Positions 1-38,097 of a stretch of 38,097 nt of DNA are shown piece after piece. The position numbers and the translations under genes are program-made. The number at the start of each line of letters is the position of its first letter. Position 1 is the first letter of the stretch. The stretch lies in NCBI GenBank assembly GCA_009783695.1, contig WRCY01000016.1:1-38097 (forward strand). The letters run 5' to 3'. The notes beneath the pieces are model-generated. The model was not told the origin of the DNA. It searched no databases and saw nothing but the letters and a program-made list of their open reading frames with translations. Origin of the DNA: Oscillospiraceae bacterium. GTDB lineage: Bacteria; Bacillota; Clostridia; Oscillospirales; Ruminococcaceae.

Positions 1-1136
1 ATAATAAGGGAGGCGCCCGCCCTTAAATCAGCGGCTTTAACCGGAGCGCCGGTGAGTTTCGGTGCTCCTTCAATAACAGCAACCTTACCGTCTACGGAAA
101 TATCCGCGCCCATACGGCGAAGTTCGTCAACGTATCTGAATCTATCCTCGTAAATGCTCTCTGTTATTATACTCGTGCCGTTTGAAAGCGTCAGCAGCGC
201 CGCGAACTGCGGCTGCATATCGGTAGGGAAGCCCGGATGAGGCATGGTTTTAAGGTTCATGCGTTCGTAAGGGCGGTTACTGCCGATTACGCGCAGGCTG
301 TCGTCGTGTTCTTCAATAATAACGCCCATCTTCTCAAGCTTGGATGAAATAGGCTCAAGGTGTTTGGGGATTATATTTCTTATAGTTACGTCGCCGCCTG
401 TAGCTGCAGCTGCAACCATATACGTTCCTGCTTCAATCTGGTCGGGGATAATAGTATAGTTTGTGCCTTTCAGCCGCTTTACGCCGCGGATTTTAATAAC
501 GTCGGTGCCCGCGCCCATGATTTCAGCGCCCATAGAGTTCAAAAAGTTTGCCAAGTCCACTATATGCGGCTCTTTGGCGGCGTTTTCAAGGATTGTAAGT
601 CCGTCTACCTTAACGGCGGCGAGCATGGCGTTAATCGTTGCGCCGACCGTGATTTTATCGAAGTAAATCTGCGTTCCAACGAGCTTGTCAGCCGTGATTT
701 CAACAATGCCGCTCTCGATTGAATAGTTTGCGCCGAGCGCCTTGAAGCACTTAACGTGCTGGTCAATCGGGCGGTCTCCGAGCGCGCAGCCGCCGGGCAT
801 CGAAACCTTGGCGTGATTAAATCTTGTGAGAAGCGCTCCCATGAAATAATAAGAAGCACGGATTGAGCGTGCCATTTCATAAGGCACGACGGTGTCCCTG
901 ATATGTTTAGCGTCAATGCGGATTGTGCTTTTGTTAAGCATCTTGACATCCGCGCCCATTTCGGAAAGGATTTTAAGGCAAACCGAAACATCGTTTATCA
1001 TAGGTACATTTTCGAGAACGCAGGGGCCGTCGGCAAGAATTGCAGCAGGAATTATAGCGACAGCGGCGTTTTTGGCTCCGCTGATATAAACATCGCCCTT
1101 AAGTCTGTTTCCCCCGTTTATAATGAACTTTTCCAA
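1..1136 (-). CDS. murA: UDP-N-acetylglucosamine 1-carboxyvinyltransferase, C-terminus cut by window
   Basis: MurA catalyses the first committed step of peptidoglycan synthesis in the cytoplasm, transferring enolpyruvate from PEP to UDP-GlcNAc. The minus-strand frame opens with TTG at 1136-1134, preceded by GAGG ten bases upstream, and reads MEKFIINGGNRLKG. The substrate-binding K22-N23 pair (SGAKNAA) and the catalytic loop PGGCALGDRP with Cys117, the residue attacked by fosfomycin in this family, are both visible. About 378 codons are present; the family is near 420 residues, so roughly the last 40 lie outside the window. It has its own promoter at 1201-1229. Clostridia often carry two murA paralogs, so murA versus murA2/murZ cannot be decided here. 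Confidence 0.95.
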   Translation of the reverse strand, partial: MEKFIINGGNRLKGDVYISGAKNAAVAIIPAAILADGPCVLENVPMINDVSVCLKILSEMGADVKMLNKSTIRIDAKHIRDTVVPYEMARSIRASYYFMGALLTRFNHAKVSMPGGCALGDRPIDQHVKCFKALGANYSIESGIVEITADKLVGTQIYFDKITVGATINAMLAAVKVDGLTILENAAKEPHIVDLANFLNSMGAEIMGAGTDVIKIRGVKRLKGTNYTIIPDQIEAGTYMVAAAATGGDVTIRNIIPKHLEPISSKLEKMGVIIEEHDDSLRVIGSNRPYERMNLKTMPHPGFPTDMQPQFAALLTLSNGTSIITESIYEDRFRYVDELRRMGADISVDGKVAVIEGAPKLTGAPVKAADLRAGASLI

Positions 1137-1200
1137 TTTTACGTATCCTCTTTTTTCATTTCGTTTTACTCTTGAAAAAATTTCCTTTATATATTTGTAT

Positions 1201-1229
1201 AGTATATCATAAAAAAAATCCCCTGTCAA
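1201..1229 (-). promoter_or_regulatory. Sigma-A promoter of murA
   Basis: On the minus strand TTGACA (1229-1224) and TATACT (1206-1201) are separated by exactly 17 bases. A TG one base upstream of the -10 gives an extended -10. The predicted leader to the TTG start is about 60 bases. Confidence 0.75.
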
Positions 1230-1287
1230 CTATATTATTATCGTATTTATTTACAAATTTTATACGCCGTATTATAGAATCTTGTTG

Positions 1288-1330
1288 ATATTGAAATGAA
1301 TTCAATATTAACGCCCGCCGCTTTAGCGGC
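1288..1330. other. Two small inverted repeats between tmcAL and the murA promoter
   Basis: ATATTGAA/TTCAATAT (1288-1295 and 1301-1308, loop of five) and GCCGC-TTTA-GCGGC (1317-1330) follow tmcAL. Neither has a proper T-run in the minus direction, so they are only weak candidates for a tmcAL terminator. Confidence 0.3.
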
Positions 1331-1370
1331 AGACCCCGGTTTCGTCGTCGTTACAGTAATTTGCGAATTG

Positions 1371-2597
1371 CTATATTACAGGTTTTGTTATAAGTTCTAG
1401 CCCGCAGGGTTTCGGTTTTTCAAAAGCGAGCGCGTATATGTCACAGCTGCGGATTTCAAGTACCGCCTGCTTTCTGCAATCATCGCTTTTTTTCATCAAA
1501 GCAGAGAGAGAAGCATCAACGGGAAGCGTTGGATTAGCTTTAGCGAGGATTTCCCTGCCTTTTTCGTTCATGCCGAGGATTCTGATGTATGCGGGCTTGG
1601 CTTTCGCATCAGCTTTGGTAATGCCGAGCAGGCAGCACAGCACGATTCTGCGCAGCCTTGCCAGCGTGTAGCGCTTGGTTTTAATCAGCGTCATCAGCTC
1701 CGGCAGGCTCCGCGCCGCTCTCACCGCCTTGTGAATCCGGTTTTCAAGCCCGTGCATAACGTTCGGGGCTTTGCTTATTTCAACCGCGCTCATGGTACGC
1801 AGCTTGTACAGAATTGCAGTTTCCAGGCGGGAAATACAGGCGTATTCGGCAGGGAACTCACACGGCGTGAACTTTAAGGCATCTTCGCCTTTTATTATCA
1901 TCTTACGCAGCAGGGAAGCGGAGGCGGTACAAAGCAGCTCTGTTACCTCTTCTTCCGGCACTAATCCTTGAAAGTAGGGATGGATTTTTTTAAGGCTGCG
2001 CTCTGGACCTGTTTCATCGGAATCATGCGCGGCGCCGTAACGCGCGATTGTGACGGGAGTAATACTTGAACCTGTATCAGCCAGCGACTTGATGTACTCT
2101 ATGGCGAGCGTGTTGTTCGGGGAAGCCAGCGTCCCGGGAATCACGTCCTCGTAATACTTTTCAATCGTTTTGACAAGCGCGGCAGGGTATGTGAGCCCGC
2201 GGCGCATCATTCCTAAGAACTCATCGGATTCCTCGGCAAAAACCGCTGCCCCCGCCGTTTCTTTTAATAGTTCAATATCGCCGCACTCGCTTCCGAAGCT
2301 GAGTAAATCTATACAATTAAGGCTGTTCAGAATATGCACTGCTCCTGCTGCGAACTGCTGTGCGCTCGCAAGCGCAGCCGCCACCGGCAGCTCCAATACC
2401 AAGTCTATGCCATTTTCGAGCGCCATTTTTGTGCGCGTGAACTTATCGAATATTGCGATATCGCCGCGCTGCGTAAAATTCCCGCTCATCACAGCGACGA
2501 TGTGCGTAGCGCCGAAATCGTTCTTAGTGCGCTCGATGTGATATTTATGACCGTTGTGGAATGGGTTGTACTCGCAGATAATAGCGGCAGTTTTCAT
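1371..2597 (-). CDS. tmcAL: tRNA(Met) cytidine acetate ligase (YlbM/TmcAL family)
   Basis: The 408-residue protein begins MKTAAIICEYNPFHNGHKYH, with the HxGH nucleotidyltransferase signature (H14, G16, H17) after the invariant YNPFHNGH block. SGNFTQRGD and the LELP segment follow, as in the TmcAL family. The B. subtilis member makes N4-acetylcytidine at the wobble position of elongator tRNA(Met), activating acetate with ATP. The length matches the family (about 400). The ATG at 2597 has AAAGGA upstream. It lies 18 bases downstream of the P-loop kinase gene on the same strand, so the two may be co-transcribed. Acetate kinase next door shares the acetate theme, but I attach no regulatory meaning to that. 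Confidence 0.9.
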   Translation of the reverse strand: MKTAAIICEYNPFHNGHKYHIERTKNDFGATHIVAVMSGNFTQRGDIAIFDKFTRTKMALENGIDLVLELPVAAALASAQQFAAGAVHILNSLNCIDLLSFGSECGDIELLKETAGAAVFAEESDEFLGMMRRGLTYPAALVKTIEKYYEDVIPGTLASPNNTLAIEYIKSLADTGSSITPVTIARYGAAHDSDETGPERSLKKIHPYFQGLVPEEEVTELLCTASASLLRKMIIKGEDALKFTPCEFPAEYACISRLETAILYKLRTMSAVEISKAPNVMHGLENRIHKAVRAARSLPELMTLIKTKRYTLARLRRIVLCCLLGITKADAKAKPAYIRILGMNEKGREILAKANPTLPVDASLSALMKKSDDCRKQAVLEIRSCDIYALAFEKPKPCGLELITKPVI

Positions 2598-2615
2598 GTT
2601 TGATGTTCCTTTGTG

Positions 2616-3122
2616 TTAAAATGTATGTATTCTCCTAATGATTTTTTCAACAACTTTGTCAACCGACAAATCACTCGTATCAATAAGTATACAATCTGTG
2701 CGTTTATTAAAATCATCTAACATATTTATTGCCATATTTAAGTTTTCATCATTTCGCCAGTCATTGATGTTATCCTTTTTCCATCGGTTTGTTAGAGTTT
2801 CCTCGCTGCAAGTTAAAACGAAGTTATATATTTGGAAATTAAAATCTGATAGCCCCGATATAATTTCTTTAACAGTATTCTCGCTCATAATCCAGCTCAA
2901 AACTATTGAATCACATTTATCAAAATTATAATAATTCCCTGACATATGCAATATATTATCTTTCTGCATAGATTTGGTCTCGTTATAGTCAATATGCGGG
3001 AACATTTCAATAACAAAATCTCCTTCAATAAATGCCGCACGTCCGAGCAGCTCGGCTGTTCGTCTGCCTGTAATAGATTTGCCTGCTCCCATAGTGCCGT
3101 TTATAATAATATATTTTTTCAT
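2616..3122 (-). CDS. AAA/P-loop nucleotide kinase-like protein, substrate unknown
   Basis: This 168-residue cytoplasmic protein starts MKKYIIINGTMGAGKSITG, a Walker A P-loop (GTMGAGKS) of the shikimate/gluconate-kinase or chloramphenicol-phosphotransferase-like type. A DTSD segment near the C-terminus and a central RWKKDNINDWR stretch could serve as LID arginines. I cannot assign a substrate. The ATG at 3122 follows GAGGA with good spacing. It is more AT-rich than murA and ackA on either side, which may mean recent acquisition. It diverges from ackA and precedes tmcAL by 18 bases. Confidence 0.7.
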   Translation of the reverse strand: MKKYIIINGTMGAGKSITGRRTAELLGRAAFIEGDFVIEMFPHIDYNETKSMQKDNILHMSGNYYNFDKCDSIVLSWIMSENTVKEIISGLSDFNFQIYNFVLTCSEETLTNRWKKDNINDWRNDENLNMAINMLDDFNKRTDCILIDTSDLSVDKVVEKIIRRIHTF

Positions 3123-3159
3123 ATATCCTCGCTATATAAAATTTATTTCCAAAAAACAC

Positions 3160-3188
3160 TTGCTTTTTCCGTCGAAAAAGTATAGAAT
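3160..3188 (+). promoter_or_regulatory. Sigma-A promoter of ackA
   Basis: TTGCTT (3160-3165) and TAGAAT (3183-3188) are 17 bases apart. The predicted leader of about 100 bases contains the eroded junction cassette. Confidence 0.6.
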
Positions 3189-3227
3189 TAAAATAATGCA
3201 TACTGAAAAAGCGAGAGCGGTTTGCAA

Positions 3228-3296
3228 TTAGATTTTCAATTTCGGGGAAAACGAAGATTTAAATAGATTCTCGTGAAGAAAGGACTTATCGAAAAA
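3228..3296 (+). repeat. Junction cassette copy A (eroded) in the ackA leader
   Basis: The stretch keeps the cassette landmarks TTG, TCGGGGAAAACG and GTGAAGAAAGGACTTA, ending 12 bases before the ackA ATG. A one-base deletion between TTG and TCGGGG breaks the 22-codon frame seen in good copies, and the TAATG overlap is lost. It still supplies the AGAAAGGA ribosome binding site. Confidence 0.6.
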
Positions 3297-4490
3297 ATGA
3301 AGATTCTTGTAGTCAATGCGGGCAGTTCGTCGCTCAAGTATCAACTGATAAATTTGGAAGACGAAAGCGTCATTGCAAAGGGAAATTGCGACAGAATAGG
3401 CATCGACGGAAATATAACGCATGTCGCGGGGGGACGGAAAATTCAAAAAGACATCAGCTTTCCGACACATTCGGAAGCGTTTATGAGTGTCGTGGATGCG
3501 CTTACAAAAGGCGAAGCCGCGGTTATAACAAGCATGGATGAAATTGGCGCAGTCGGGCACAGAGTCGTTCACGGCGGCGAAGTTTATTCGGGCACTGTGG
3601 ACGCCTCGGAAGAAGTAATCAAGACCATCGAAGACCTCAGCCGGCTCGCCCCGCTGCATAATCCCGCAAACGCGCTTGCGCTCCGTGCCTGCAAGCAGGT
3701 GATTCCCGAAAGCGTGCCGCAGGCGGCTGTTTTCGATACCGCGTTCCATGCTACCATACCCGAAAAAGCCTACATATACGGTATGCCCTATGAGTTTTAT
3801 GAGAAGCATAACGTCAGAAAATACGGATTTCACGGCAGCTCGCACAGCTTCGTCTGTAAGGAACTCGCTTTGCACCTCGGAAAAGATATATCGGCTATGA
3901 AAATCGTGTCCTGCCATCTCGGCAACGGCTCGTCCATTACTGCAATCGACGGCGGCAAATCCGTGGACACCTCGATGGGCTTCACGCCGCTCGACGGCGT
4001 TCTCATGGGAACGCGTGCAGGTGCGCTTGACGCGTCGGCAGTAACCTACATGATGAAGAAGCTCGGCATATCTGTCGGCGAAATGGAAAACATATTGAAT
4101 AAGAAGTCCGGTCTGCTCGGTATCGGCGGCTTCAGCGATAACCGTGACCTTACCGCCGCGATTAAAGCGGGCGATAAAAAGGCAAAGCTTGCGGGCGACA
4201 TTCTGCGCTACGGCATAAAGAAGTATATCGGCGCGTATGCAGCGGTTATGAACGGGCTGGATTACGTTATTTTCACGGGCGGCATAGGCGAAAACGCCTT
4301 TGATGTGCGCGAGGACATTGTCGGTGATTTGCAGTTCTTCGGCATTGAGCTTGACAAAGAAGCGAACGCAGTGGCGCGCGGGGAGCTGGCATGCGTGACC
4401 AAGCAGGGCAGTAAAACCGAGGTTTGGGTCGTCCCGACAAACGAGGAGCTGTTGATTGCGCGCAGCACTAAAGAGCTGTTTGGGTTATAA
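3297..4490 (+). CDS. ackA: Acetate kinase
   Basis: Acetate kinase interconverts acetyl phosphate plus ADP and acetate plus ATP, the last step of fermentative acetate formation. The 397-residue protein begins MKILVVNAGSSSLKYQL, the phosphate-binding signature. It also has HGGEVYSG, FHGSSHSFV with the catalytic histidine, and the TPLDGVLMGTRAGALD signature. I prefer the ATG at 3297 over a GTG at 3273, because the earlier start would lie in the cassette and place AGAAAGGA inside the coding region. No phosphotransacetylase gene is adjacent. A terminator follows directly. Confidence 0.97.
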   Translation: MKILVVNAGSSSLKYQLINLEDESVIAKGNCDRIGIDGNITHVAGGRKIQKDISFPTHSEAFMSVVDALTKGEAAVITSMDEIGAVGHRVVHGGEVYSGTVDASEEVIKTIEDLSRLAPLHNPANALALRACKQVIPESVPQAAVFDTAFHATIPEKAYIYGMPYEFYEKHNVRKYGFHGSSHSFVCKELALHLGKDISAMKIVSCHLGNGSSITAIDGGKSVDTSMGFTPLDGVLMGTRAGALDASAVTYMMKKLGISVGEMENILNKKSGLLGIGGFSDNRDLTAAIKAGDKKAKLAGDILRYGIKKYIGAYAAVMNGLDYVIFTGGIGENAFDVREDIVGDLQFFGIELDKEANAVARGELACVTKQGSKTEVWVVPTNEELLIARSTKELFGL

Positions 4491-4498
4491 TAATACGG

Positions 4499-4524
4499 GG
4501 ACGCTGTAACGGCGTCCTGTTTTA
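4499..4524 (+). terminator. Intrinsic terminator after ackA
   Basis: GGACGC (4499-4504), a seven-base loop and GCGTCC (4512-4517) are followed by TGTTTTA. The stem is short, so read-through into the next gene is likely. The ATG of leader ORF B begins at the end of its T-run. Confidence 0.6.
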
Positions 4525-4610
4525 TGGGAGGTCAAGGTCAAAAAATAACTGATACAAAATCGGGAAAACAAAATTTTTCATTTTCTTTTGATACAGAAAG
4601 GACGTGGTGA
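4524..4610 (+). CDS. Leader ORF B (28 codons), variant member of the junction cassette family
   Basis: ATG at 4524 opens a frame ending TGA at 4608-4610, three bases before the next gene. Its C-terminal part, KSGKQNFSFSFDTERTW, aligns with the family consensus SGKTLFSFxFxEERT. The usual TTG start position is CAA here, but an in-frame ATG lies upstream. The AGAAAGGA motif sits inside the last codons. That the frame survives a changed start argues for translation, but no protein evidence exists. Confidence 0.45.
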   Translation: MGGQGQKITDTKSGKQNFSFSFDTERTW

Positions 4611-4613
4611 AAA

Positions 4614-4976
4614 ATGGCGAAAAAATATATTCTCTATCTAATCAGATGGCAGCTCAGTACGCCGATTCTATGGCTTGTTTTAGTGTGGCTGACGGAGCTT
4701 CCCGCAATAGCTGCGACAGTAATCGCGAATCTGATTGGCGGGCTGATTTTCTTTTGGGTGGACAGGTTCATTTTCAGAACTATTTACCCGAAGCCTTTAT
4801 GGGAAATCGAAGAAGATACAGTCTGCGCGGACTGCGGCGCGCACGGTAAGGGCTACCGAATCACAGAATGGCTCGGTTATAACAGGCGAAAGGATAAAGC
4901 TCCCGAGTTCCGGTGTGAAACCTGCAAAGACGCAAAAATGAACGAAGTCAGCAATAGAATTAAAAAGAAAAAGTAA
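4614..4976 (+). CDS. Small membrane protein with C-terminal Cys4 motif (GtrA-like N-terminus)
   Basis: The 120-residue protein has two hydrophobic segments in residues ~5-55 separated by a short turn (ending GGLIFFWVDRFIF), resembling the start of GtrA-like membrane proteins. A soluble tail follows with CADCG and CETCKD, a likely zinc-ribbon pair, and a lysine-rich end. No enzyme motif is visible and I cannot assign a function. The ATG at 4614 comes 11 bases after AGAAAGGA. It is the last gene before a convergent neighbour, from which it is separated only by the CAATTG-rich repeat. Confidence 0.7.
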   Translation: MAKKYILYLIRWQLSTPILWLVLVWLTELPAIAATVIANLIGGLIFFWVDRFIFRTIYPKPLWEIEEDTVCADCGAHGKGYRITEWLGYNRRKDKAPEFRCETCKDAKMNEVSNRIKKKK

Positions 4977-5016
4977 TTGTCAATTGTACATTGTCAATTG
5001 TACATTGTTAATTGTC
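4977..5016. repeat. CAATTG-rich repeat array, copy 1
   Basis: Imperfect repeats of TTGTCAATTGTACA fill the whole gap between two convergent stop codons. The self-complementary CAATTG cores can fold on either strand. Related arrays occur at 18949-18979 and 23453-23504. Confidence 0.75.
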
Positions 5017-5018
5017 CG

Positions 5019-6500
5019 TCAGCCGCGCCCTCTGGAAGACCTCGCAATCGCTTCCATCTGCGCGAGGCTGCTGTCACTGAACTCGCCGCCGATGATTCCC
5101 ATCGCCTGATTAAGCTTCTGTGCCCTGTTATTCTTGTCCTTGAGGTTGTCGCTCAGGTGTTTCTGATAACTTCTGATATAAGTTTCAAAGCTCGGGATAT
5201 GGTCTTTATAAAGAGGGTCGTCTTTTTCCTTGACGGAAACGAAGAAGTCGTGAATCTTCTTATTATTCAAGCCGCAAAGCCGCTCGATAATATATTTATG
5301 AGTGGCGGTGAGGTCGGGATTCTCGACAATCGCACAGGCGAAGTTAAAGAAACGGTCAAAGTCCTCGTATTGCAGATAATTGCAGGCTGTGATTATGCTG
5401 TTATAATAATTCTGCGAGATGATAATTTTATCGTCATATTTGATTTCACCGGCGAGAAGCGCACCAAGCTGCTCGTCGGTAAGCTCTGTGACGGCGTGAG
5501 CCGATTCAATGGCGGAGACGTCGGGGAGAAGCTCTGCCTTGAGCAGGATTTCGCGCGGGATTGGCTTCCTTGTAACCGTACGCAGCGTTTTGAACGCTTT
5601 TCTGCGCAGCTCGGAAAAGTTCCGCGGCTTTACGCCGCTTCGGCGGAGCAGAAAGCTTTCAAGCATGGACGGCGGTATTTGCCCGATGGGAATCTTTACA
5701 TAAGGGCAGGAAAGCGCGATAATGCGCGGCTCTCTGCCGTACGCTGCCGCCTGCTCGGGAGTTTCGTAAAGCATATCACGCATAGGCTCGACTATTATGC
5801 ACCGGAACTCGGTATCGCTCAGCAGGCAGGCCGTCGCGCTGTGATGCCCGTCGAGCAGCGCCGAAAACATTCCGGACATATGAAACGCCAGCCCCCCCAC
5901 CTTTTTACCCGCCGCAATTTTCTCGCGCTGAGCACGAACCTTGGCTTCGGTAAATTCAACGGGGCTGGTCGTCGGGATTAAAAAGCAGGGGATGAAGTTG
6001 CTGTCCCTGCCCATCGTGCGGTTATGCGCCGCAGTTCCCGGAACCTCGCGCCTGTGCATGTAGGCGCTCCAGAAAAACTCGCCCCCGCCGTTGCTGGGAA
6101 TCATTTTTGAATCATGGCAGACATAAATCCCCTCGGACAGCAGCTCCAAAAAAGGATGAAGCGCCTTAGTCATGCTTTGCTGATAGGTGAAGTAGCTGTC
6201 GCCTACAGAGGAAAGAATAGTCTTTATATTTTCATCATTAACGGCAGTAGTAGTGCTTATTTGATTAACTAATTTATCGGAGAATTCGTTGCCCTTTGCG
6301 GGTCTTGTCATGTTTATTACAGCTTCCTTGCCGCAGTAGAGGATTTCTGTAACAGGGGAATGTTCCATAGGATTCATCGAAGCGCCCGAAACAACTGTGG
6401 TTCCGATAACGTCGTGCGACTTTGAAACATCGACTAAAAGAAACTCACGGCTCCCGACAGTCATGTGATAAGTGTTTATTAATGACATGGTTATTCTCAT
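5019..6500 (-). CDS. Conserved-looking protein of unknown function with an LDGHHSATA motif
   Basis: The protein has 493 residues, no signal peptide and no clear membrane segment. I do not recognise the family. Around residues 210-235 it reads GGLAFHMSGMFSALLDGHHS, recalling the DGHHR-type motif of ParB/sulfiredoxin-like folds; this is a weak resemblance. The N-terminal 200 residues hold a GGGEFFWSAYMHRREVPGT segment, and the C-terminus is helical and charged. The ATG at 6500 overlaps the stop of leader ORF C as TAATG. An in-frame ATG at 6488 could be the true start. It follows the YcxB-like gene on the same strand and is probably co-transcribed. Confidence 0.7.
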   Translation of the reverse strand: MRITMSLINTYHMTVGSREFLLVDVSKSHDVIGTTVVSGASMNPMEHSPVTEILYCGKEAVINMTRPAKGNEFSDKLVNQISTTTAVNDENIKTILSSVGDSYFTYQQSMTKALHPFLELLSEGIYVCHDSKMIPSNGGGEFFWSAYMHRREVPGTAAHNRTMGRDSNFIPCFLIPTTSPVEFTEAKVRAQREKIAAGKKVGGLAFHMSGMFSALLDGHHSATACLLSDTEFRCIIVEPMRDMLYETPEQAAAYGREPRIIALSCPYVKIPIGQIPPSMLESFLLRRSGVKPRNFSELRRKAFKTLRTVTRKPIPREILLKAELLPDVSAIESAHAVTELTDEQLGALLAGEIKYDDKIIISQNYYNSIITACNYLQYEDFDRFFNFACAIVENPDLTATHKYIIERLCGLNNKKIHDFFVSVKEKDDPLYKDHIPSFETYIRSYQKHLSDNLKDKNNRAQKLNQAMGIIGGEFSDSSLAQMEAIARSSRGRG

Positions 6501-6568
6501 TAAGTCCTTTCTTTACAAAAGTGGAATGAAAACATCGTTTTCCCCGATTCAGTTGTGCTTATTTTCAA
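6500..6568 (-). CDS. Leader ORF C, 22-codon junction cassette peptide
   Basis: TTG at 6568-6566, preceded by GAAAGGAAG at good spacing, opens 22 codons ending TAA at 6502-6500. The peptide starts MKISTTESGKTMF and ends HFCKERT. The last A of TAA is the first base of the next gene's ATG. The AAAGAAAGGA site for that gene lies inside the ORF's final codons. The frame, length and stop/start overlap match copies D, E, F, K1 and K2. Confidence 0.55.
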   Translation of the reverse strand: MKISTTESGKTMFSFHFCKERT

Positions 6569-6652
6569 ACTTTTTACTTCCTTTCAAGGAAATATGCCTA
6601 TATTTATGCACAAAGCATTGCCAGCGACGGCTTTTTCCGCGAGGGTAAGCCG

Positions 6653-7522
6653 CTACTTTTGGACGAGCCTTTCGTGGATAAAACCGGAAATTTCGGTTTG
6701 CACTTCTTTGGAGAAAAGCCTCTTCGGGAGCCAAAAAACTGCTTTGTTGTGCTTATAAATTATAAAAACATTATTGGTTTCAATGAAATAATTCGCCTCT
6801 TCCCAGGGGATAAACTCATGTCCCGAGAAAAGATGGCTCTCCACCGCGGAAAATCCGGCAGTTGAAATGGTAAAGGTAATCTCCTCGGAAAGAGCGGGGT
6901 CGGTCTTATAAAGATGCGCGTAATGGTAATTGGCGATTACGGCGCAGACTAAGTATACTAGCATAACAGCGATTCCGCCCGAGAAAGCAGAAATCGGCAG
7001 AAACCAAAACCAGTTCTGCGCTGTATCGCCCCAAATGAAGTGCAGAATAATAAACACCGCGGTTATTGCAACAGCGGCAATAAGCTTGAATATATTTCCA
7101 AGGCGGGTGTTAAGCAGAATCACATTGCTTAGGTTTATCTCGCGCTCCTTATAGTAGCCGTTCACGTTGTACGGCGTGTCGCCTGCATCGCCGCTGAGAT
7201 AGAGGTATTTCGGCGGGAGAATCCGCTTTTGATGGCTGTATTCGATTTTGGGGTTAAATGAAACCGCGCCCTCCAAGACGCCGCGTAGATTAAGCAGCTT
7301 CTTCTCGTCGGGAAGACCCGTTTTCGGTATTTTATAAACAACGCCGGCTACATTGATTATGAATTCGATTTTATTTTCAGTTATGGATTTTACTTCCGTC
7401 CAGCGGTAAATGGTCGGATTTTCTTCGCCTTTTTGATAAACGGCGAAAAAATCTCCGATTACAAAGGTTTGTTCCGCGGCGTACGAAGAAACCTTAACAC
7501 CGGGAAGAGACTCAAAAGCCAT
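6653..7522 (-). CDS. Membrane protein with C-terminal YcxB-like domain
   Basis: The protein has 289 residues. The soluble N-terminal part (to ~135) is unassigned. Two transmembrane helices follow (about 140-165 and 170-200). The C-terminal ~80 residues match the YcxB-like domain pattern: ITFTISTAGFSAVES, an FIPWEEANYFIET strand pair, and FWLPKRLFSKEV near the end. YcxB-like domains are structurally PH-like and have no established biochemical role. I chose ATG 7522 because AGGAGGAG sits five bases upstream, and rejected a longer frame from 7567. It is transcribed from the consensus promoter at 7633-7662, and two hairpins lie in its leader. Confidence 0.75.
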   Translation of the reverse strand: MAFESLPGVKVSSYAAEQTFVIGDFFAVYQKGEENPTIYRWTEVKSITENKIEFIINVAGVVYKIPKTGLPDEKKLLNLRGVLEGAVSFNPKIEYSHQKRILPPKYLYLSGDAGDTPYNVNGYYKEREINLSNVILLNTRLGNIFKLIAAVAITAVFIILHFIWGDTAQNWFWFLPISAFSGGIAVMLVYLVCAVIANYHYAHLYKTDPALSEEITFTISTAGFSAVESHLFSGHEFIPWEEANYFIETNNVFIIYKHNKAVFWLPKRLFSKEVQTEISGFIHERLVQK

Positions 7523-7566
7523 TTTAACTCCTCCTCTTTTCGGTATCCCTGAGGTTTTAATCACCA

Positions 7567-7601
7567 TTTCGGCTTTGCCGAAACCACCCGCAAGGCGGGT
7601 G
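7567..7601 (-). other. Two adjacent hairpins in the 5' leader of the YcxB-like gene
   Basis: TTTCGGC-TTT-GCCGAAA (7567-7583) and CACCCGC-AAG-GCGGGTG (7585-7601) are perfect seven-base stems with triloops, one base apart. They lie between the promoter and the ribosome binding site. No T-run follows, so they look like leader structure rather than a terminator. Confidence 0.5.
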
Positions 7602-7632
7602 TCAAACGTTTTGTATTTAGATGTGTGATTTT

Positions 7633-7662
7633 ATTATAACACGAATTGACACCCTTTGTCAA
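7633..7662 (-). promoter_or_regulatory. Consensus sigma-A promoter of the YcxB-like gene
   Basis: Minus-strand TTGACA (7662-7657) and TATAAT (7638-7633) have an 18-base spacer. The -35 lies five bases from the -35 of the divergent proS promoter, so the two overlap back to back. Confidence 0.75.
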
Positions 7663-7674
7663 TTGTGATATAAT
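7646..7674 (+). promoter_or_regulatory. Consensus sigma-A promoter of proS
   Basis: TTGACA (7646-7651) and TATAAT (7669-7674) are 17 bases apart, a perfect consensus. The leader of about 25 bases leaves no room for a T-box. Confidence 0.85.
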
Positions 7675-7706
7675 AGATTTCAGAAAATAGAAAGGACATA
7701 GAGAAA

Positions 7707-9146
7707 GTGTCAGATAAAAAATTAGTACAAGAGATTACTTCACGCGATGAGGATTTCGCCAAATGGTACACCGATATAGTAAAAAAGGCGGAGCTTATCG
7801 AGTATTCGAGCGTGAAAGGTTGCATGGTTATACGCCCTTACGGCTATGCTATTTGGGAAAATATACAAAAATACCTTGACCGGCGCTTTAAAGATACCGG
7901 ACACGAGAATGTCTATATGCCAATGTTCATACCGGAGAGCTTACTGAACAAAGAGAAAGACCATATCGAGGGCTTTGCACCGGAGGTAGCGTGGGTGACG
8001 CATGGCGGAAGCGAGCAGCTTGCAGAAAGAATGTGCGTCCGTCCGACTTCGGAAGTGTTGTTCTGCGAGCATTACAGGCAAATTATCTCGTCATACCGTG
8101 ACCTGCCCAAGCTGTACAATCAGTGGTGTTCGGTGGTACGCTGGGAAAAGACCACCCGCCCGTTCCTGCGCTCGCGCGAATTTCTGTGGCAGGAGGGACA
8201 CACGGCGCACGCTACAGCCGAGGACGCAATAGAGGAAACCGAGCGCATGTTGGGAGTTTATGCAGAGCACTGCGAGCAGGCGCTTAATATGCCGGTGATT
8301 AAAGGCAAGAAAACCGAAAGCGATAAATTTGCGGGGGCGGTTTCAACCTACTGCATAGAAGCCCTCATGCACGACGGCAAAGCGCTTCAGGCAGGAACGT
8401 CGCACAACTTCGGCGATAAGTTCGCAAAAGCCTTTGACATAACCTACACGAGCAGGGAAAACAAGCTCGAGCATATTCACCAGACCTCGTGGGGCGTTAC
8501 AACAAGGCTCATAGGCGCGGTCATAATGTCGCACGGCGACGACTCGGGGCTTGTACTGCCGCCGGCGATTGCTCCGGTTCAGGTGGTGATAATCCCCGTT
8601 GCCCAGCACAAGGAGGGCGTGCTTGAAAAAGCAAATGAACTTAAAGCGCAACTTTTAAGTGCCGGCTGGCGTGTTAAGGTTGACGACAGTGATAATTCGG
8701 CGGGCTGGAAATTCTCAGAATACGAGATGAAAGGCGTGCCGCTGCGGCTTGAAATCGGGCCGAAAGACATCGAACAGAATCAGTGCGTAATCGTGCGGCG
8801 CGACACGAGGGAGAAGACGTTTGTTTCACTTAACGAGCTTGAAAGCAAAGTTGCGGAACTCATGAACGCGCTCGCTGACGGCATCTACGAAAGAGCGCTC
8901 GCAAACGTCAAAGCCCGGACTTATACGTGCATAAATATCGAAGATATGAACTCCGTGCTCGCCGCAAAAGGCGACGGCTTCATTAAAGCGATGTGGTGCG
9001 GCTCGGAAGTATGCGAAGACGAGGTTAAGGAGAAGACAGGTGCAGGCTCTCGGTGTATGCCGCTTCGACAGGAAAAGGTATCCGATGTTTGCGTCTGCTG
9101 CGGTAAACCCGCGACAGCACTGGTTATTTGGGGAAAGGCATATTAG
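7707..9146 (+). CDS. proS: Prolyl-tRNA synthetase, short archaeal/eukaryal-like type
   Basis: ProRS charges tRNA(Pro) with proline. The 479-residue length and motifs mark the type without the bacterial editing insertion: class II motif 1 around [13 protein letters not shown], motif 2 around RTRPF-like [21 protein letters not shown], and motif 3 near [19 protein letters not shown]. The anticodon-binding domain follows ([10 protein letters not shown]), then the C-terminal domain with CRMCG-like cysteines near GSRCMP and CVCCGKPA. The GTG at 7707 is used, with AGAAAGGA ten bases upstream. Leader ORF D begins one base after its TAG stop. Confidence 0.96.
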
Positions 9147-9147
9147 T

Positions 9148-9216
9148 TTGAAAACAAATAAAACAGATTCGGGGAGAACGTTGTTTTCATTCCACTTTTG
9201 TGAAGAAAGGACATAA
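9148..9216 (+). CDS. Leader ORF D, 22-codon junction cassette peptide
   Basis: TTG at 9148, one base after the proS stop, opens 22 codons ending TAA at 9214-9216. The peptide starts MKTNKTDSGRTLF and ends HFCEERT. Its stop shares its last A with the ATG of the next gene. GAAAGG in the end of proS could be its ribosome binding site. It thus bridges proS and the surface-protein gene without a gap in potential translation. Confidence 0.55.
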   Translation: MKTNKTDSGRTLFSFHFCEERT

Positions 9217-9872
9217 TGAGAATAAAAATGAAAAAAACGGCAGCATTAGTACTCGCTTTTATTCTGTTAACAGCTTTCAGTGTAAACGTGTTTGCGGAGG
9301 AGGCTGAAGCCGAAGCCAACGAAAGCATTGAGAACGGCGAGGCAGAGGAAAACGAGGAAGAAAACACCATTGAGCACGTCAACTGTGAGATTTGTGAGAA
9401 CGATATTGAATTCTGCGTGTGTGAACCCGAAGACCCGGAGGATACGGAAGACCCTGAGGAAACAGAGGAGCCGGAGGACACGGAAGACCCGGACGAGCAG
9501 GAAACATCCGATATTTACGAGCCCGAGGTTACCGAGGATTCTGATGTTTCAGAACCCGAACCCGCGCCGCCGCCGCCGTATGTTCCCCCGCCTCCTCTGC
9601 ACGCGGACGATTTGATTTTTGACGAATCTCATCGTATTACGGAAACGCAGCCACCACCGCCCGAATCAGAACCCGAGCCTGTACCGGAAGACGAGTTGAA
9701 CACAACACCAATCGTAATGGGCGAAAGCTTCGACAATCCGGGCGGCAGGCCCCCCGGAGGCTCGACCGTAGTGCCTTTGATTGTCATTTTATCGCTTTTA
9801 ATCGCGGGAGCAGGAACGGCAGCGCCGTTTGTATTCAAGTATTACAGAAGAAAAATGATTTACAGGTATTAA
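9216..9872 (+). CDS. Exported, acidic Pro/Glu-rich protein with C-terminal membrane anchor
   Basis: The 218-residue protein starts MRIKMKKTAA and has a signal peptide ending near VFAEEAEA. A long acidic low-complexity region carries EDPEDTEDPEETEEPEDTED repeats, then a Pro-rich stretch (PPPPYVPPPPL). The C-terminal helix VVPLIVILSLLIAGAGTAAPF is followed by basic residues (KYYRRK). A short ICENDIEFCVC segment before the repeats may bind metal or form disulfides. This is the layout of a wall-spanning stalk held by a membrane anchor; there is no LPxTG. The ATG at 9216 overlaps the leader ORF D stop. An in-frame ATG at 9228 is an alternative start. Confidence 0.75.
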   Translation: MRIKMKKTAALVLAFILLTAFSVNVFAEEAEAEANESIENGEAEENEEENTIEHVNCEICENDIEFCVCEPEDPEDTEDPEETEEPEDTEDPDEQETSDIYEPEVTEDSDVSEPEPAPPPPYVPPPPLHADDLIFDESHRITETQPPPPESEPEPVPEDELNTTPIVMGESFDNPGGRPPGGSTVVPLIVILSLLIAGAGTAAPFVFKYYRRKMIYRY

Positions 9873-9909
9873 ATTATAAAGAAATCACGCTGCTTAATAT
9901 GAAATATTA

Positions 9910-9947
9910 AAAGACTATTTCATCTTGATGAAATAGTCTTTTTCTTT
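9910..9947. terminator. Strong bidirectional terminator
   Basis: The arms AAAGACTATTTCATC (9910-9924) and its complement (9927-9941) form a 15-base perfect stem with T-rich ends on both strands. It serves the surface-protein gene (+) and the hydrolase gene (-). Confidence 0.85.
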
Positions 9948-10010
9948 GCCCGTCACTACTCTGTAATACAATAATAAAATGCGTCCGTCGCACTCCTTTT
10001 CAAAAAGCGG

Positions 10011-10502
10011 TTAACTTAACAGGTCATTTAATGTAATAATTTTACAGCCCTTACTTTCATAATAATGCAGCATTTCGTCAATTTTTCTTTTATCATAACT
10101 CGTAATGCAATCTGACAAGACATGAACTTCATAATTTGCTTTACGTAAATTAAAGCAGGTTGATTTAACACATGCAACAGCGTCTGCTCCCGTTATGTAG
10201 AAGTCACATATATTATTTTTACTGATAAAGTCTGTAAAGTCCTCACTGCTCAATGCGTTTCCTTTATATTTTGTAAAAATATTTTCTGATACCATTTTTA
10301 AGTCCGGAACGAGTTCTGACCCGCGCGTATTGGGCTTGAAAGTCCTCGTGCCGTCTGATAGGTTTTCATGCCTGATATAAACAACATAAATATCATTATT
10401 AACTGCCCAATCAACAGATTGATTTATATTATCAATTATATCCCTGTAATTCTTTGTTATATCGTTTTGAATATCAATTATTACCAAAGCTTTTTTCTTC
10501 AT
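10011..10502 (-). CDS. Isochorismatase-family cysteine hydrolase
   Basis: The 163-residue cytoplasmic protein begins MKKKALVIIDIQNDIT, with the family's catalytic aspartate in the D-x-Q-N/D element. FTKYKGNALSSEDF contains the catalytic lysine region. ITGADAVACVKST carries the nucleophilic cysteine of the G-x-x-A/T-x-x-CV motif. Members hydrolyse nicotinamide, isochorismate or ureido compounds; the substrate here is unknown. I chose ATG 10502 because AGGAGG lies seven bases upstream, and rejected the longer frame from 10565. It stands alone between a bidirectional terminator and the divergent nrdD leader. It is more AT-rich than its neighbours. Confidence 0.85.
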   Translation of the reverse strand: MKKKALVIIDIQNDITKNYRDIIDNINQSVDWAVNNDIYVVYIRHENLSDGTRTFKPNTRGSELVPDLKMVSENIFTKYKGNALSSEDFTDFISKNNICDFYITGADAVACVKSTCFNLRKANYEVHVLSDCITSYDKRKIDEMLHYYESKGCKIITLNDLLS

Positions 10503-10541
10503 ATGATTTCCTCCTAATAAAATTGACAGTTTCGTTTTATA

Positions 10542-10570
10542 ATAGTATATTATCATAACGAACAAGACAA
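10542..10570 (-). promoter_or_regulatory. Possible promoter of the isochorismatase-like gene
   Basis: Minus-strand TTGTCT (10570-10565) and TACTAT (10547-10542) have a 17-base spacer. The match is only moderate. From 10571 to 10773 I see nothing else beyond a direct repeat of ATTTGCAC around 10721-10738. Confidence 0.4.
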
Positions 10571-10773
10571 CTGTATGTCATATTCATAATAAATCAAATG
10601 CAAATAATTAAAAAGACGGCTTGGCAGATTATCACAATACAGATTGTATGAACCTTTCCGTTATTTACCGAATAGTTTTTTATACTCCGCTGTTATATAA
10701 ACAACGGGTTTCTTTGTAGAATTTGCACAAATTTGCACGAAAAAAATTTATAAAAAAGTTTTGGCGGTTCTAT

Positions 10774-10802
10774 TGACAATTAAACTAAAACGCAATATAA
10801 TA
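10774..10802 (+). promoter_or_regulatory. Sigma-A promoter of nrdD
   Basis: TTGACA (10774-10779) is 17 bases from TATATA (10797-10802). The -10 lies inside the upstream NrdR-box-like site, so repressor binding would block polymerase. Confidence 0.65.
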
Positions 10803-10837
10803 TATATTACGGTGTCTTGAAACACTATATATAGTAC
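10791..10837 (+). promoter_or_regulatory. Pair of NrdR-box-like operators upstream of nrdD
   Basis: Box 2 (10822-10837) reads ACACTATATATAGTAC, close to the NrdR consensus ACACWATATATWGTGT. Box 1 (10791-10806, ACGCAATATATATATA) matches mainly in its left half. They are offset by 31 bases, the three-turn spacing known for NrdR box pairs. NrdR is the ATP/dATP-sensing repressor of ribonucleotide reductase genes and shares the ATP-cone found in NrdD. The nrdR gene is not in the window. Confidence 0.6.
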
Positions 10838-10856
10838 CGAAAGGAAAGTAAGAGTA

Positions 10857-13208
10857 ATGCTGACCAAAATTCTCAAGCGCGACGGGAGGCAGGTCCCGTT
10901 CAACATCGAAAAAATCGCCGACGCCATCTATAAGGCGGCGCGTGCCGTAGGCGGGCACGATTATGAATCCGCGCTCCGGCTTGCGGAAAAAGCCTGCGAA
11001 ATACTTGAGCGTCAGGCGGAAAAAACCGGACAGCCTCCCTCTGTTGAGGAGGTTCAAGATGTGGTGGAGAAAGTACTGGTTGAAACCGGGCACGCAAAAA
11101 CCGCAAAAGCTTATATTATTTACCGCTCCGACCGCACCCGCGTCCGCGAGATGAACACGAAACTGATGAAAACTTTAGAGGATTTGACGTTTAAGTCTGC
11201 AATAGAATGTGATATAAAGCGTGAAAACGCCAACATTGACGGTGACACGGCGATGGGAACAATGCTCAAGTACGGCTCGGAAAGCGCTAAGCAGTTTTAT
11301 GAGATGTACCTGCTTTCCCCCGAGCACTCCAAGGCGCACGCCGAGGGCGATATTCACATTCATGACCTCGACTTCTTCACGCTGACGACGACCTGCTGCC
11401 AGATTGATTTAATTAAGCTCTTCAAAGGCGGCTTTTCCACAGGGCACGGCTATCTGCGCGAGCCGAATAATATCGCGAGCTATTCGGCGCTTGCGTGTAT
11501 TGCAATCCAGTCCAATCAGAACGACCAGCATGGCGGGCAGTCAATCCCGAACTTCGACTATGCGCTTGCCGAGGGAGTCCGTAAAAGCTATCTGCAGCTT
11601 TATAAAAAGAACATCCTGCGCGGAATAGGGCTGTTCACGGGGAACTTGGAGGTCGGTGAGCTTGAGGAAAAAATTGAGGCTTACATTGAAAAAATAAGAG
11701 CAGAACACGGCAAAAGCCCGTCGCTTTCCGCCGGCAGGGATTATCACGACCTTGAGCTGCCATACATAACGGAGCTTGCGGAAGATGCGGACGCAGCAAA
11801 GAAAATACAGGACTTTACCCGCAAGCTGACCGAGAAGGAAACCGAGCGCGCAACCTATCAGGCGATGGAAGCGCTTGTCCACAACCTTAACACCATGAAC
11901 AGCCGCGCGGGAGCGCAGACGCCTTTTTCCTCCATTAACTACGGCACAGACACGAGCGAAGAGGGAAGAATGGTAATCCGCAATATCCTGCTCGCCAATG
12001 AAAGCGGACTCGGCAACGGTGAAACACCGATTTTCCCGATACATGTGTTTAAAATTAAAGAAGGAATAAGCTACAACCCCGAAGACCCGAACTACGACCT
12101 GTTCAAGCTTGCCTGCCGCGTTTCGGCGAAGCGGCTGTACCCGAACTTTTCGTTCCTTGACGCACCGTATAACTTAAGCTTCTACAAAGAGGGCGACTAC
12201 GATACAGAAGTAGCCTACATGGGCTGCCGCACACGCGTGATTGCCAACCGCCACGCTCCCGACCGCCAGACTGTATCGGGCCGCGGTAACTTGAGCTTTA
12301 CCTCAATCAACCTGCCGCGTATCGGGATTATCAGCTCCGGCGACATAGTAGAGTTTTTCAAAAACCTTGAGGAAACCATGAATTTGGCAATCAGCCAGCT
12401 CATGTATCGTTTTAAGATTCAATGCCAGAAAAAGGTTAAGAACTTCCCGTTTCTTATGGGGCAGGGCGTCTGGATGGATTCTGAGAAGCTCGGTCCCGAG
12501 GACAGCGTCGCGGAAATTCTGAAGCACGGCACGCTCGCGATGGGATTCATCGGGCTGCCGGAGTGTCTGACCGCATTAATCGGCAAACACCATGGCGAAA
12601 GCGAAGAAGCGCAGGAGCTGGGGCTGCGTATAATCAAGCGTCTTCGCGACAGATTAGATGAAGAGGGTGCGAAGACGGGGCTCAATTTTACGCTCCTCGC
12701 AACTCCCGCCGAAGGGCTTTGCGGCAGGTTTTTGCGCATGGATAAGAAGCGCTTCGGAGTAATCAAAGGCATTACCGACCACGATTATTACACCAACTCA
12801 TTCCATCTTCCCGTTTACTTCGACGTTTCGGCATACAGGAAAATTGAGCTTGAAGCCCCTTATCACGCGCTCACAAACGCGGGGCACATCAGCTATGTCG
12901 AGATGGACGGCAACCCGTCGAATAACCTTGAGGCTTTCGAGAAGATTATCCGCTTCATGAAAGAAAAAGGTGTCGGATACGGCTCGATTAACCACCCCGT
13001 TGACCGTGACCCGGCCTGCGGCTACACAGGCGTCATCGGCGACCGCTGCCCTAAGTGCGGGCGGCTTGAGTACGAGAACGGCGGCAAAAAGTTTGAGCGG
13101 ATTCGCCGCATTACCGGCTACCTTGCCGGGACAATAGACCGCTTCAACAACGCGAAGCAGTCGGAGGAAAAAGAGAGGCTCAGACACGATTTGTCTGACG
13201 TGAAATGA
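10857..13208 (+). CDS. nrdD: Anaerobic (class III) ribonucleoside-triphosphate reductase
   Basis: NrdD reduces ribonucleotides to deoxyribonucleotides with an oxygen-sensitive glycyl radical. The 783-residue protein has an N-terminal ATP-cone (residues ~3-95, KRDGRQVPFN at its start), then the large catalytic barrel with LTTTCCQIDL and HGGQSIPNFD. The C-terminal glycyl radical loop is RRITGYLAGTIDRFNNAKQ. Just before it, the zinc site reads DPACGYTGVIGDRCPKCG: only three cysteines are obvious, with Asp where the first Cys often is. The activase gene nrdG is not adjacent. Its stop overlaps the next ATG by four bases (ATGA). The promoter and NrdR boxes lie just upstream. Confidence 0.96.
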   Translation: MLTKILKRDGRQVPFNIEKIADAIYKAARAVGGHDYESALRLAEKACEILERQAEKTGQPPSVEEVQDVVEKVLVETGHAKTAKAYIIYRSDRTRVREMNTKLMKTLEDLTFKSAIECDIKRENANIDGDTAMGTMLKYGSESAKQFYEMYLLSPEHSKAHAEGDIHIHDLDFFTLTTTCCQIDLIKLFKGGFSTGHGYLREPNNIASYSALACIAIQSNQNDQHGGQSIPNFDYALAEGVRKSYLQLYKKNILRGIGLFTGNLEVGELEEKIEAYIEKIRAEHGKSPSLSAGRDYHDLELPYITELAEDADAAKKIQDFTRKLTEKETERATYQAMEALVHNLNTMNSRAGAQTPFSSINYGTDTSEEGRMVIRNILLANESGLGNGETPIFPIHVFKIKEGISYNPEDPNYDLFKLACRVSAKRLYPNFSFLDAPYNLSFYKEGDYDTEVAYMGCRTRVIANRHAPDRQTVSGRGNLSFTSINLPRIGIISSGDIVEFFKNLEETMNLAISQLMYRFKIQCQKKVKNFPFLMGQGVWMDSEKLGPEDSVAEILKHGTLAMGFIGLPECLTALIGKHHGESEEAQELGLRIIKRLRDRLDEEGAKTGLNFTLLATPAEGLCGRFLRMDKKRFGVIKGITDHDYYTNSFHLPVYFDVSAYRKIELEAPYHALTNAGHISYVEMDGNPSNNLEAFEKIIRFMKEKGVGYGSINHPVDRDPACGYTGVIGDRCPKCGRLEYENGGKKFERIRRITGYLAGTIDRFNNAKQSEEKERLRHDLSDVK

Positions 13209-14068
13209 AGCCGGTAATAAGCACGAGATTTGTTATAATCTTTTCGATTGCCTGTTATGTTTTTACGATTGTGCTTGTGGTTACTACCTGGGTTGGCGCT
13301 GAGCTGTACGGTAACCCGTATATACTCTTTTTTGCGAGCATACCTTATTTGATTATTACATCTATAGTAATTTACATTTATTATCAATTCCGCATACTTT
13401 ATAACATTCCTAAAATTCAAGCACCCGACCATAAAATCAAGGTTATACAGAACTATCTGCGCCGGAATACGGTTAAAGTCAATCTGCCTTTTTACGGGCG
13501 AATCAGGCGCAGATTCCTTTCCATGCTTGTGGTGGCTTACGCGGACAAGGGCGACTATCTTGCCGCGTTTGAAACTTGTGAGGAGATATGGAAGTTCCTC
13601 CCGCGTAAATTCGCGGCCGCAACCTCTCTGACCGGTGAAGAAGCCGCGATTTACGCAGATGAAATCATGGTTTTGATTCACCTGGGCAGACTCAAGCCGG
13701 CAGAAACTCTTCTGCGTGAGCTCGGCTTGAAATCGTTTTCGGATTCCGCAGGATTCTTTCTTTTAAAGCTCAGCCATCTGTATTTGTCGGTCTATAAAAG
13801 TGCAGGCATTGCCGCCGCCCGTGAAAAACTCGGGCAGGCGCGGTCTTTTTTGTCTGACGAAACTATTCAGGAGCGGTTCCCGATGAAGGATTTTAAGTAT
13901 ACGCTGCTTTATCTTGAGGCGAAGCTTGATATGCTTGAAAACAAAAATAACGAAGCGCATTATAAATTCATGAATATCATGCACGACAGCCGCAATTACG
14001 GCAGCAGAAGACTTGCAGGGGAGGAACTTAACTACTGGGTTGAGCGAAATACCGATAATAATTATTAA
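13205..14068 (+). CDS. Membrane protein with TPR-like helical cytoplasmic part, function unknown
   Basis: The 287-residue protein has two N-terminal transmembrane helices (residues ~8-30 and ~38-60), then about 220 soluble, mostly helical residues. Segments such as AYADKGDYLAAFETCEEIW and HLGRLKPAETLLRELGL resemble degenerate tetratricopeptide helices. No catalytic motif is seen. It starts inside the nrdD stop (ATGA overlap), so it is translationally coupled to nrdD, although nothing suggests a role in nucleotide reduction. Junction cassette E follows 35 bases after its stop. Confidence 0.75.
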   Translation: MKPVISTRFVIIFSIACYVFTIVLVVTTWVGAELYGNPYILFFASIPYLIITSIVIYIYYQFRILYNIPKIQAPDHKIKVIQNYLRRNTVKVNLPFYGRIRRRFLSMLVVAYADKGDYLAAFETCEEIWKFLPRKFAAATSLTGEEAAIYADEIMVLIHLGRLKPAETLLRELGLKSFSDSAGFFLLKLSHLYLSVYKSAGIAAAREKLGQARSFLSDETIQERFPMKDFKYTLLYLEAKLDMLENKNNEAHYKFMNIMHDSRNYGSRRLAGEELNYWVERNTDNNY

Positions 14069-14103
14069 ATATAATTAGTTTTACAAGGCGGTGAATTTTA
14101 AGT

Positions 14104-14172
14104 TTGAAAATAAGTAAAACTAAATCGGGGAAAACGATATTTTCATTTCCCGTTGGTGAAGAAAGGACTTAA
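14104..14172 (+). CDS. Leader ORF E, 22-codon junction cassette peptide
   Basis: TTG at 14104, nine bases after AAGGCGGTGA (a near-perfect extended Shine-Dalgarno), opens 22 codons ending TAA at 14170-14172. The peptide starts MKISKTKSGKTIF and ends PVGEERT. TAA overlaps an ATG (14172-14174) that runs out of frame into yfbR; the yfbR ATG lies eight bases further on. This copy has the best ribosome binding site for the leader ORF itself. Confidence 0.6.
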   Translation: MKISKTKSGKTIFSFPVGEERT

Positions 14173-14179
14173 TGAAAAT

Positions 14180-14770
14180 ATGGATAACACGTTCTTAGCG
14201 ATGCTTTTCCGCATGAGGCACATCAGCCGATGGAGTCTTATGTTTAACACACAGCAGGAAAATTTAATGCAGCATACTGCAGAATGTGCGTTTATAACGC
14301 ATTTTCTCGCAATTGTCGGGAATAACTGCTTTAACAAAAACTACAACGCGGATAAGCTCTGCGCTTACGCCTTGTTCCATGACGCTTCGGAGGTGCTGAC
14401 CGGCGATATGCCGACGCCCGTAAAATATTTCAACGAGGAAATAAAGTCAGCGTACAAGGATATCGAAAAAATCGCATGTGAGCGGCTTCTTGCGCATCTG
14501 CCGCCGGAGCTGCGCAGTGTTTATTCAACATACCTTGACAGAGGAAACCTGGAACCGGACGAGCGCAAGCTAATCAAAATCGCGGACAAGCTTTGCGCTT
14601 ATCTTAAATGCACTGCCGAGCTTAACGCCGGGAATAAAGAATTCGAGGCGGCGAGCATCAGCATACGCAGGCAGCTTGACAGTATCGAAAGCGAGGAGCT
14701 GCGCTATTTCCTGGACAACTGCACAGACTCGTTCACGCTGTCTCTCGACAACCTGAAAGGTGCGTTGTAG
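14180..14770 (+). CDS. yfbR: 5'-deoxynucleotidase, YfbR-type HD-domain protein
   Basis: YfbR-type enzymes dephosphorylate deoxyribonucleoside 5'-monophosphates in the cytoplasm. The 196-residue protein starts MDNTFLAMLFRMRHISRW. It shows the HD-domain metal ligands in MQHTAECA (H32) and LFHDASEVLTGDMPTPVKYF (H67-D68, E71), plus IADKLCAYLKC with the last aspartate. This matches E. coli YfbR in order, spacing and length (~199). I chose ATG 14180, 12 bases after AGAAAGGA. Longer frames from TTG 14153 or GTG 14156 lie in the cassette. The downstream HAD gene begins directly after its stop. The location after nrdD fits dNTP pool control. Confidence 0.92.
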   Translation: MDNTFLAMLFRMRHISRWSLMFNTQQENLMQHTAECAFITHFLAIVGNNCFNKNYNADKLCAYALFHDASEVLTGDMPTPVKYFNEEIKSAYKDIEKIACERLLAHLPPELRSVYSTYLDRGNLEPDERKLIKIADKLCAYLKCTAELNAGNKEFEAASISIRRQLDSIESEELRYFLDNCTDSFTLSLDNLKGAL

Positions 14771-15415
14771 ATGTTGCGCTATTCGTATGTGATTTGGGAT
14801 TGGAACGGAACGCTGCTTGACGATGTTGACTGGTGTGTGAATGTGATTAACCGTATGCTTTTAAGAAGAAAATTAAAAACATTTGATGGAATCTGCGATT
14901 ATCACGAGGTTTTTTCATTCCCCGTGATTGATTATTACAGGAAAATAGGTTTTGATTTTGAGAAAGAGCCTTTTGAGGATTTAGCCGTTGAGTACGTTGA
15001 GGACTATTATTCGGGGAGCTTTAAGCTGCATGAAAATGCAGAGGATATTCTCCGCATAATTCATGAAAAAGGCATTAAACAGGCAATATTATCCGCATCG
15101 GAGATTAATTACCTGAACGCGCAGCTTTCCGGATTTGATATAACGAAGTACTTTGATGAAATTCTTGGAATATCGAATATTCTTGCAGGCAGCAAGACTG
15201 AAGCAGGCAGGGAATTTATAAAGAGGAATAACGTTAAAAACGCGCTTTTTGTCGGAGATACAGAACATGATTTTGAAACTGCGAAAATGCTCGGCGCAGA
15301 CTGCGTTTTAATTGCCCGCGGTCATCAAAGCAGGGAACGGCTTATGCGGCTCGGCGCTCCCGTGCTTGACAACATTACAGGTGTTTTGGAGTATTTAAAT
15401 CTTGAAACAGGGTAA
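14771..15415 (+). CDS. HAD-family phosphatase, phosphoglycolate-phosphatase-like
   Basis: The 214-residue protein has HAD motif I as IWDWNGTLLDD (D10 nucleophile; Asn in place of the second Asp, common in this clostridial branch). Motif II is in AILSAS, motif III lysine in the GSKTEAG region, and motif IV is GDTEHDFETAK. The cap is the helical C1 type (residues ~17-85). The substrate is unknown; phosphoglycolate or a nucleotide are the usual candidates. It abuts yfbR with zero spacing, suggesting coupled translation and perhaps linked phosphate-ester metabolism. Leader ORF F begins inside its last codons. Confidence 0.85.
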   Translation: MLRYSYVIWDWNGTLLDDVDWCVNVINRMLLRRKLKTFDGICDYHEVFSFPVIDYYRKIGFDFEKEPFEDLAVEYVEDYYSGSFKLHENAEDILRIIHEKGIKQAILSASEINYLNAQLSGFDITKYFDEILGISNILAGSKTEAGREFIKRNNVKNALFVGDTEHDFETAKMLGADCVLIARGHQSRERLMRLGAPVLDNITGVLEYLNLETG

Positions 15416-15470
15416 TAGTGAATTAGGGAAAACATTGTTTTCACTTCCTGCCGGTGGTGAAAGGGTTTAA
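15402..15470 (+). CDS. Leader ORF F, 22-codon junction cassette peptide overlapping the HAD gene end
   Basis: TTG at 15402 lies out of frame inside the last HAD codons and opens exactly 22 codons to TAA at 15468-15470. The peptide starts MKQGNSELGKTLF and ends PAGGERV. The usual TAATG is TAATAG here. The length is preserved even though half of the N-terminal codons come from the HAD gene's end, which suggests selection on the ORF or a precise insertion. Confidence 0.5.
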   Translation: MKQGNSELGKTLFSLPAGGERV

Positions 15471-15477
15471 TAGAAAT

Positions 15478-15795
15478 ATGATAAGATGTTCACGGTTTAC
15501 GGTTATAGACGAGTCTTTTATATGCGCTGTCTGCGGCGCGGCGATTGCGCCGCTCGGGTATACCGCCCGCGACCATTGCAGCAAGTGCCTTTGCTCGCTT
15601 CACCTCGACGAAAACCCCGGCGACCGCCTGAGCGGCTGCGGCGGAGTGCTTATGCCGATTGGAGCGGAGCAGGGGAAGAAAGGCGTGAAAATTATTTATA
15701 AGTGCAGAAAATGCAAAATGCAAAAGAAAAATATCGCCGCAAAAGACGACGATAACGAGATGATTATAAAATTATTTTCAAATCCGCTCACATAA
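15478..15795 (+). CDS. RNHCP-domain zinc-ribbon-like protein
   Basis: The 105-residue protein matches the RNHCP domain: FICAVCGAAIAPLGY, then RDHCSKCLCSLHLDENPGD in place of the name-giving RNHCP, then SGCGGVLMPIG and YKCRKCKMQ. Four CxxC-type cysteine pairs suggest zinc binding. The molecular role of this family is unknown. I chose ATG 15478, which follows AAAGGG by 12 bases. Its end overlaps the convergent HMA-like gene by eight bases. It is the last gene of the plus-strand run starting at nrdD. Confidence 0.85.
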   Translation: MIRCSRFTVIDESFICAVCGAAIAPLGYTARDHCSKCLCSLHLDENPGDRLSGCGGVLMPIGAEQGKKGVKIIYKCRKCKMQKKNIAAKDDDNEMIIKLFSNPLT

Positions 15796-16027
15796 TATGC
15801 ACTTCATACCTTGATTCGGAAACATCGTAACCCATTTTATCCAGCTCGTCAAAGAGCTGGTGTTTTCTGATTCCGGTAGTGTCAAAATCCACCGCCACGC
15901 TGTTTCTCATCGTGTTCATGCTCACGGATATAACACCACGAAGCTTATCCAAATCGCTTTTTATTCTTTTAATATCCTTTTTCCCGTTAATTTCATTAAC
16001 AATAAAATACGCACTCGCCTTAGACAT
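15788..16027 (-). CDS. Small HMA-like protein without the CxxC metal site
   Basis: The 79-residue protein has the beta-alpha-beta pattern of heavy-metal-associated domains: KIRG-like DKLRGVISVSMNTMRNSVAVDF, then HQLFDELDKMGYDV. The copper-binding CxxC is absent; the loop reads DKLRGV. It is probably a metal-free ferredoxin-like fold with a structural or partner-binding role. I chose ATG 16027, seven bases after GAGGGGGAG, over upstream methionines at 16099 and 16090. Its 3' end overlaps the RNHCP gene by eight bases. Confidence 0.6.
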   Translation of the reverse strand: MSKASAYFIVNEINGKKDIKRIKSDLDKLRGVISVSMNTMRNSVAVDFDTTGIRKHQLFDELDKMGYDVSESRYEVHIM

Positions 16028-16100
16028 TTGTCCGCTCCCCCTCACTCTTTTAATTAATCTATGATTATTCTTAGCAAAATATACTGGCATTATACGCAAT

Positions 16101-16132
16101 AAAAAGGGAACCGCAGTTTTAAGGCGGTTCCC
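16101..16132 (-). terminator. Intrinsic terminator after the lipoprotein gene
   Basis: GGGAACCGC (16106-16114) pairs with GCGGTTCCC (16124-16132), a nine-base stem. On the minus strand it is followed by TTTTT (16105-16101). Confidence 0.85.
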
Positions 16133-16138
16133 GATTCA

Positions 16139-16621
16139 TTAATTCATTCCGATTAAACTTTTATCTTCGTTTCTGAGATAAAGCGAGGTTAAATCCATCA
16201 CATTCAATATGCTGACACTGTTATCCTCGTCCGGGGTGAATTCAAAGTCAAACAGGTTTATGAAGTACAGCTCGGTTTCTTCTAAGTAACGGGGTTTTGC
16301 ATACAGATCGTCTACGGTGAGGATAAAATCATTTAAATAATCCTCTCTGTCGGAAAGCAGAAAAACATAAGGAACGATAACGCCCCCTTTGGAAACAGCG
16401 CAGTTGGCTCTTATTACTTTCGCCGCCCCCGATACGTAGTACTCAATGGAGGTGAAAACATAATCGGTGGCGCTTTCGAGCTCGGGGTAGTCCCACATGC
16501 CCTGCTGAAGAGTAATGTTAGCGCGTGCGGCGAACTTTTCGGCATTGGTATAATCAGCTCCGCACGCCGCCAGCGAAAAAACAATAACGATGACTGTGAA
16601 AAGCGATATGATTTTTTTCAT
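16139..16621 (-). CDS. Putative lipoprotein, function unknown
   Basis: The 160-residue protein starts MKKIISLFTVIVIVFSLAACGADY: a short lipoprotein signal peptide with lipobox LAAC, so lipid-anchored outside the membrane. The mature part is acidic and has no motif I recognise. The ATG at 16621 is reached by a three-codon ORF (ATG at 16629) whose TGA overlaps it as ATGA. The AGAAAGGACTTAATG arrangement just upstream is the tail of a junction cassette. A strong terminator follows. The upstream gene on the same strand is D-LDH. Confidence 0.8.
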   Translation of the reverse strand: MKKIISLFTVIVIVFSLAACGADYTNAEKFAARANITLQQGMWDYPELESATDYVFTSIEYYVSGAAKVIRANCAVSKGGVIVPYVFLLSDREDYLNDFILTVDDLYAKPRYLEETELYFINLFDFEFTPDEDNSVSILNVMDLTSLYLRNEDKSLIGMN

Positions 16622-16652
16622 GTTTCCATTAAGTCCTTTCTTTATAATCGTT
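16622..16652 (-). repeat. Junction cassette copy G (3' part only)
   Basis: Only the cassette end remains, AAAGAAAGGACTTAATG, followed by ATG GAA ACA TGA. The TGA overlaps the lipoprotein ATG. The upstream frame still ends ...KERT-stop, but the SGKT part is gone, replaced by a terminator-like hairpin. Confidence 0.55.
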
Positions 16653-16658
16653 TAACTT

Positions 16659-16678
16659 AAAAAACAGCAAAGCTGTTT
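16659..16678 (-). terminator. Weak intrinsic terminator after D-LDH
   Basis: AAACAGC-TTT-GCTGTTT is followed by TTT on the minus strand, 32 bases after the dehydrogenase stop. The stem is short and U-poor, so read-through into the lipoprotein gene is likely. Confidence 0.5.
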
Positions 16679-16709
16679 CTTACATTTCAGTTTCATTTAT
16701 AAGTTTTTC

Positions 16710-17738
16710 TTAAAAACATCTGCCGCTTTTTTCATTTTTGTTGCATGGTCCGTCGCATTTATAGCATATTTCGTTTTCGAGCGGCTTGTCCTCTTTAAAA
16801 GCTTTTACATTTTCCATTGTTATGAGCGCGATTTCGCGCATCGCTTCCTCGGTAAAGAACGCCTGATGCGAGGTTAGAAGCACATTCGGTAATGTGAGCA
16901 GCCGCGAAAGCTCATCATCTTTTATTATTGTATCGGACAGGTCCTCAAAGAAATACTCGCTTTCCTCCTCGTATACGTCCAGTCCCGCGCCGCCGATAAT
17001 GTAGTTTTTTAAAGCATCGATTAACGCCGAAGTGTCAATCAGCGCGCCTCTTGAAGTATTAATGATGATTGCATGGGATTTCATTTTTTCGAGGTTTTCG
17101 CGGTTTATAATATGCCTTGTTTCCGGTGTTAAAGGGCAGTGAAGCGAAATAATATCAGAACCCGCGAAAAGCTCGTCAAGCCCGGTGTACTCTGCGTCCA
17201 AGCCCTCGGCAGGGTAGGGGTCGAAGGCGAGAACTTTCATACCGAAGCCTTTGCAAATCCCCGTGAAAACGCGCCCGATTTTACCTGTGCCGATGACGCC
17301 GGCGGTTTTCCCGGCGAGGTCTATGCCGATGAAGCCGTTGATACTGAAGTTATTGTCGCGCGTTCTTGAATAAGCGCGGTGGGTTTTACGGTTAAGCGTC
17401 AGAAGCAGAGCCATCGCGTGCTCAGCAACCGCCGCAGGTGAGTAATCGGGAACCCTCACAACATGGATTTTCCCGTACGCTGTCTTGAAATCCACGTTGT
17501 TATACCCCGCGCACCGAAGCGCGAGCAGCTTTACGCCGTTTTCGTGCAGTATGTCAAGCACCTGCCTGTCCGCGTTGTCATTGACAAATATGCAGACAAC
17601 ATCAAAATCCTTTGAAAGGCGGGCGGTTTCAGCGTTCAGCTTAAAATCAAAATATTTAATTTCTGCGCCGGATTCCCCGGCGATTTTATCAAACCATACC
17701 TTGTCGTACGGCTTTGTATCGTAGAAAGCTATTTTCAA
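16710..17738 (-). CDS. D-lactate dehydrogenase-type 2-hydroxyacid dehydrogenase
   Basis: The enzyme family reduces pyruvate or another 2-oxoacid with NADH. The 342-residue protein has GVIGTGKIGR (dinucleotide fold), INTSRGALIDT (catalytic Arg), GLDVYEEESEYFFED (Glu) and LTSHQAFFT (His), the order seen in fermentative D-LDH. The N-terminal substrate domain contains RCAGYNNVD. An extra C-terminal tail, ICYKCDGPCNKNEKSGRCF, adds four cysteines and is not standard. It starts with TTG at 17738, with GAGGA in the end of the HPr-like gene as ribosome binding site. The two genes are two bases apart and clearly coupled. The exact substrate is inferred. Confidence 0.85.
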   Translation of the reverse strand: MKIAFYDTKPYDKVWFDKIAGESGAEIKYFDFKLNAETARLSKDFDVVCIFVNDNADRQVLDILHENGVKLLALRCAGYNNVDFKTAYGKIHVVRVPDYSPAAVAEHAMALLLTLNRKTHRAYSRTRDNNFSINGFIGIDLAGKTAGVIGTGKIGRVFTGICKGFGMKVLAFDPYPAEGLDAEYTGLDELFAGSDIISLHCPLTPETRHIINRENLEKMKSHAIIINTSRGALIDTSALIDALKNYIIGGAGLDVYEEESEYFFEDLSDTIIKDDELSRLLTLPNVLLTSHQAFFTEEAMREIALITMENVKAFKEDKPLENEICYKCDGPCNKNEKSGRCF

Positions 17739-17740
17739 AA

Positions 17741-18016
17741 CTAATCCTCTAATCCTTTAAGCAAGTCTTCGGCAAGCTTCAAGTCGCGGTGAGCGGCGTC
17801 CTCTCTGTCGGAGATTACGGTGAGCTTTACCTCGTCGCCCTCCTTAAAATTACCCGAGAGAAGCCCAATCAGGCTCTTCATAGCTATCTGCCGAGATTGG
17901 TCCTTTGCTATGTAAACGCTGGAGCTTGCTCTTTTTGAAAGCGTGTCAATCATAACATTAACAAACCTGTTGTTCCAGTCGACCGCTATCTTAACTTGCT
18001 TTTCAACAGTAAACAT
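17741..18016 (-). CDS. HPr-like protein lacking the phosphorylatable histidine
   Basis: The 91-residue protein has the length and C-terminal pattern of HPr: AMKSLIGLLSGNFKEGDEVKLTV corresponds to the HPr Ser46 helix and following strand, and a helix with EDLLKG ends it. At the position of the HPr active-site segment GIHARPA it reads NNRFVNVMI, with no histidine. It therefore cannot accept phosphate from EI in the usual way. The serine equivalent to Ser46 (S48) is kept, so a Crh-like regulatory role through HPr kinase is possible but unproven. It lies two bases before the D-LDH gene. A degenerate cassette and a promoter precede it. Confidence 0.65.
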   Translation of the reverse strand: MFTVEKQVKIAVDWNNRFVNVMIDTLSKRASSSVYIAKDQSRQIAMKSLIGLLSGNFKEGDEVKLTVISDREDAAHRDLKLAEDLLKGLED

Positions 18017-18092
18017 ATTTTAATAAGTCCTTTCCGCAACGGTGAAAATGAAAAGCTTCATTTTCCTCGATTCAATATCATTTATTTTTCAA
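18017..18092 (-). repeat. Junction cassette copy H (degenerate) before the HPr-like gene
   Basis: TTG at 18092, GAATCGAGG, a hairpin and GCGGAAAGGACTTATTAAAATATG keep the cassette order. One inserted base breaks the TTG frame, and TAATG has become TATTAA. The hairpin is stronger than in other copies: GAAAATGAA pairs with TTCATTTTC over a four-base loop. Confidence 0.6.
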
Positions 18093-18125
18093 TTTAAACT
18101 TAGCGTCTTTGCGGTTATTATTACC

Positions 18126-18154
18126 AGTATAACACAAAATTCCTGCAAATGCAA
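18126..18154 (-). promoter_or_regulatory. Promoter of the HPr-like/D-LDH unit
   Basis: Minus-strand TTGCAT (18154-18149) and TATACT (18131-18126) are 17 bases apart. The promoter lies within the palindrome at 18131-18166. Confidence 0.55.
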
Positions 18155-18166
18155 GAATTTTGTGTT
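18131..18166. terminator. Palindrome after rplA: terminator and/or operator
   Basis: AACACAAAATTC (18131-18142) pairs with GAATTTTGTGTT (18155-18166), and the interior TGCA/TGCA extends the stem. It follows rplA by 20 bases, so it probably ends the ribosomal-protein transcript, though the minus-strand U-tract is interrupted. It also spans the next promoter. Confidence 0.6.
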
Positions 18167-18185
18167 TTTATAATTAAATTGTATA

Positions 18186-18878
18186 TTAAACGATATATTT
18201 AGCGGTGGTAACCTTTACACCGGGACCCATCGTTGACGTAACAGTGCAGCTCTTGATATACTGCCCTTTTGCGGCGCTGGGCTTCGCCTTTACAACTGCG
18301 CCGATGAGCATGTCAAAGTTTTCCTCCAACTTTTCCTTGCCGAACGAAACCTTGCCAATTGGGCAGTGGATTATATTGGTTTTGTCAAGTCTGTACTCGA
18401 TTTTACCGGCCTTTGCTTCGGTGACTGCTTTGGCGACGTCGGGAGTAACTGTTCCCGCCTTGGGGTTAGGCATGAGTCCTCTCGGACCGAGCACCTTACC
18501 CAGACGTCCCACAACGCCCATCATATCGGGGCTTGCGATTACAACGTCGAAATCCATCCAGCCGCCCTGAATCTTCGCGACAGTGTCGTCGTCCGCAACA
18601 AAATCACTGCCCGCTTCCTCGGCTGCTTTAATATTATCGCCTTTGGCGAAGACAAGCGTTCTTACTTTTTTGCCTGTGCCGTTGGGGAGAACGACCGCGC
18701 CTCTTACCTGTTGGTCGGCATGGCGCGAGTCAACGCCGAGCCTTATGTGCATTTCGACCGTTTCGTCAAACTTCGCTTTTGCTGTGTCGCAGACGAGCTG
18801 AAGCGCTTCGCCCGTTTCATATTGTTTGTCTCTGTTTATGAGCTTTGCGCTCTCGTTGTATTTTTTACCGTGTTTCAT
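18186..18878 (-). CDS. rplA: 50S ribosomal protein L1
   Basis: L1 forms the mobile L1 stalk of the large ribosomal subunit near the E site and, in many bacteria, represses translation of its own L11-L1 mRNA. The 230-residue protein shows the canonical [13 protein letters not shown] start, the [21 protein letters not shown] signature and the C-terminal [19 protein letters not shown] chose ATG 18878 with AAGGAGGA upstream; the longer frame to 18914 has no basis. It follows rplK by about 100 bases that hold a hairpin and a CAATTG array. rplJ and rplL do not follow; the next gene is the HPr-like one. Confidence 0.98.
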
Positions 18879-18910
18879 TAAATTTTCCTCCTTGTGGTTG
18901 TGCGGTTCTC

Positions 18911-18936
18911 GCACTAACTCGCTTGCAGATTAGTGC
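18911..18936 (-). other. Inverted repeat in the rplK-rplA intergenic region
   Basis: GCACTAA (18911-18917) and TTAGTGC (18930-18936) form a seven-base stem with a 12-base loop, flanked by GGTT and AACC that can extend it. It lies just upstream of the rplA ribosome binding site and could influence rplA translation. I could not match it to a known L1 target. Confidence 0.4.
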
Positions 18937-18948
18937 TAACCTCCCACT

Positions 18949-18979
18949 TAATTGTGCATTGTACATTGTTAATTGTAAA
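18949..18979. repeat. CAATTG-rich repeat array, copy 2
   Basis: TTAATTGTGCATTGTACA and TTGTTAATTGTA are imperfect copies of the unit seen at 4977 and 23453. The array abuts the rplK stop codon. Confidence 0.65.
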
Positions 18980-19405
18980 TTAGTCTGCTACTTCGACACC
19001 CATCGAGCGTGCCGTACCCGCTACCATCGACATGGCGGTTTCAACACTGCCCGCGTTAAGGTCAGCCATTTTTGTTTCGGCGATTTGTTTGATTTGTTCT
19101 TTTGTGATTTTAGAAACCTTATTTCTGTTAGGTTCGCCTGAAGCTTTTTCGAGCTTGCAGGCTTTTTTAATCAGAACCGATGCGGGCGGTGTCTTCGTGA
19201 TGAACGAGAAGCTCCTGTCGGCATAGACTGTGATTACTACAGGGATTAAGAGTCCCATATCATTTTTTGTGCGCTCGTTGAAGTCCTTTGTGAACGCCAT
19301 TATGTTGACGCCGTGCTGACCCAGCGCCGGACCTACAGGGGGGGCGGGAGTCGCTTTTCCTGCAGGGATTTGCAGTTTTATATAACCTATAATCTTTTGT
19401 GCCAT
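18980..19405 (-). CDS. rplK: 50S ribosomal protein L11
   Basis: L11 binds 23S rRNA at the GTPase-associated centre. The 141-residue protein begins [20 protein letters not shown] and contains the [17 protein letters not shown] signature and the C-terminal [10 protein letters not shown], all as expected. The ATG at 19405 follows GAAAGGACTATTAAAAT, the end of a diverged junction cassette. It sits between nusG and rplA in the usual bacterial order. Confidence 0.98.
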
Positions 19406-19476
19406 ATTTTAATAGTCCTTTCAAGGTTGTTATTGTTTTGAAAACTTATCTCCCCAAATGGCAGAATGGTTTTCAA
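19406..19476 (-). repeat. Junction cassette copy I (diverged) between nusG and rplK
   Basis: TTG at 19476 opens MKTILPFGEISF and continues to LERT, one codon shorter than the family at that point, then reads into rplK out of frame. GAAAGGACTATTAAAATATG is the usual cassette end with the TAATG lost. The similarity is in layout more than in sequence, so homology is uncertain. Confidence 0.4.
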
Positions 19477-19482
19477 AGTAAA

Positions 19483-20007
19483 TTAAGTCGATATTTTTTC
19501 TACGTCGGAAAGCTCTAATTTCGTCGGTGTCGGCTGTCCGAACATTGAAACCATTACCGTCACCGTGCCCGCAGCTGCGTCAAGCTCCTTGACAACGCCC
19601 TCGATTCCTTCGAACGGGTCGGACTTTATAACGACTATATCGCCCTCTTTTAAGGAGGCTTTCGCCGTCTTCTCGACTACGCCGAGGTTGTTGATTTCCT
19701 CCTCGGTAAGCGGAATAGGTTTCGAGCCGGGCCCCACGAAGCCTGTAACTCCGCGTGTATTCCGGCAGATATACCACGATTCGTCGGTCATGACCATCTT
19801 TACGTAAACATAGCTGGGGTAAAGCTTAACCTTTACGAGCTTAGGAGCGCCTTTTGAAGTGGTTTCCATGACCTCTTCGGTCGGAACCATAACCTCTTCA
19901 ATCAAGTGACCTAAGTTTCTGTTTTCCACCAGTGTTTTAATGTTGTCCGCTACCTTGTTTTCATAACCGGAATAGGTGTGAAGAATATACCATTTTGCCT
20001 CTGACAT
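19483..20007 (-). CDS. nusG: Transcription termination/antitermination protein NusG
   Basis: NusG binds RNA polymerase and affects pausing, termination and transcription-translation coupling. The 174-residue protein has the NGN domain start AKWYILHTYSGYENKV, LYPSYVYVKMVM, and NTRGVTGFVGPGSKPIPL. The KOW domain GDIVVIKSDPFEGIEGVV follows. The ATG at 20007 has AAAGGGGA upstream. It is separated from secE by about 300 bases of tandem repeat, unusually long for this operon. Confidence 0.98.
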   Translation of the reverse strand: MSEAKWYILHTYSGYENKVADNIKTLVENRNLGHLIEEVMVPTEEVMETTSKGAPKLVKVKLYPSYVYVKMVMTDESWYICRNTRGVTGFVGPGSKPIPLTEEEINNLGVVEKTAKASLKEGDIVVIKSDPFEGIEGVVKELDAAAGTVTVMVSMFGQPTPTKLELSDVEKIST

Positions 20008-20024
20008 CGGCTGTCCCCTTTTTT

Positions 20025-20280
20025 AATCGAAACTTATTACGCACGCGGTGATTATCATGTTTTTAATCGAAACTTATTATGCACGCGGTAATTGCCATGT
20101 TTCAATCGAAACTTATTATGCATGCGGTAATTATCATGTTTTTAATCGAAAACTTATTATGCATGCGACAATTGCCATGTTTTAAATCGAAACTTATTAT
20201 GCATGCGGTGATTGCCATATTTTAAATCGAAACTTATTATGCATGCGGTGATTGCCATATTTTAAATCGAAACTTAACAT
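20025..20280. repeat. Tandem array of ~40-bp units between secE and nusG
   Basis: Six full units and a partial seventh begin with AATCGAAACTTATTATGCA at 20025, 20065, 20104, 20144, 20185, 20225 and 20265, spacing 39-41 bases. Each then has TGCGGT, a variable ATTRCCAT and a T/A run. There are no unique spacers, so this is not CRISPR. The unit length is not a multiple of three, so it is not a coding repeat. It lies in the transcribed leader of nusG, and its last unit ends near the nusG ribosome binding site. Confidence 0.95.
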
Positions 20281-20313
20281 TTGCGCGGATTTAGTTTAAT
20301 GCTTTAACAGTTA

Positions 20314-20604
20314 TTAACCTGAGTACGCAAGTTCTAAAACCATCGCGAAAAGCGAATCCAGCCCGAAGATAATCGCCGCAGTTAAAACTATGGCGGTGAG
20401 CACCACGCCCGTGTTGTTGAGCACCTGCCTGGGTGTGGGCCATGTGACCTTTTTGAATTCAGCCTTAGCATCCTTAAAATACCTAACAGGGGAGCGCCTC
20501 GGGCGTTTCGCCGCGGCGGCTTTAAGGGCGTTTCTTTGGTTTTCGCGTTTTTCGCGTTCCTTTTCCTTTGATTCCCGTGCGAACTCTTTGTCAAGATTTG
20601 CCAT
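20314..20604 (-). CDS. secE: Preprotein translocase subunit SecE
   Basis: SecE clamps SecY in the protein-conducting channel. The 96-residue protein has a charged N-terminal helix, then the SecE signature RYFKDAKAEFKKVTWPTPRQVL and one C-terminal transmembrane helix (TGVVLTAIVLTAAIIFGLDSL). Its length and single helix are typical of Gram-positive SecE. The ATG at 20604 follows AAAGGAGAAAGG. The rpmG stop is 18 bases upstream. Confidence 0.96.
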   Translation of the reverse strand: MANLDKEFARESKEKEREKRENQRNALKAAAAKRPRRSPVRYFKDAKAEFKKVTWPTPRQVLNNTGVVLTAIVLTAAIIFGLDSLFAMVLELAYSG

Positions 20605-20622
20605 AAAACCTTTCTCCTTTCC

Positions 20623-20772
20623 CTATTTGGTTTCCCTGTGAGCCGTGTGTTTACGGCAAAAACGACAGTGCTTGTTCATTTCAAGCCTGTCCGGGTCGTT
20701 CTTTTTGTTCTTTTTGGTGTTGTAATTGCGCTGCTTGCACTCCTGGCAAGCGAGTGTAATTTTCACTCTCAT
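20623..20772 (-). CDS. rpmG: 50S ribosomal protein L33
   Basis: The 49-residue L33 reads [17 protein letters not shown], then [16 protein letters not shown] and [12 protein letters not shown]. It keeps the two cysteine pairs (CQEC and CRFC) of the zinc-binding L33 form. It is too short for many ORF finders. The ATG at 20772 has AGGAGGTG nine bases upstream. It is the first gene of the rpmG-secE-nusG-rplK-rplA run, the common order in Firmicutes. Confidence 0.96.
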
Positions 20773-20795
20773 ATATCGGCACCTCCTATTTATTT

Positions 20796-20810
20796 CGCCG
20801 CCTGGCGGCG
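20796..20810 (-). other. GC-rich hairpin in the rpmG leader
   Basis: CGCCGCC and GGCGGCG around a single T form a very tight palindrome between the promoter and the rpmG ribosome binding site. There is no T-run, so it is leader structure rather than a terminator. Confidence 0.45.
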
Positions 20811-20867
20811 GAAAGCCTCCCTCAAAATTTTAGGGCACATAAAAATAACCCCTATTGAGGTATTACT

Positions 20868-20896
20868 ATTGTAACACATCAATAGAGGTTTGTCAA
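20868..20896 (-). promoter_or_regulatory. Sigma-A promoter of the rpmG-secE-nusG-rplK-rplA run
   Basis: Minus-strand TTGACA (20896-20891) and TACAAT (20873-20868) are 17 bases apart. An inverted repeat, CCTCTATTGA and TCAATAGGGG, flanks the -10 region and could be an operator. Confidence 0.75.
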
Positions 20897-20927
20897 GTGT
20901 TTTTAAAAATATTTTATAATTTATTTA

Positions 20928-21314
20928 CTAATGAGTGCCATGACACTTGCAGCCGTCAGTGCCGCAATGTCCGTGACAGTGGCAATCACCGGCTTCGGGA
21001 TGACTGTCGCATGAGTCGTCGCAGGGATTATAATCATGGTCATGGTCGTCACAATCGTCGCAGTCGCAATCATCGCAGTCATGACAATCGTCACAGTCGC
21101 AGTCGACGCAGCTGCAATCGTCGTGGTCATTATCATCGCTGTCTGCACAATCGCAGGTTTCCGGCGTTTTGTGACAATGACAGCCGGAACCGCAGCCGCA
21201 GTCTACGGCGTGAGAGTGACCGTTACCGGCATTTTCCGCAGAATTATCCTCCGAACAGGCGGTATAAGCAAACATCACAGAAAGCGCGAGCATAAGTATA
21301 AATAATTTTTTCAT
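20928..21314 (-). CDS. Cys/His/Asp-rich putative metal-binding lipoprotein
   Basis: The 128-residue protein has a lipoprotein signal, MKKLFILMLALSVMFAYTAC, with the lipidated Cys at 20. By my count the ~109 mature residues hold about 23 cysteines plus many histidines and aspartates, in runs such as CGCGSGCHCH, DCDCDDCHDCDDCD and GDCHCHGHCG. This composition predicts dense metal binding outside the membrane, like a surface metallothionein or zinc/copper scavenger. I recognise no named family. The ATG at 21314 follows GGAG by seven bases. It is the third gene after queT on the same strand with no evident promoter between, so the preQ1 leader may control it. Confidence 0.75.
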   Translation of the reverse strand: MKKLFILMLALSVMFAYTACSEDNSAENAGNGHSHAVDCGCGSGCHCHKTPETCDCADSDDNDHDDCSCVDCDCDDCHDCDDCDCDDCDDHDHDYNPCDDSCDSHPEAGDCHCHGHCGTDGCKCHGTH

Positions 21315-21369
21315 AAAAAATCTCCATATTTATTAATATTATTAAACATTTATAACATTAATAAGAAAT

Positions 21370-21639
21370 TTAATTATTCATTCTCGCTTTCATGTTTATG
21401 AGATTTATGGACAACAAATCAAATTTTATTGCAGTGAAAACTGCATAAACCATGCATACGCCTGTAAAAATGGTAAGTAAAACTGATTCTGTAATCTGTT
21501 TTGCTTGCTTCAACAAAGGACATAAATCACATGGGCTTTTAATGCAATCATGTACATTATGGAGTGCAGTAAACATCACTAACAAAAGTGTAACGATAAT
21601 AAATGAACATAAAATTGACAGTATAATTAATTCTTTCAC
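21370..21639 (-). CDS. Small two-helix membrane protein with CxxxxCxxC loop
   Basis: The 89-residue protein has two transmembrane helices (residues ~3-25 and ~52-75). The connecting loop reads HNVHDCIKSPCDLCPLLKQ, with three cysteines that could bind metal or form a disulfide outside or inside the cell. The GTG at 21639 is preferred because AAAGGAGGA lies nine bases upstream; a longer frame from 21693 overlaps the queT end. It follows queT by 34 bases and precedes the Cys-rich lipoprotein by 55. Shared cysteine content suggests the two may act together, which is inference only. Confidence 0.65.
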   Translation of the reverse strand: MKELIILSILCSFIIVTLLLVMFTALHNVHDCIKSPCDLCPLLKQAKQITESVLLTIFTGVCMVYAVFTAIKFDLLSINLINMKARMNN

Positions 21640-21673
21640 AATTATCGTCCTCCTTTGCAGATTTGCTTTGATA

Positions 21674-22174
21674 TTATGTGCTTTTAACATCACCTCTGCG
21701 AATTATACTCATAAACGCTTTATTTTTCTCTAAGACAAACTTGAAAAGCGGCGCGCCGATGACAGTAACTACTGTAAACTGACCCAAGCCGACCATCGCG
21801 ATATTGAAAAATAACGGCAGCTCATACAGAAAATGAAGCATCAGTCCGATTATTACGGCGTTTGTGAACACGGGAAGCAGGGAGGCGAGCCAGATGTTTT
21901 TCATTTTGAACATCGGGATTACCGCAAGCGCGGTCGCGAGCGTGCCTAAGGTGACATCAATCATGCCGTAAGGGCTGAAAAGATTAGCGACGAAGCAACC
22001 CAAAATCATGGGTATGCAGTACACCGGGTTGTAAAAGCAGATAAGTACGAGTATTTCCGAGATACGAAACTGGATTGCGGGGAACGACAGCGGATTAATC
22101 ACGGTAAGAACTACATAGACTGCTGTAATAATCGCGCCGAATGCGATTTGCTGCACGGTAAGTTTTTTGGACAT
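21674..22174 (-). CDS. queT: QueT-type ECF transporter S component for a queuosine precursor
   Basis: QueT is the membrane substrate-binding subunit of an energy-coupling-factor importer for queuosine precursors. The 166-residue protein starts MSKKLTVQQIAFGAII and contains VVLTVINPLSFPAIQFRISEILVL and GCFVANLFSPYGMIDVTLGTLAT, the QueT family signature, across about five or six hydrophobic helices. I chose ATG 22174 because AAGGAG lies ten bases upstream; the longer frame to 22222 runs through the riboswitch. The ECF ATPase and T subunits are not nearby, as usual for shared modules. The preQ1-I riboswitch upstream supports the substrate assignment. Confidence 0.92.
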   Translation of the reverse strand: MSKKLTVQQIAFGAIITAVYVVLTVINPLSFPAIQFRISEILVLICFYNPVYCIPMILGCFVANLFSPYGMIDVTLGTLATALAVIPMFKMKNIWLASLLPVFTNAVIIGLMLHFLYELPLFFNIAMVGLGQFTVVTVIGAPLFKFVLEKNKAFMSIIRRGDVKST

Positions 22175-22184
22175 AGTAATAATT

Positions 22185-22224
22185 CTCCTTGTTTTTTTGT
22201 AATAGTGGTTATCAAGAAACACTA
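22185..22224 (-). promoter_or_regulatory. PreQ1-I riboswitch controlling queT translation
   Basis: On the minus strand, P1 is TAGTG (22224-22220) with CACTA (22207-22203), enclosing the loop TTTCTTGATAAC. The A-rich tail TTACAAAAAAACAAGG follows. Loop bases CTTG pair with tail bases CAAG (22191-22188) to make the H-type pseudoknot. The layout parallels the Thermoanaerobacter tengcongensis preQ1 aptamer (loop ending TAAC, tail ending AAAACAAGG), including the C that pairs with preQ1. CAAG overlaps the AAGGAG ribosome binding site, so ligand binding should block queT translation. Confidence 0.88.
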
Positions 22225-22234
22225 AAATTAATTA

Positions 22235-22380
22235 CCTTTAAAATGCGTCAGCATTTTAAAGGTGCGGTGTTTGCCGCATAGCTGCATAACGGCTTAATTT
22301 GATTGCATAGTTAATGACGCGCTTACAGCGCGGACGGCAAGCTTTGCTTGTCGGTAAAGCCGTAAAAGCGGTTTTTTGAG
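22235..22380 (-). other. Cluster of five stem-loops in the long queT leader
   Basis: Between the promoter and riboswitch lie a perfect 12-base stem CCTTTAAAATGC/GCATTTTAAAGG (22235-22262), TGCGG/CCGCA (22263-22278), a GCGC/GCGC stem near 22320, CGGCAAGC-TTT-GCTTGTCG near 22334-22352, and an AAAGCCG/CGGTTTT stem near 22357-22376. Only the last has a T-run, in the plus direction. The arrangement resembles a REP-like hairpin cluster. The stems may protect or fold the leader. Confidence 0.6.
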
Positions 22381-22402
22381 TTAATAAACTATACAAGAAC
22401 CT

Positions 22403-22431
22403 ATTTTATCACAAAATAATTGACTTGTCAA
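22403..22431 (-). promoter_or_regulatory. Sigma-A promoter of queT
   Basis: Minus-strand TTGACA (22431-22426) and TAAAAT (22408-22403) have a 17-base spacer. Its -35 directly abuts the divergent -35 at 22420-22425. The queT leader is about 220 bases. Confidence 0.75.
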
Positions 22432-22448
22432 CAAATTTGTGCTATAAT
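22420..22448 (+). promoter_or_regulatory. Sigma-A promoter of the SGNH hydrolase gene
   Basis: TTGACT (22420-22425) and TATAAT (22443-22448) are 17 bases apart. Transcription would start near 22455, leaving a leader of about 145 bases rich in hairpins. Confidence 0.8.
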
Positions 22449-22461
22449 TTTAACAGTATAT

Positions 22462-22573
22462 CTAAGTTAATATAAAATGAGGCTCATTTTATATTAACTT
22501 AGGCATTGCGTTGCTACGCTCATGAAGCAGGCACAGTTTAAATAAAAAACTATGGAGGAGTTTTTATTTAAAC
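22462..22573 (+). other. Two long hairpins in the SGNH hydrolase leader
   Basis: Hairpin 1: CTAAGTTAATATAAAATGA (22462-22480) pairs perfectly with 22484-22502 around GGC, 19 base pairs. Hairpin 2: GTTTAAATAAAAA-A-CT (22536-22551) pairs with AG-TTTTTATTTAAAC (22559-22573), 15 pairs with one bulge, and puts ATGGAGG in its loop. The GGAGG in the loop is too far from the gene start to serve it directly. Neither stem is followed by a T-run. Confidence 0.75.
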
Positions 22574-22597
22574 AACTATATTTTATTTATAAAGCGG

Positions 22598-23452
22598 GTG
22601 AACACATTGCGGCGTTTACGCCCTTACGGAAAAAAAGAGGCTTCGCTCACTCCCTTAATTATTATTGTCAACATCCTTATTGCAGGGGTGCTGCTGTTGC
22701 TGGTGTTTTTTATCTACAGATATATAAGCACGGAACCTGATGAACAGTTTACAATTGATAAAGAGCAAACGGTAATTGACGAACCGGAGCCGGAAACAAT
22801 TGAGGAGGAACCTGAGCCGCGTATCATGACCAAAGCCGTCACAACGCCGCCGCCCTCGTACAGCGCTCCGCAAATCTTCGTTCCCGCCGGCTTTAATGAA
22901 GAGTTTTTCGAGAACTCGCTGTTTATCGGTGATTCGATTATGACCGGGATTCATCTTTACGGGCATATCCCTGCGGGCAACGTCTTCGCAAAAGTGGGGG
23001 TAAACCCCGAAAGCGTCACTTATACCGAAATAGGCGGGCAAACCGCCCTTGATAAAGCTTCGGATATGAAGCCCGTTAGGATTTATATTATGCTCGGCTC
23101 TAACGGAATAGCTTTTATGTCGGCAGGCAGGATGATTGCGGATATGGAGGAGTTTATTGAAGAGCTCGAAAGAGCCGTTCCGGATTCTGAAATTGTTTTG
23201 CTGACAATCCCGCCCGTAACCTATGAATATGAGAAGGAACACCCCGAAACCATAGAAAAAATTAACAGTTTCAACGCACTGCTTTTAGAATCGGCACAGA
23301 GAAACAACTACTTTATTATAGATACCGCCTCAATATTAAGTACGGATACGGGATATCTTTCTCCCGCTTATGCCGAGGTGGACGGTCTGCACTTCCGAAG
23401 CTCGGCATATAAAACGATGCTAAGTTATATCCAGCATAATATAGAAAATTAA
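22598..23452 (+). CDS. Membrane-anchored SGNH/GDSL-type hydrolase
   Basis: The 284-residue protein has an N-terminal transmembrane anchor (about 18-41), a Pro/Glu linker, and an extracellular SGNH-like domain. Block I is LFIGDSIMTG (Ser113), a block III-like LGSNGI follows at 166-171, and block V is VDGLHF (Asp262, His265). Such domains often deacetylate or esterify cell-wall or exopolysaccharide sugars; the substrate here is unknown. Start choice is open: GTG 22598, or TTG 22607, which is preceded by GGTGA at a spacing that fits the 16S rRNA end. Its stop abuts a CAATTG repeat and the convergent mnmA. Confidence 0.85.
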   Translation: MNTLRRLRPYGKKEASLTPLIIIVNILIAGVLLLLVFFIYRYISTEPDEQFTIDKEQTVIDEPEPETIEEEPEPRIMTKAVTTPPPSYSAPQIFVPAGFNEEFFENSLFIGDSIMTGIHLYGHIPAGNVFAKVGVNPESVTYTEIGGQTALDKASDMKPVRIYIMLGSNGIAFMSAGRMIADMEEFIEELERAVPDSEIVLLTIPPVTYEYEKEHPETIEKINSFNALLLESAQRNNYFIIDTASILSTDTGYLSPAYAEVDGLHFRSSAYKTMLSYIQHNIEN

Positions 23453-23504
23453 TAATTGTATATTGTCAACTGTCAATTGTCAATTGTCAACTGTCAATTG
23501 TATC
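23453..23504. repeat. CAATTG-rich repeat array, copy 3, running into mnmA
   Basis: Alternating TTGTCAACTG and TGTCAATTG units start right after the SGNH stop. From 23480 on, the array supplies the stop codon and last residues of mnmA (minus strand, ...QLTVDN). Confidence 0.8.
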
Positions 23505-24517
23505 GTCCCGCCTCCGACTACAGCTTCGCCGTCATAAAAGACTATGCTTTGCCCCGGCGTCAGCGCTCTTTGCGGGCTGTCAAAAGCGACGTGAACCCTG
23601 TCGCTGTCTATAGGAGAAACCGTGCAGGGCTGCTCCTGCCCCGAATAACGGGTTTTTGCATGCAGGCGCAGAGTTTCATGAAGTCCGGAAAAAGCAATCC
23701 AGTTAAGCTCGCGGGCGTGAAGTCTGCTTGAAAACAGCTCCGAGTTCACGCCGGCTGTGACCGTGTTGCTGCTTGCATCTTTTCCGGTTACGTAAAGAGG
23801 CGCGGGCGCTGCGAGCCCGAGTCCTCTGCGCTGTCCGATGGTGTAGTTGATTATGCCGTTATGTTTTCCGAGGATTTCACCGGTTTTGTTAATAATGTTG
23901 CCGCTTTCGGGAGATTTGCCTGTATAGCGCTTTATATATCCGGCATAATCGCCGTCGGGGATGAAGCAGATGTCCTGGCTGTCGGGTTTGTCCGCGTCGA
24001 GTCCGTTTTCGCGCGCGAGTTTACGTACCTGCGCTTTATCAAGGTTTCCGAGCGGGAAAACCACGCGGCTCAGCTGCTCCTGTGACAGCCCGTAAAGTAC
24101 ATAAGACTGGTCTTTTGCAGTCAATGCTTTTTTAAGCAGATACCGTCCGCCCCCCTTGTCGAATTCAACCCGCGCATAATGCCCTGTCGCCATAAACCCG
24201 CAGCCGAGCGACTTCGCCGCTTCAAGCAGTACACCGAATTTGATGTGCTTGTTGCAGACGACGCAGGGGTTCGGGGTCTCGCCGTTTATGTAAGAGTTTA
24301 CGAAACTCTTTATTACATCATGCCTGAACCGTTCTTTAAAATCGAAGACATGGTGCGGGATTCCAAAGCGTTCGGCGACTGCGCGCGCTTCCTCGCAGGC
24401 AGCCTTTGCGCCGTCAAACAAACTCATTGTTGCGCCGATAATTTCATATTTATCTTTAAGCAGAGTATACGCGACCGAGCTGTCGACGCCTCCGCTCATA
24501 GCCAGCATTAATTTCAT
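23480..24517 (-). CDS. mnmA: tRNA-specific 2-thiouridylase MnmA
   Basis: MnmA forms 2-thiouridine at the wobble position of tRNA(Lys), tRNA(Glu) and tRNA(Gln), using ATP and a persulfide sulfur. The 345-residue protein begins MKLMLAMSGGVDSSVAYTLL with the PP-loop SGGVDSS. It has ETPNPCVVCNKHIKFG with the first catalytic Cys, and SQDICFIPDGDYAGYI with the second. The ATG at 24517 follows AAAGGGAC by six bases; the longer frame to 24601 crosses the promoter. Its last residues, IQLTVDN, are encoded by the CAATTG repeat, so the C-terminus has probably been rewritten by that element. Confidence 0.96.
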   Translation of the reverse strand: MKLMLAMSGGVDSSVAYTLLKDKYEIIGATMSLFDGAKAACEEARAVAERFGIPHHVFDFKERFRHDVIKSFVNSYINGETPNPCVVCNKHIKFGVLLEAAKSLGCGFMATGHYARVEFDKGGGRYLLKKALTAKDQSYVLYGLSQEQLSRVVFPLGNLDKAQVRKLARENGLDADKPDSQDICFIPDGDYAGYIKRYTGKSPESGNIINKTGEILGKHNGIINYTIGQRRGLGLAAPAPLYVTGKDASSNTVTAGVNSELFSSRLHARELNWIAFSGLHETLRLHAKTRYSGQEQPCTVSPIDSDRVHVAFDSPQRALTPGQSIVFYDGEAVVGGGTIQLTVDN

Positions 24518-24591
24518 AACAGTCCCTTTCCCGCATGCATTTTTTTGAACATTGCTTTTCCGGTTTATATGGCTTTTGCTTCTATCAATCC

Positions 24592-24620
24592 ATTCTACCA
24601 TAAATTTACGTTAAAAACAA
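24592..24620 (-). promoter_or_regulatory. Probable promoter of mnmA
   Basis: Minus-strand TTGTTT (24620-24615) and TAGAAT (24597-24592) are 17 bases apart. Confidence 0.55.
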
Positions 24621-24630
24621 GATATTTTGC

Positions 24631-24659
24631 TTGCAAATAACCGCGATTTGTGGTATAAT
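24631..24659 (+). promoter_or_regulatory. Sigma-A promoter of the YesL-like gene and downstream genes
   Basis: TTGCAA (24631-24636) and TATAAT (24654-24659) are 17 bases apart, ten bases from the divergent mnmA -35. Confidence 0.75.
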
Positions 24660-24688
24660 TATATTTATTATTATTCGGAGGTAACGCT

Positions 24689-25522
24689 TTGCCTTTATTC
24701 GGCTTTTTCGATTACGGTAAATCAGGCAAGGGAATTGCAAAAGACGCGCCTGTTAAAAGACCTTTCTTTAAATTCTGGGAGCTGTTCGCTCGTAAATTCT
24801 GGAAGTTTTTCTATATAAACTTTATTTACGTGCTTTTTTGCCTGCCGGTTGTAACGTTCGGACCCGCGACGGTCGCGATGACACAGGTAATGCGGAAGTT
24901 CACGCTCGAGCAGCCGATATTCACGTTTGACGAGTTTTGGAAGGCGTTCAAGAAGAATTTCAGGCAGTCGGTGGGTCTGGGAATTGTGAACGTAATATTC
25001 ATCGTATCTTTCGCATATGCGTATACTTATTATGATATTTTGACAATGCTCGAGCCTACGTTCTTCAACCTTGCCCTGATGTCAATGACGATTGCGGCGG
25101 GTGCGTTTGTGCTGATGATGCATTTTTACATCTACCCGCAAATTGCCGCTCTTACATTAAACCTCAATCAGATTATAAAAAACTCGCTTCTTTTAGTAGT
25201 GCTCGGGATTAAAGGCAGCCTGGTTACGCTTGTGTTCACGATTTTAATCCTGGTGGCGCTGGTCATATTCTTCCCGTTCTCGCTCTTTGTGCTGCCGGTT
25301 CTTCCGTTTGCCTGGCTTAATTTCCTGATGGTTTTCAACACCTACCCCGTAATTCAAAAGTATATTATTACGCCGTTCTACGAGGCGAAAGGCGAGAAAA
25401 ACCCCGAAATCCCCGATTATTCAACAGAAGAGGACGGGGAGGAAGCGCTTTTTGAGGACTTCGGCGGGCGCGAGGCCGCAATTAAATCCAAACCGAAGCC
25501 GAAAGGAAAGGTTATTAAGTGA
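24689..25522 (+). CDS. YesL-like (DUF624) membrane protein
   Basis: The 277-residue protein starts MPLFGFFDYGKSGKGIAKD, then FWELFARKFWKFFYINFIYVLFCLPVVTFGPAT, the DUF624/YesL signature. About five transmembrane helices follow, and a charged cytoplasmic tail (EEDGEEALFEDFGGRE...KPKPKGK) ends it. YesL in B. subtilis sits among rhamnogalacturonan-use genes, but the molecular role of the family is unknown, and no sugar genes are nearby. The TTG at 24689 is supported by GGAGG seven bases upstream. A tandem cassette array separates it from the PHP gene. Confidence 0.85.
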   Translation: MPLFGFFDYGKSGKGIAKDAPVKRPFFKFWELFARKFWKFFYINFIYVLFCLPVVTFGPATVAMTQVMRKFTLEQPIFTFDEFWKAFKKNFRQSVGLGIVNVIFIVSFAYAYTYYDILTMLEPTFFNLALMSMTIAAGAFVLMMHFYIYPQIAALTLNLNQIIKNSLLLVVLGIKGSLVTLVFTILILVALVIFFPFSLFVLPVLPFAWLNFLMVFNTYPVIQKYIITPFYEAKGEKNPEIPDYSTEEDGEEALFEDFGGREAAIKSKPKPKGKVIK

Positions 25523-25542
25523 TGTTTTAAAACCCGTCAGTA

Positions 25543-25800
25543 GAGAAAGGGCTTAGTGTTATTTAGTTAGAAGTTATAACTATTAAGTTGGAGAAAACGA
25601 TGTTTTTAATATTCGTTAGTGAAGAAAGGGATTAGTGTTATTAAGTTACAAATTATAACTGTTGAATCGGGGAAAACGATGTTTTTAATATTCGTTAGTG
25701 AAGAAAGGGCTTAGTGCTATTTAGTTAGAAGTTATAACTATTAAGTTGGAGAAAACGATGTTTTTAATATTCGTTAGTGAAGAAAGGACTTTGTTAAAAT
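25543..25800 (+). repeat. Junction cassette array J: 79-bp tandem units before the PHP gene
   Basis: The GAAAGGG/A marker recurs at 25545, 25624, 25703 and 25782, exactly 79 bases apart, giving three full units after a partial one. Each unit keeps a 22-codon frame of the cassette type ending FVSEER plus T, A or D, with GAAAACGATGTTTTT as hairpin. The start codon position is TTA rather than TTG, and the unit stops are TAG overlapping GTG (TAGTG). The last unit ends GAAAGGACTTTGTTAAAAT just before the PHP ATG and provides its ribosome binding site. Confidence 0.85.
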
Positions 25801-26667
25801 ATGAAAGCTGACCTGCACTGTCATACTACATTATCCGACGGTTCCCTCGGAATCGAGGAAACCATCGCACAGGCAAAGCGCAATAACTTAGACTGCATAT
25901 CCATAACCGACCACGATACGCTGTCGTCGCTTTCGCGTTCGAGCGTTTTAGGGCAGCGTTACGGCGTAACCGTGATTCCGGCGGTCGAGTTCTCCGCCTT
26001 TGACGGCGCGAGAAAATCAAAGGCGCATATTATCTGCTACCTGCCTAAAAAACCCGACAGGTTAGAGGGGCTTTGCATGCGCACGACTGACTTTCGTAAG
26101 CGGCGCGGAGTGAGCATGGCGAAGAAGGTGATTGAAAAATACAACATCTCACCCGACCATATTGCGCGGTATTCGTCGGGGAGCAATGCGATTTACAAAT
26201 GCCATATTATGCATGCGCTGATGGATTACGGGCACACGACGCGGCTCTACGGCGGACTTTACAAGAAGCTGTTCAATATGGAGGACGGGCTCTGCGCTGA
26301 GGAAGTGAGAAATGAGATTAAAGAGTATCCCGAGGTGAAGTTTGTGATTCAACTAATTCGCTCGGCGGGCGGAATCGCAGTGCTCGCGCATCCTCGGGTT
26401 TACGACAACTTCGATTTGCTTGAGGAGCTCGCCGAAAAAGGCGATATTGACGGCGTTGAGGTCTGGCATCAAAGCATACGCGACAACGACGAGAAGAATT
26501 TACTTGAGGTCGCTGGGCAATATAATCTTATAACCACAGGCGGTTCGGATTTTCACGGATTTTACAATCACAAGGCGAAGCCGCTCGGCTCGAATCTGAC
26601 GCCGGCAGCGTCACTGCAGAGAATGCAGGCTTTTCACAGTAAAAAGGAAAAGGAAATGAAAGTATAA
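25801..26667 (+). CDS. PHP-domain phosphoesterase (RNase AM/YciV-like)
   Basis: The 288-residue protein begins MKADLHCHTTLSDGSLGIEE, the first PHP metal motif (HxH). SITDHDTL, a VEFSA glutamate, VLAHP and TGGSDFHG complete the metal site. The order matches the stand-alone PHP phosphoesterases that hydrolyse 3',5'-nucleoside bisphosphates or trim RNA 5' ends. An insert of ~80 residues between the second and third motifs is the usual helical cap. The ATG at 25801 follows AGAAAGGA by 12 bases. The next gene is reached through two tandem leader ORFs starting two bases after its stop. Confidence 0.88.
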   Translation: MKADLHCHTTLSDGSLGIEETIAQAKRNNLDCISITDHDTLSSLSRSSVLGQRYGVTVIPAVEFSAFDGARKSKAHIICYLPKKPDRLEGLCMRTTDFRKRRGVSMAKKVIEKYNISPDHIARYSSGSNAIYKCHIMHALMDYGHTTRLYGGLYKKLFNMEDGLCAEEVRNEIKEYPEVKFVIQLIRSAGGIAVLAHPRVYDNFDLLEELAEKGDIDGVEVWHQSIRDNDEKNLLEVAGQYNLITTGGSDFHGFYNHKAKPLGSNLTPAASLQRMQAFHSKKEKEMKV

Positions 26668-26669
26668 GT

Positions 26670-26738
26670 TTGGATATAAACATAACCAAATCGGGGAAAA
26701 CGTTGTTTTCATTCCGCTTTTGTGAAGAAAGGACTTAA
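26670..26738 (+). CDS. Leader ORF K1, 22-codon junction cassette peptide
   Basis: TTG at 26670, two bases after the PHP stop, opens 22 codons ending TAA at 26736-26738. The peptide starts MDINITKSGKTLF and ends RFCEERT. TAA overlaps ATG 26738, which opens leader ORF K2. K1 and K2 are near-identical 80-bp neighbours, so this is a tandem duplication of the cassette. Confidence 0.6.
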   Translation: MDINITKSGKTLFSFRFCEERT

Positions 26739-26818
26739 TGAAAACAAGCTTGAGAATAAATGAATCTGAATCGGGGAAAACGTTGTTTTCATTCCGTTTT
26801 TGTGAAGAAAGGGCTTAA
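26738..26818 (+). CDS. Leader ORF K2, tandem copy of the junction cassette peptide
   Basis: ATG 26738 (overlapping the K1 stop) or the family-type TTG at 26750 leads in one frame to TAA at 26816-26818. The peptide from TTG starts MRINESESGKTLF and ends RFCEERA. The stop overlaps ATG 26818, which opens ATG AAA ATA TGA. That TGA overlaps the start of the TSCPD gene. GTGAAGAAAGGG near the end of K2 is the shared ribosome binding site. Confidence 0.6.
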   Translation: MKTSLRINESESGKTLFSFRFCEERA

Positions 26819-26825
26819 TGAAAAT

Positions 26826-27074
26826 ATGAAAATATATGAAATTCAATCAAAGAATGTCTGCGCGCAGAAAATAACTTTCGCGCTTGAGGACGGAATAATA
26901 CATGACGTTAAGTTCCACGGCGGCTGCAGCGGAAACGCCAAAGGCATGGCAAACCTGCTTGAGGGAGCGGACGCCCGGGAGGCTATACGCCGCCTTGAAA
27001 ACGTCACCTGCCAGAACAGGGGAACTTCCTGTCCGGCGGAGCTTGCAAAAGGATTAAAGGAAGCTATAGAATAG
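26826..27074 (+). CDS. TSCPD-domain protein (TIGR03905-like)
   Basis: The 82-residue protein starts MKIYEIQSKNVCAQKITFAL and has HDVKFHGGCSGNAKGM, then NRGTSCPAELAKGL, the TSCPD motif that names the domain. The same domain occurs at the C-terminus of some ribonucleotide reductases; the small stand-alone form has no known function, and its conserved cysteines suggest metal binding. I chose ATG 26826, whose first bases overlap the TGA of a three-codon ORF, because earlier in-frame starts lie in the cassette. A bidirectional terminator follows. Confidence 0.88.
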   Translation: MKIYEIQSKNVCAQKITFALEDGIIHDVKFHGGCSGNAKGMANLLEGADAREAIRRLENVTCQNRGTSCPAELAKGLKEAIE

Positions 27075-27126
27075 AGTATCCTTTAACGGCTTGATTTCAT
27101 ACGCTAACTCTCCGCAAAGGCAAATA

Positions 27127-27150
27127 AAAACCGGCTGTGAAGCCGGTTTT
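27127..27150. terminator. Bidirectional terminator between the TSCPD and chemoreceptor genes
   Basis: AAAACCGGCT (27127-27136), GTGA loop, AGCCGGTTTT (27141-27150): a ten-base perfect stem with A/T runs at both ends, between convergent genes. Confidence 0.85.
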
Positions 27151-27172
27151 CGTTGTATGCTTTTTAAGCTGT

Positions 27173-28861
27173 TCAATTCAGTTTGAACTGCGCGACCAAT
27201 CCCCTTAGCACATCTGTCTGACCGCTCATTTCCTCGGATGCCGCCGCGCTTTGCTCGGCGATTGCAGAGTTTTGCTGGATTACGTTTGCAACCTGCTCGA
27301 CTCCAATGTTAAGCTCCGAAATCGCAGTAGACTGCCCGCTTGAAGACATTGCAATATCGGCGATGATTTCAGCGTTTTCGCTGATACCGCTTACGATTTC
27401 GTGCAGGGAAGACGCGGTGTTAGTGGCAAGCGACAGTCCCAGGCTTGCCTTGTTAATTGAGTTTTCTATAAGACCCGATGTATCTTTTGCCGCCTCGGCA
27501 CTCTTGGAGGCGAGGTTGCGCACTTCTTCCGCGACGACCGCGAAGCCCTTGCCTGCTGCGCCCGCTCTCGCCGCTTCGACAGCCGCATTGAGCGCTAATA
27601 TATTCGTTTGGAAAGCGATGTCGTCGATAACCTTGATGACTTTCTCAATCTGCGTGCTCGCGTCGGTAATTTCGCGCACAGCCTTCATGAGTTCGTCCAT
27701 CTGCTGGCTGCCCTTTTCGGCTTTTTCTTTTATGTTCTGCGAAAGCTCGGCGCATTTACCTGTCATGCCCGCGGTTTCTTTAATCTGACCGGACATATCC
27801 TGAATCGAGCTCGAGAGCTGCTGAACCGATGCCGCCTGCTCGGTGGAGGACTGTGCCAGGCTCTGCGCGCCCTCTGCGATTTGTCCCGACGCGCTGTTAA
27901 CCTGCGATGTGGACGAGTTTATTTCCCCGAACATCATGTTAAGCTGCTTCATCATATGCTGCAGTGAATATCCCATTGTGTCTTTTTCGGAAAGAGGAGT
28001 GAGGTGAACGGTGAGGTCGCCCTCAGCGACTCTCTTTAGTATCTTGGAAACATTGTATATATGTCTGACGAATGCGTCCGCGCCTTTCAGGCACTGTCCG
28101 GTTTCATCGTTATACTGCGAGAATTCTTTCATAGCGGCATTTTCTTCGGCGCTCATTGTGAGCTCGCCCGTGGTGCCCGCCTTAACCATAAACGAGGTGA
28201 GCGGAACAAGCGGTTTTGTTATCATCTTGGAAACAGTGATTACCAATAATACTGCGATTGTAACCGCACCCACGATTACTGCGATAATAAGTATGAGCAT
28301 CTGGGAAGCCATGCGGGTTGTACTTTCGTCGCGATCACGTATGAACTGTGTACGTATGGCGCCAAGTTGCTTTAAATCTGCTGAAATTATATTGCTGTCG
28401 TTTTCAATGCTGTCAAGAATTCCGATTAATGTTTCAAGAGAGGCGCCGTTTCTGATTTCCTGGAAGACCCTCAGCATCCCTGGTTTTACAACTTTGTCAT
28501 ATTTATCCATTATTTCATCGAAAAGCGCTTCACCGTCGCTGCCCGATGTAACAGTACTGCGGTAATCCCGCATTAATTCCTCAAATTCGGAGAACTGCGT
28601 CTTCATATCGTTTTCAATCTTTGTAACGTAGGCAAGGTCTTCCGCATGGATGACGGCGTTCGCCACTTCGTATCTGAGCGCGCTGAAATCATAAACCGCC
28701 ACTAATAAAGTGCTCATGGGGGATGCGGTTTTGTACATTTCGGTTGCGGCGTCGCTCATGTATCTCTGCCCGATAATGCCGACGATGCCGATAACCATTG
28801 CTAAAGCAAGCACGATGCTGAAACAAAGCAATAACTTCTGAGAAATCTTCATATTTTTCAT
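27173..28861 (-). CDS. Methyl-accepting chemotaxis protein
   Basis: The 562-residue transmembrane chemoreceptor has an N-terminal helix ([20 protein letters not shown]), a four-helix-bundle-like ligand domain (~30-190), a second helix (~191-215), a HAMP-like region with [12 protein letters not shown], and the signalling domain. The hairpin tip reads [20 protein letters not shown], and [15 protein letters not shown] follows. I chose ATG 28861, preceded by AGAGGA, over ATG 28882. No CheA, CheW or flagellar gene is in the window, so its signalling partners lie elsewhere. It has its own consensus promoter. Confidence 0.95.
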
Positions 28862-28899
28862 AATTAATCCTCTTTTCTTCAATAGACATAATTTTATCT

Positions 28900-28928
28900 A
28901 TTATAACATAATACAGGCGGGTTGTCAA
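28900..28928 (-). promoter_or_regulatory. Consensus sigma-A promoter of the chemoreceptor gene
   Basis: Minus-strand TTGACA (28928-28923) and TATAAT (28905-28900) are 17 bases apart. Confidence 0.85.
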
Positions 28929-28954
28929 CGTTTTTTGTGATTTTCTGAAAAATC

Positions 28955-28983
28955 TTGACATACTGTTAAACATATGGTAGAAT
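28955..28983 (+). promoter_or_regulatory. Sigma-A promoter of the TIR/zinc-ribbon pair
   Basis: TTGACA (28955-28960) and TAGAAT (28978-28983) are 17 bases apart, with a leader of about 35 bases to the TIR gene. Confidence 0.8.
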
Positions 28984-29023
28984 ATAGTTCGGTACGGGTT
29001 CATATTTAAGTAAGGAGTTCATT

Positions 29024-29575
29024 ATGGCACACGACGTTTTTATAAGCCACTCGTCAAAAGATAAGCAGGCAGCAGACGCTATTTGTCACGCGTTAGAGAA
29101 AAGCGGCGTTAAATGCTGGATTGCTCCGAGAGATGTCAGCCCCGGCTCCGAATATGCCGAGGAGCTCACAAAGGGAATAAAGTACTGTAAAATCTTTCTG
29201 CTTGTTTTCTCGAAAGAATCCAACGTTTCTAAGCCTGTGTCAAGGGAAATCGAAAGCGCGTTCAGATACGAGAAAACAGTGCTTCCTTTCCGTATAGAAG
29301 ACGTCGAAATGCGTGAGAGCCTTGAATACTATCTCTCAAATCTTCACTGGCTGGACGCTTTTCCCGACGATAAAGAGTTTGACGCTCTTATTAAAGCCAT
29401 AAGAAACGTACTGGGTGTAGATTCAATGCTGCCTGTGCAGGAAGCCGCCCCACCCGTACCTGTGCCGGTACAAACGCCGCCGCCCGCTCCGGTTAAGATT
29501 TTCTGCACAAGCTGCGGCACTGCATACAATCCGGCGGAAGACCTGTTTTGCATGGAGTGCGGCGTTAAACTATAA
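29024..29575 (+). CDS. TIR-domain protein with C-terminal zinc ribbon
   Basis: The 183-residue protein is a TIR domain (residues ~3-130): HDVFISHSSKDKQAADAI, CWIAPRDVSPGSEY, then FSKESNVSKPVSREIESAF, where E75 is the likely NADase glutamate. A Pro/Val linker (~138-157) leads to a zinc ribbon, FCTSCG (C161, C164) and FCMECG (C176, C179). Bacterial TIR proteins often hydrolyse or cyclise NAD+ in anti-phage systems, but some have other roles. The ATG at 29024 follows AAGGAG. The next gene, 22 bases downstream, begins with the same kind of zinc ribbon and linker, suggesting that the two proteins work together. Confidence 0.85.
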   Translation: MAHDVFISHSSKDKQAADAICHALEKSGVKCWIAPRDVSPGSEYAEELTKGIKYCKIFLLVFSKESNVSKPVSREIESAFRYEKTVLPFRIEDVEMRESLEYYLSNLHWLDAFPDDKEFDALIKAIRNVLGVDSMLPVQEAAPPVPVPVQTPPPAPVKIFCTSCGTAYNPAEDLFCMECGVKL

Positions 29576-29597
29576 GCTTACATAAGGAGGGCTATAA

Positions 29598-30302
29598 ATG
29601 TTTTGCAAAGGATGCGGTACTCAGTTACCGGAAAATGTTAAATTCTGTAATAAATGCGGCGCTACTCAAATAGCAGTTCAGCCCGCGCCTGTTCCTGTGC
29701 AGCAGCCTGCGCCTATTGTGCAGCAGCCCGCGCCTATTCCTGTGCAGCAGCCTGTGCCTCCTGTGCAACAATCTTCACCCCCCGTGCAGCAGTATGCTCC
29801 TCCGCCCGCGCAATACGCGCCTGTTCCGGCGGCGAAGCCGAAAACCGGTATAATAATAGGAATTGCCGCTGCGGCTGTAATTATTACAGGACTGGTAATC
29901 ACGTTAATATTAGTTTTAAATAACAACAATTCCGGCAGCAGCACCGGCGGCAGGGAAAGAGAAGAGGAAAGAGAAACTGTCATAGACAGCAATATCATCG
30001 GCGTATGGGAATTGGACTGGAACGACGTATACGATATGGGCGACGGCACATGGTGGGACCCTTTGGACGGCGAATACCCCTCCTATACGTTCAGGAGTGA
30101 CGGAACCTATTCTGTTACAAACACAAGCAAGCCTGTATCGGGGACATACGAAATCAGCGGCAGCTATATAACACTCACCGCAGGCGGCGTGGCTGTTACG
30201 TCAACATTTAATGTAAGAGGAGATACACTTACGATTATAACCGATTATTCCCTTATCGTAGGCGACTCGGAATTTACTGAAGTATATATAAGAGCGGGTT
30301 AA
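29598..30302 (+). CDS. Zinc-ribbon, single-pass membrane protein with extracytoplasmic beta domain
   Basis: The 234-residue protein has an N-terminal zinc ribbon (MFCKGCG, FCNKCGA; C3, C6, C17, C20), a Pro-rich linker with PVQQPAP repeats (~27-78), one transmembrane helix (~84-107), a charged stretch (REREEERE) and a C-terminal domain reading IGVWELDWNDVYD, YTFRSDGTYSV and SGTYEISGSYITLT, a lipocalin-like beta pattern. The predicted topology is ribbon inside, beta domain outside. It shares ribbon and linker style with the TIR gene upstream and is probably its membrane partner or sensor. The ATG at 29598 follows AGGAGGG. A strong terminator ends the pair. Confidence 0.8.
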   Translation: MFCKGCGTQLPENVKFCNKCGATQIAVQPAPVPVQQPAPIVQQPAPIPVQQPVPPVQQSSPPVQQYAPPPAQYAPVPAAKPKTGIIIGIAAAAVIITGLVITLILVLNNNNSGSSTGGREREEERETVIDSNIIGVWELDWNDVYDMGDGTWWDPLDGEYPSYTFRSDGTYSVTNTSKPVSGTYEISGSYITLTAGGVAVTSTFNVRGDTLTIITDYSLIVGDSEFTEVYIRAG

Positions 30303-30314
30303 ATAATACTAAAT

Positions 30315-30348
30315 AAAAACTGCAAGCTTTTTGAGCTTGCAGTTTTTT
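30315..30348. terminator. Strong bidirectional terminator
   Basis: ACTGCAAGCT (30319-30328) pairs with AGCTTGCAGT (30334-30343), extended by AAAA/TTTT, between the convergent zinc-ribbon and DHH genes. Confidence 0.88.
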
Positions 30349-31819
30349 ATATTTTAAAATAAGTTTTCTTAAATATATCCTGCCGGATTATATACACGTC
30401 GTTATTGTCGTCAGACCGCACCGCGATTAAATCGCCCGGCTTACCGTACATATATCCCTCAGTGTTCCAGGCGGTGAAAACCTTTGTGTTTTTGGTGAGC
30501 GGCGCTGCGTAAATATGCATCTCGCCTTTTGCTATGCATGATTTTGCGTGTTTAATCAGCTCCACTGTTTCGCCTGTGATTTTATTCCTTGCTGTCGGGG
30601 AGTAGACGTATTCTTTCGCGAAATTCTCGTCGGTGAGCGTGTAGCTGTTTGCCCACTTTTCGGCTTTTATAGGGTATACCTCACCCAGCGGCCCTATCAT
30701 AAAGTAAATATTCTCGCCCGCCTGCGCTTCGGTGTCGCCCTCGAGCGTGCGTATGAGCAGCGGTGTTCCTTTCTCGTAAATATCAGCTGACATTACAAAG
30801 CCGAGCGGAATCTTCATTTTAACATATTTTGTCATCTTGGTAATATCCAAATCATGGGCCGCAGAGTCCACTATATCATAGCTGTTGAAATATTCAAGAA
30901 TCCGTACTTCCATAAAGGATTCAATATCAATGTCACTCTTGCGGATAAAACCGCCCGCCTTGTGAATGTGCCCGCCGCCCGAGCCCACGCCCTCTGTGAG
31001 GAACGCGGTGAATTCGCTCGCCATAACCGAACGCGAGCAGCTGCGCACGGACAGCTTGTAGCCGTCGGGCAGTTCATTATATACAACGCAGACGTCTATT
31101 CCGCTCACCTGTAGCGCGAGGTCGCTGATGAAGCCTAAAATATTAGGGTCGCACGGCGCGGAGCGGAAAACCGCATACTTGATATCATGATTTGCATAGT
31201 GGTTGGCGAGCGCCGCGCCCGCGATGCCGAGCTCGGATAAGGTCAGATTGTTATTGCGCAGACTGCGTATAATGCTTGCGTCAAACTGCAGGCTGTCGCG
31301 GGCGTCCTTGTCGAGCGGATACGCGATTTCCTCCAGGTTGTTTGTGTCGGTATAAAGCCCGTAATACAGCGCGGTCGATACGTTCGGATACTTGCTTAAA
31401 TCGAAGTTCTCCTGCATCAATAAACTCCACACCAAAGTCGAACAGCTGCCGAGCTGCGATATAATGCCGAATTCAATATCGGTCACCTGTACGTGATGGT
31501 CGATAACGGCGACAGCTTCCGCCTCAAACCTTTCAGCGTTACGCTCGCCGTACTGGCAATCAACGAGCACAAGGGTTTTGATGCCGGGTATTTCACCGGG
31601 CTTAACATATTCAATCGGAATAGCGAGCTTTGAAATCATTTCGAGGAGGTTCGCTTTGGTGATTTCGATATTGCCGGAGTATATGATTTTTGCGGTTTTG
31701 CCGTGTTCTTTCAGATAAGTATATACCGCGAAAGCCGACGCGATTGTATCCGCATCGGGTATATTATGGCACTGTATGGCTATATTGTCGTGCTGCAATA
31801 AATCTGAAAGCTTAAACAT
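30347..31819 (-). CDS. DHH/DHHA1-family phosphoesterase with C-terminal extension
   Basis: The 490-residue protein has the DHH-family motifs: HNIPDADTIASA (motif with DxD), LVLVDCQYG, AVIDHHV (DHH), and the DHHA1 motif VGSGGGHIHKAGG near residue 280. Stand-alone DHH-DHHA1 proteins hydrolyse nanoRNA, pAp or cyclic dinucleotides. A C-terminal extension of about 170 residues (from ~320), with an IGPLGEVYPIKAEKW segment and a YGKPGDLIAVRSDD end, is not part of the core. The substrate is therefore unknown. Its ATG at 31819 is 12 bases after AAGGAC. It is transcribed alone from the promoter at 31982-32010 through a long leader. Confidence 0.85.
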   Translation of the reverse strand: MFKLSDLLQHDNIAIQCHNIPDADTIASAFAVYTYLKEHGKTAKIIYSGNIEITKANLLEMISKLAIPIEYVKPGEIPGIKTLVLVDCQYGERNAERFEAEAVAVIDHHVQVTDIEFGIISQLGSCSTLVWSLLMQENFDLSKYPNVSTALYYGLYTDTNNLEEIAYPLDKDARDSLQFDASIIRSLRNNNLTLSELGIAGAALANHYANHDIKYAVFRSAPCDPNILGFISDLALQVSGIDVCVVYNELPDGYKLSVRSCSRSVMASEFTAFLTEGVGSGGGHIHKAGGFIRKSDIDIESFMEVRILEYFNSYDIVDSAAHDLDITKMTKYVKMKIPLGFVMSADIYEKGTPLLIRTLEGDTEAQAGENIYFMIGPLGEVYPIKAEKWANSYTLTDENFAKEYVYSPTARNKITGETVELIKHAKSCIAKGEMHIYAAPLTKNTKVFTAWNTEGYMYGKPGDLIAVRSDDNNDVYIIRQDIFKKTYFKI

Positions 31820-31845
31820 ATTGATTTATTTGTCCTTAATGCATT

Positions 31846-31872
31846 AAAATAAAACCCGTTACGCCTTACGGG
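31846..31872 (-). terminator. Terminator-like hairpin in the DHH gene leader (possible attenuator)
   Basis: On the minus strand CCCGT-(8)-ACGGG (31872-31855) is followed by TTTTATTTT (31854-31846), inside the ~155-base leader, 27 bases before the ATG. The stem is short. The rest of 31873-31981 shows no feature I can name. Confidence 0.4.
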
Positions 31873-31981
31873 AATTGGGATTAAAAAGTTTTATCTATTG
31901 CCTCGTGTTAGCTTCTCAATGGGTAAGACAATGAACCGATTATTAGTAAAATACAAGGCTCAAAATGAAATGCTCCATGCT

Positions 31982-32010
31982 ATTATATCATAATTTGCAT
32001 ACGTTTTCAA
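31982..32010 (-). promoter_or_regulatory. Sigma-A promoter of the DHH gene
   Basis: Minus-strand TTGAAA (32010-32005) and TATAAT (31987-31982) are 17 bases apart. Confidence 0.7.
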
Positions 32011-32030
32011 GTGAAACATAAAATTTTATA

Positions 32031-32058
32031 TTGACATTTTAAGCTGATGGTATATACT
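32031..32058 (+). promoter_or_regulatory. Promoter of the two-component genes
   Basis: TTGACA (32031-32036) and TATACT (32053-32058) have a 16-base spacer. The leader to the kinase ATG is about 135 bases, with no recognised element. Confidence 0.65.
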
Positions 32059-32198
32059 AAGAAGTAGAAAATTTATTGCCGGATAAATAATTAATACTCA
32101 TTGCCGCCATTTTAAGATTGCTGACTTTCGTTCAATGAGCATAACCCGCAGACTGTTTAGCTTTTACATTGTTTTCAATATCAAAAGGGGGTATAATC

Positions 32199-33557
32199 AT
32201 GTTTTGGGCAGGCGTTAACATAATGGGTTTTATCATGATGTGCCTTATGTACCTCAACACGAGCGCAGGAGAAGCAAAAAATTTTCCGGACTTAAAAATG
32301 TTTAGGATGATTCAAATATCGGTAATGCTTCATATCATTTTTTGTACGGCGGGGCATTTGTTTGAAATGGGGCAATTTATAGGCTTTTCATCCGAGCGGG
32401 AAATATTTTATGCCGTAAATACAATCTATTTTATAATTGTCCCGATTCCCGCTTTCCTGTGGTTTCTGATATGCGATTATAAGGTGTGGGGAAACATGGC
32501 GGGGTTAAAAAAACGTTTGCGGTGGTATTTAATTCCGCTGATTGCTAACATGATTTTTGTAGCGTTCACACCGATTCATGGTTTAACTTTTTTCCTTGAC
32601 GGAGAGAATATATATCATCGCGGCTCACTCGCTGTAATCACATGGGTTGTTTGCTGGCTCTACACACTCGGAACATACCCGATTTTAGCGATCAAAACAA
32701 AAAACAAACCCGCTCTGCCGTTCAAAGGTATTAACATTTACTACTACGCGTTTCAATTACTTCCCGTTATACTGTCATTAGTGCAAATTATGTTCTACGG
32801 AACTCTTTTCATCAGTATGGCAATGGTAATATCGACATTCATTATTTTTTCTACCATACACAATAAACGATTATTGGAAATCACTGCTAAGCACCATTTG
32901 GCAAAAGCCGAATTAACCGTTGCAAAATTGGAAAACGAACTAACGCAAAGCCGGATTGCTACCATGCTTACACAAATTCAACCTCACTTTCTGTATAATT
33001 CCCTTACAGCTATACGTGAGTTATGTTATATCGACCCGAAAATCGCAAGTCAGACTGTTGATGAGTTTGCTGAATATCTGCGGTTCAACCTTGACTCGCT
33101 TTTGGAAAATAAACTGATTCCGTTTACCAAGGAACTAACCCATACCGAAACATATTTGAAAATCGAAAAGAAACGCTTTAACAAAAGCTTGAATATAATC
33201 TACGACATTAACGCGCAAGACTTTTTACTTCCGGCTCTGACATTACAGCCAATCGTTGAAAATGCCGTACTGCACGGAATCACACCAAAAGACGGCGGCG
33301 GGACGGTTACAATCCGCACCGGAGAAGACGCGGGCAGCTTTATAATTACCGTAACAGATGACGGCATGGGGTTTGACCGGAGTGCCTCCGGCGGCAATAT
33401 TTCTTCTTCGCCGCAATCGTCAAGAAGTCACATTGGAATTGAAAACGTCCGCAGCCGTCTTACCGTGATGAGCGGCGGCACTCTTGAAGTCCGGAGCGAA
33501 GTCGGAAAAGGTACAAACGCAGTAATTAAAATCCCGAAGGAGAAAGGGCATGGATAA
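32199..33557 (+). CDS. LytS-type sensor histidine kinase with multi-helix membrane domain
   Basis: The 452-residue protein has about seven N-terminal transmembrane helices (to ~residue 215), like the 7TM sensor region of some histidine kinases. A coiled-coil linker follows, then the His_kinase (PF06580) domain: LTQIQPHFLYNSLTAIRELC with the phosphorylated His, then an ATPase domain with PIVENAVLHGI (N box), TDDGMGF (G1) and GIENVRSRL (G2). ATG 32199 follows AAAAGGGGGT; a longer frame from 32169 lacks a binding site. Its stop overlaps the regulator gene by eight bases. The signal is unknown. Confidence 0.9.
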   Translation: MFWAGVNIMGFIMMCLMYLNTSAGEAKNFPDLKMFRMIQISVMLHIIFCTAGHLFEMGQFIGFSSEREIFYAVNTIYFIIVPIPAFLWFLICDYKVWGNMAGLKKRLRWYLIPLIANMIFVAFTPIHGLTFFLDGENIYHRGSLAVITWVVCWLYTLGTYPILAIKTKNKPALPFKGINIYYYAFQLLPVILSLVQIMFYGTLFISMAMVISTFIIFSTIHNKRLLEITAKHHLAKAELTVAKLENELTQSRIATMLTQIQPHFLYNSLTAIRELCYIDPKIASQTVDEFAEYLRFNLDSLLENKLIPFTKELTHTETYLKIEKKRFNKSLNIIYDINAQDFLLPALTLQPIVENAVLHGITPKDGGGTVTIRTGEDAGSFIITVTDDGMGFDRSASGGNISSSPQSSRSHIGIENVRSRLTVMSGGTLEVRSEVGKGTNAVIKIPKEKGHG

Positions 33558-34269
33558 ATATTCGTCCGTAGCGGAGAATCTCAGTGGCAGCTCTCCGGTG
33601 AACATAATAGCTGTAGATGATGAAATCCTTGCACTAAACGGAATGGAGCGGGTAATAAAAAACGTATTGCCCGATTGCAGCCTTGCTTGTTTCGACAGGG
33701 CTGTTGATTCGCTTGATTATGCGAAAACCGCCCGGATTGATATAGCTTTTCTCGATATAAACATGAGCGGCACGGACGGGTTGACGCTTGCAAAGCATTT
33801 AGTTGAAATACACAGTAAAACCAATATTATATACGTAACGGGCTACGCTCATTATGCTTTGGATTCAATCAAGGCTCACGCAAGCGACTTTCTGATAAAA
33901 CCGATTACCGAGGAAAAGGTATTGTCGGCTATGGAGCAGCTGCGCCACCCCATTGACAGAAGCGAAGTCCCGCATATAATCACAAAAGGCAGGCTCACGC
34001 TTGACATTGTTTCCTCACAGGCATTTATAAACGGCATGGATATACTGCTTACTCAAAAAGAATTCGCTTTATTGTTAATGTTTATTCAAAATGAATACAA
34101 AGCATTAAACGCTAAGTATCTATACGAAAACGTGTGGAATAAAAGTATAAATGACGATAATACCACCCTCAAAAAGCATATTTCAAATCTGCGGGAAAAA
34201 TTAAAAGACAGCGGATATTCCGTTTCAGTTATTCGGGGCGAGGGATACCGTCTTGAAATAGTGAAGTGA
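33550..34269 (+). CDS. Response regulator with OmpR/PhoB-type winged-helix output
   Basis: The 239-residue protein has a receiver domain (residues ~17-130): IIAVDDE acidic pair, FLDINMSGTDG phosphoacceptor Asp, VTGYAHYALDS and LIKPITEE lysine. The output domain is a Trans_reg_C winged helix, with LLTQKEFALLLMF, TTLKKHISNLREKLKD and VIRGEGYRLE. PF06580 kinases usually pair with LytTR or AraC-type regulators, so the OmpR-type output is less common. The gene overlaps the kinase by eight bases and the pair is surely co-translated. A plausible target is the surface protein gene just downstream, but no binding repeat was identified. Confidence 0.92.
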   Translation: MDKYSSVAENLSGSSPVNIIAVDDEILALNGMERVIKNVLPDCSLACFDRAVDSLDYAKTARIDIAFLDINMSGTDGLTLAKHLVEIHSKTNIIYVTGYAHYALDSIKAHASDFLIKPITEEKVLSAMEQLRHPIDRSEVPHIITKGRLTLDIVSSQAFINGMDILLTQKEFALLLMFIQNEYKALNAKYLYENVWNKSINDDNTTLKKHISNLREKLKDSGYSVSVIRGEGYRLEIVK

Positions 34270-34293
34270 CGGAAGCATAACAGGAATAGATGC

Positions 34294-34325
34294 AAGGTGA
34301 AGAATTCTTCACCTTTCTTGTTTTC
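34294..34325 (+). terminator. Terminator after the response regulator
   Basis: The 11-base arms AAGGTGAAGAA (34294-34304) and TTCTTCACCTT (34305-34315) form a perfect palindrome, followed by TCTTGTTTTC. Confidence 0.75.
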
Positions 34326-34327
34326 TA

Positions 34328-34356
34328 TTTACTTTTTCCGCTCAATGCATTATAAT
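34328..34356 (+). promoter_or_regulatory. Promoter of the large surface-protein gene
   Basis: TTTACT (34328-34333) and TATAAT (34351-34356) are 17 bases apart. The leader of about 130 bases (34363-34494) shows no other element I can name. Confidence 0.6.
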
Positions 34357-34494
34357 ATATTATAGTATGTGCAGTAGAATTTAAGTAAAAAGGAACCAAA
34401 AATAATTTCCGTTCATAATGGCAAAAACGCTTTAACAATACATACACGCCGCCTGTCGTTCACGGGCAGAATAAAACTCGGAGGAAAATTTTAA

Positions 34495-37400
34495 ATGTCT
34501 GTCAAAAACAAGATAAGCAAAAAGCTGGTAGCCTTATTGTTACCGCTCTGCATGGTACTTACGATTATACCGGTGATTTCAACACCGGTACAGGCAACGT
34601 CAACGGGGCACGTAATAACAAGTGCGCTCAACTTCATCGACAATAACCTTCCTGCTCCTGATGCTCAATGCAGTGTTTGTTCGTCCGACCATTGCTGGGT
34701 CTGGAACAACGGTACACGTACTCTTACGCTCAATGGGGTCAACATGATTGTTGCAAGCGGCGCAGCGGCAATTAACCTGCCCGCCGGCTCGACCGTTAAC
34801 ACAGCTGCAGGCAGCGTTAACAACATTACGCACACGGCCGGTCAAGCCTACGCCCTGCGCTCACCTGTTTCAGTAGCCGGCGGCGGTGCTATGACTGTTG
34901 GCGGTAGCGGAACGCTGAACTTGACTAATAACAGCTCGAACACGGGCAACGACAGCGCGGCCATATTCGCCGACGGCGACATAACTATCACCGGCGGCAC
35001 GATAAACATATCTGCCAACTCCACCAATGCAACGGGTAATGCAGGTCATTTATACGGCATCAATTCAAACGGAAAAAACATAGCTATATCAAACGCCACA
35101 ATTAGAGTACAAGCCGTTAGCACCACTGGCGGCGGGGTTCAAGCCTTAACTACGACAGGTAGCATAAGTATAACGAACAGCGACATCGACATCGTAGCCA
35201 GCCGTAGCGGTGGCTCCGGCACAAGCAGGGGTATATTCTCAGGCGCGGGTCTGACGTTCACAAGCGGTTCGCTTAAAATCGTGGTCGATAAGGCTGCCGA
35301 GGCTTCGGGTACGATAAGCGCGTCCACATTTAATTTGCCGGCTGCCTATTGGTATACGACCGATTCCGCCGCTAAAACGCTTACCTCTCATACCCCGACG
35401 GCATATACCAACGCATCTACACATGAGTATACGCATATCTCGTCATTAGGCGCAGCGGTAACGGCGCCGGGTAGCACGTACAACGAAAATTACCGATTAT
35501 ACCTTGACCCGACCGGCATTTTAAGGGCCGGAGGGGCGAATGGTGCGAACGTCACCCATCGTTTCAATCCGACAAATATATCGTTTAACACGAGTAATGA
35601 TACATGGACGTTCAACAACTTTAATTTTACATCCAACGCATCGACTGCGGTATTTGTTCCAAGCACATCTCCCGCCGTAACAATTAACCTTGTCGGCAGC
35701 AGCGTGGTCACGAGCGTCACCGCCATCACGAACATAGCTTCGTACGGCATAGACATAAACAGCGCTGTTGGCGTGCCCGTAATGATTACGGGAGCCGGAA
35801 CCCTTACCGTCACCGGCGGAGATTCGGGCACAAACGCATCATATGGCATCAATGCCGCGCACCTTACGTTCAACAGCGGTATCATCAACGCAGGTGGCGG
35901 CACGACAACAAGCGGTGTGAGCGGCGGTGTACATACCAACGGCACACTTATTGTGAGCGGAGCAGCAACATTTAACGCAGCAGGCGGAACAGCAAATACC
36001 GCTACAAATTCAAGAGGAATAAACGTAACCGGCGCGGCGGGTAATTTTATAATGAACGGCGGTACGGTCAATGCCACCGCTGTAAACGGCGGCAGGAGCA
36101 TTGAAATAGCCAACACTTCGCAAATGACTGCAAACGGCGGAACAGTTAATGCGGCGAGCGGCATTAATCTTTTAGGCAGATTAAATTTGAACGAAAACGT
36201 AATTAATGCAAGCCATGTTATTACAACTTCCGCTCTCGCAAGAAGTATAATTGCAACAAGCGGTACAGCCATTACGGAAAGAACGAACGCTTTCTACAAC
36301 GCGACCGGCGGCAAAGGCAATTCGGCAACCAGCGCTTTCCATATATGGAGCAGTACGGACGCGTCCGGCGTTGTTTCCCTGTCCTCGCCCGGCTGGAGAA
36401 TAGCCACGCCTGCGGAGATATTAGCGATTGAGCTTTTGGACATCGCACAAGCGAATGTTGCTACGCAAACTGTCATACCGTCAGGCAGCAGAACGCTTGC
36501 CGCTGACGCTGCGATTCCGGCAGGAGTGAAGCTGGTTATCACAGCTAACGGAGCCGGACGGGTTACTGTCGGAGCAGACGGCTCGCTGACCATAAACGGC
36601 GGCACAATTGACATCGATAACAGCGCTCAAAATGCAATTACAATCAACGACAACAGAACAATGACAATATCGGGAGGCGCTGTCAATGTAGCCAATACCG
36701 GAGGCAGCGGGATAAATCTTGCCGGAGCAAACAGCACATTGACAATCGGCTCGGCAGGTGCTACATCGGACGTAGTCTTAAATCTCAACGGCGAAACGTC
36801 GCTTATCGGAACGGGAATCATAACCGGCGTGAACAGTACGGCAAATGACAGTAAAGCGAAAATCATTGTAGGTGCGACCGCTCCGACAAGAACGGTTGAT
36901 AATTTCTTTAATGCGAGCGGTAGTGCTGCAAATACAATATCGGCAAATATGACTTATGCGTGGGACGCCGACGCGGGCGGTACGGGTACGGCAGGGTGGA
37001 AAGCACAAAGCACTTCCTGCGCCCACACATGGGTAAGCAACGGTAACGGCACTCATAACTGTACAACGGCAAGCGGCTGCGGAGTTACAAACGAAGCCTG
37101 TGCGTCATCAAATCCGGCGAACTGTACCGTGTGTGAAAAATGCGAAGCTGCGTTCAGAATGCACACACCGAAAGCTGACGACTGCACAACTTGTAGTGTC
37201 TGCACAGCCGCAAGCGTCACAGGTTTAAACGCAAACCATATACCGAAAGCTGCTGATTGTACAGAATGCAGCGAATGTACAGCGGTAGGTCTGACCTCCT
37301 GCGTAACCGCTCCGAAATGCGCAGCCTGTCAAGCAGCTTGCTCCCCTCACACAAACAGAACAACCGCAAATTGCACGGTGTGCGGGGATTGCGGAGCTAT

Positions 37401-38097
37401 GGGGCTTGAGAGGGAATGTAATGATTCGGCGCCCTGCACCGCTCATGCCTGTTCCGACCATACAATAAGCAATCAGGCGGAAGCAGATGCGGACTGCATG
37501 GTCAGCCTTGTCTGCGCCTGCGGTCATATAATCACGTCGGGAGCGGCAGGTCACACGCCGAAAGCTGACGACTGCACGGCTTGCAGTGTCTGCACTGCAA
37601 CGAACGGCACGGGCTTAAACGCAAACCATACGGCGGGAACGGCGGCAACCTGCACATCGGCACAATTTTGCGTAAACTGTACGCATCAAATGGCGGCAGA
37701 GTCGGGCCACGATTTCGGTACAAGCAATAACAACGGCACTCACACCTGCAAGCGTGACGGCTGTACGGCAACTGAAAGCTGCTCGCCGAGAACATCGGGC
37801 GCGACTTGTACGACCTGCGGCTACAGAACGCCATCTTCTTCCAGAGGCGGAGGAGGCGGTTCAACCGATGAAGCCGCACCTCCTGCAAACATAGTTCAAA
37901 CCGGCTCTGCCGGTACCATACCGCCAAATTTCGCAATCTCCGCAGCAACAGTTAATAACATAAAGGGCGACCTCCCCTTTGCACGGCTTCGCATAACCGC
38001 GACAGGCAACGTACCTGTTAACTTAGGTACGGACACCGCAGGACAAAATGCGGTTCTCACAAGGCTGAACGCTGACGGAGAGCTTGAAGTTGTAAAC
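34495..38097 (+). CDS. Large secreted beta-repeat and Cys/His-rich surface protein, 3' end outside window
   Basis: An open frame of 1201 codons runs to the window end without a stop. ATG 34495 follows GGAGG by ten bases. A signal peptide ends near PVISTPVQA. Residues ~40-840 are Gly/Asn/Thr-rich repeats such as DGDITITGGTINI and GAGTLTVTGGDSG, a pattern expected for a right-handed beta-helix and seen in Cthe_2159-like carbohydrate-binding proteins. Residues ~843-1110 are a Cys/His-rich block with repeats like HTPKADDCTTCSVCTA. A Gly/Ser-rich linker (SSSRGGGGGST) and the start of another domain follow. It is probably an adhesin or polysaccharide-binding surface protein. Confidence 0.85.
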   Translation, partial: MSVKNKISKKLVALLLPLCMVLTIIPVISTPVQATSTGHVITSALNFIDNNLPAPDAQCSVCSSDHCWVWNNGTRTLTLNGVNMIVASGAAAINLPAGSTVNTAAGSVNNITHTAGQAYALRSPVSVAGGGAMTVGGSGTLNLTNNSSNTGNDSAAIFADGDITITGGTINISANSTNATGNAGHLYGINSNGKNIAISNATIRVQAVSTTGGGVQALTTTGSISITNSDIDIVASRSGGSGTSRGIFSGAGLTFTSGSLKIVVDKAAEASGTISASTFNLPAAYWYTTDSAAKTLTSHTPTAYTNASTHEYTHISSLGAAVTAPGSTYNENYRLYLDPTGILRAGGANGANVTHRFNPTNISFNTSNDTWTFNNFNFTSNASTAVFVPSTSPAVTINLVGSSVVTSVTAITNIASYGIDINSAVGVPVMITGAGTLTVTGGDSGTNASYGINAAHLTFNSGIINAGGGTTTSGVSGGVHTNGTLIVSGAATFNAAGGTANTATNSRGINVTGAAGNFIMNGGTVNATAVNGGRSIEIANTSQMTANGGTVNAASGINLLGRLNLNENVINASHVITTSALARSIIATSGTAITERTNAFYNATGGKGNSATSAFHIWSSTDASGVVSLSSPGWRIATPAEILAIELLDIAQANVATQTVIPSGSRTLAADAAIPAGVKLVITANGAGRVTVGADGSLTINGGTIDIDNSAQNAITINDNRTMTISGGAVNVANTGGSGINLAGANSTLTIGSAGATSDVVLNLNGETSLIGTGIITGVNSTANDSKAKIIVGATAPTRTVDNFFNASGSAANTISANMTYAWDADAGGTGTAGWKAQSTSCAHTWVSNGNGTHNCTTASGCGVTNEACASSNPANCTVCEKCEAAFRMHTPKADDCTTCSVCTAASVTGLNANHIPKAADCTECSECTAVGLTSCVTAPKCAACQAACSPHTNRTTANCTVCGDCGAMGLERECNDSAPCTAHACSDHTISNQAEADADCMVSLVCACGHIITSGAAGHTPKADDCTACSVCTATNGTGLNANHTAGTAATCTSAQFCVNCTHQMAAESGHDFGTSNNNGTHTCKRDGCTATESCSPRTSGATCTTCGYRTPSSSRGGGGGSTDEAAPPANIVQTGSAGTIPPNFAISAATVNNIKGDLPFARLRITATGNVPVNLGTDTAGQNAVLTRLNADGELEVVN

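Follow-up and report, generated by a model that had tools for sequence, protein, structure and literature searches.

What is the short sequence, about 70 to 80 bp long, that recurs at gene starts in this window (the whole 38,097-nt stretch of DNA analyzed), and how did it come to stand there? The host genome (G000) is a relative of termite-gut species. The initial annotation listed eleven loci that share such a cassette, with GTTTTC as one of its common parts. A sequence model, R1, was built from 67 genome copies and run without filters on the window, where it gave 13 matches at E<=4e-6; since some window copies had helped to build R1, their matches are partly by construction. In a separate chance test, 17 matches to the 12-base core (<=2 mismatches) were found in the window, compared with a mean of 4.1 in 100 shuffles, none of which reached 17. 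The features are listed below (SD, Shine-Dalgarno sequence).

3219..3297, + strand: element copy with diverged 5' half, before the acetate kinase gene (start 3297; Acetate_kinase); R1 55.8 bits, E 1.3e-16
4539..4615, + strand: diverged copy before ORF 4614-4976; R1 41.3 bits, E 4e-12; empty in G012
6492..6574, - strand: copy near consensus, before ORF 5019-6500(-); R1 74.3 bits
6579..6585, - strand: GAAAGGA, the gene's original SD, upstream of the element inserted at 6492..6574; agrees with the SD at the empty site
9143..9224, + strand: copy before ORF 9216-9872; R1 64.4 bits
14099..14180, + strand: copy before a YfbR-like gene (start 14180); R1 77.2 bits, the window's best
15397..15478, + strand: diverged copy before the RNHCP gene (start 15478; Pfam RNHCP); R1 34.6 bits, E 5e-10
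16621..16660, - strand: 3' half of an element (SD part), core unrecognizable, before ORF 16139-16621(-); R1 22.1 bits, E 4e-6, model positions 45-84
18016..18096, - strand: copy before an HPr-like gene (start 18016), original SD decayed; R1 48.6 bits
25521-25559, + strand: weak partial unit upstream of the following array
25564..25801, + strand: tandem array with a 79-bp period before a PHP-domain gene (start 25801), with three units at 25564-25636, 25641-25716, and 25722-25801; R1 matches; empty in G023
26650..26654, + strand: AAGGA, original SD remaining 5' of the 26664 unit; alignable with the SD at the empty site in G023
26664..26745, + strand: unit 1 of a two-unit array before a TSCPD gene; R1 75.9 bits
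26747..26826, + strand: unit 2, directly before the TSCPD gene (start 26826); R1 72.3 bits

Ten of the eleven annotated loci are thus covered, although the one at 16652 holds only half an element; the eleventh, 19476(-), gave no R1 match at E<=1 and has only the ribosome-binding site GAAAGGACTATT and a vaguely similar stretch upstream. GTTTTC is not a constant part, being replaced by AAACTTTTC or GTTTAA in other subfamilies.

Comparison with congeners reveals how the copies are placed. For seven of the window starts, the collinear genome G023 shows an ordinary SD followed by a spacer and the start codon; in G000, a unit of ~78 bp lies at these seven starts between the native SD, whole or in remnants, and the ATG, and supplies an SD of its own, AGAAAGGA. 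Specifically, the site at 3219..3297 is empty in G023, G012, and G017, with a copy present in G020; that at 6492..6574(-) is empty in the same three genomes, the G012 contig extending only ~35 nt upstream; and those at 14099..14180 and 18016..18096(-) are empty in all four, with a different start context at the former (TTG in G023 and G012). At 9143..9224 the insertion overlaps the upstream stop codon, the native TATTA/AATG (the first slash marking the insertion point here and below) having become TATTA/GTTTG...; the matching junction in G012 is GGAAAGGCGTATTAAATG, where the downstream proteins are only 42-47% identical. The element-free TSCPD start of G023 reads ...AAAATATAA/ATG. In the ribosomal-protein region, 13/32 starts in G000 and 7/26 in G012 carry the element, as against 0/30 in G023, 0/29 in G017, and 0/27 in G003, these last three having SD-spacer-ATG intact. 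The cleanest case is the start at 85210, with aaagggaggaagataaa/ATG in G000, aaagggaggaagaagaa/ATG in G023, and aaagggaggaaaaagca/agtttgag...gatgaaaat/ATG in G012, and comparison of the empty and filled sites revealed no target duplication. These comparisons show that starts bearing an element in some species lack it in related ones and that, where the native SD is still visible, the element stands behind SD plus spacer and in front of the start codon, right at the ATG or a few bases ahead.

Across the genome, the 12-base core has 216 exact copies, compared with 1 in a reversed control, and a 36% sample of the genome (806 kb) contains 243 copies, standing singly or in tandem at 166 sites; 132 of the 746 genes predicted in it begin just after an element. 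The reversed sample gave 53 core-like matches, all with 2 core mismatches, and none of these adjoins an SD motif with <=3 mismatches. The 12-mer alone is unspecific, occurring in 32 of 40 relatives, mostly 1 to 5 times and up to 28; translated in frame it gives S-G-K-T, with which the Walker A motif ends, and this may account for some matches inside genes. The G000 consensus of the ~78-80 bp unit is about AAGTTTGAAAATAAAYACAACTGAATCGGGGAAAACGTTGTTTTCATTCCNCTTTTGTGAAGAAAGGACTTAATGAAAAT, followed by the gene's ATG. Its SD fully matches the 16S rRNA 3' tail of a congener, and, this SD apart, preservation is best in CGGGGAAAACG; the core itself pairs with 16S rRNA at 7/11 positions at best, and pairing was rejected as its role.

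The copies are tied to translation starts. An ORF of at least 50 amino acids begins 2-21 nt after the SD at 139/166 sites, compared with 408/2000 random positions, and the gene start lies 10-14 nt past the element's SD in 106/150 sites (12 nt in 67), the ATG within CTTAATG usually not being the start. Outside predicted genes, 150/156 sites face a same-strand gene, so that the copies are dispersed in forward orientation upstream of starts; among tRNA genes, 0/4 in the sample are preceded by an element, four being too few to serve as a control. The proposal of the initial annotation that the cassette is a transferable module supplying a ribosome-binding site to unrelated genes is borne out: the search of the genome and its relatives that it suggested found many copies before genes of various kinds, nearly all at starts, with single copies missing in relatives. 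Its placement of the cassette between same-strand genes reflects a genuine but mild preference (114/131 element genes versus 560/730 of all genes). What is targeted is the interval that separates a gene's native SD from the start codon, rather than the junction between genes itself.

Recent copies permit a closer view of this target. G012 and G085 provide 51 recent copies that come first in their array; an SD-like motif lies 0-9 nt 5' of the element in 39 of these, and 12 have none within 14 nt upstream (5/32 in G012, 7/19 in G085); ten have one or three extra bases before the ATG, nine of these in G085, and two precede ATA or ACG, not ATG. ATGAA is found at 23/32 recent targets with an immediate ATG, compared with 31.7% of 498 other starts. 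Relic SDs remain in G000, where 57/84 first copies with a clear 5' end have one, compared with 28/84 after shuffling; some copies there have a longer gap before the ATG (AATAACC at 6500). Because spacer lengths of empty and filled sites could be compared in only 6 usable pairs, which scatter from -12 to +1, placement directly before the ATG is based on single clear cases (85210, 26826, and, one base before, 9216) and on a 3' end that stays constant among G012 copies.

We therefore consider it quite probable that the copies form a dispersed family of non-coding mobile elements of ~78-80 bp which integrates immediately ahead of start codons and takes the place of the host's ribosome-binding site. 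Ribosomes would initiate from the element's SD, and the original SD, now ~80 nt too distant, would decay over time. Carrying an SD would render insertion at an otherwise damaging place harmless, which would explain the spread in ribosomal-protein, ATP-synthase, and other housekeeping operons. The patchy occurrence is in line with mobility: in 71 congeneric genomes the element is abundant in 7, has 1-3 matches in 3, and was not matched in 61, the R1 counts per genome being lower bounds from the first 63-75 candidates scored in each. At 100 starts compared between G000 and G085, 2 carry it in both, 25 in G000 only, 6 in G085 only, and 67 in neither (Fisher p=1.0), the pattern that independent insertions would give. 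The carriers that were compared in detail are draft genomes, that of G000 being 94% complete.

A means of transposition was sought among known routes. The Pfam searches for mobility enzymes covered Y1 transposase and reverse transcriptase families: Y1 transposase (PF01797) had no match in G000, G006, or G012 and a weak one in G020, and reverse transcriptase had none in G000, G006, or G020 and one in G012. The IS200/IS605-REP and retro routes thus gained no support, the corresponding Pfam families having no match in this genome. Identical copies have AAGTTTGAAACAAAA at the 5' end and GACTTAATGAAAAT at the 3' end, which do not form inverted repeats, and no duplicated bases were seen by eye in the flanks of recent copies. 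A phage or plasmid vector was rejected, 26660-26840 having no blastn match in phage and plasmid collections, and viral contigs contain no exact match to the element's pattern. A DNA uptake sequence was also discarded, given the ~78 bp of shared flank and the fixed place before start codons.

Of the other readings, the strongest, though we think it doubtful, is a translation operator: CGGGGAAAACG or its RNA would bind a regulator, copies would be kept for common control, and their spread would be a by-product of regulon building. It could draw on the tight core-SD spacing of 22-25 nt, on the retention of the core in some array units that have lost their SD (as seen among exact cores), and on the better preservation of the core in copies found by their SD (0.90, versus 0.76 in the left flank and 0.63 in the middle; class 0.65-0.75, n=66), a contrast that is overstated, the alignment being gap-permissive (0.57 in control genes) and the middle part including subfamily differences. 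Orthologous old copies at atpA, rplV, and C4_15428 are also 93-98% identical: the atpA leader at 60/61 positions between G000 and G023, the leader of C4_15428 at 98% between G000 and G012, and the rplV leader at 66/71, compared with 65-68% at third codon positions, which some old copies far exceed. This unusual conservation of some old copies suggests a function and counts against the mobile-element reading in its purely selfish form, arguing for function or recent exchange. However, the carrier genes are of various kinds, the gene sets differ between species, and G023 runs the same operons almost element-free. Nor is there a conserved fold: RNAalifold on 67 copies gave 0 pairs and no palindrome is conserved; a covariation scan gave no convincing helix, only single, non-stacking column pairs (z 4.1 versus 2.3-2.7 in shuffles); the folding excess of single copies is weak (mean z -0.30 to -0.66, with -0.66 for the whole unit against shuffles); SD accessibility resembles that of shuffles (0.585 versus 0.577); and an Rfam search of the window at gathering scores found no match. 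A structured cis-regulatory RNA or riboswitch was accordingly rejected.

Somewhat more unlikely is ectopic recombination or gene conversion that copies ribosome-binding-site regions through SD and ATGAA microhomology, with no dedicated element. The lack of a mobility gene among the families searched and of target duplications, and the enrichment of ATGAA, fit this reading. So does the finding that most sites common to G000 and G012 hold different sequences. Since G012 sites are nonetheless nested in G000 sites (10/11 versus 10/39 other starts, p=1.5e-4 as scored; 12/12 versus 9/38 with two rows re-scored by hand), copies were replaced in place or the same starts were struck twice, which counts against the mobile-element reading. 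Clean descent of these shared sites was rejected, since ribosomal-protein sites slightly favor a G000+G023 grouping (305 versus 235 and 220), so that any splitting order is tentative. Most tandem arrays consist of near-identical units and few of dissimilar ones (median identity of adjacent units 0.93, n=70), and one G012 array was duplicated together with 12 bases of its gene, from which it follows that local duplication also occurs. Yet seven G012 copies, a sign of recent spread, are identical over 83/83 positions, including the ATG, amid unrelated flanks and genes, and such tracts, like the clean insertions at element-free sites, exceed the conversion of an existing copy; homology of three to five bases would also strike many other places. 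Two of these seven copies are located near contig ends.

Largely refuted, and very improbable, is the idea that the unit encodes a short, conserved leader peptide (LKINTTESGKTLFSF..CEERT) whose translation begins from the original SD and is coupled to the gene. In the consensus, the frame that opens at TTG reaches its stop just past the SD in G000, G012, and G085 (one codon later in G085), the original SD lies at a suitable distance from the TTG, the TTG is kept in 95/158 copies, and stop changes in G000 fall below expectation (21 versus 35.1). Nevertheless, synonymous/replacement changes are neutral (65/139 versus 63.4/139.5 expected in G012, 73/128 versus 65.6/136.2 in G085, and 159/480 versus 144.9/480.1 in G000), and the frame from the 5' end to the SD is not kept (71/57/30 versus 66.6/51.7/39.7 expected). 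The least credible reading is that the genus inherited a leader from its ancestor and that most species have since lost it, to which the near-identical atpA copies of G000 and G023 might point, as element-free genomes, G017 and G003 included, have intact SD-spacer-ATG at the same starts and precise loss would be needed very many times.

The element, read as a mobile family, resembles several known repeats in part. MITEs and other small repeats (Correia, RUP, BOX, ERIC) are likewise short and non-coding, with hundreds of dispersed copies, and occur in lineage-specific bursts, but they are typically marked by inverted repeats at their termini, by target duplications, or by stable hairpins, none of which is seen in the element, and are not known to have a fixed place at start codons. 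REP/BIME sequences, moved by RAYT (Y1) transposases, also reach hundreds of extragenic copies; the element has no conserved palindrome, and its genome no Y1 match. The extended Shine-Dalgarno motifs of S. aureus pair beyond the usual core, as the element's SD would, but are a property of native start sites (PMC13009471) and not borne on a dispersed insert. The closest likeness is to the TAACTGA direct repeats of Beggiatoaceae, which (MacGregor 2015, PMC4679880) are dispersed, often tandem, mostly within several nucleotides upstream of start codons, present also in ribosomal-protein operons, bound to no functional gene class, and patchy in phylogeny, their mechanism of spread being unknown; in all these features of distribution the element is similar. 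The heptamers have little SD character and overlap the place of the ribosome-binding site, with an SD in just 15 (~10%) repeat regions (PMC4679880), whereas the element measures ~78 bp, carries an SD itself, and was inserted downstream of the original one at sites seen empty in relatives; its array units lie mostly 69-82 bp apart and consist of other sequence than tandem TAACTGA heptamers. No element of this kind came up in literature searches of titles and abstract openings.

The stretch from SD to ATG is among the least tolerant places of a bacterial gene, yet in this genome elements have entered it hundreds of times, ribosomal-protein operons included. If confirmed, the element shows how mobile DNA can make an intolerant site safe by carrying its own ribosome-binding site, provides many genes in natural before/after pairs from which the effects of SD, spacing, and 16S pairing can be measured, and raises the question for mobile-element biology of how insertion finds a start codon. 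For a wider reading we see the case as evenly balanced: this may be the first mobile DNA element with the translation start as its integration target, placed between SD and start codon by a process that recognizes the start codon via ATG(AA) and its surroundings or via translated mRNA. Such an element would equip the gene with a full ribosome-binding site, restore the target that it had used, and so stack in arrays, and it would have left ~1/6 of the genome's genes, ribosomal proteins included, behind element-borne sites. Since a finished insertion would recreate SD-spacer-ATG, the element could insert into itself. In a few arrays, older copies seem to have received such insertions, a dissimilar unit standing between an older unit's SD and the ATG at C4 9498/9578 and C2 78964/79040.

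In the draft genome to which the window belongs (G000; 2.23 Mb in 97 contigs, the window being C16), the conserved 12-mer core of the element, TCGGGGAAAACG, occurs exactly 216 times and once in the reversed control; copies thus extend far beyond the eleven loci of the initial annotation, which had proposed a genome-wide search. With up to two mismatches, the core is found 17 times in the window, against a mean of 4.1 in shuffles. By itself, the 12-mer is also present in 32 of the 40 relatives, usually in one to five copies, and therefore it is the whole unit that counts. In a sample of 806 kb, window included, a joint core and Shine-Dalgarno (SD) rule reduced 425 core-like matches to 243 copies; the reversed control of this sample yielded 53 core-like matches, each carrying two mismatches in the core; none of them adjoined an SD motif with up to three mismatches. 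Beyond the strict-rule count there are more diverged copies: a degenerate core is visible at many of the 71 starts that have GAAAGG(A/G)C and are coreless by that rule (40 listed).

These 243 strict-rule copies group into 166 sites, of which 115 hold a single unit and 51 a tandem of two to five, with a unit spacing of 75 to 82 bp in 67 of 77 spacings. Each unit is laid out as AAGTTTGAAAATAAA, about 10 variable bases, TCGGGGAAAACG, 22 to 25 bases, and AGAAAGGACTTAATGAAAAT, followed by the gene. The element SD, AGAAAGGA, matches the 16S tail CACCTCCTTTCT in all three 16S copies of the complete congener G014; no 16S gene was found in the G000 draft. The start codon lies 10 to 14 nt downstream of AGAAAGGA in 106 of 150 sites; for a further 20 the start was scored at 4 nt, at least in part through choices of the gene finder. 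RNAalifold on 67 copies returned no structure, no helix stood out in a covariation scan of the copies, and an Rfam search of the window gave no match. The idea of an encoded peptide failed on tests of the copies.

The placement before start codons on the same strand, described initially for the window, holds across the sample. At the 156 sites outside predicted genes, the gene faced is on the same strand in 150 cases and on the opposite strand in three, the other three having no gene within reach, and an open reading frame of at least 50 residues begins 2 to 21 nt past the SD at 139 of 166 sites versus 408 of 2,000 random positions. The 27 exceptions include in-gene chance core matches, array units separated from the last unit, one 37-residue gene below the test length (presumably L36-like), and a few units before a terminator-like hairpin. 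Ten sites, mostly chance matches, fall within predicted genes. In all, 132 of the 746 genes predicted in the sample by a simple custom gene finder begin 3 to 20 nt past an element SD. Gene names beyond Pfam assignments are based on the protein starts. Two minus-strand elements (C1, 135472; C6, 15371) have an SD-like motif upstream and a terminator-like hairpin downstream, with no gene of at least 50 residues.

The window elements probably originated by insertion. The relative G023 is collinear with the window (82% identity over the longest match) and lacks the element at all seven window element starts compared; G012 lacks it at five of those compared, the protein at 9216 being a weak match (47% and 42%). 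At 6500 (minus strand), G023 has CGAAAGGATGTTTTAAATT directly before the ATG, and G000 has GAAAGGAAGTAAA, the element, and then the ATG; at 26826, G023 has GGAATTGAAAATATAA directly before the ATG, and G000 has GGAAATGAAAGTATAA, then GTTTGGA...AAAAT, then the ATG. In the ribosomal-protein operon region, elements precede 13 of 32 starts in G000, 7 of 26 in G012, 3 of 25 in G006, and 1 of 25 in G020, and none of 30, 29, and 27 starts in G023, G017, and G003, respectively, as scored with the G000 core, which leaves at least one G000 and at least one G006 site resembling diverged copies unscored. Matching strains without single copies, which the initial annotation had named as support, have a counterpart in these relatives. 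At start 85210, in a gene which we take to be rplD-like, G012 alone carries an insert, which, judged against the G000 and G023 sequences, sits immediately before the ATG, with spacer length preserved and no duplicated bases. Next to the 6500 orthologue, contig C162 of G012 (L140) begins with GCTCTTCCGATCT at its end, presumably a sequencing-adapter remnant.

G012 shows recent spread: 24 of its copies belong to one subfamily, and seven copies (L058, L067, L072, L076, L080, L084, and L087) are identical at all 83 positions, ATG included, with unrelated flanks, two of them lying near contig ends. Upstream of 51 first-in-array copies of G012 and G085, an SD-like motif stands at 0 to 9 nt in 39, and none was found within 14 nt in 12. 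Downstream, an ATG follows immediately in 32 and after one or three bases in 10, a further unit in seven, and ATA or ACG in two; the immediate starts read ATGAA in 23 of 32 cases versus 31.7% of 498 other starts. Copies are more diverse in G000 than in these recent sets, and relic SDs precede 57 of 84 first copies there versus 28 of 84 shuffled. The element would take over the initiation site and the original SD would decay afterwards, since old ribosomal-operon copies often lack an upstream SD where G023 retains one, e.g., AAGGAGG.

A sequence model built from 67 G000 copies (R1) found seven of 71 congeneric genomes to be rich in the element (at least 27 to 74 matches), three with one to three matches, and 61 with none; elsewhere in the order, one of 24 genomes gave a single weak match. 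G039 has 11 exact 12-mers and G015 has 10 (against 0 and 3, respectively, in the reversed control), and R1 has no match in the former and a single one in the latter; some of these 12-mers may be due to Walker A codons. G000 and G085 have 2 sites in common among 100 comparable starts, with no association. Nearly all G012 sites are common to G000 (both 10, G000 only 10, G012 only 1, neither 29; after hand correction of two rows 12, 9, 0, and 29), and in the ribosomal region the site at 85210 is in G012 only. Most of these common sites differ in element sequence, those of G012 being nearer its own consensus, which would reflect either in-place replacement of copies or repeated hits on the same starts.

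Local duplication of units is common: adjacent array units are mostly near-identical (median identity 0.93, n = 70) versus 0.61 for random pairs. Ordinary duplication is one way of array growth, as at L089 of G012, where the duplicated tract extends 12 bases into the downstream gene. In two arrays, units that clearly differ meet at the boundary of SD spacer and unit (C4, 9498/9578, 0.59; C2, 78964/79040, 0.58), consistent with the element having inserted into itself. The lowest adjacent-unit value, at C4 661/769, belongs to a chance core match.

In copies picked by their SD, the core is better preserved than the flanks, a contrast inflated by subfamilies and gap-permissive alignment. The atpA leaders of G000 (L036) and G023 (L229) are identical at 60 of 61 positions, as are the first 47 coding bases, and unalignable further upstream; R1 detects no other copy in G023 at E ≤ 1e-3, and G012 and G006 bear other copies at this gene. 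Between G000 and G012, the C4_15428 leader is 98% identical versus 76% for the protein, and the rplV copies agree at 66 of 71 positions; orthologous rpsK-like copies agree at 67 of 81. Some copies are so probably under selection or recently exchanged, since these values far exceed the 65 to 68% identity at third codon positions of ribosomal genes in the same genomes.

The nearest published element found, the TAACTGA repeats of Beggiatoaceae, likewise precedes start codons and occurs within ribosomal operons but carries no SD, and of the features that define MITEs and REPs, those testable here were absent. For these reasons we regard start-codon placement, SD donation, and self-targeting, taken together, as marking a new kind.

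A window protein query matched four relatives in the named genome collection, all Oscillospiraceae MAGs. The habitat is likely to be a termite gut, as the sample codes of two, Emb289 and Nt197, appear in termite-gut genome papers (PMC7024585, PMC7886697).

The window also holds other repeats. At least six tandem copies of an intergenic 40-bp unit (AATCGAAACTTATTATGCATGCGG...) occupy 20010 to 20314 and are unrelated to the cassette. Cysteine-rich repeats lie at 37162 to 37630 (a 79-bp copy, a second one 390 bp away, and a partial third copy). A short dispersed intergenic repeat of the ACAATTGACAATTGTCAATTG type, present in several congeners, occurs at 4961, 18936, and 23440, in L016, and in the same operon of G023, G017, and G020.
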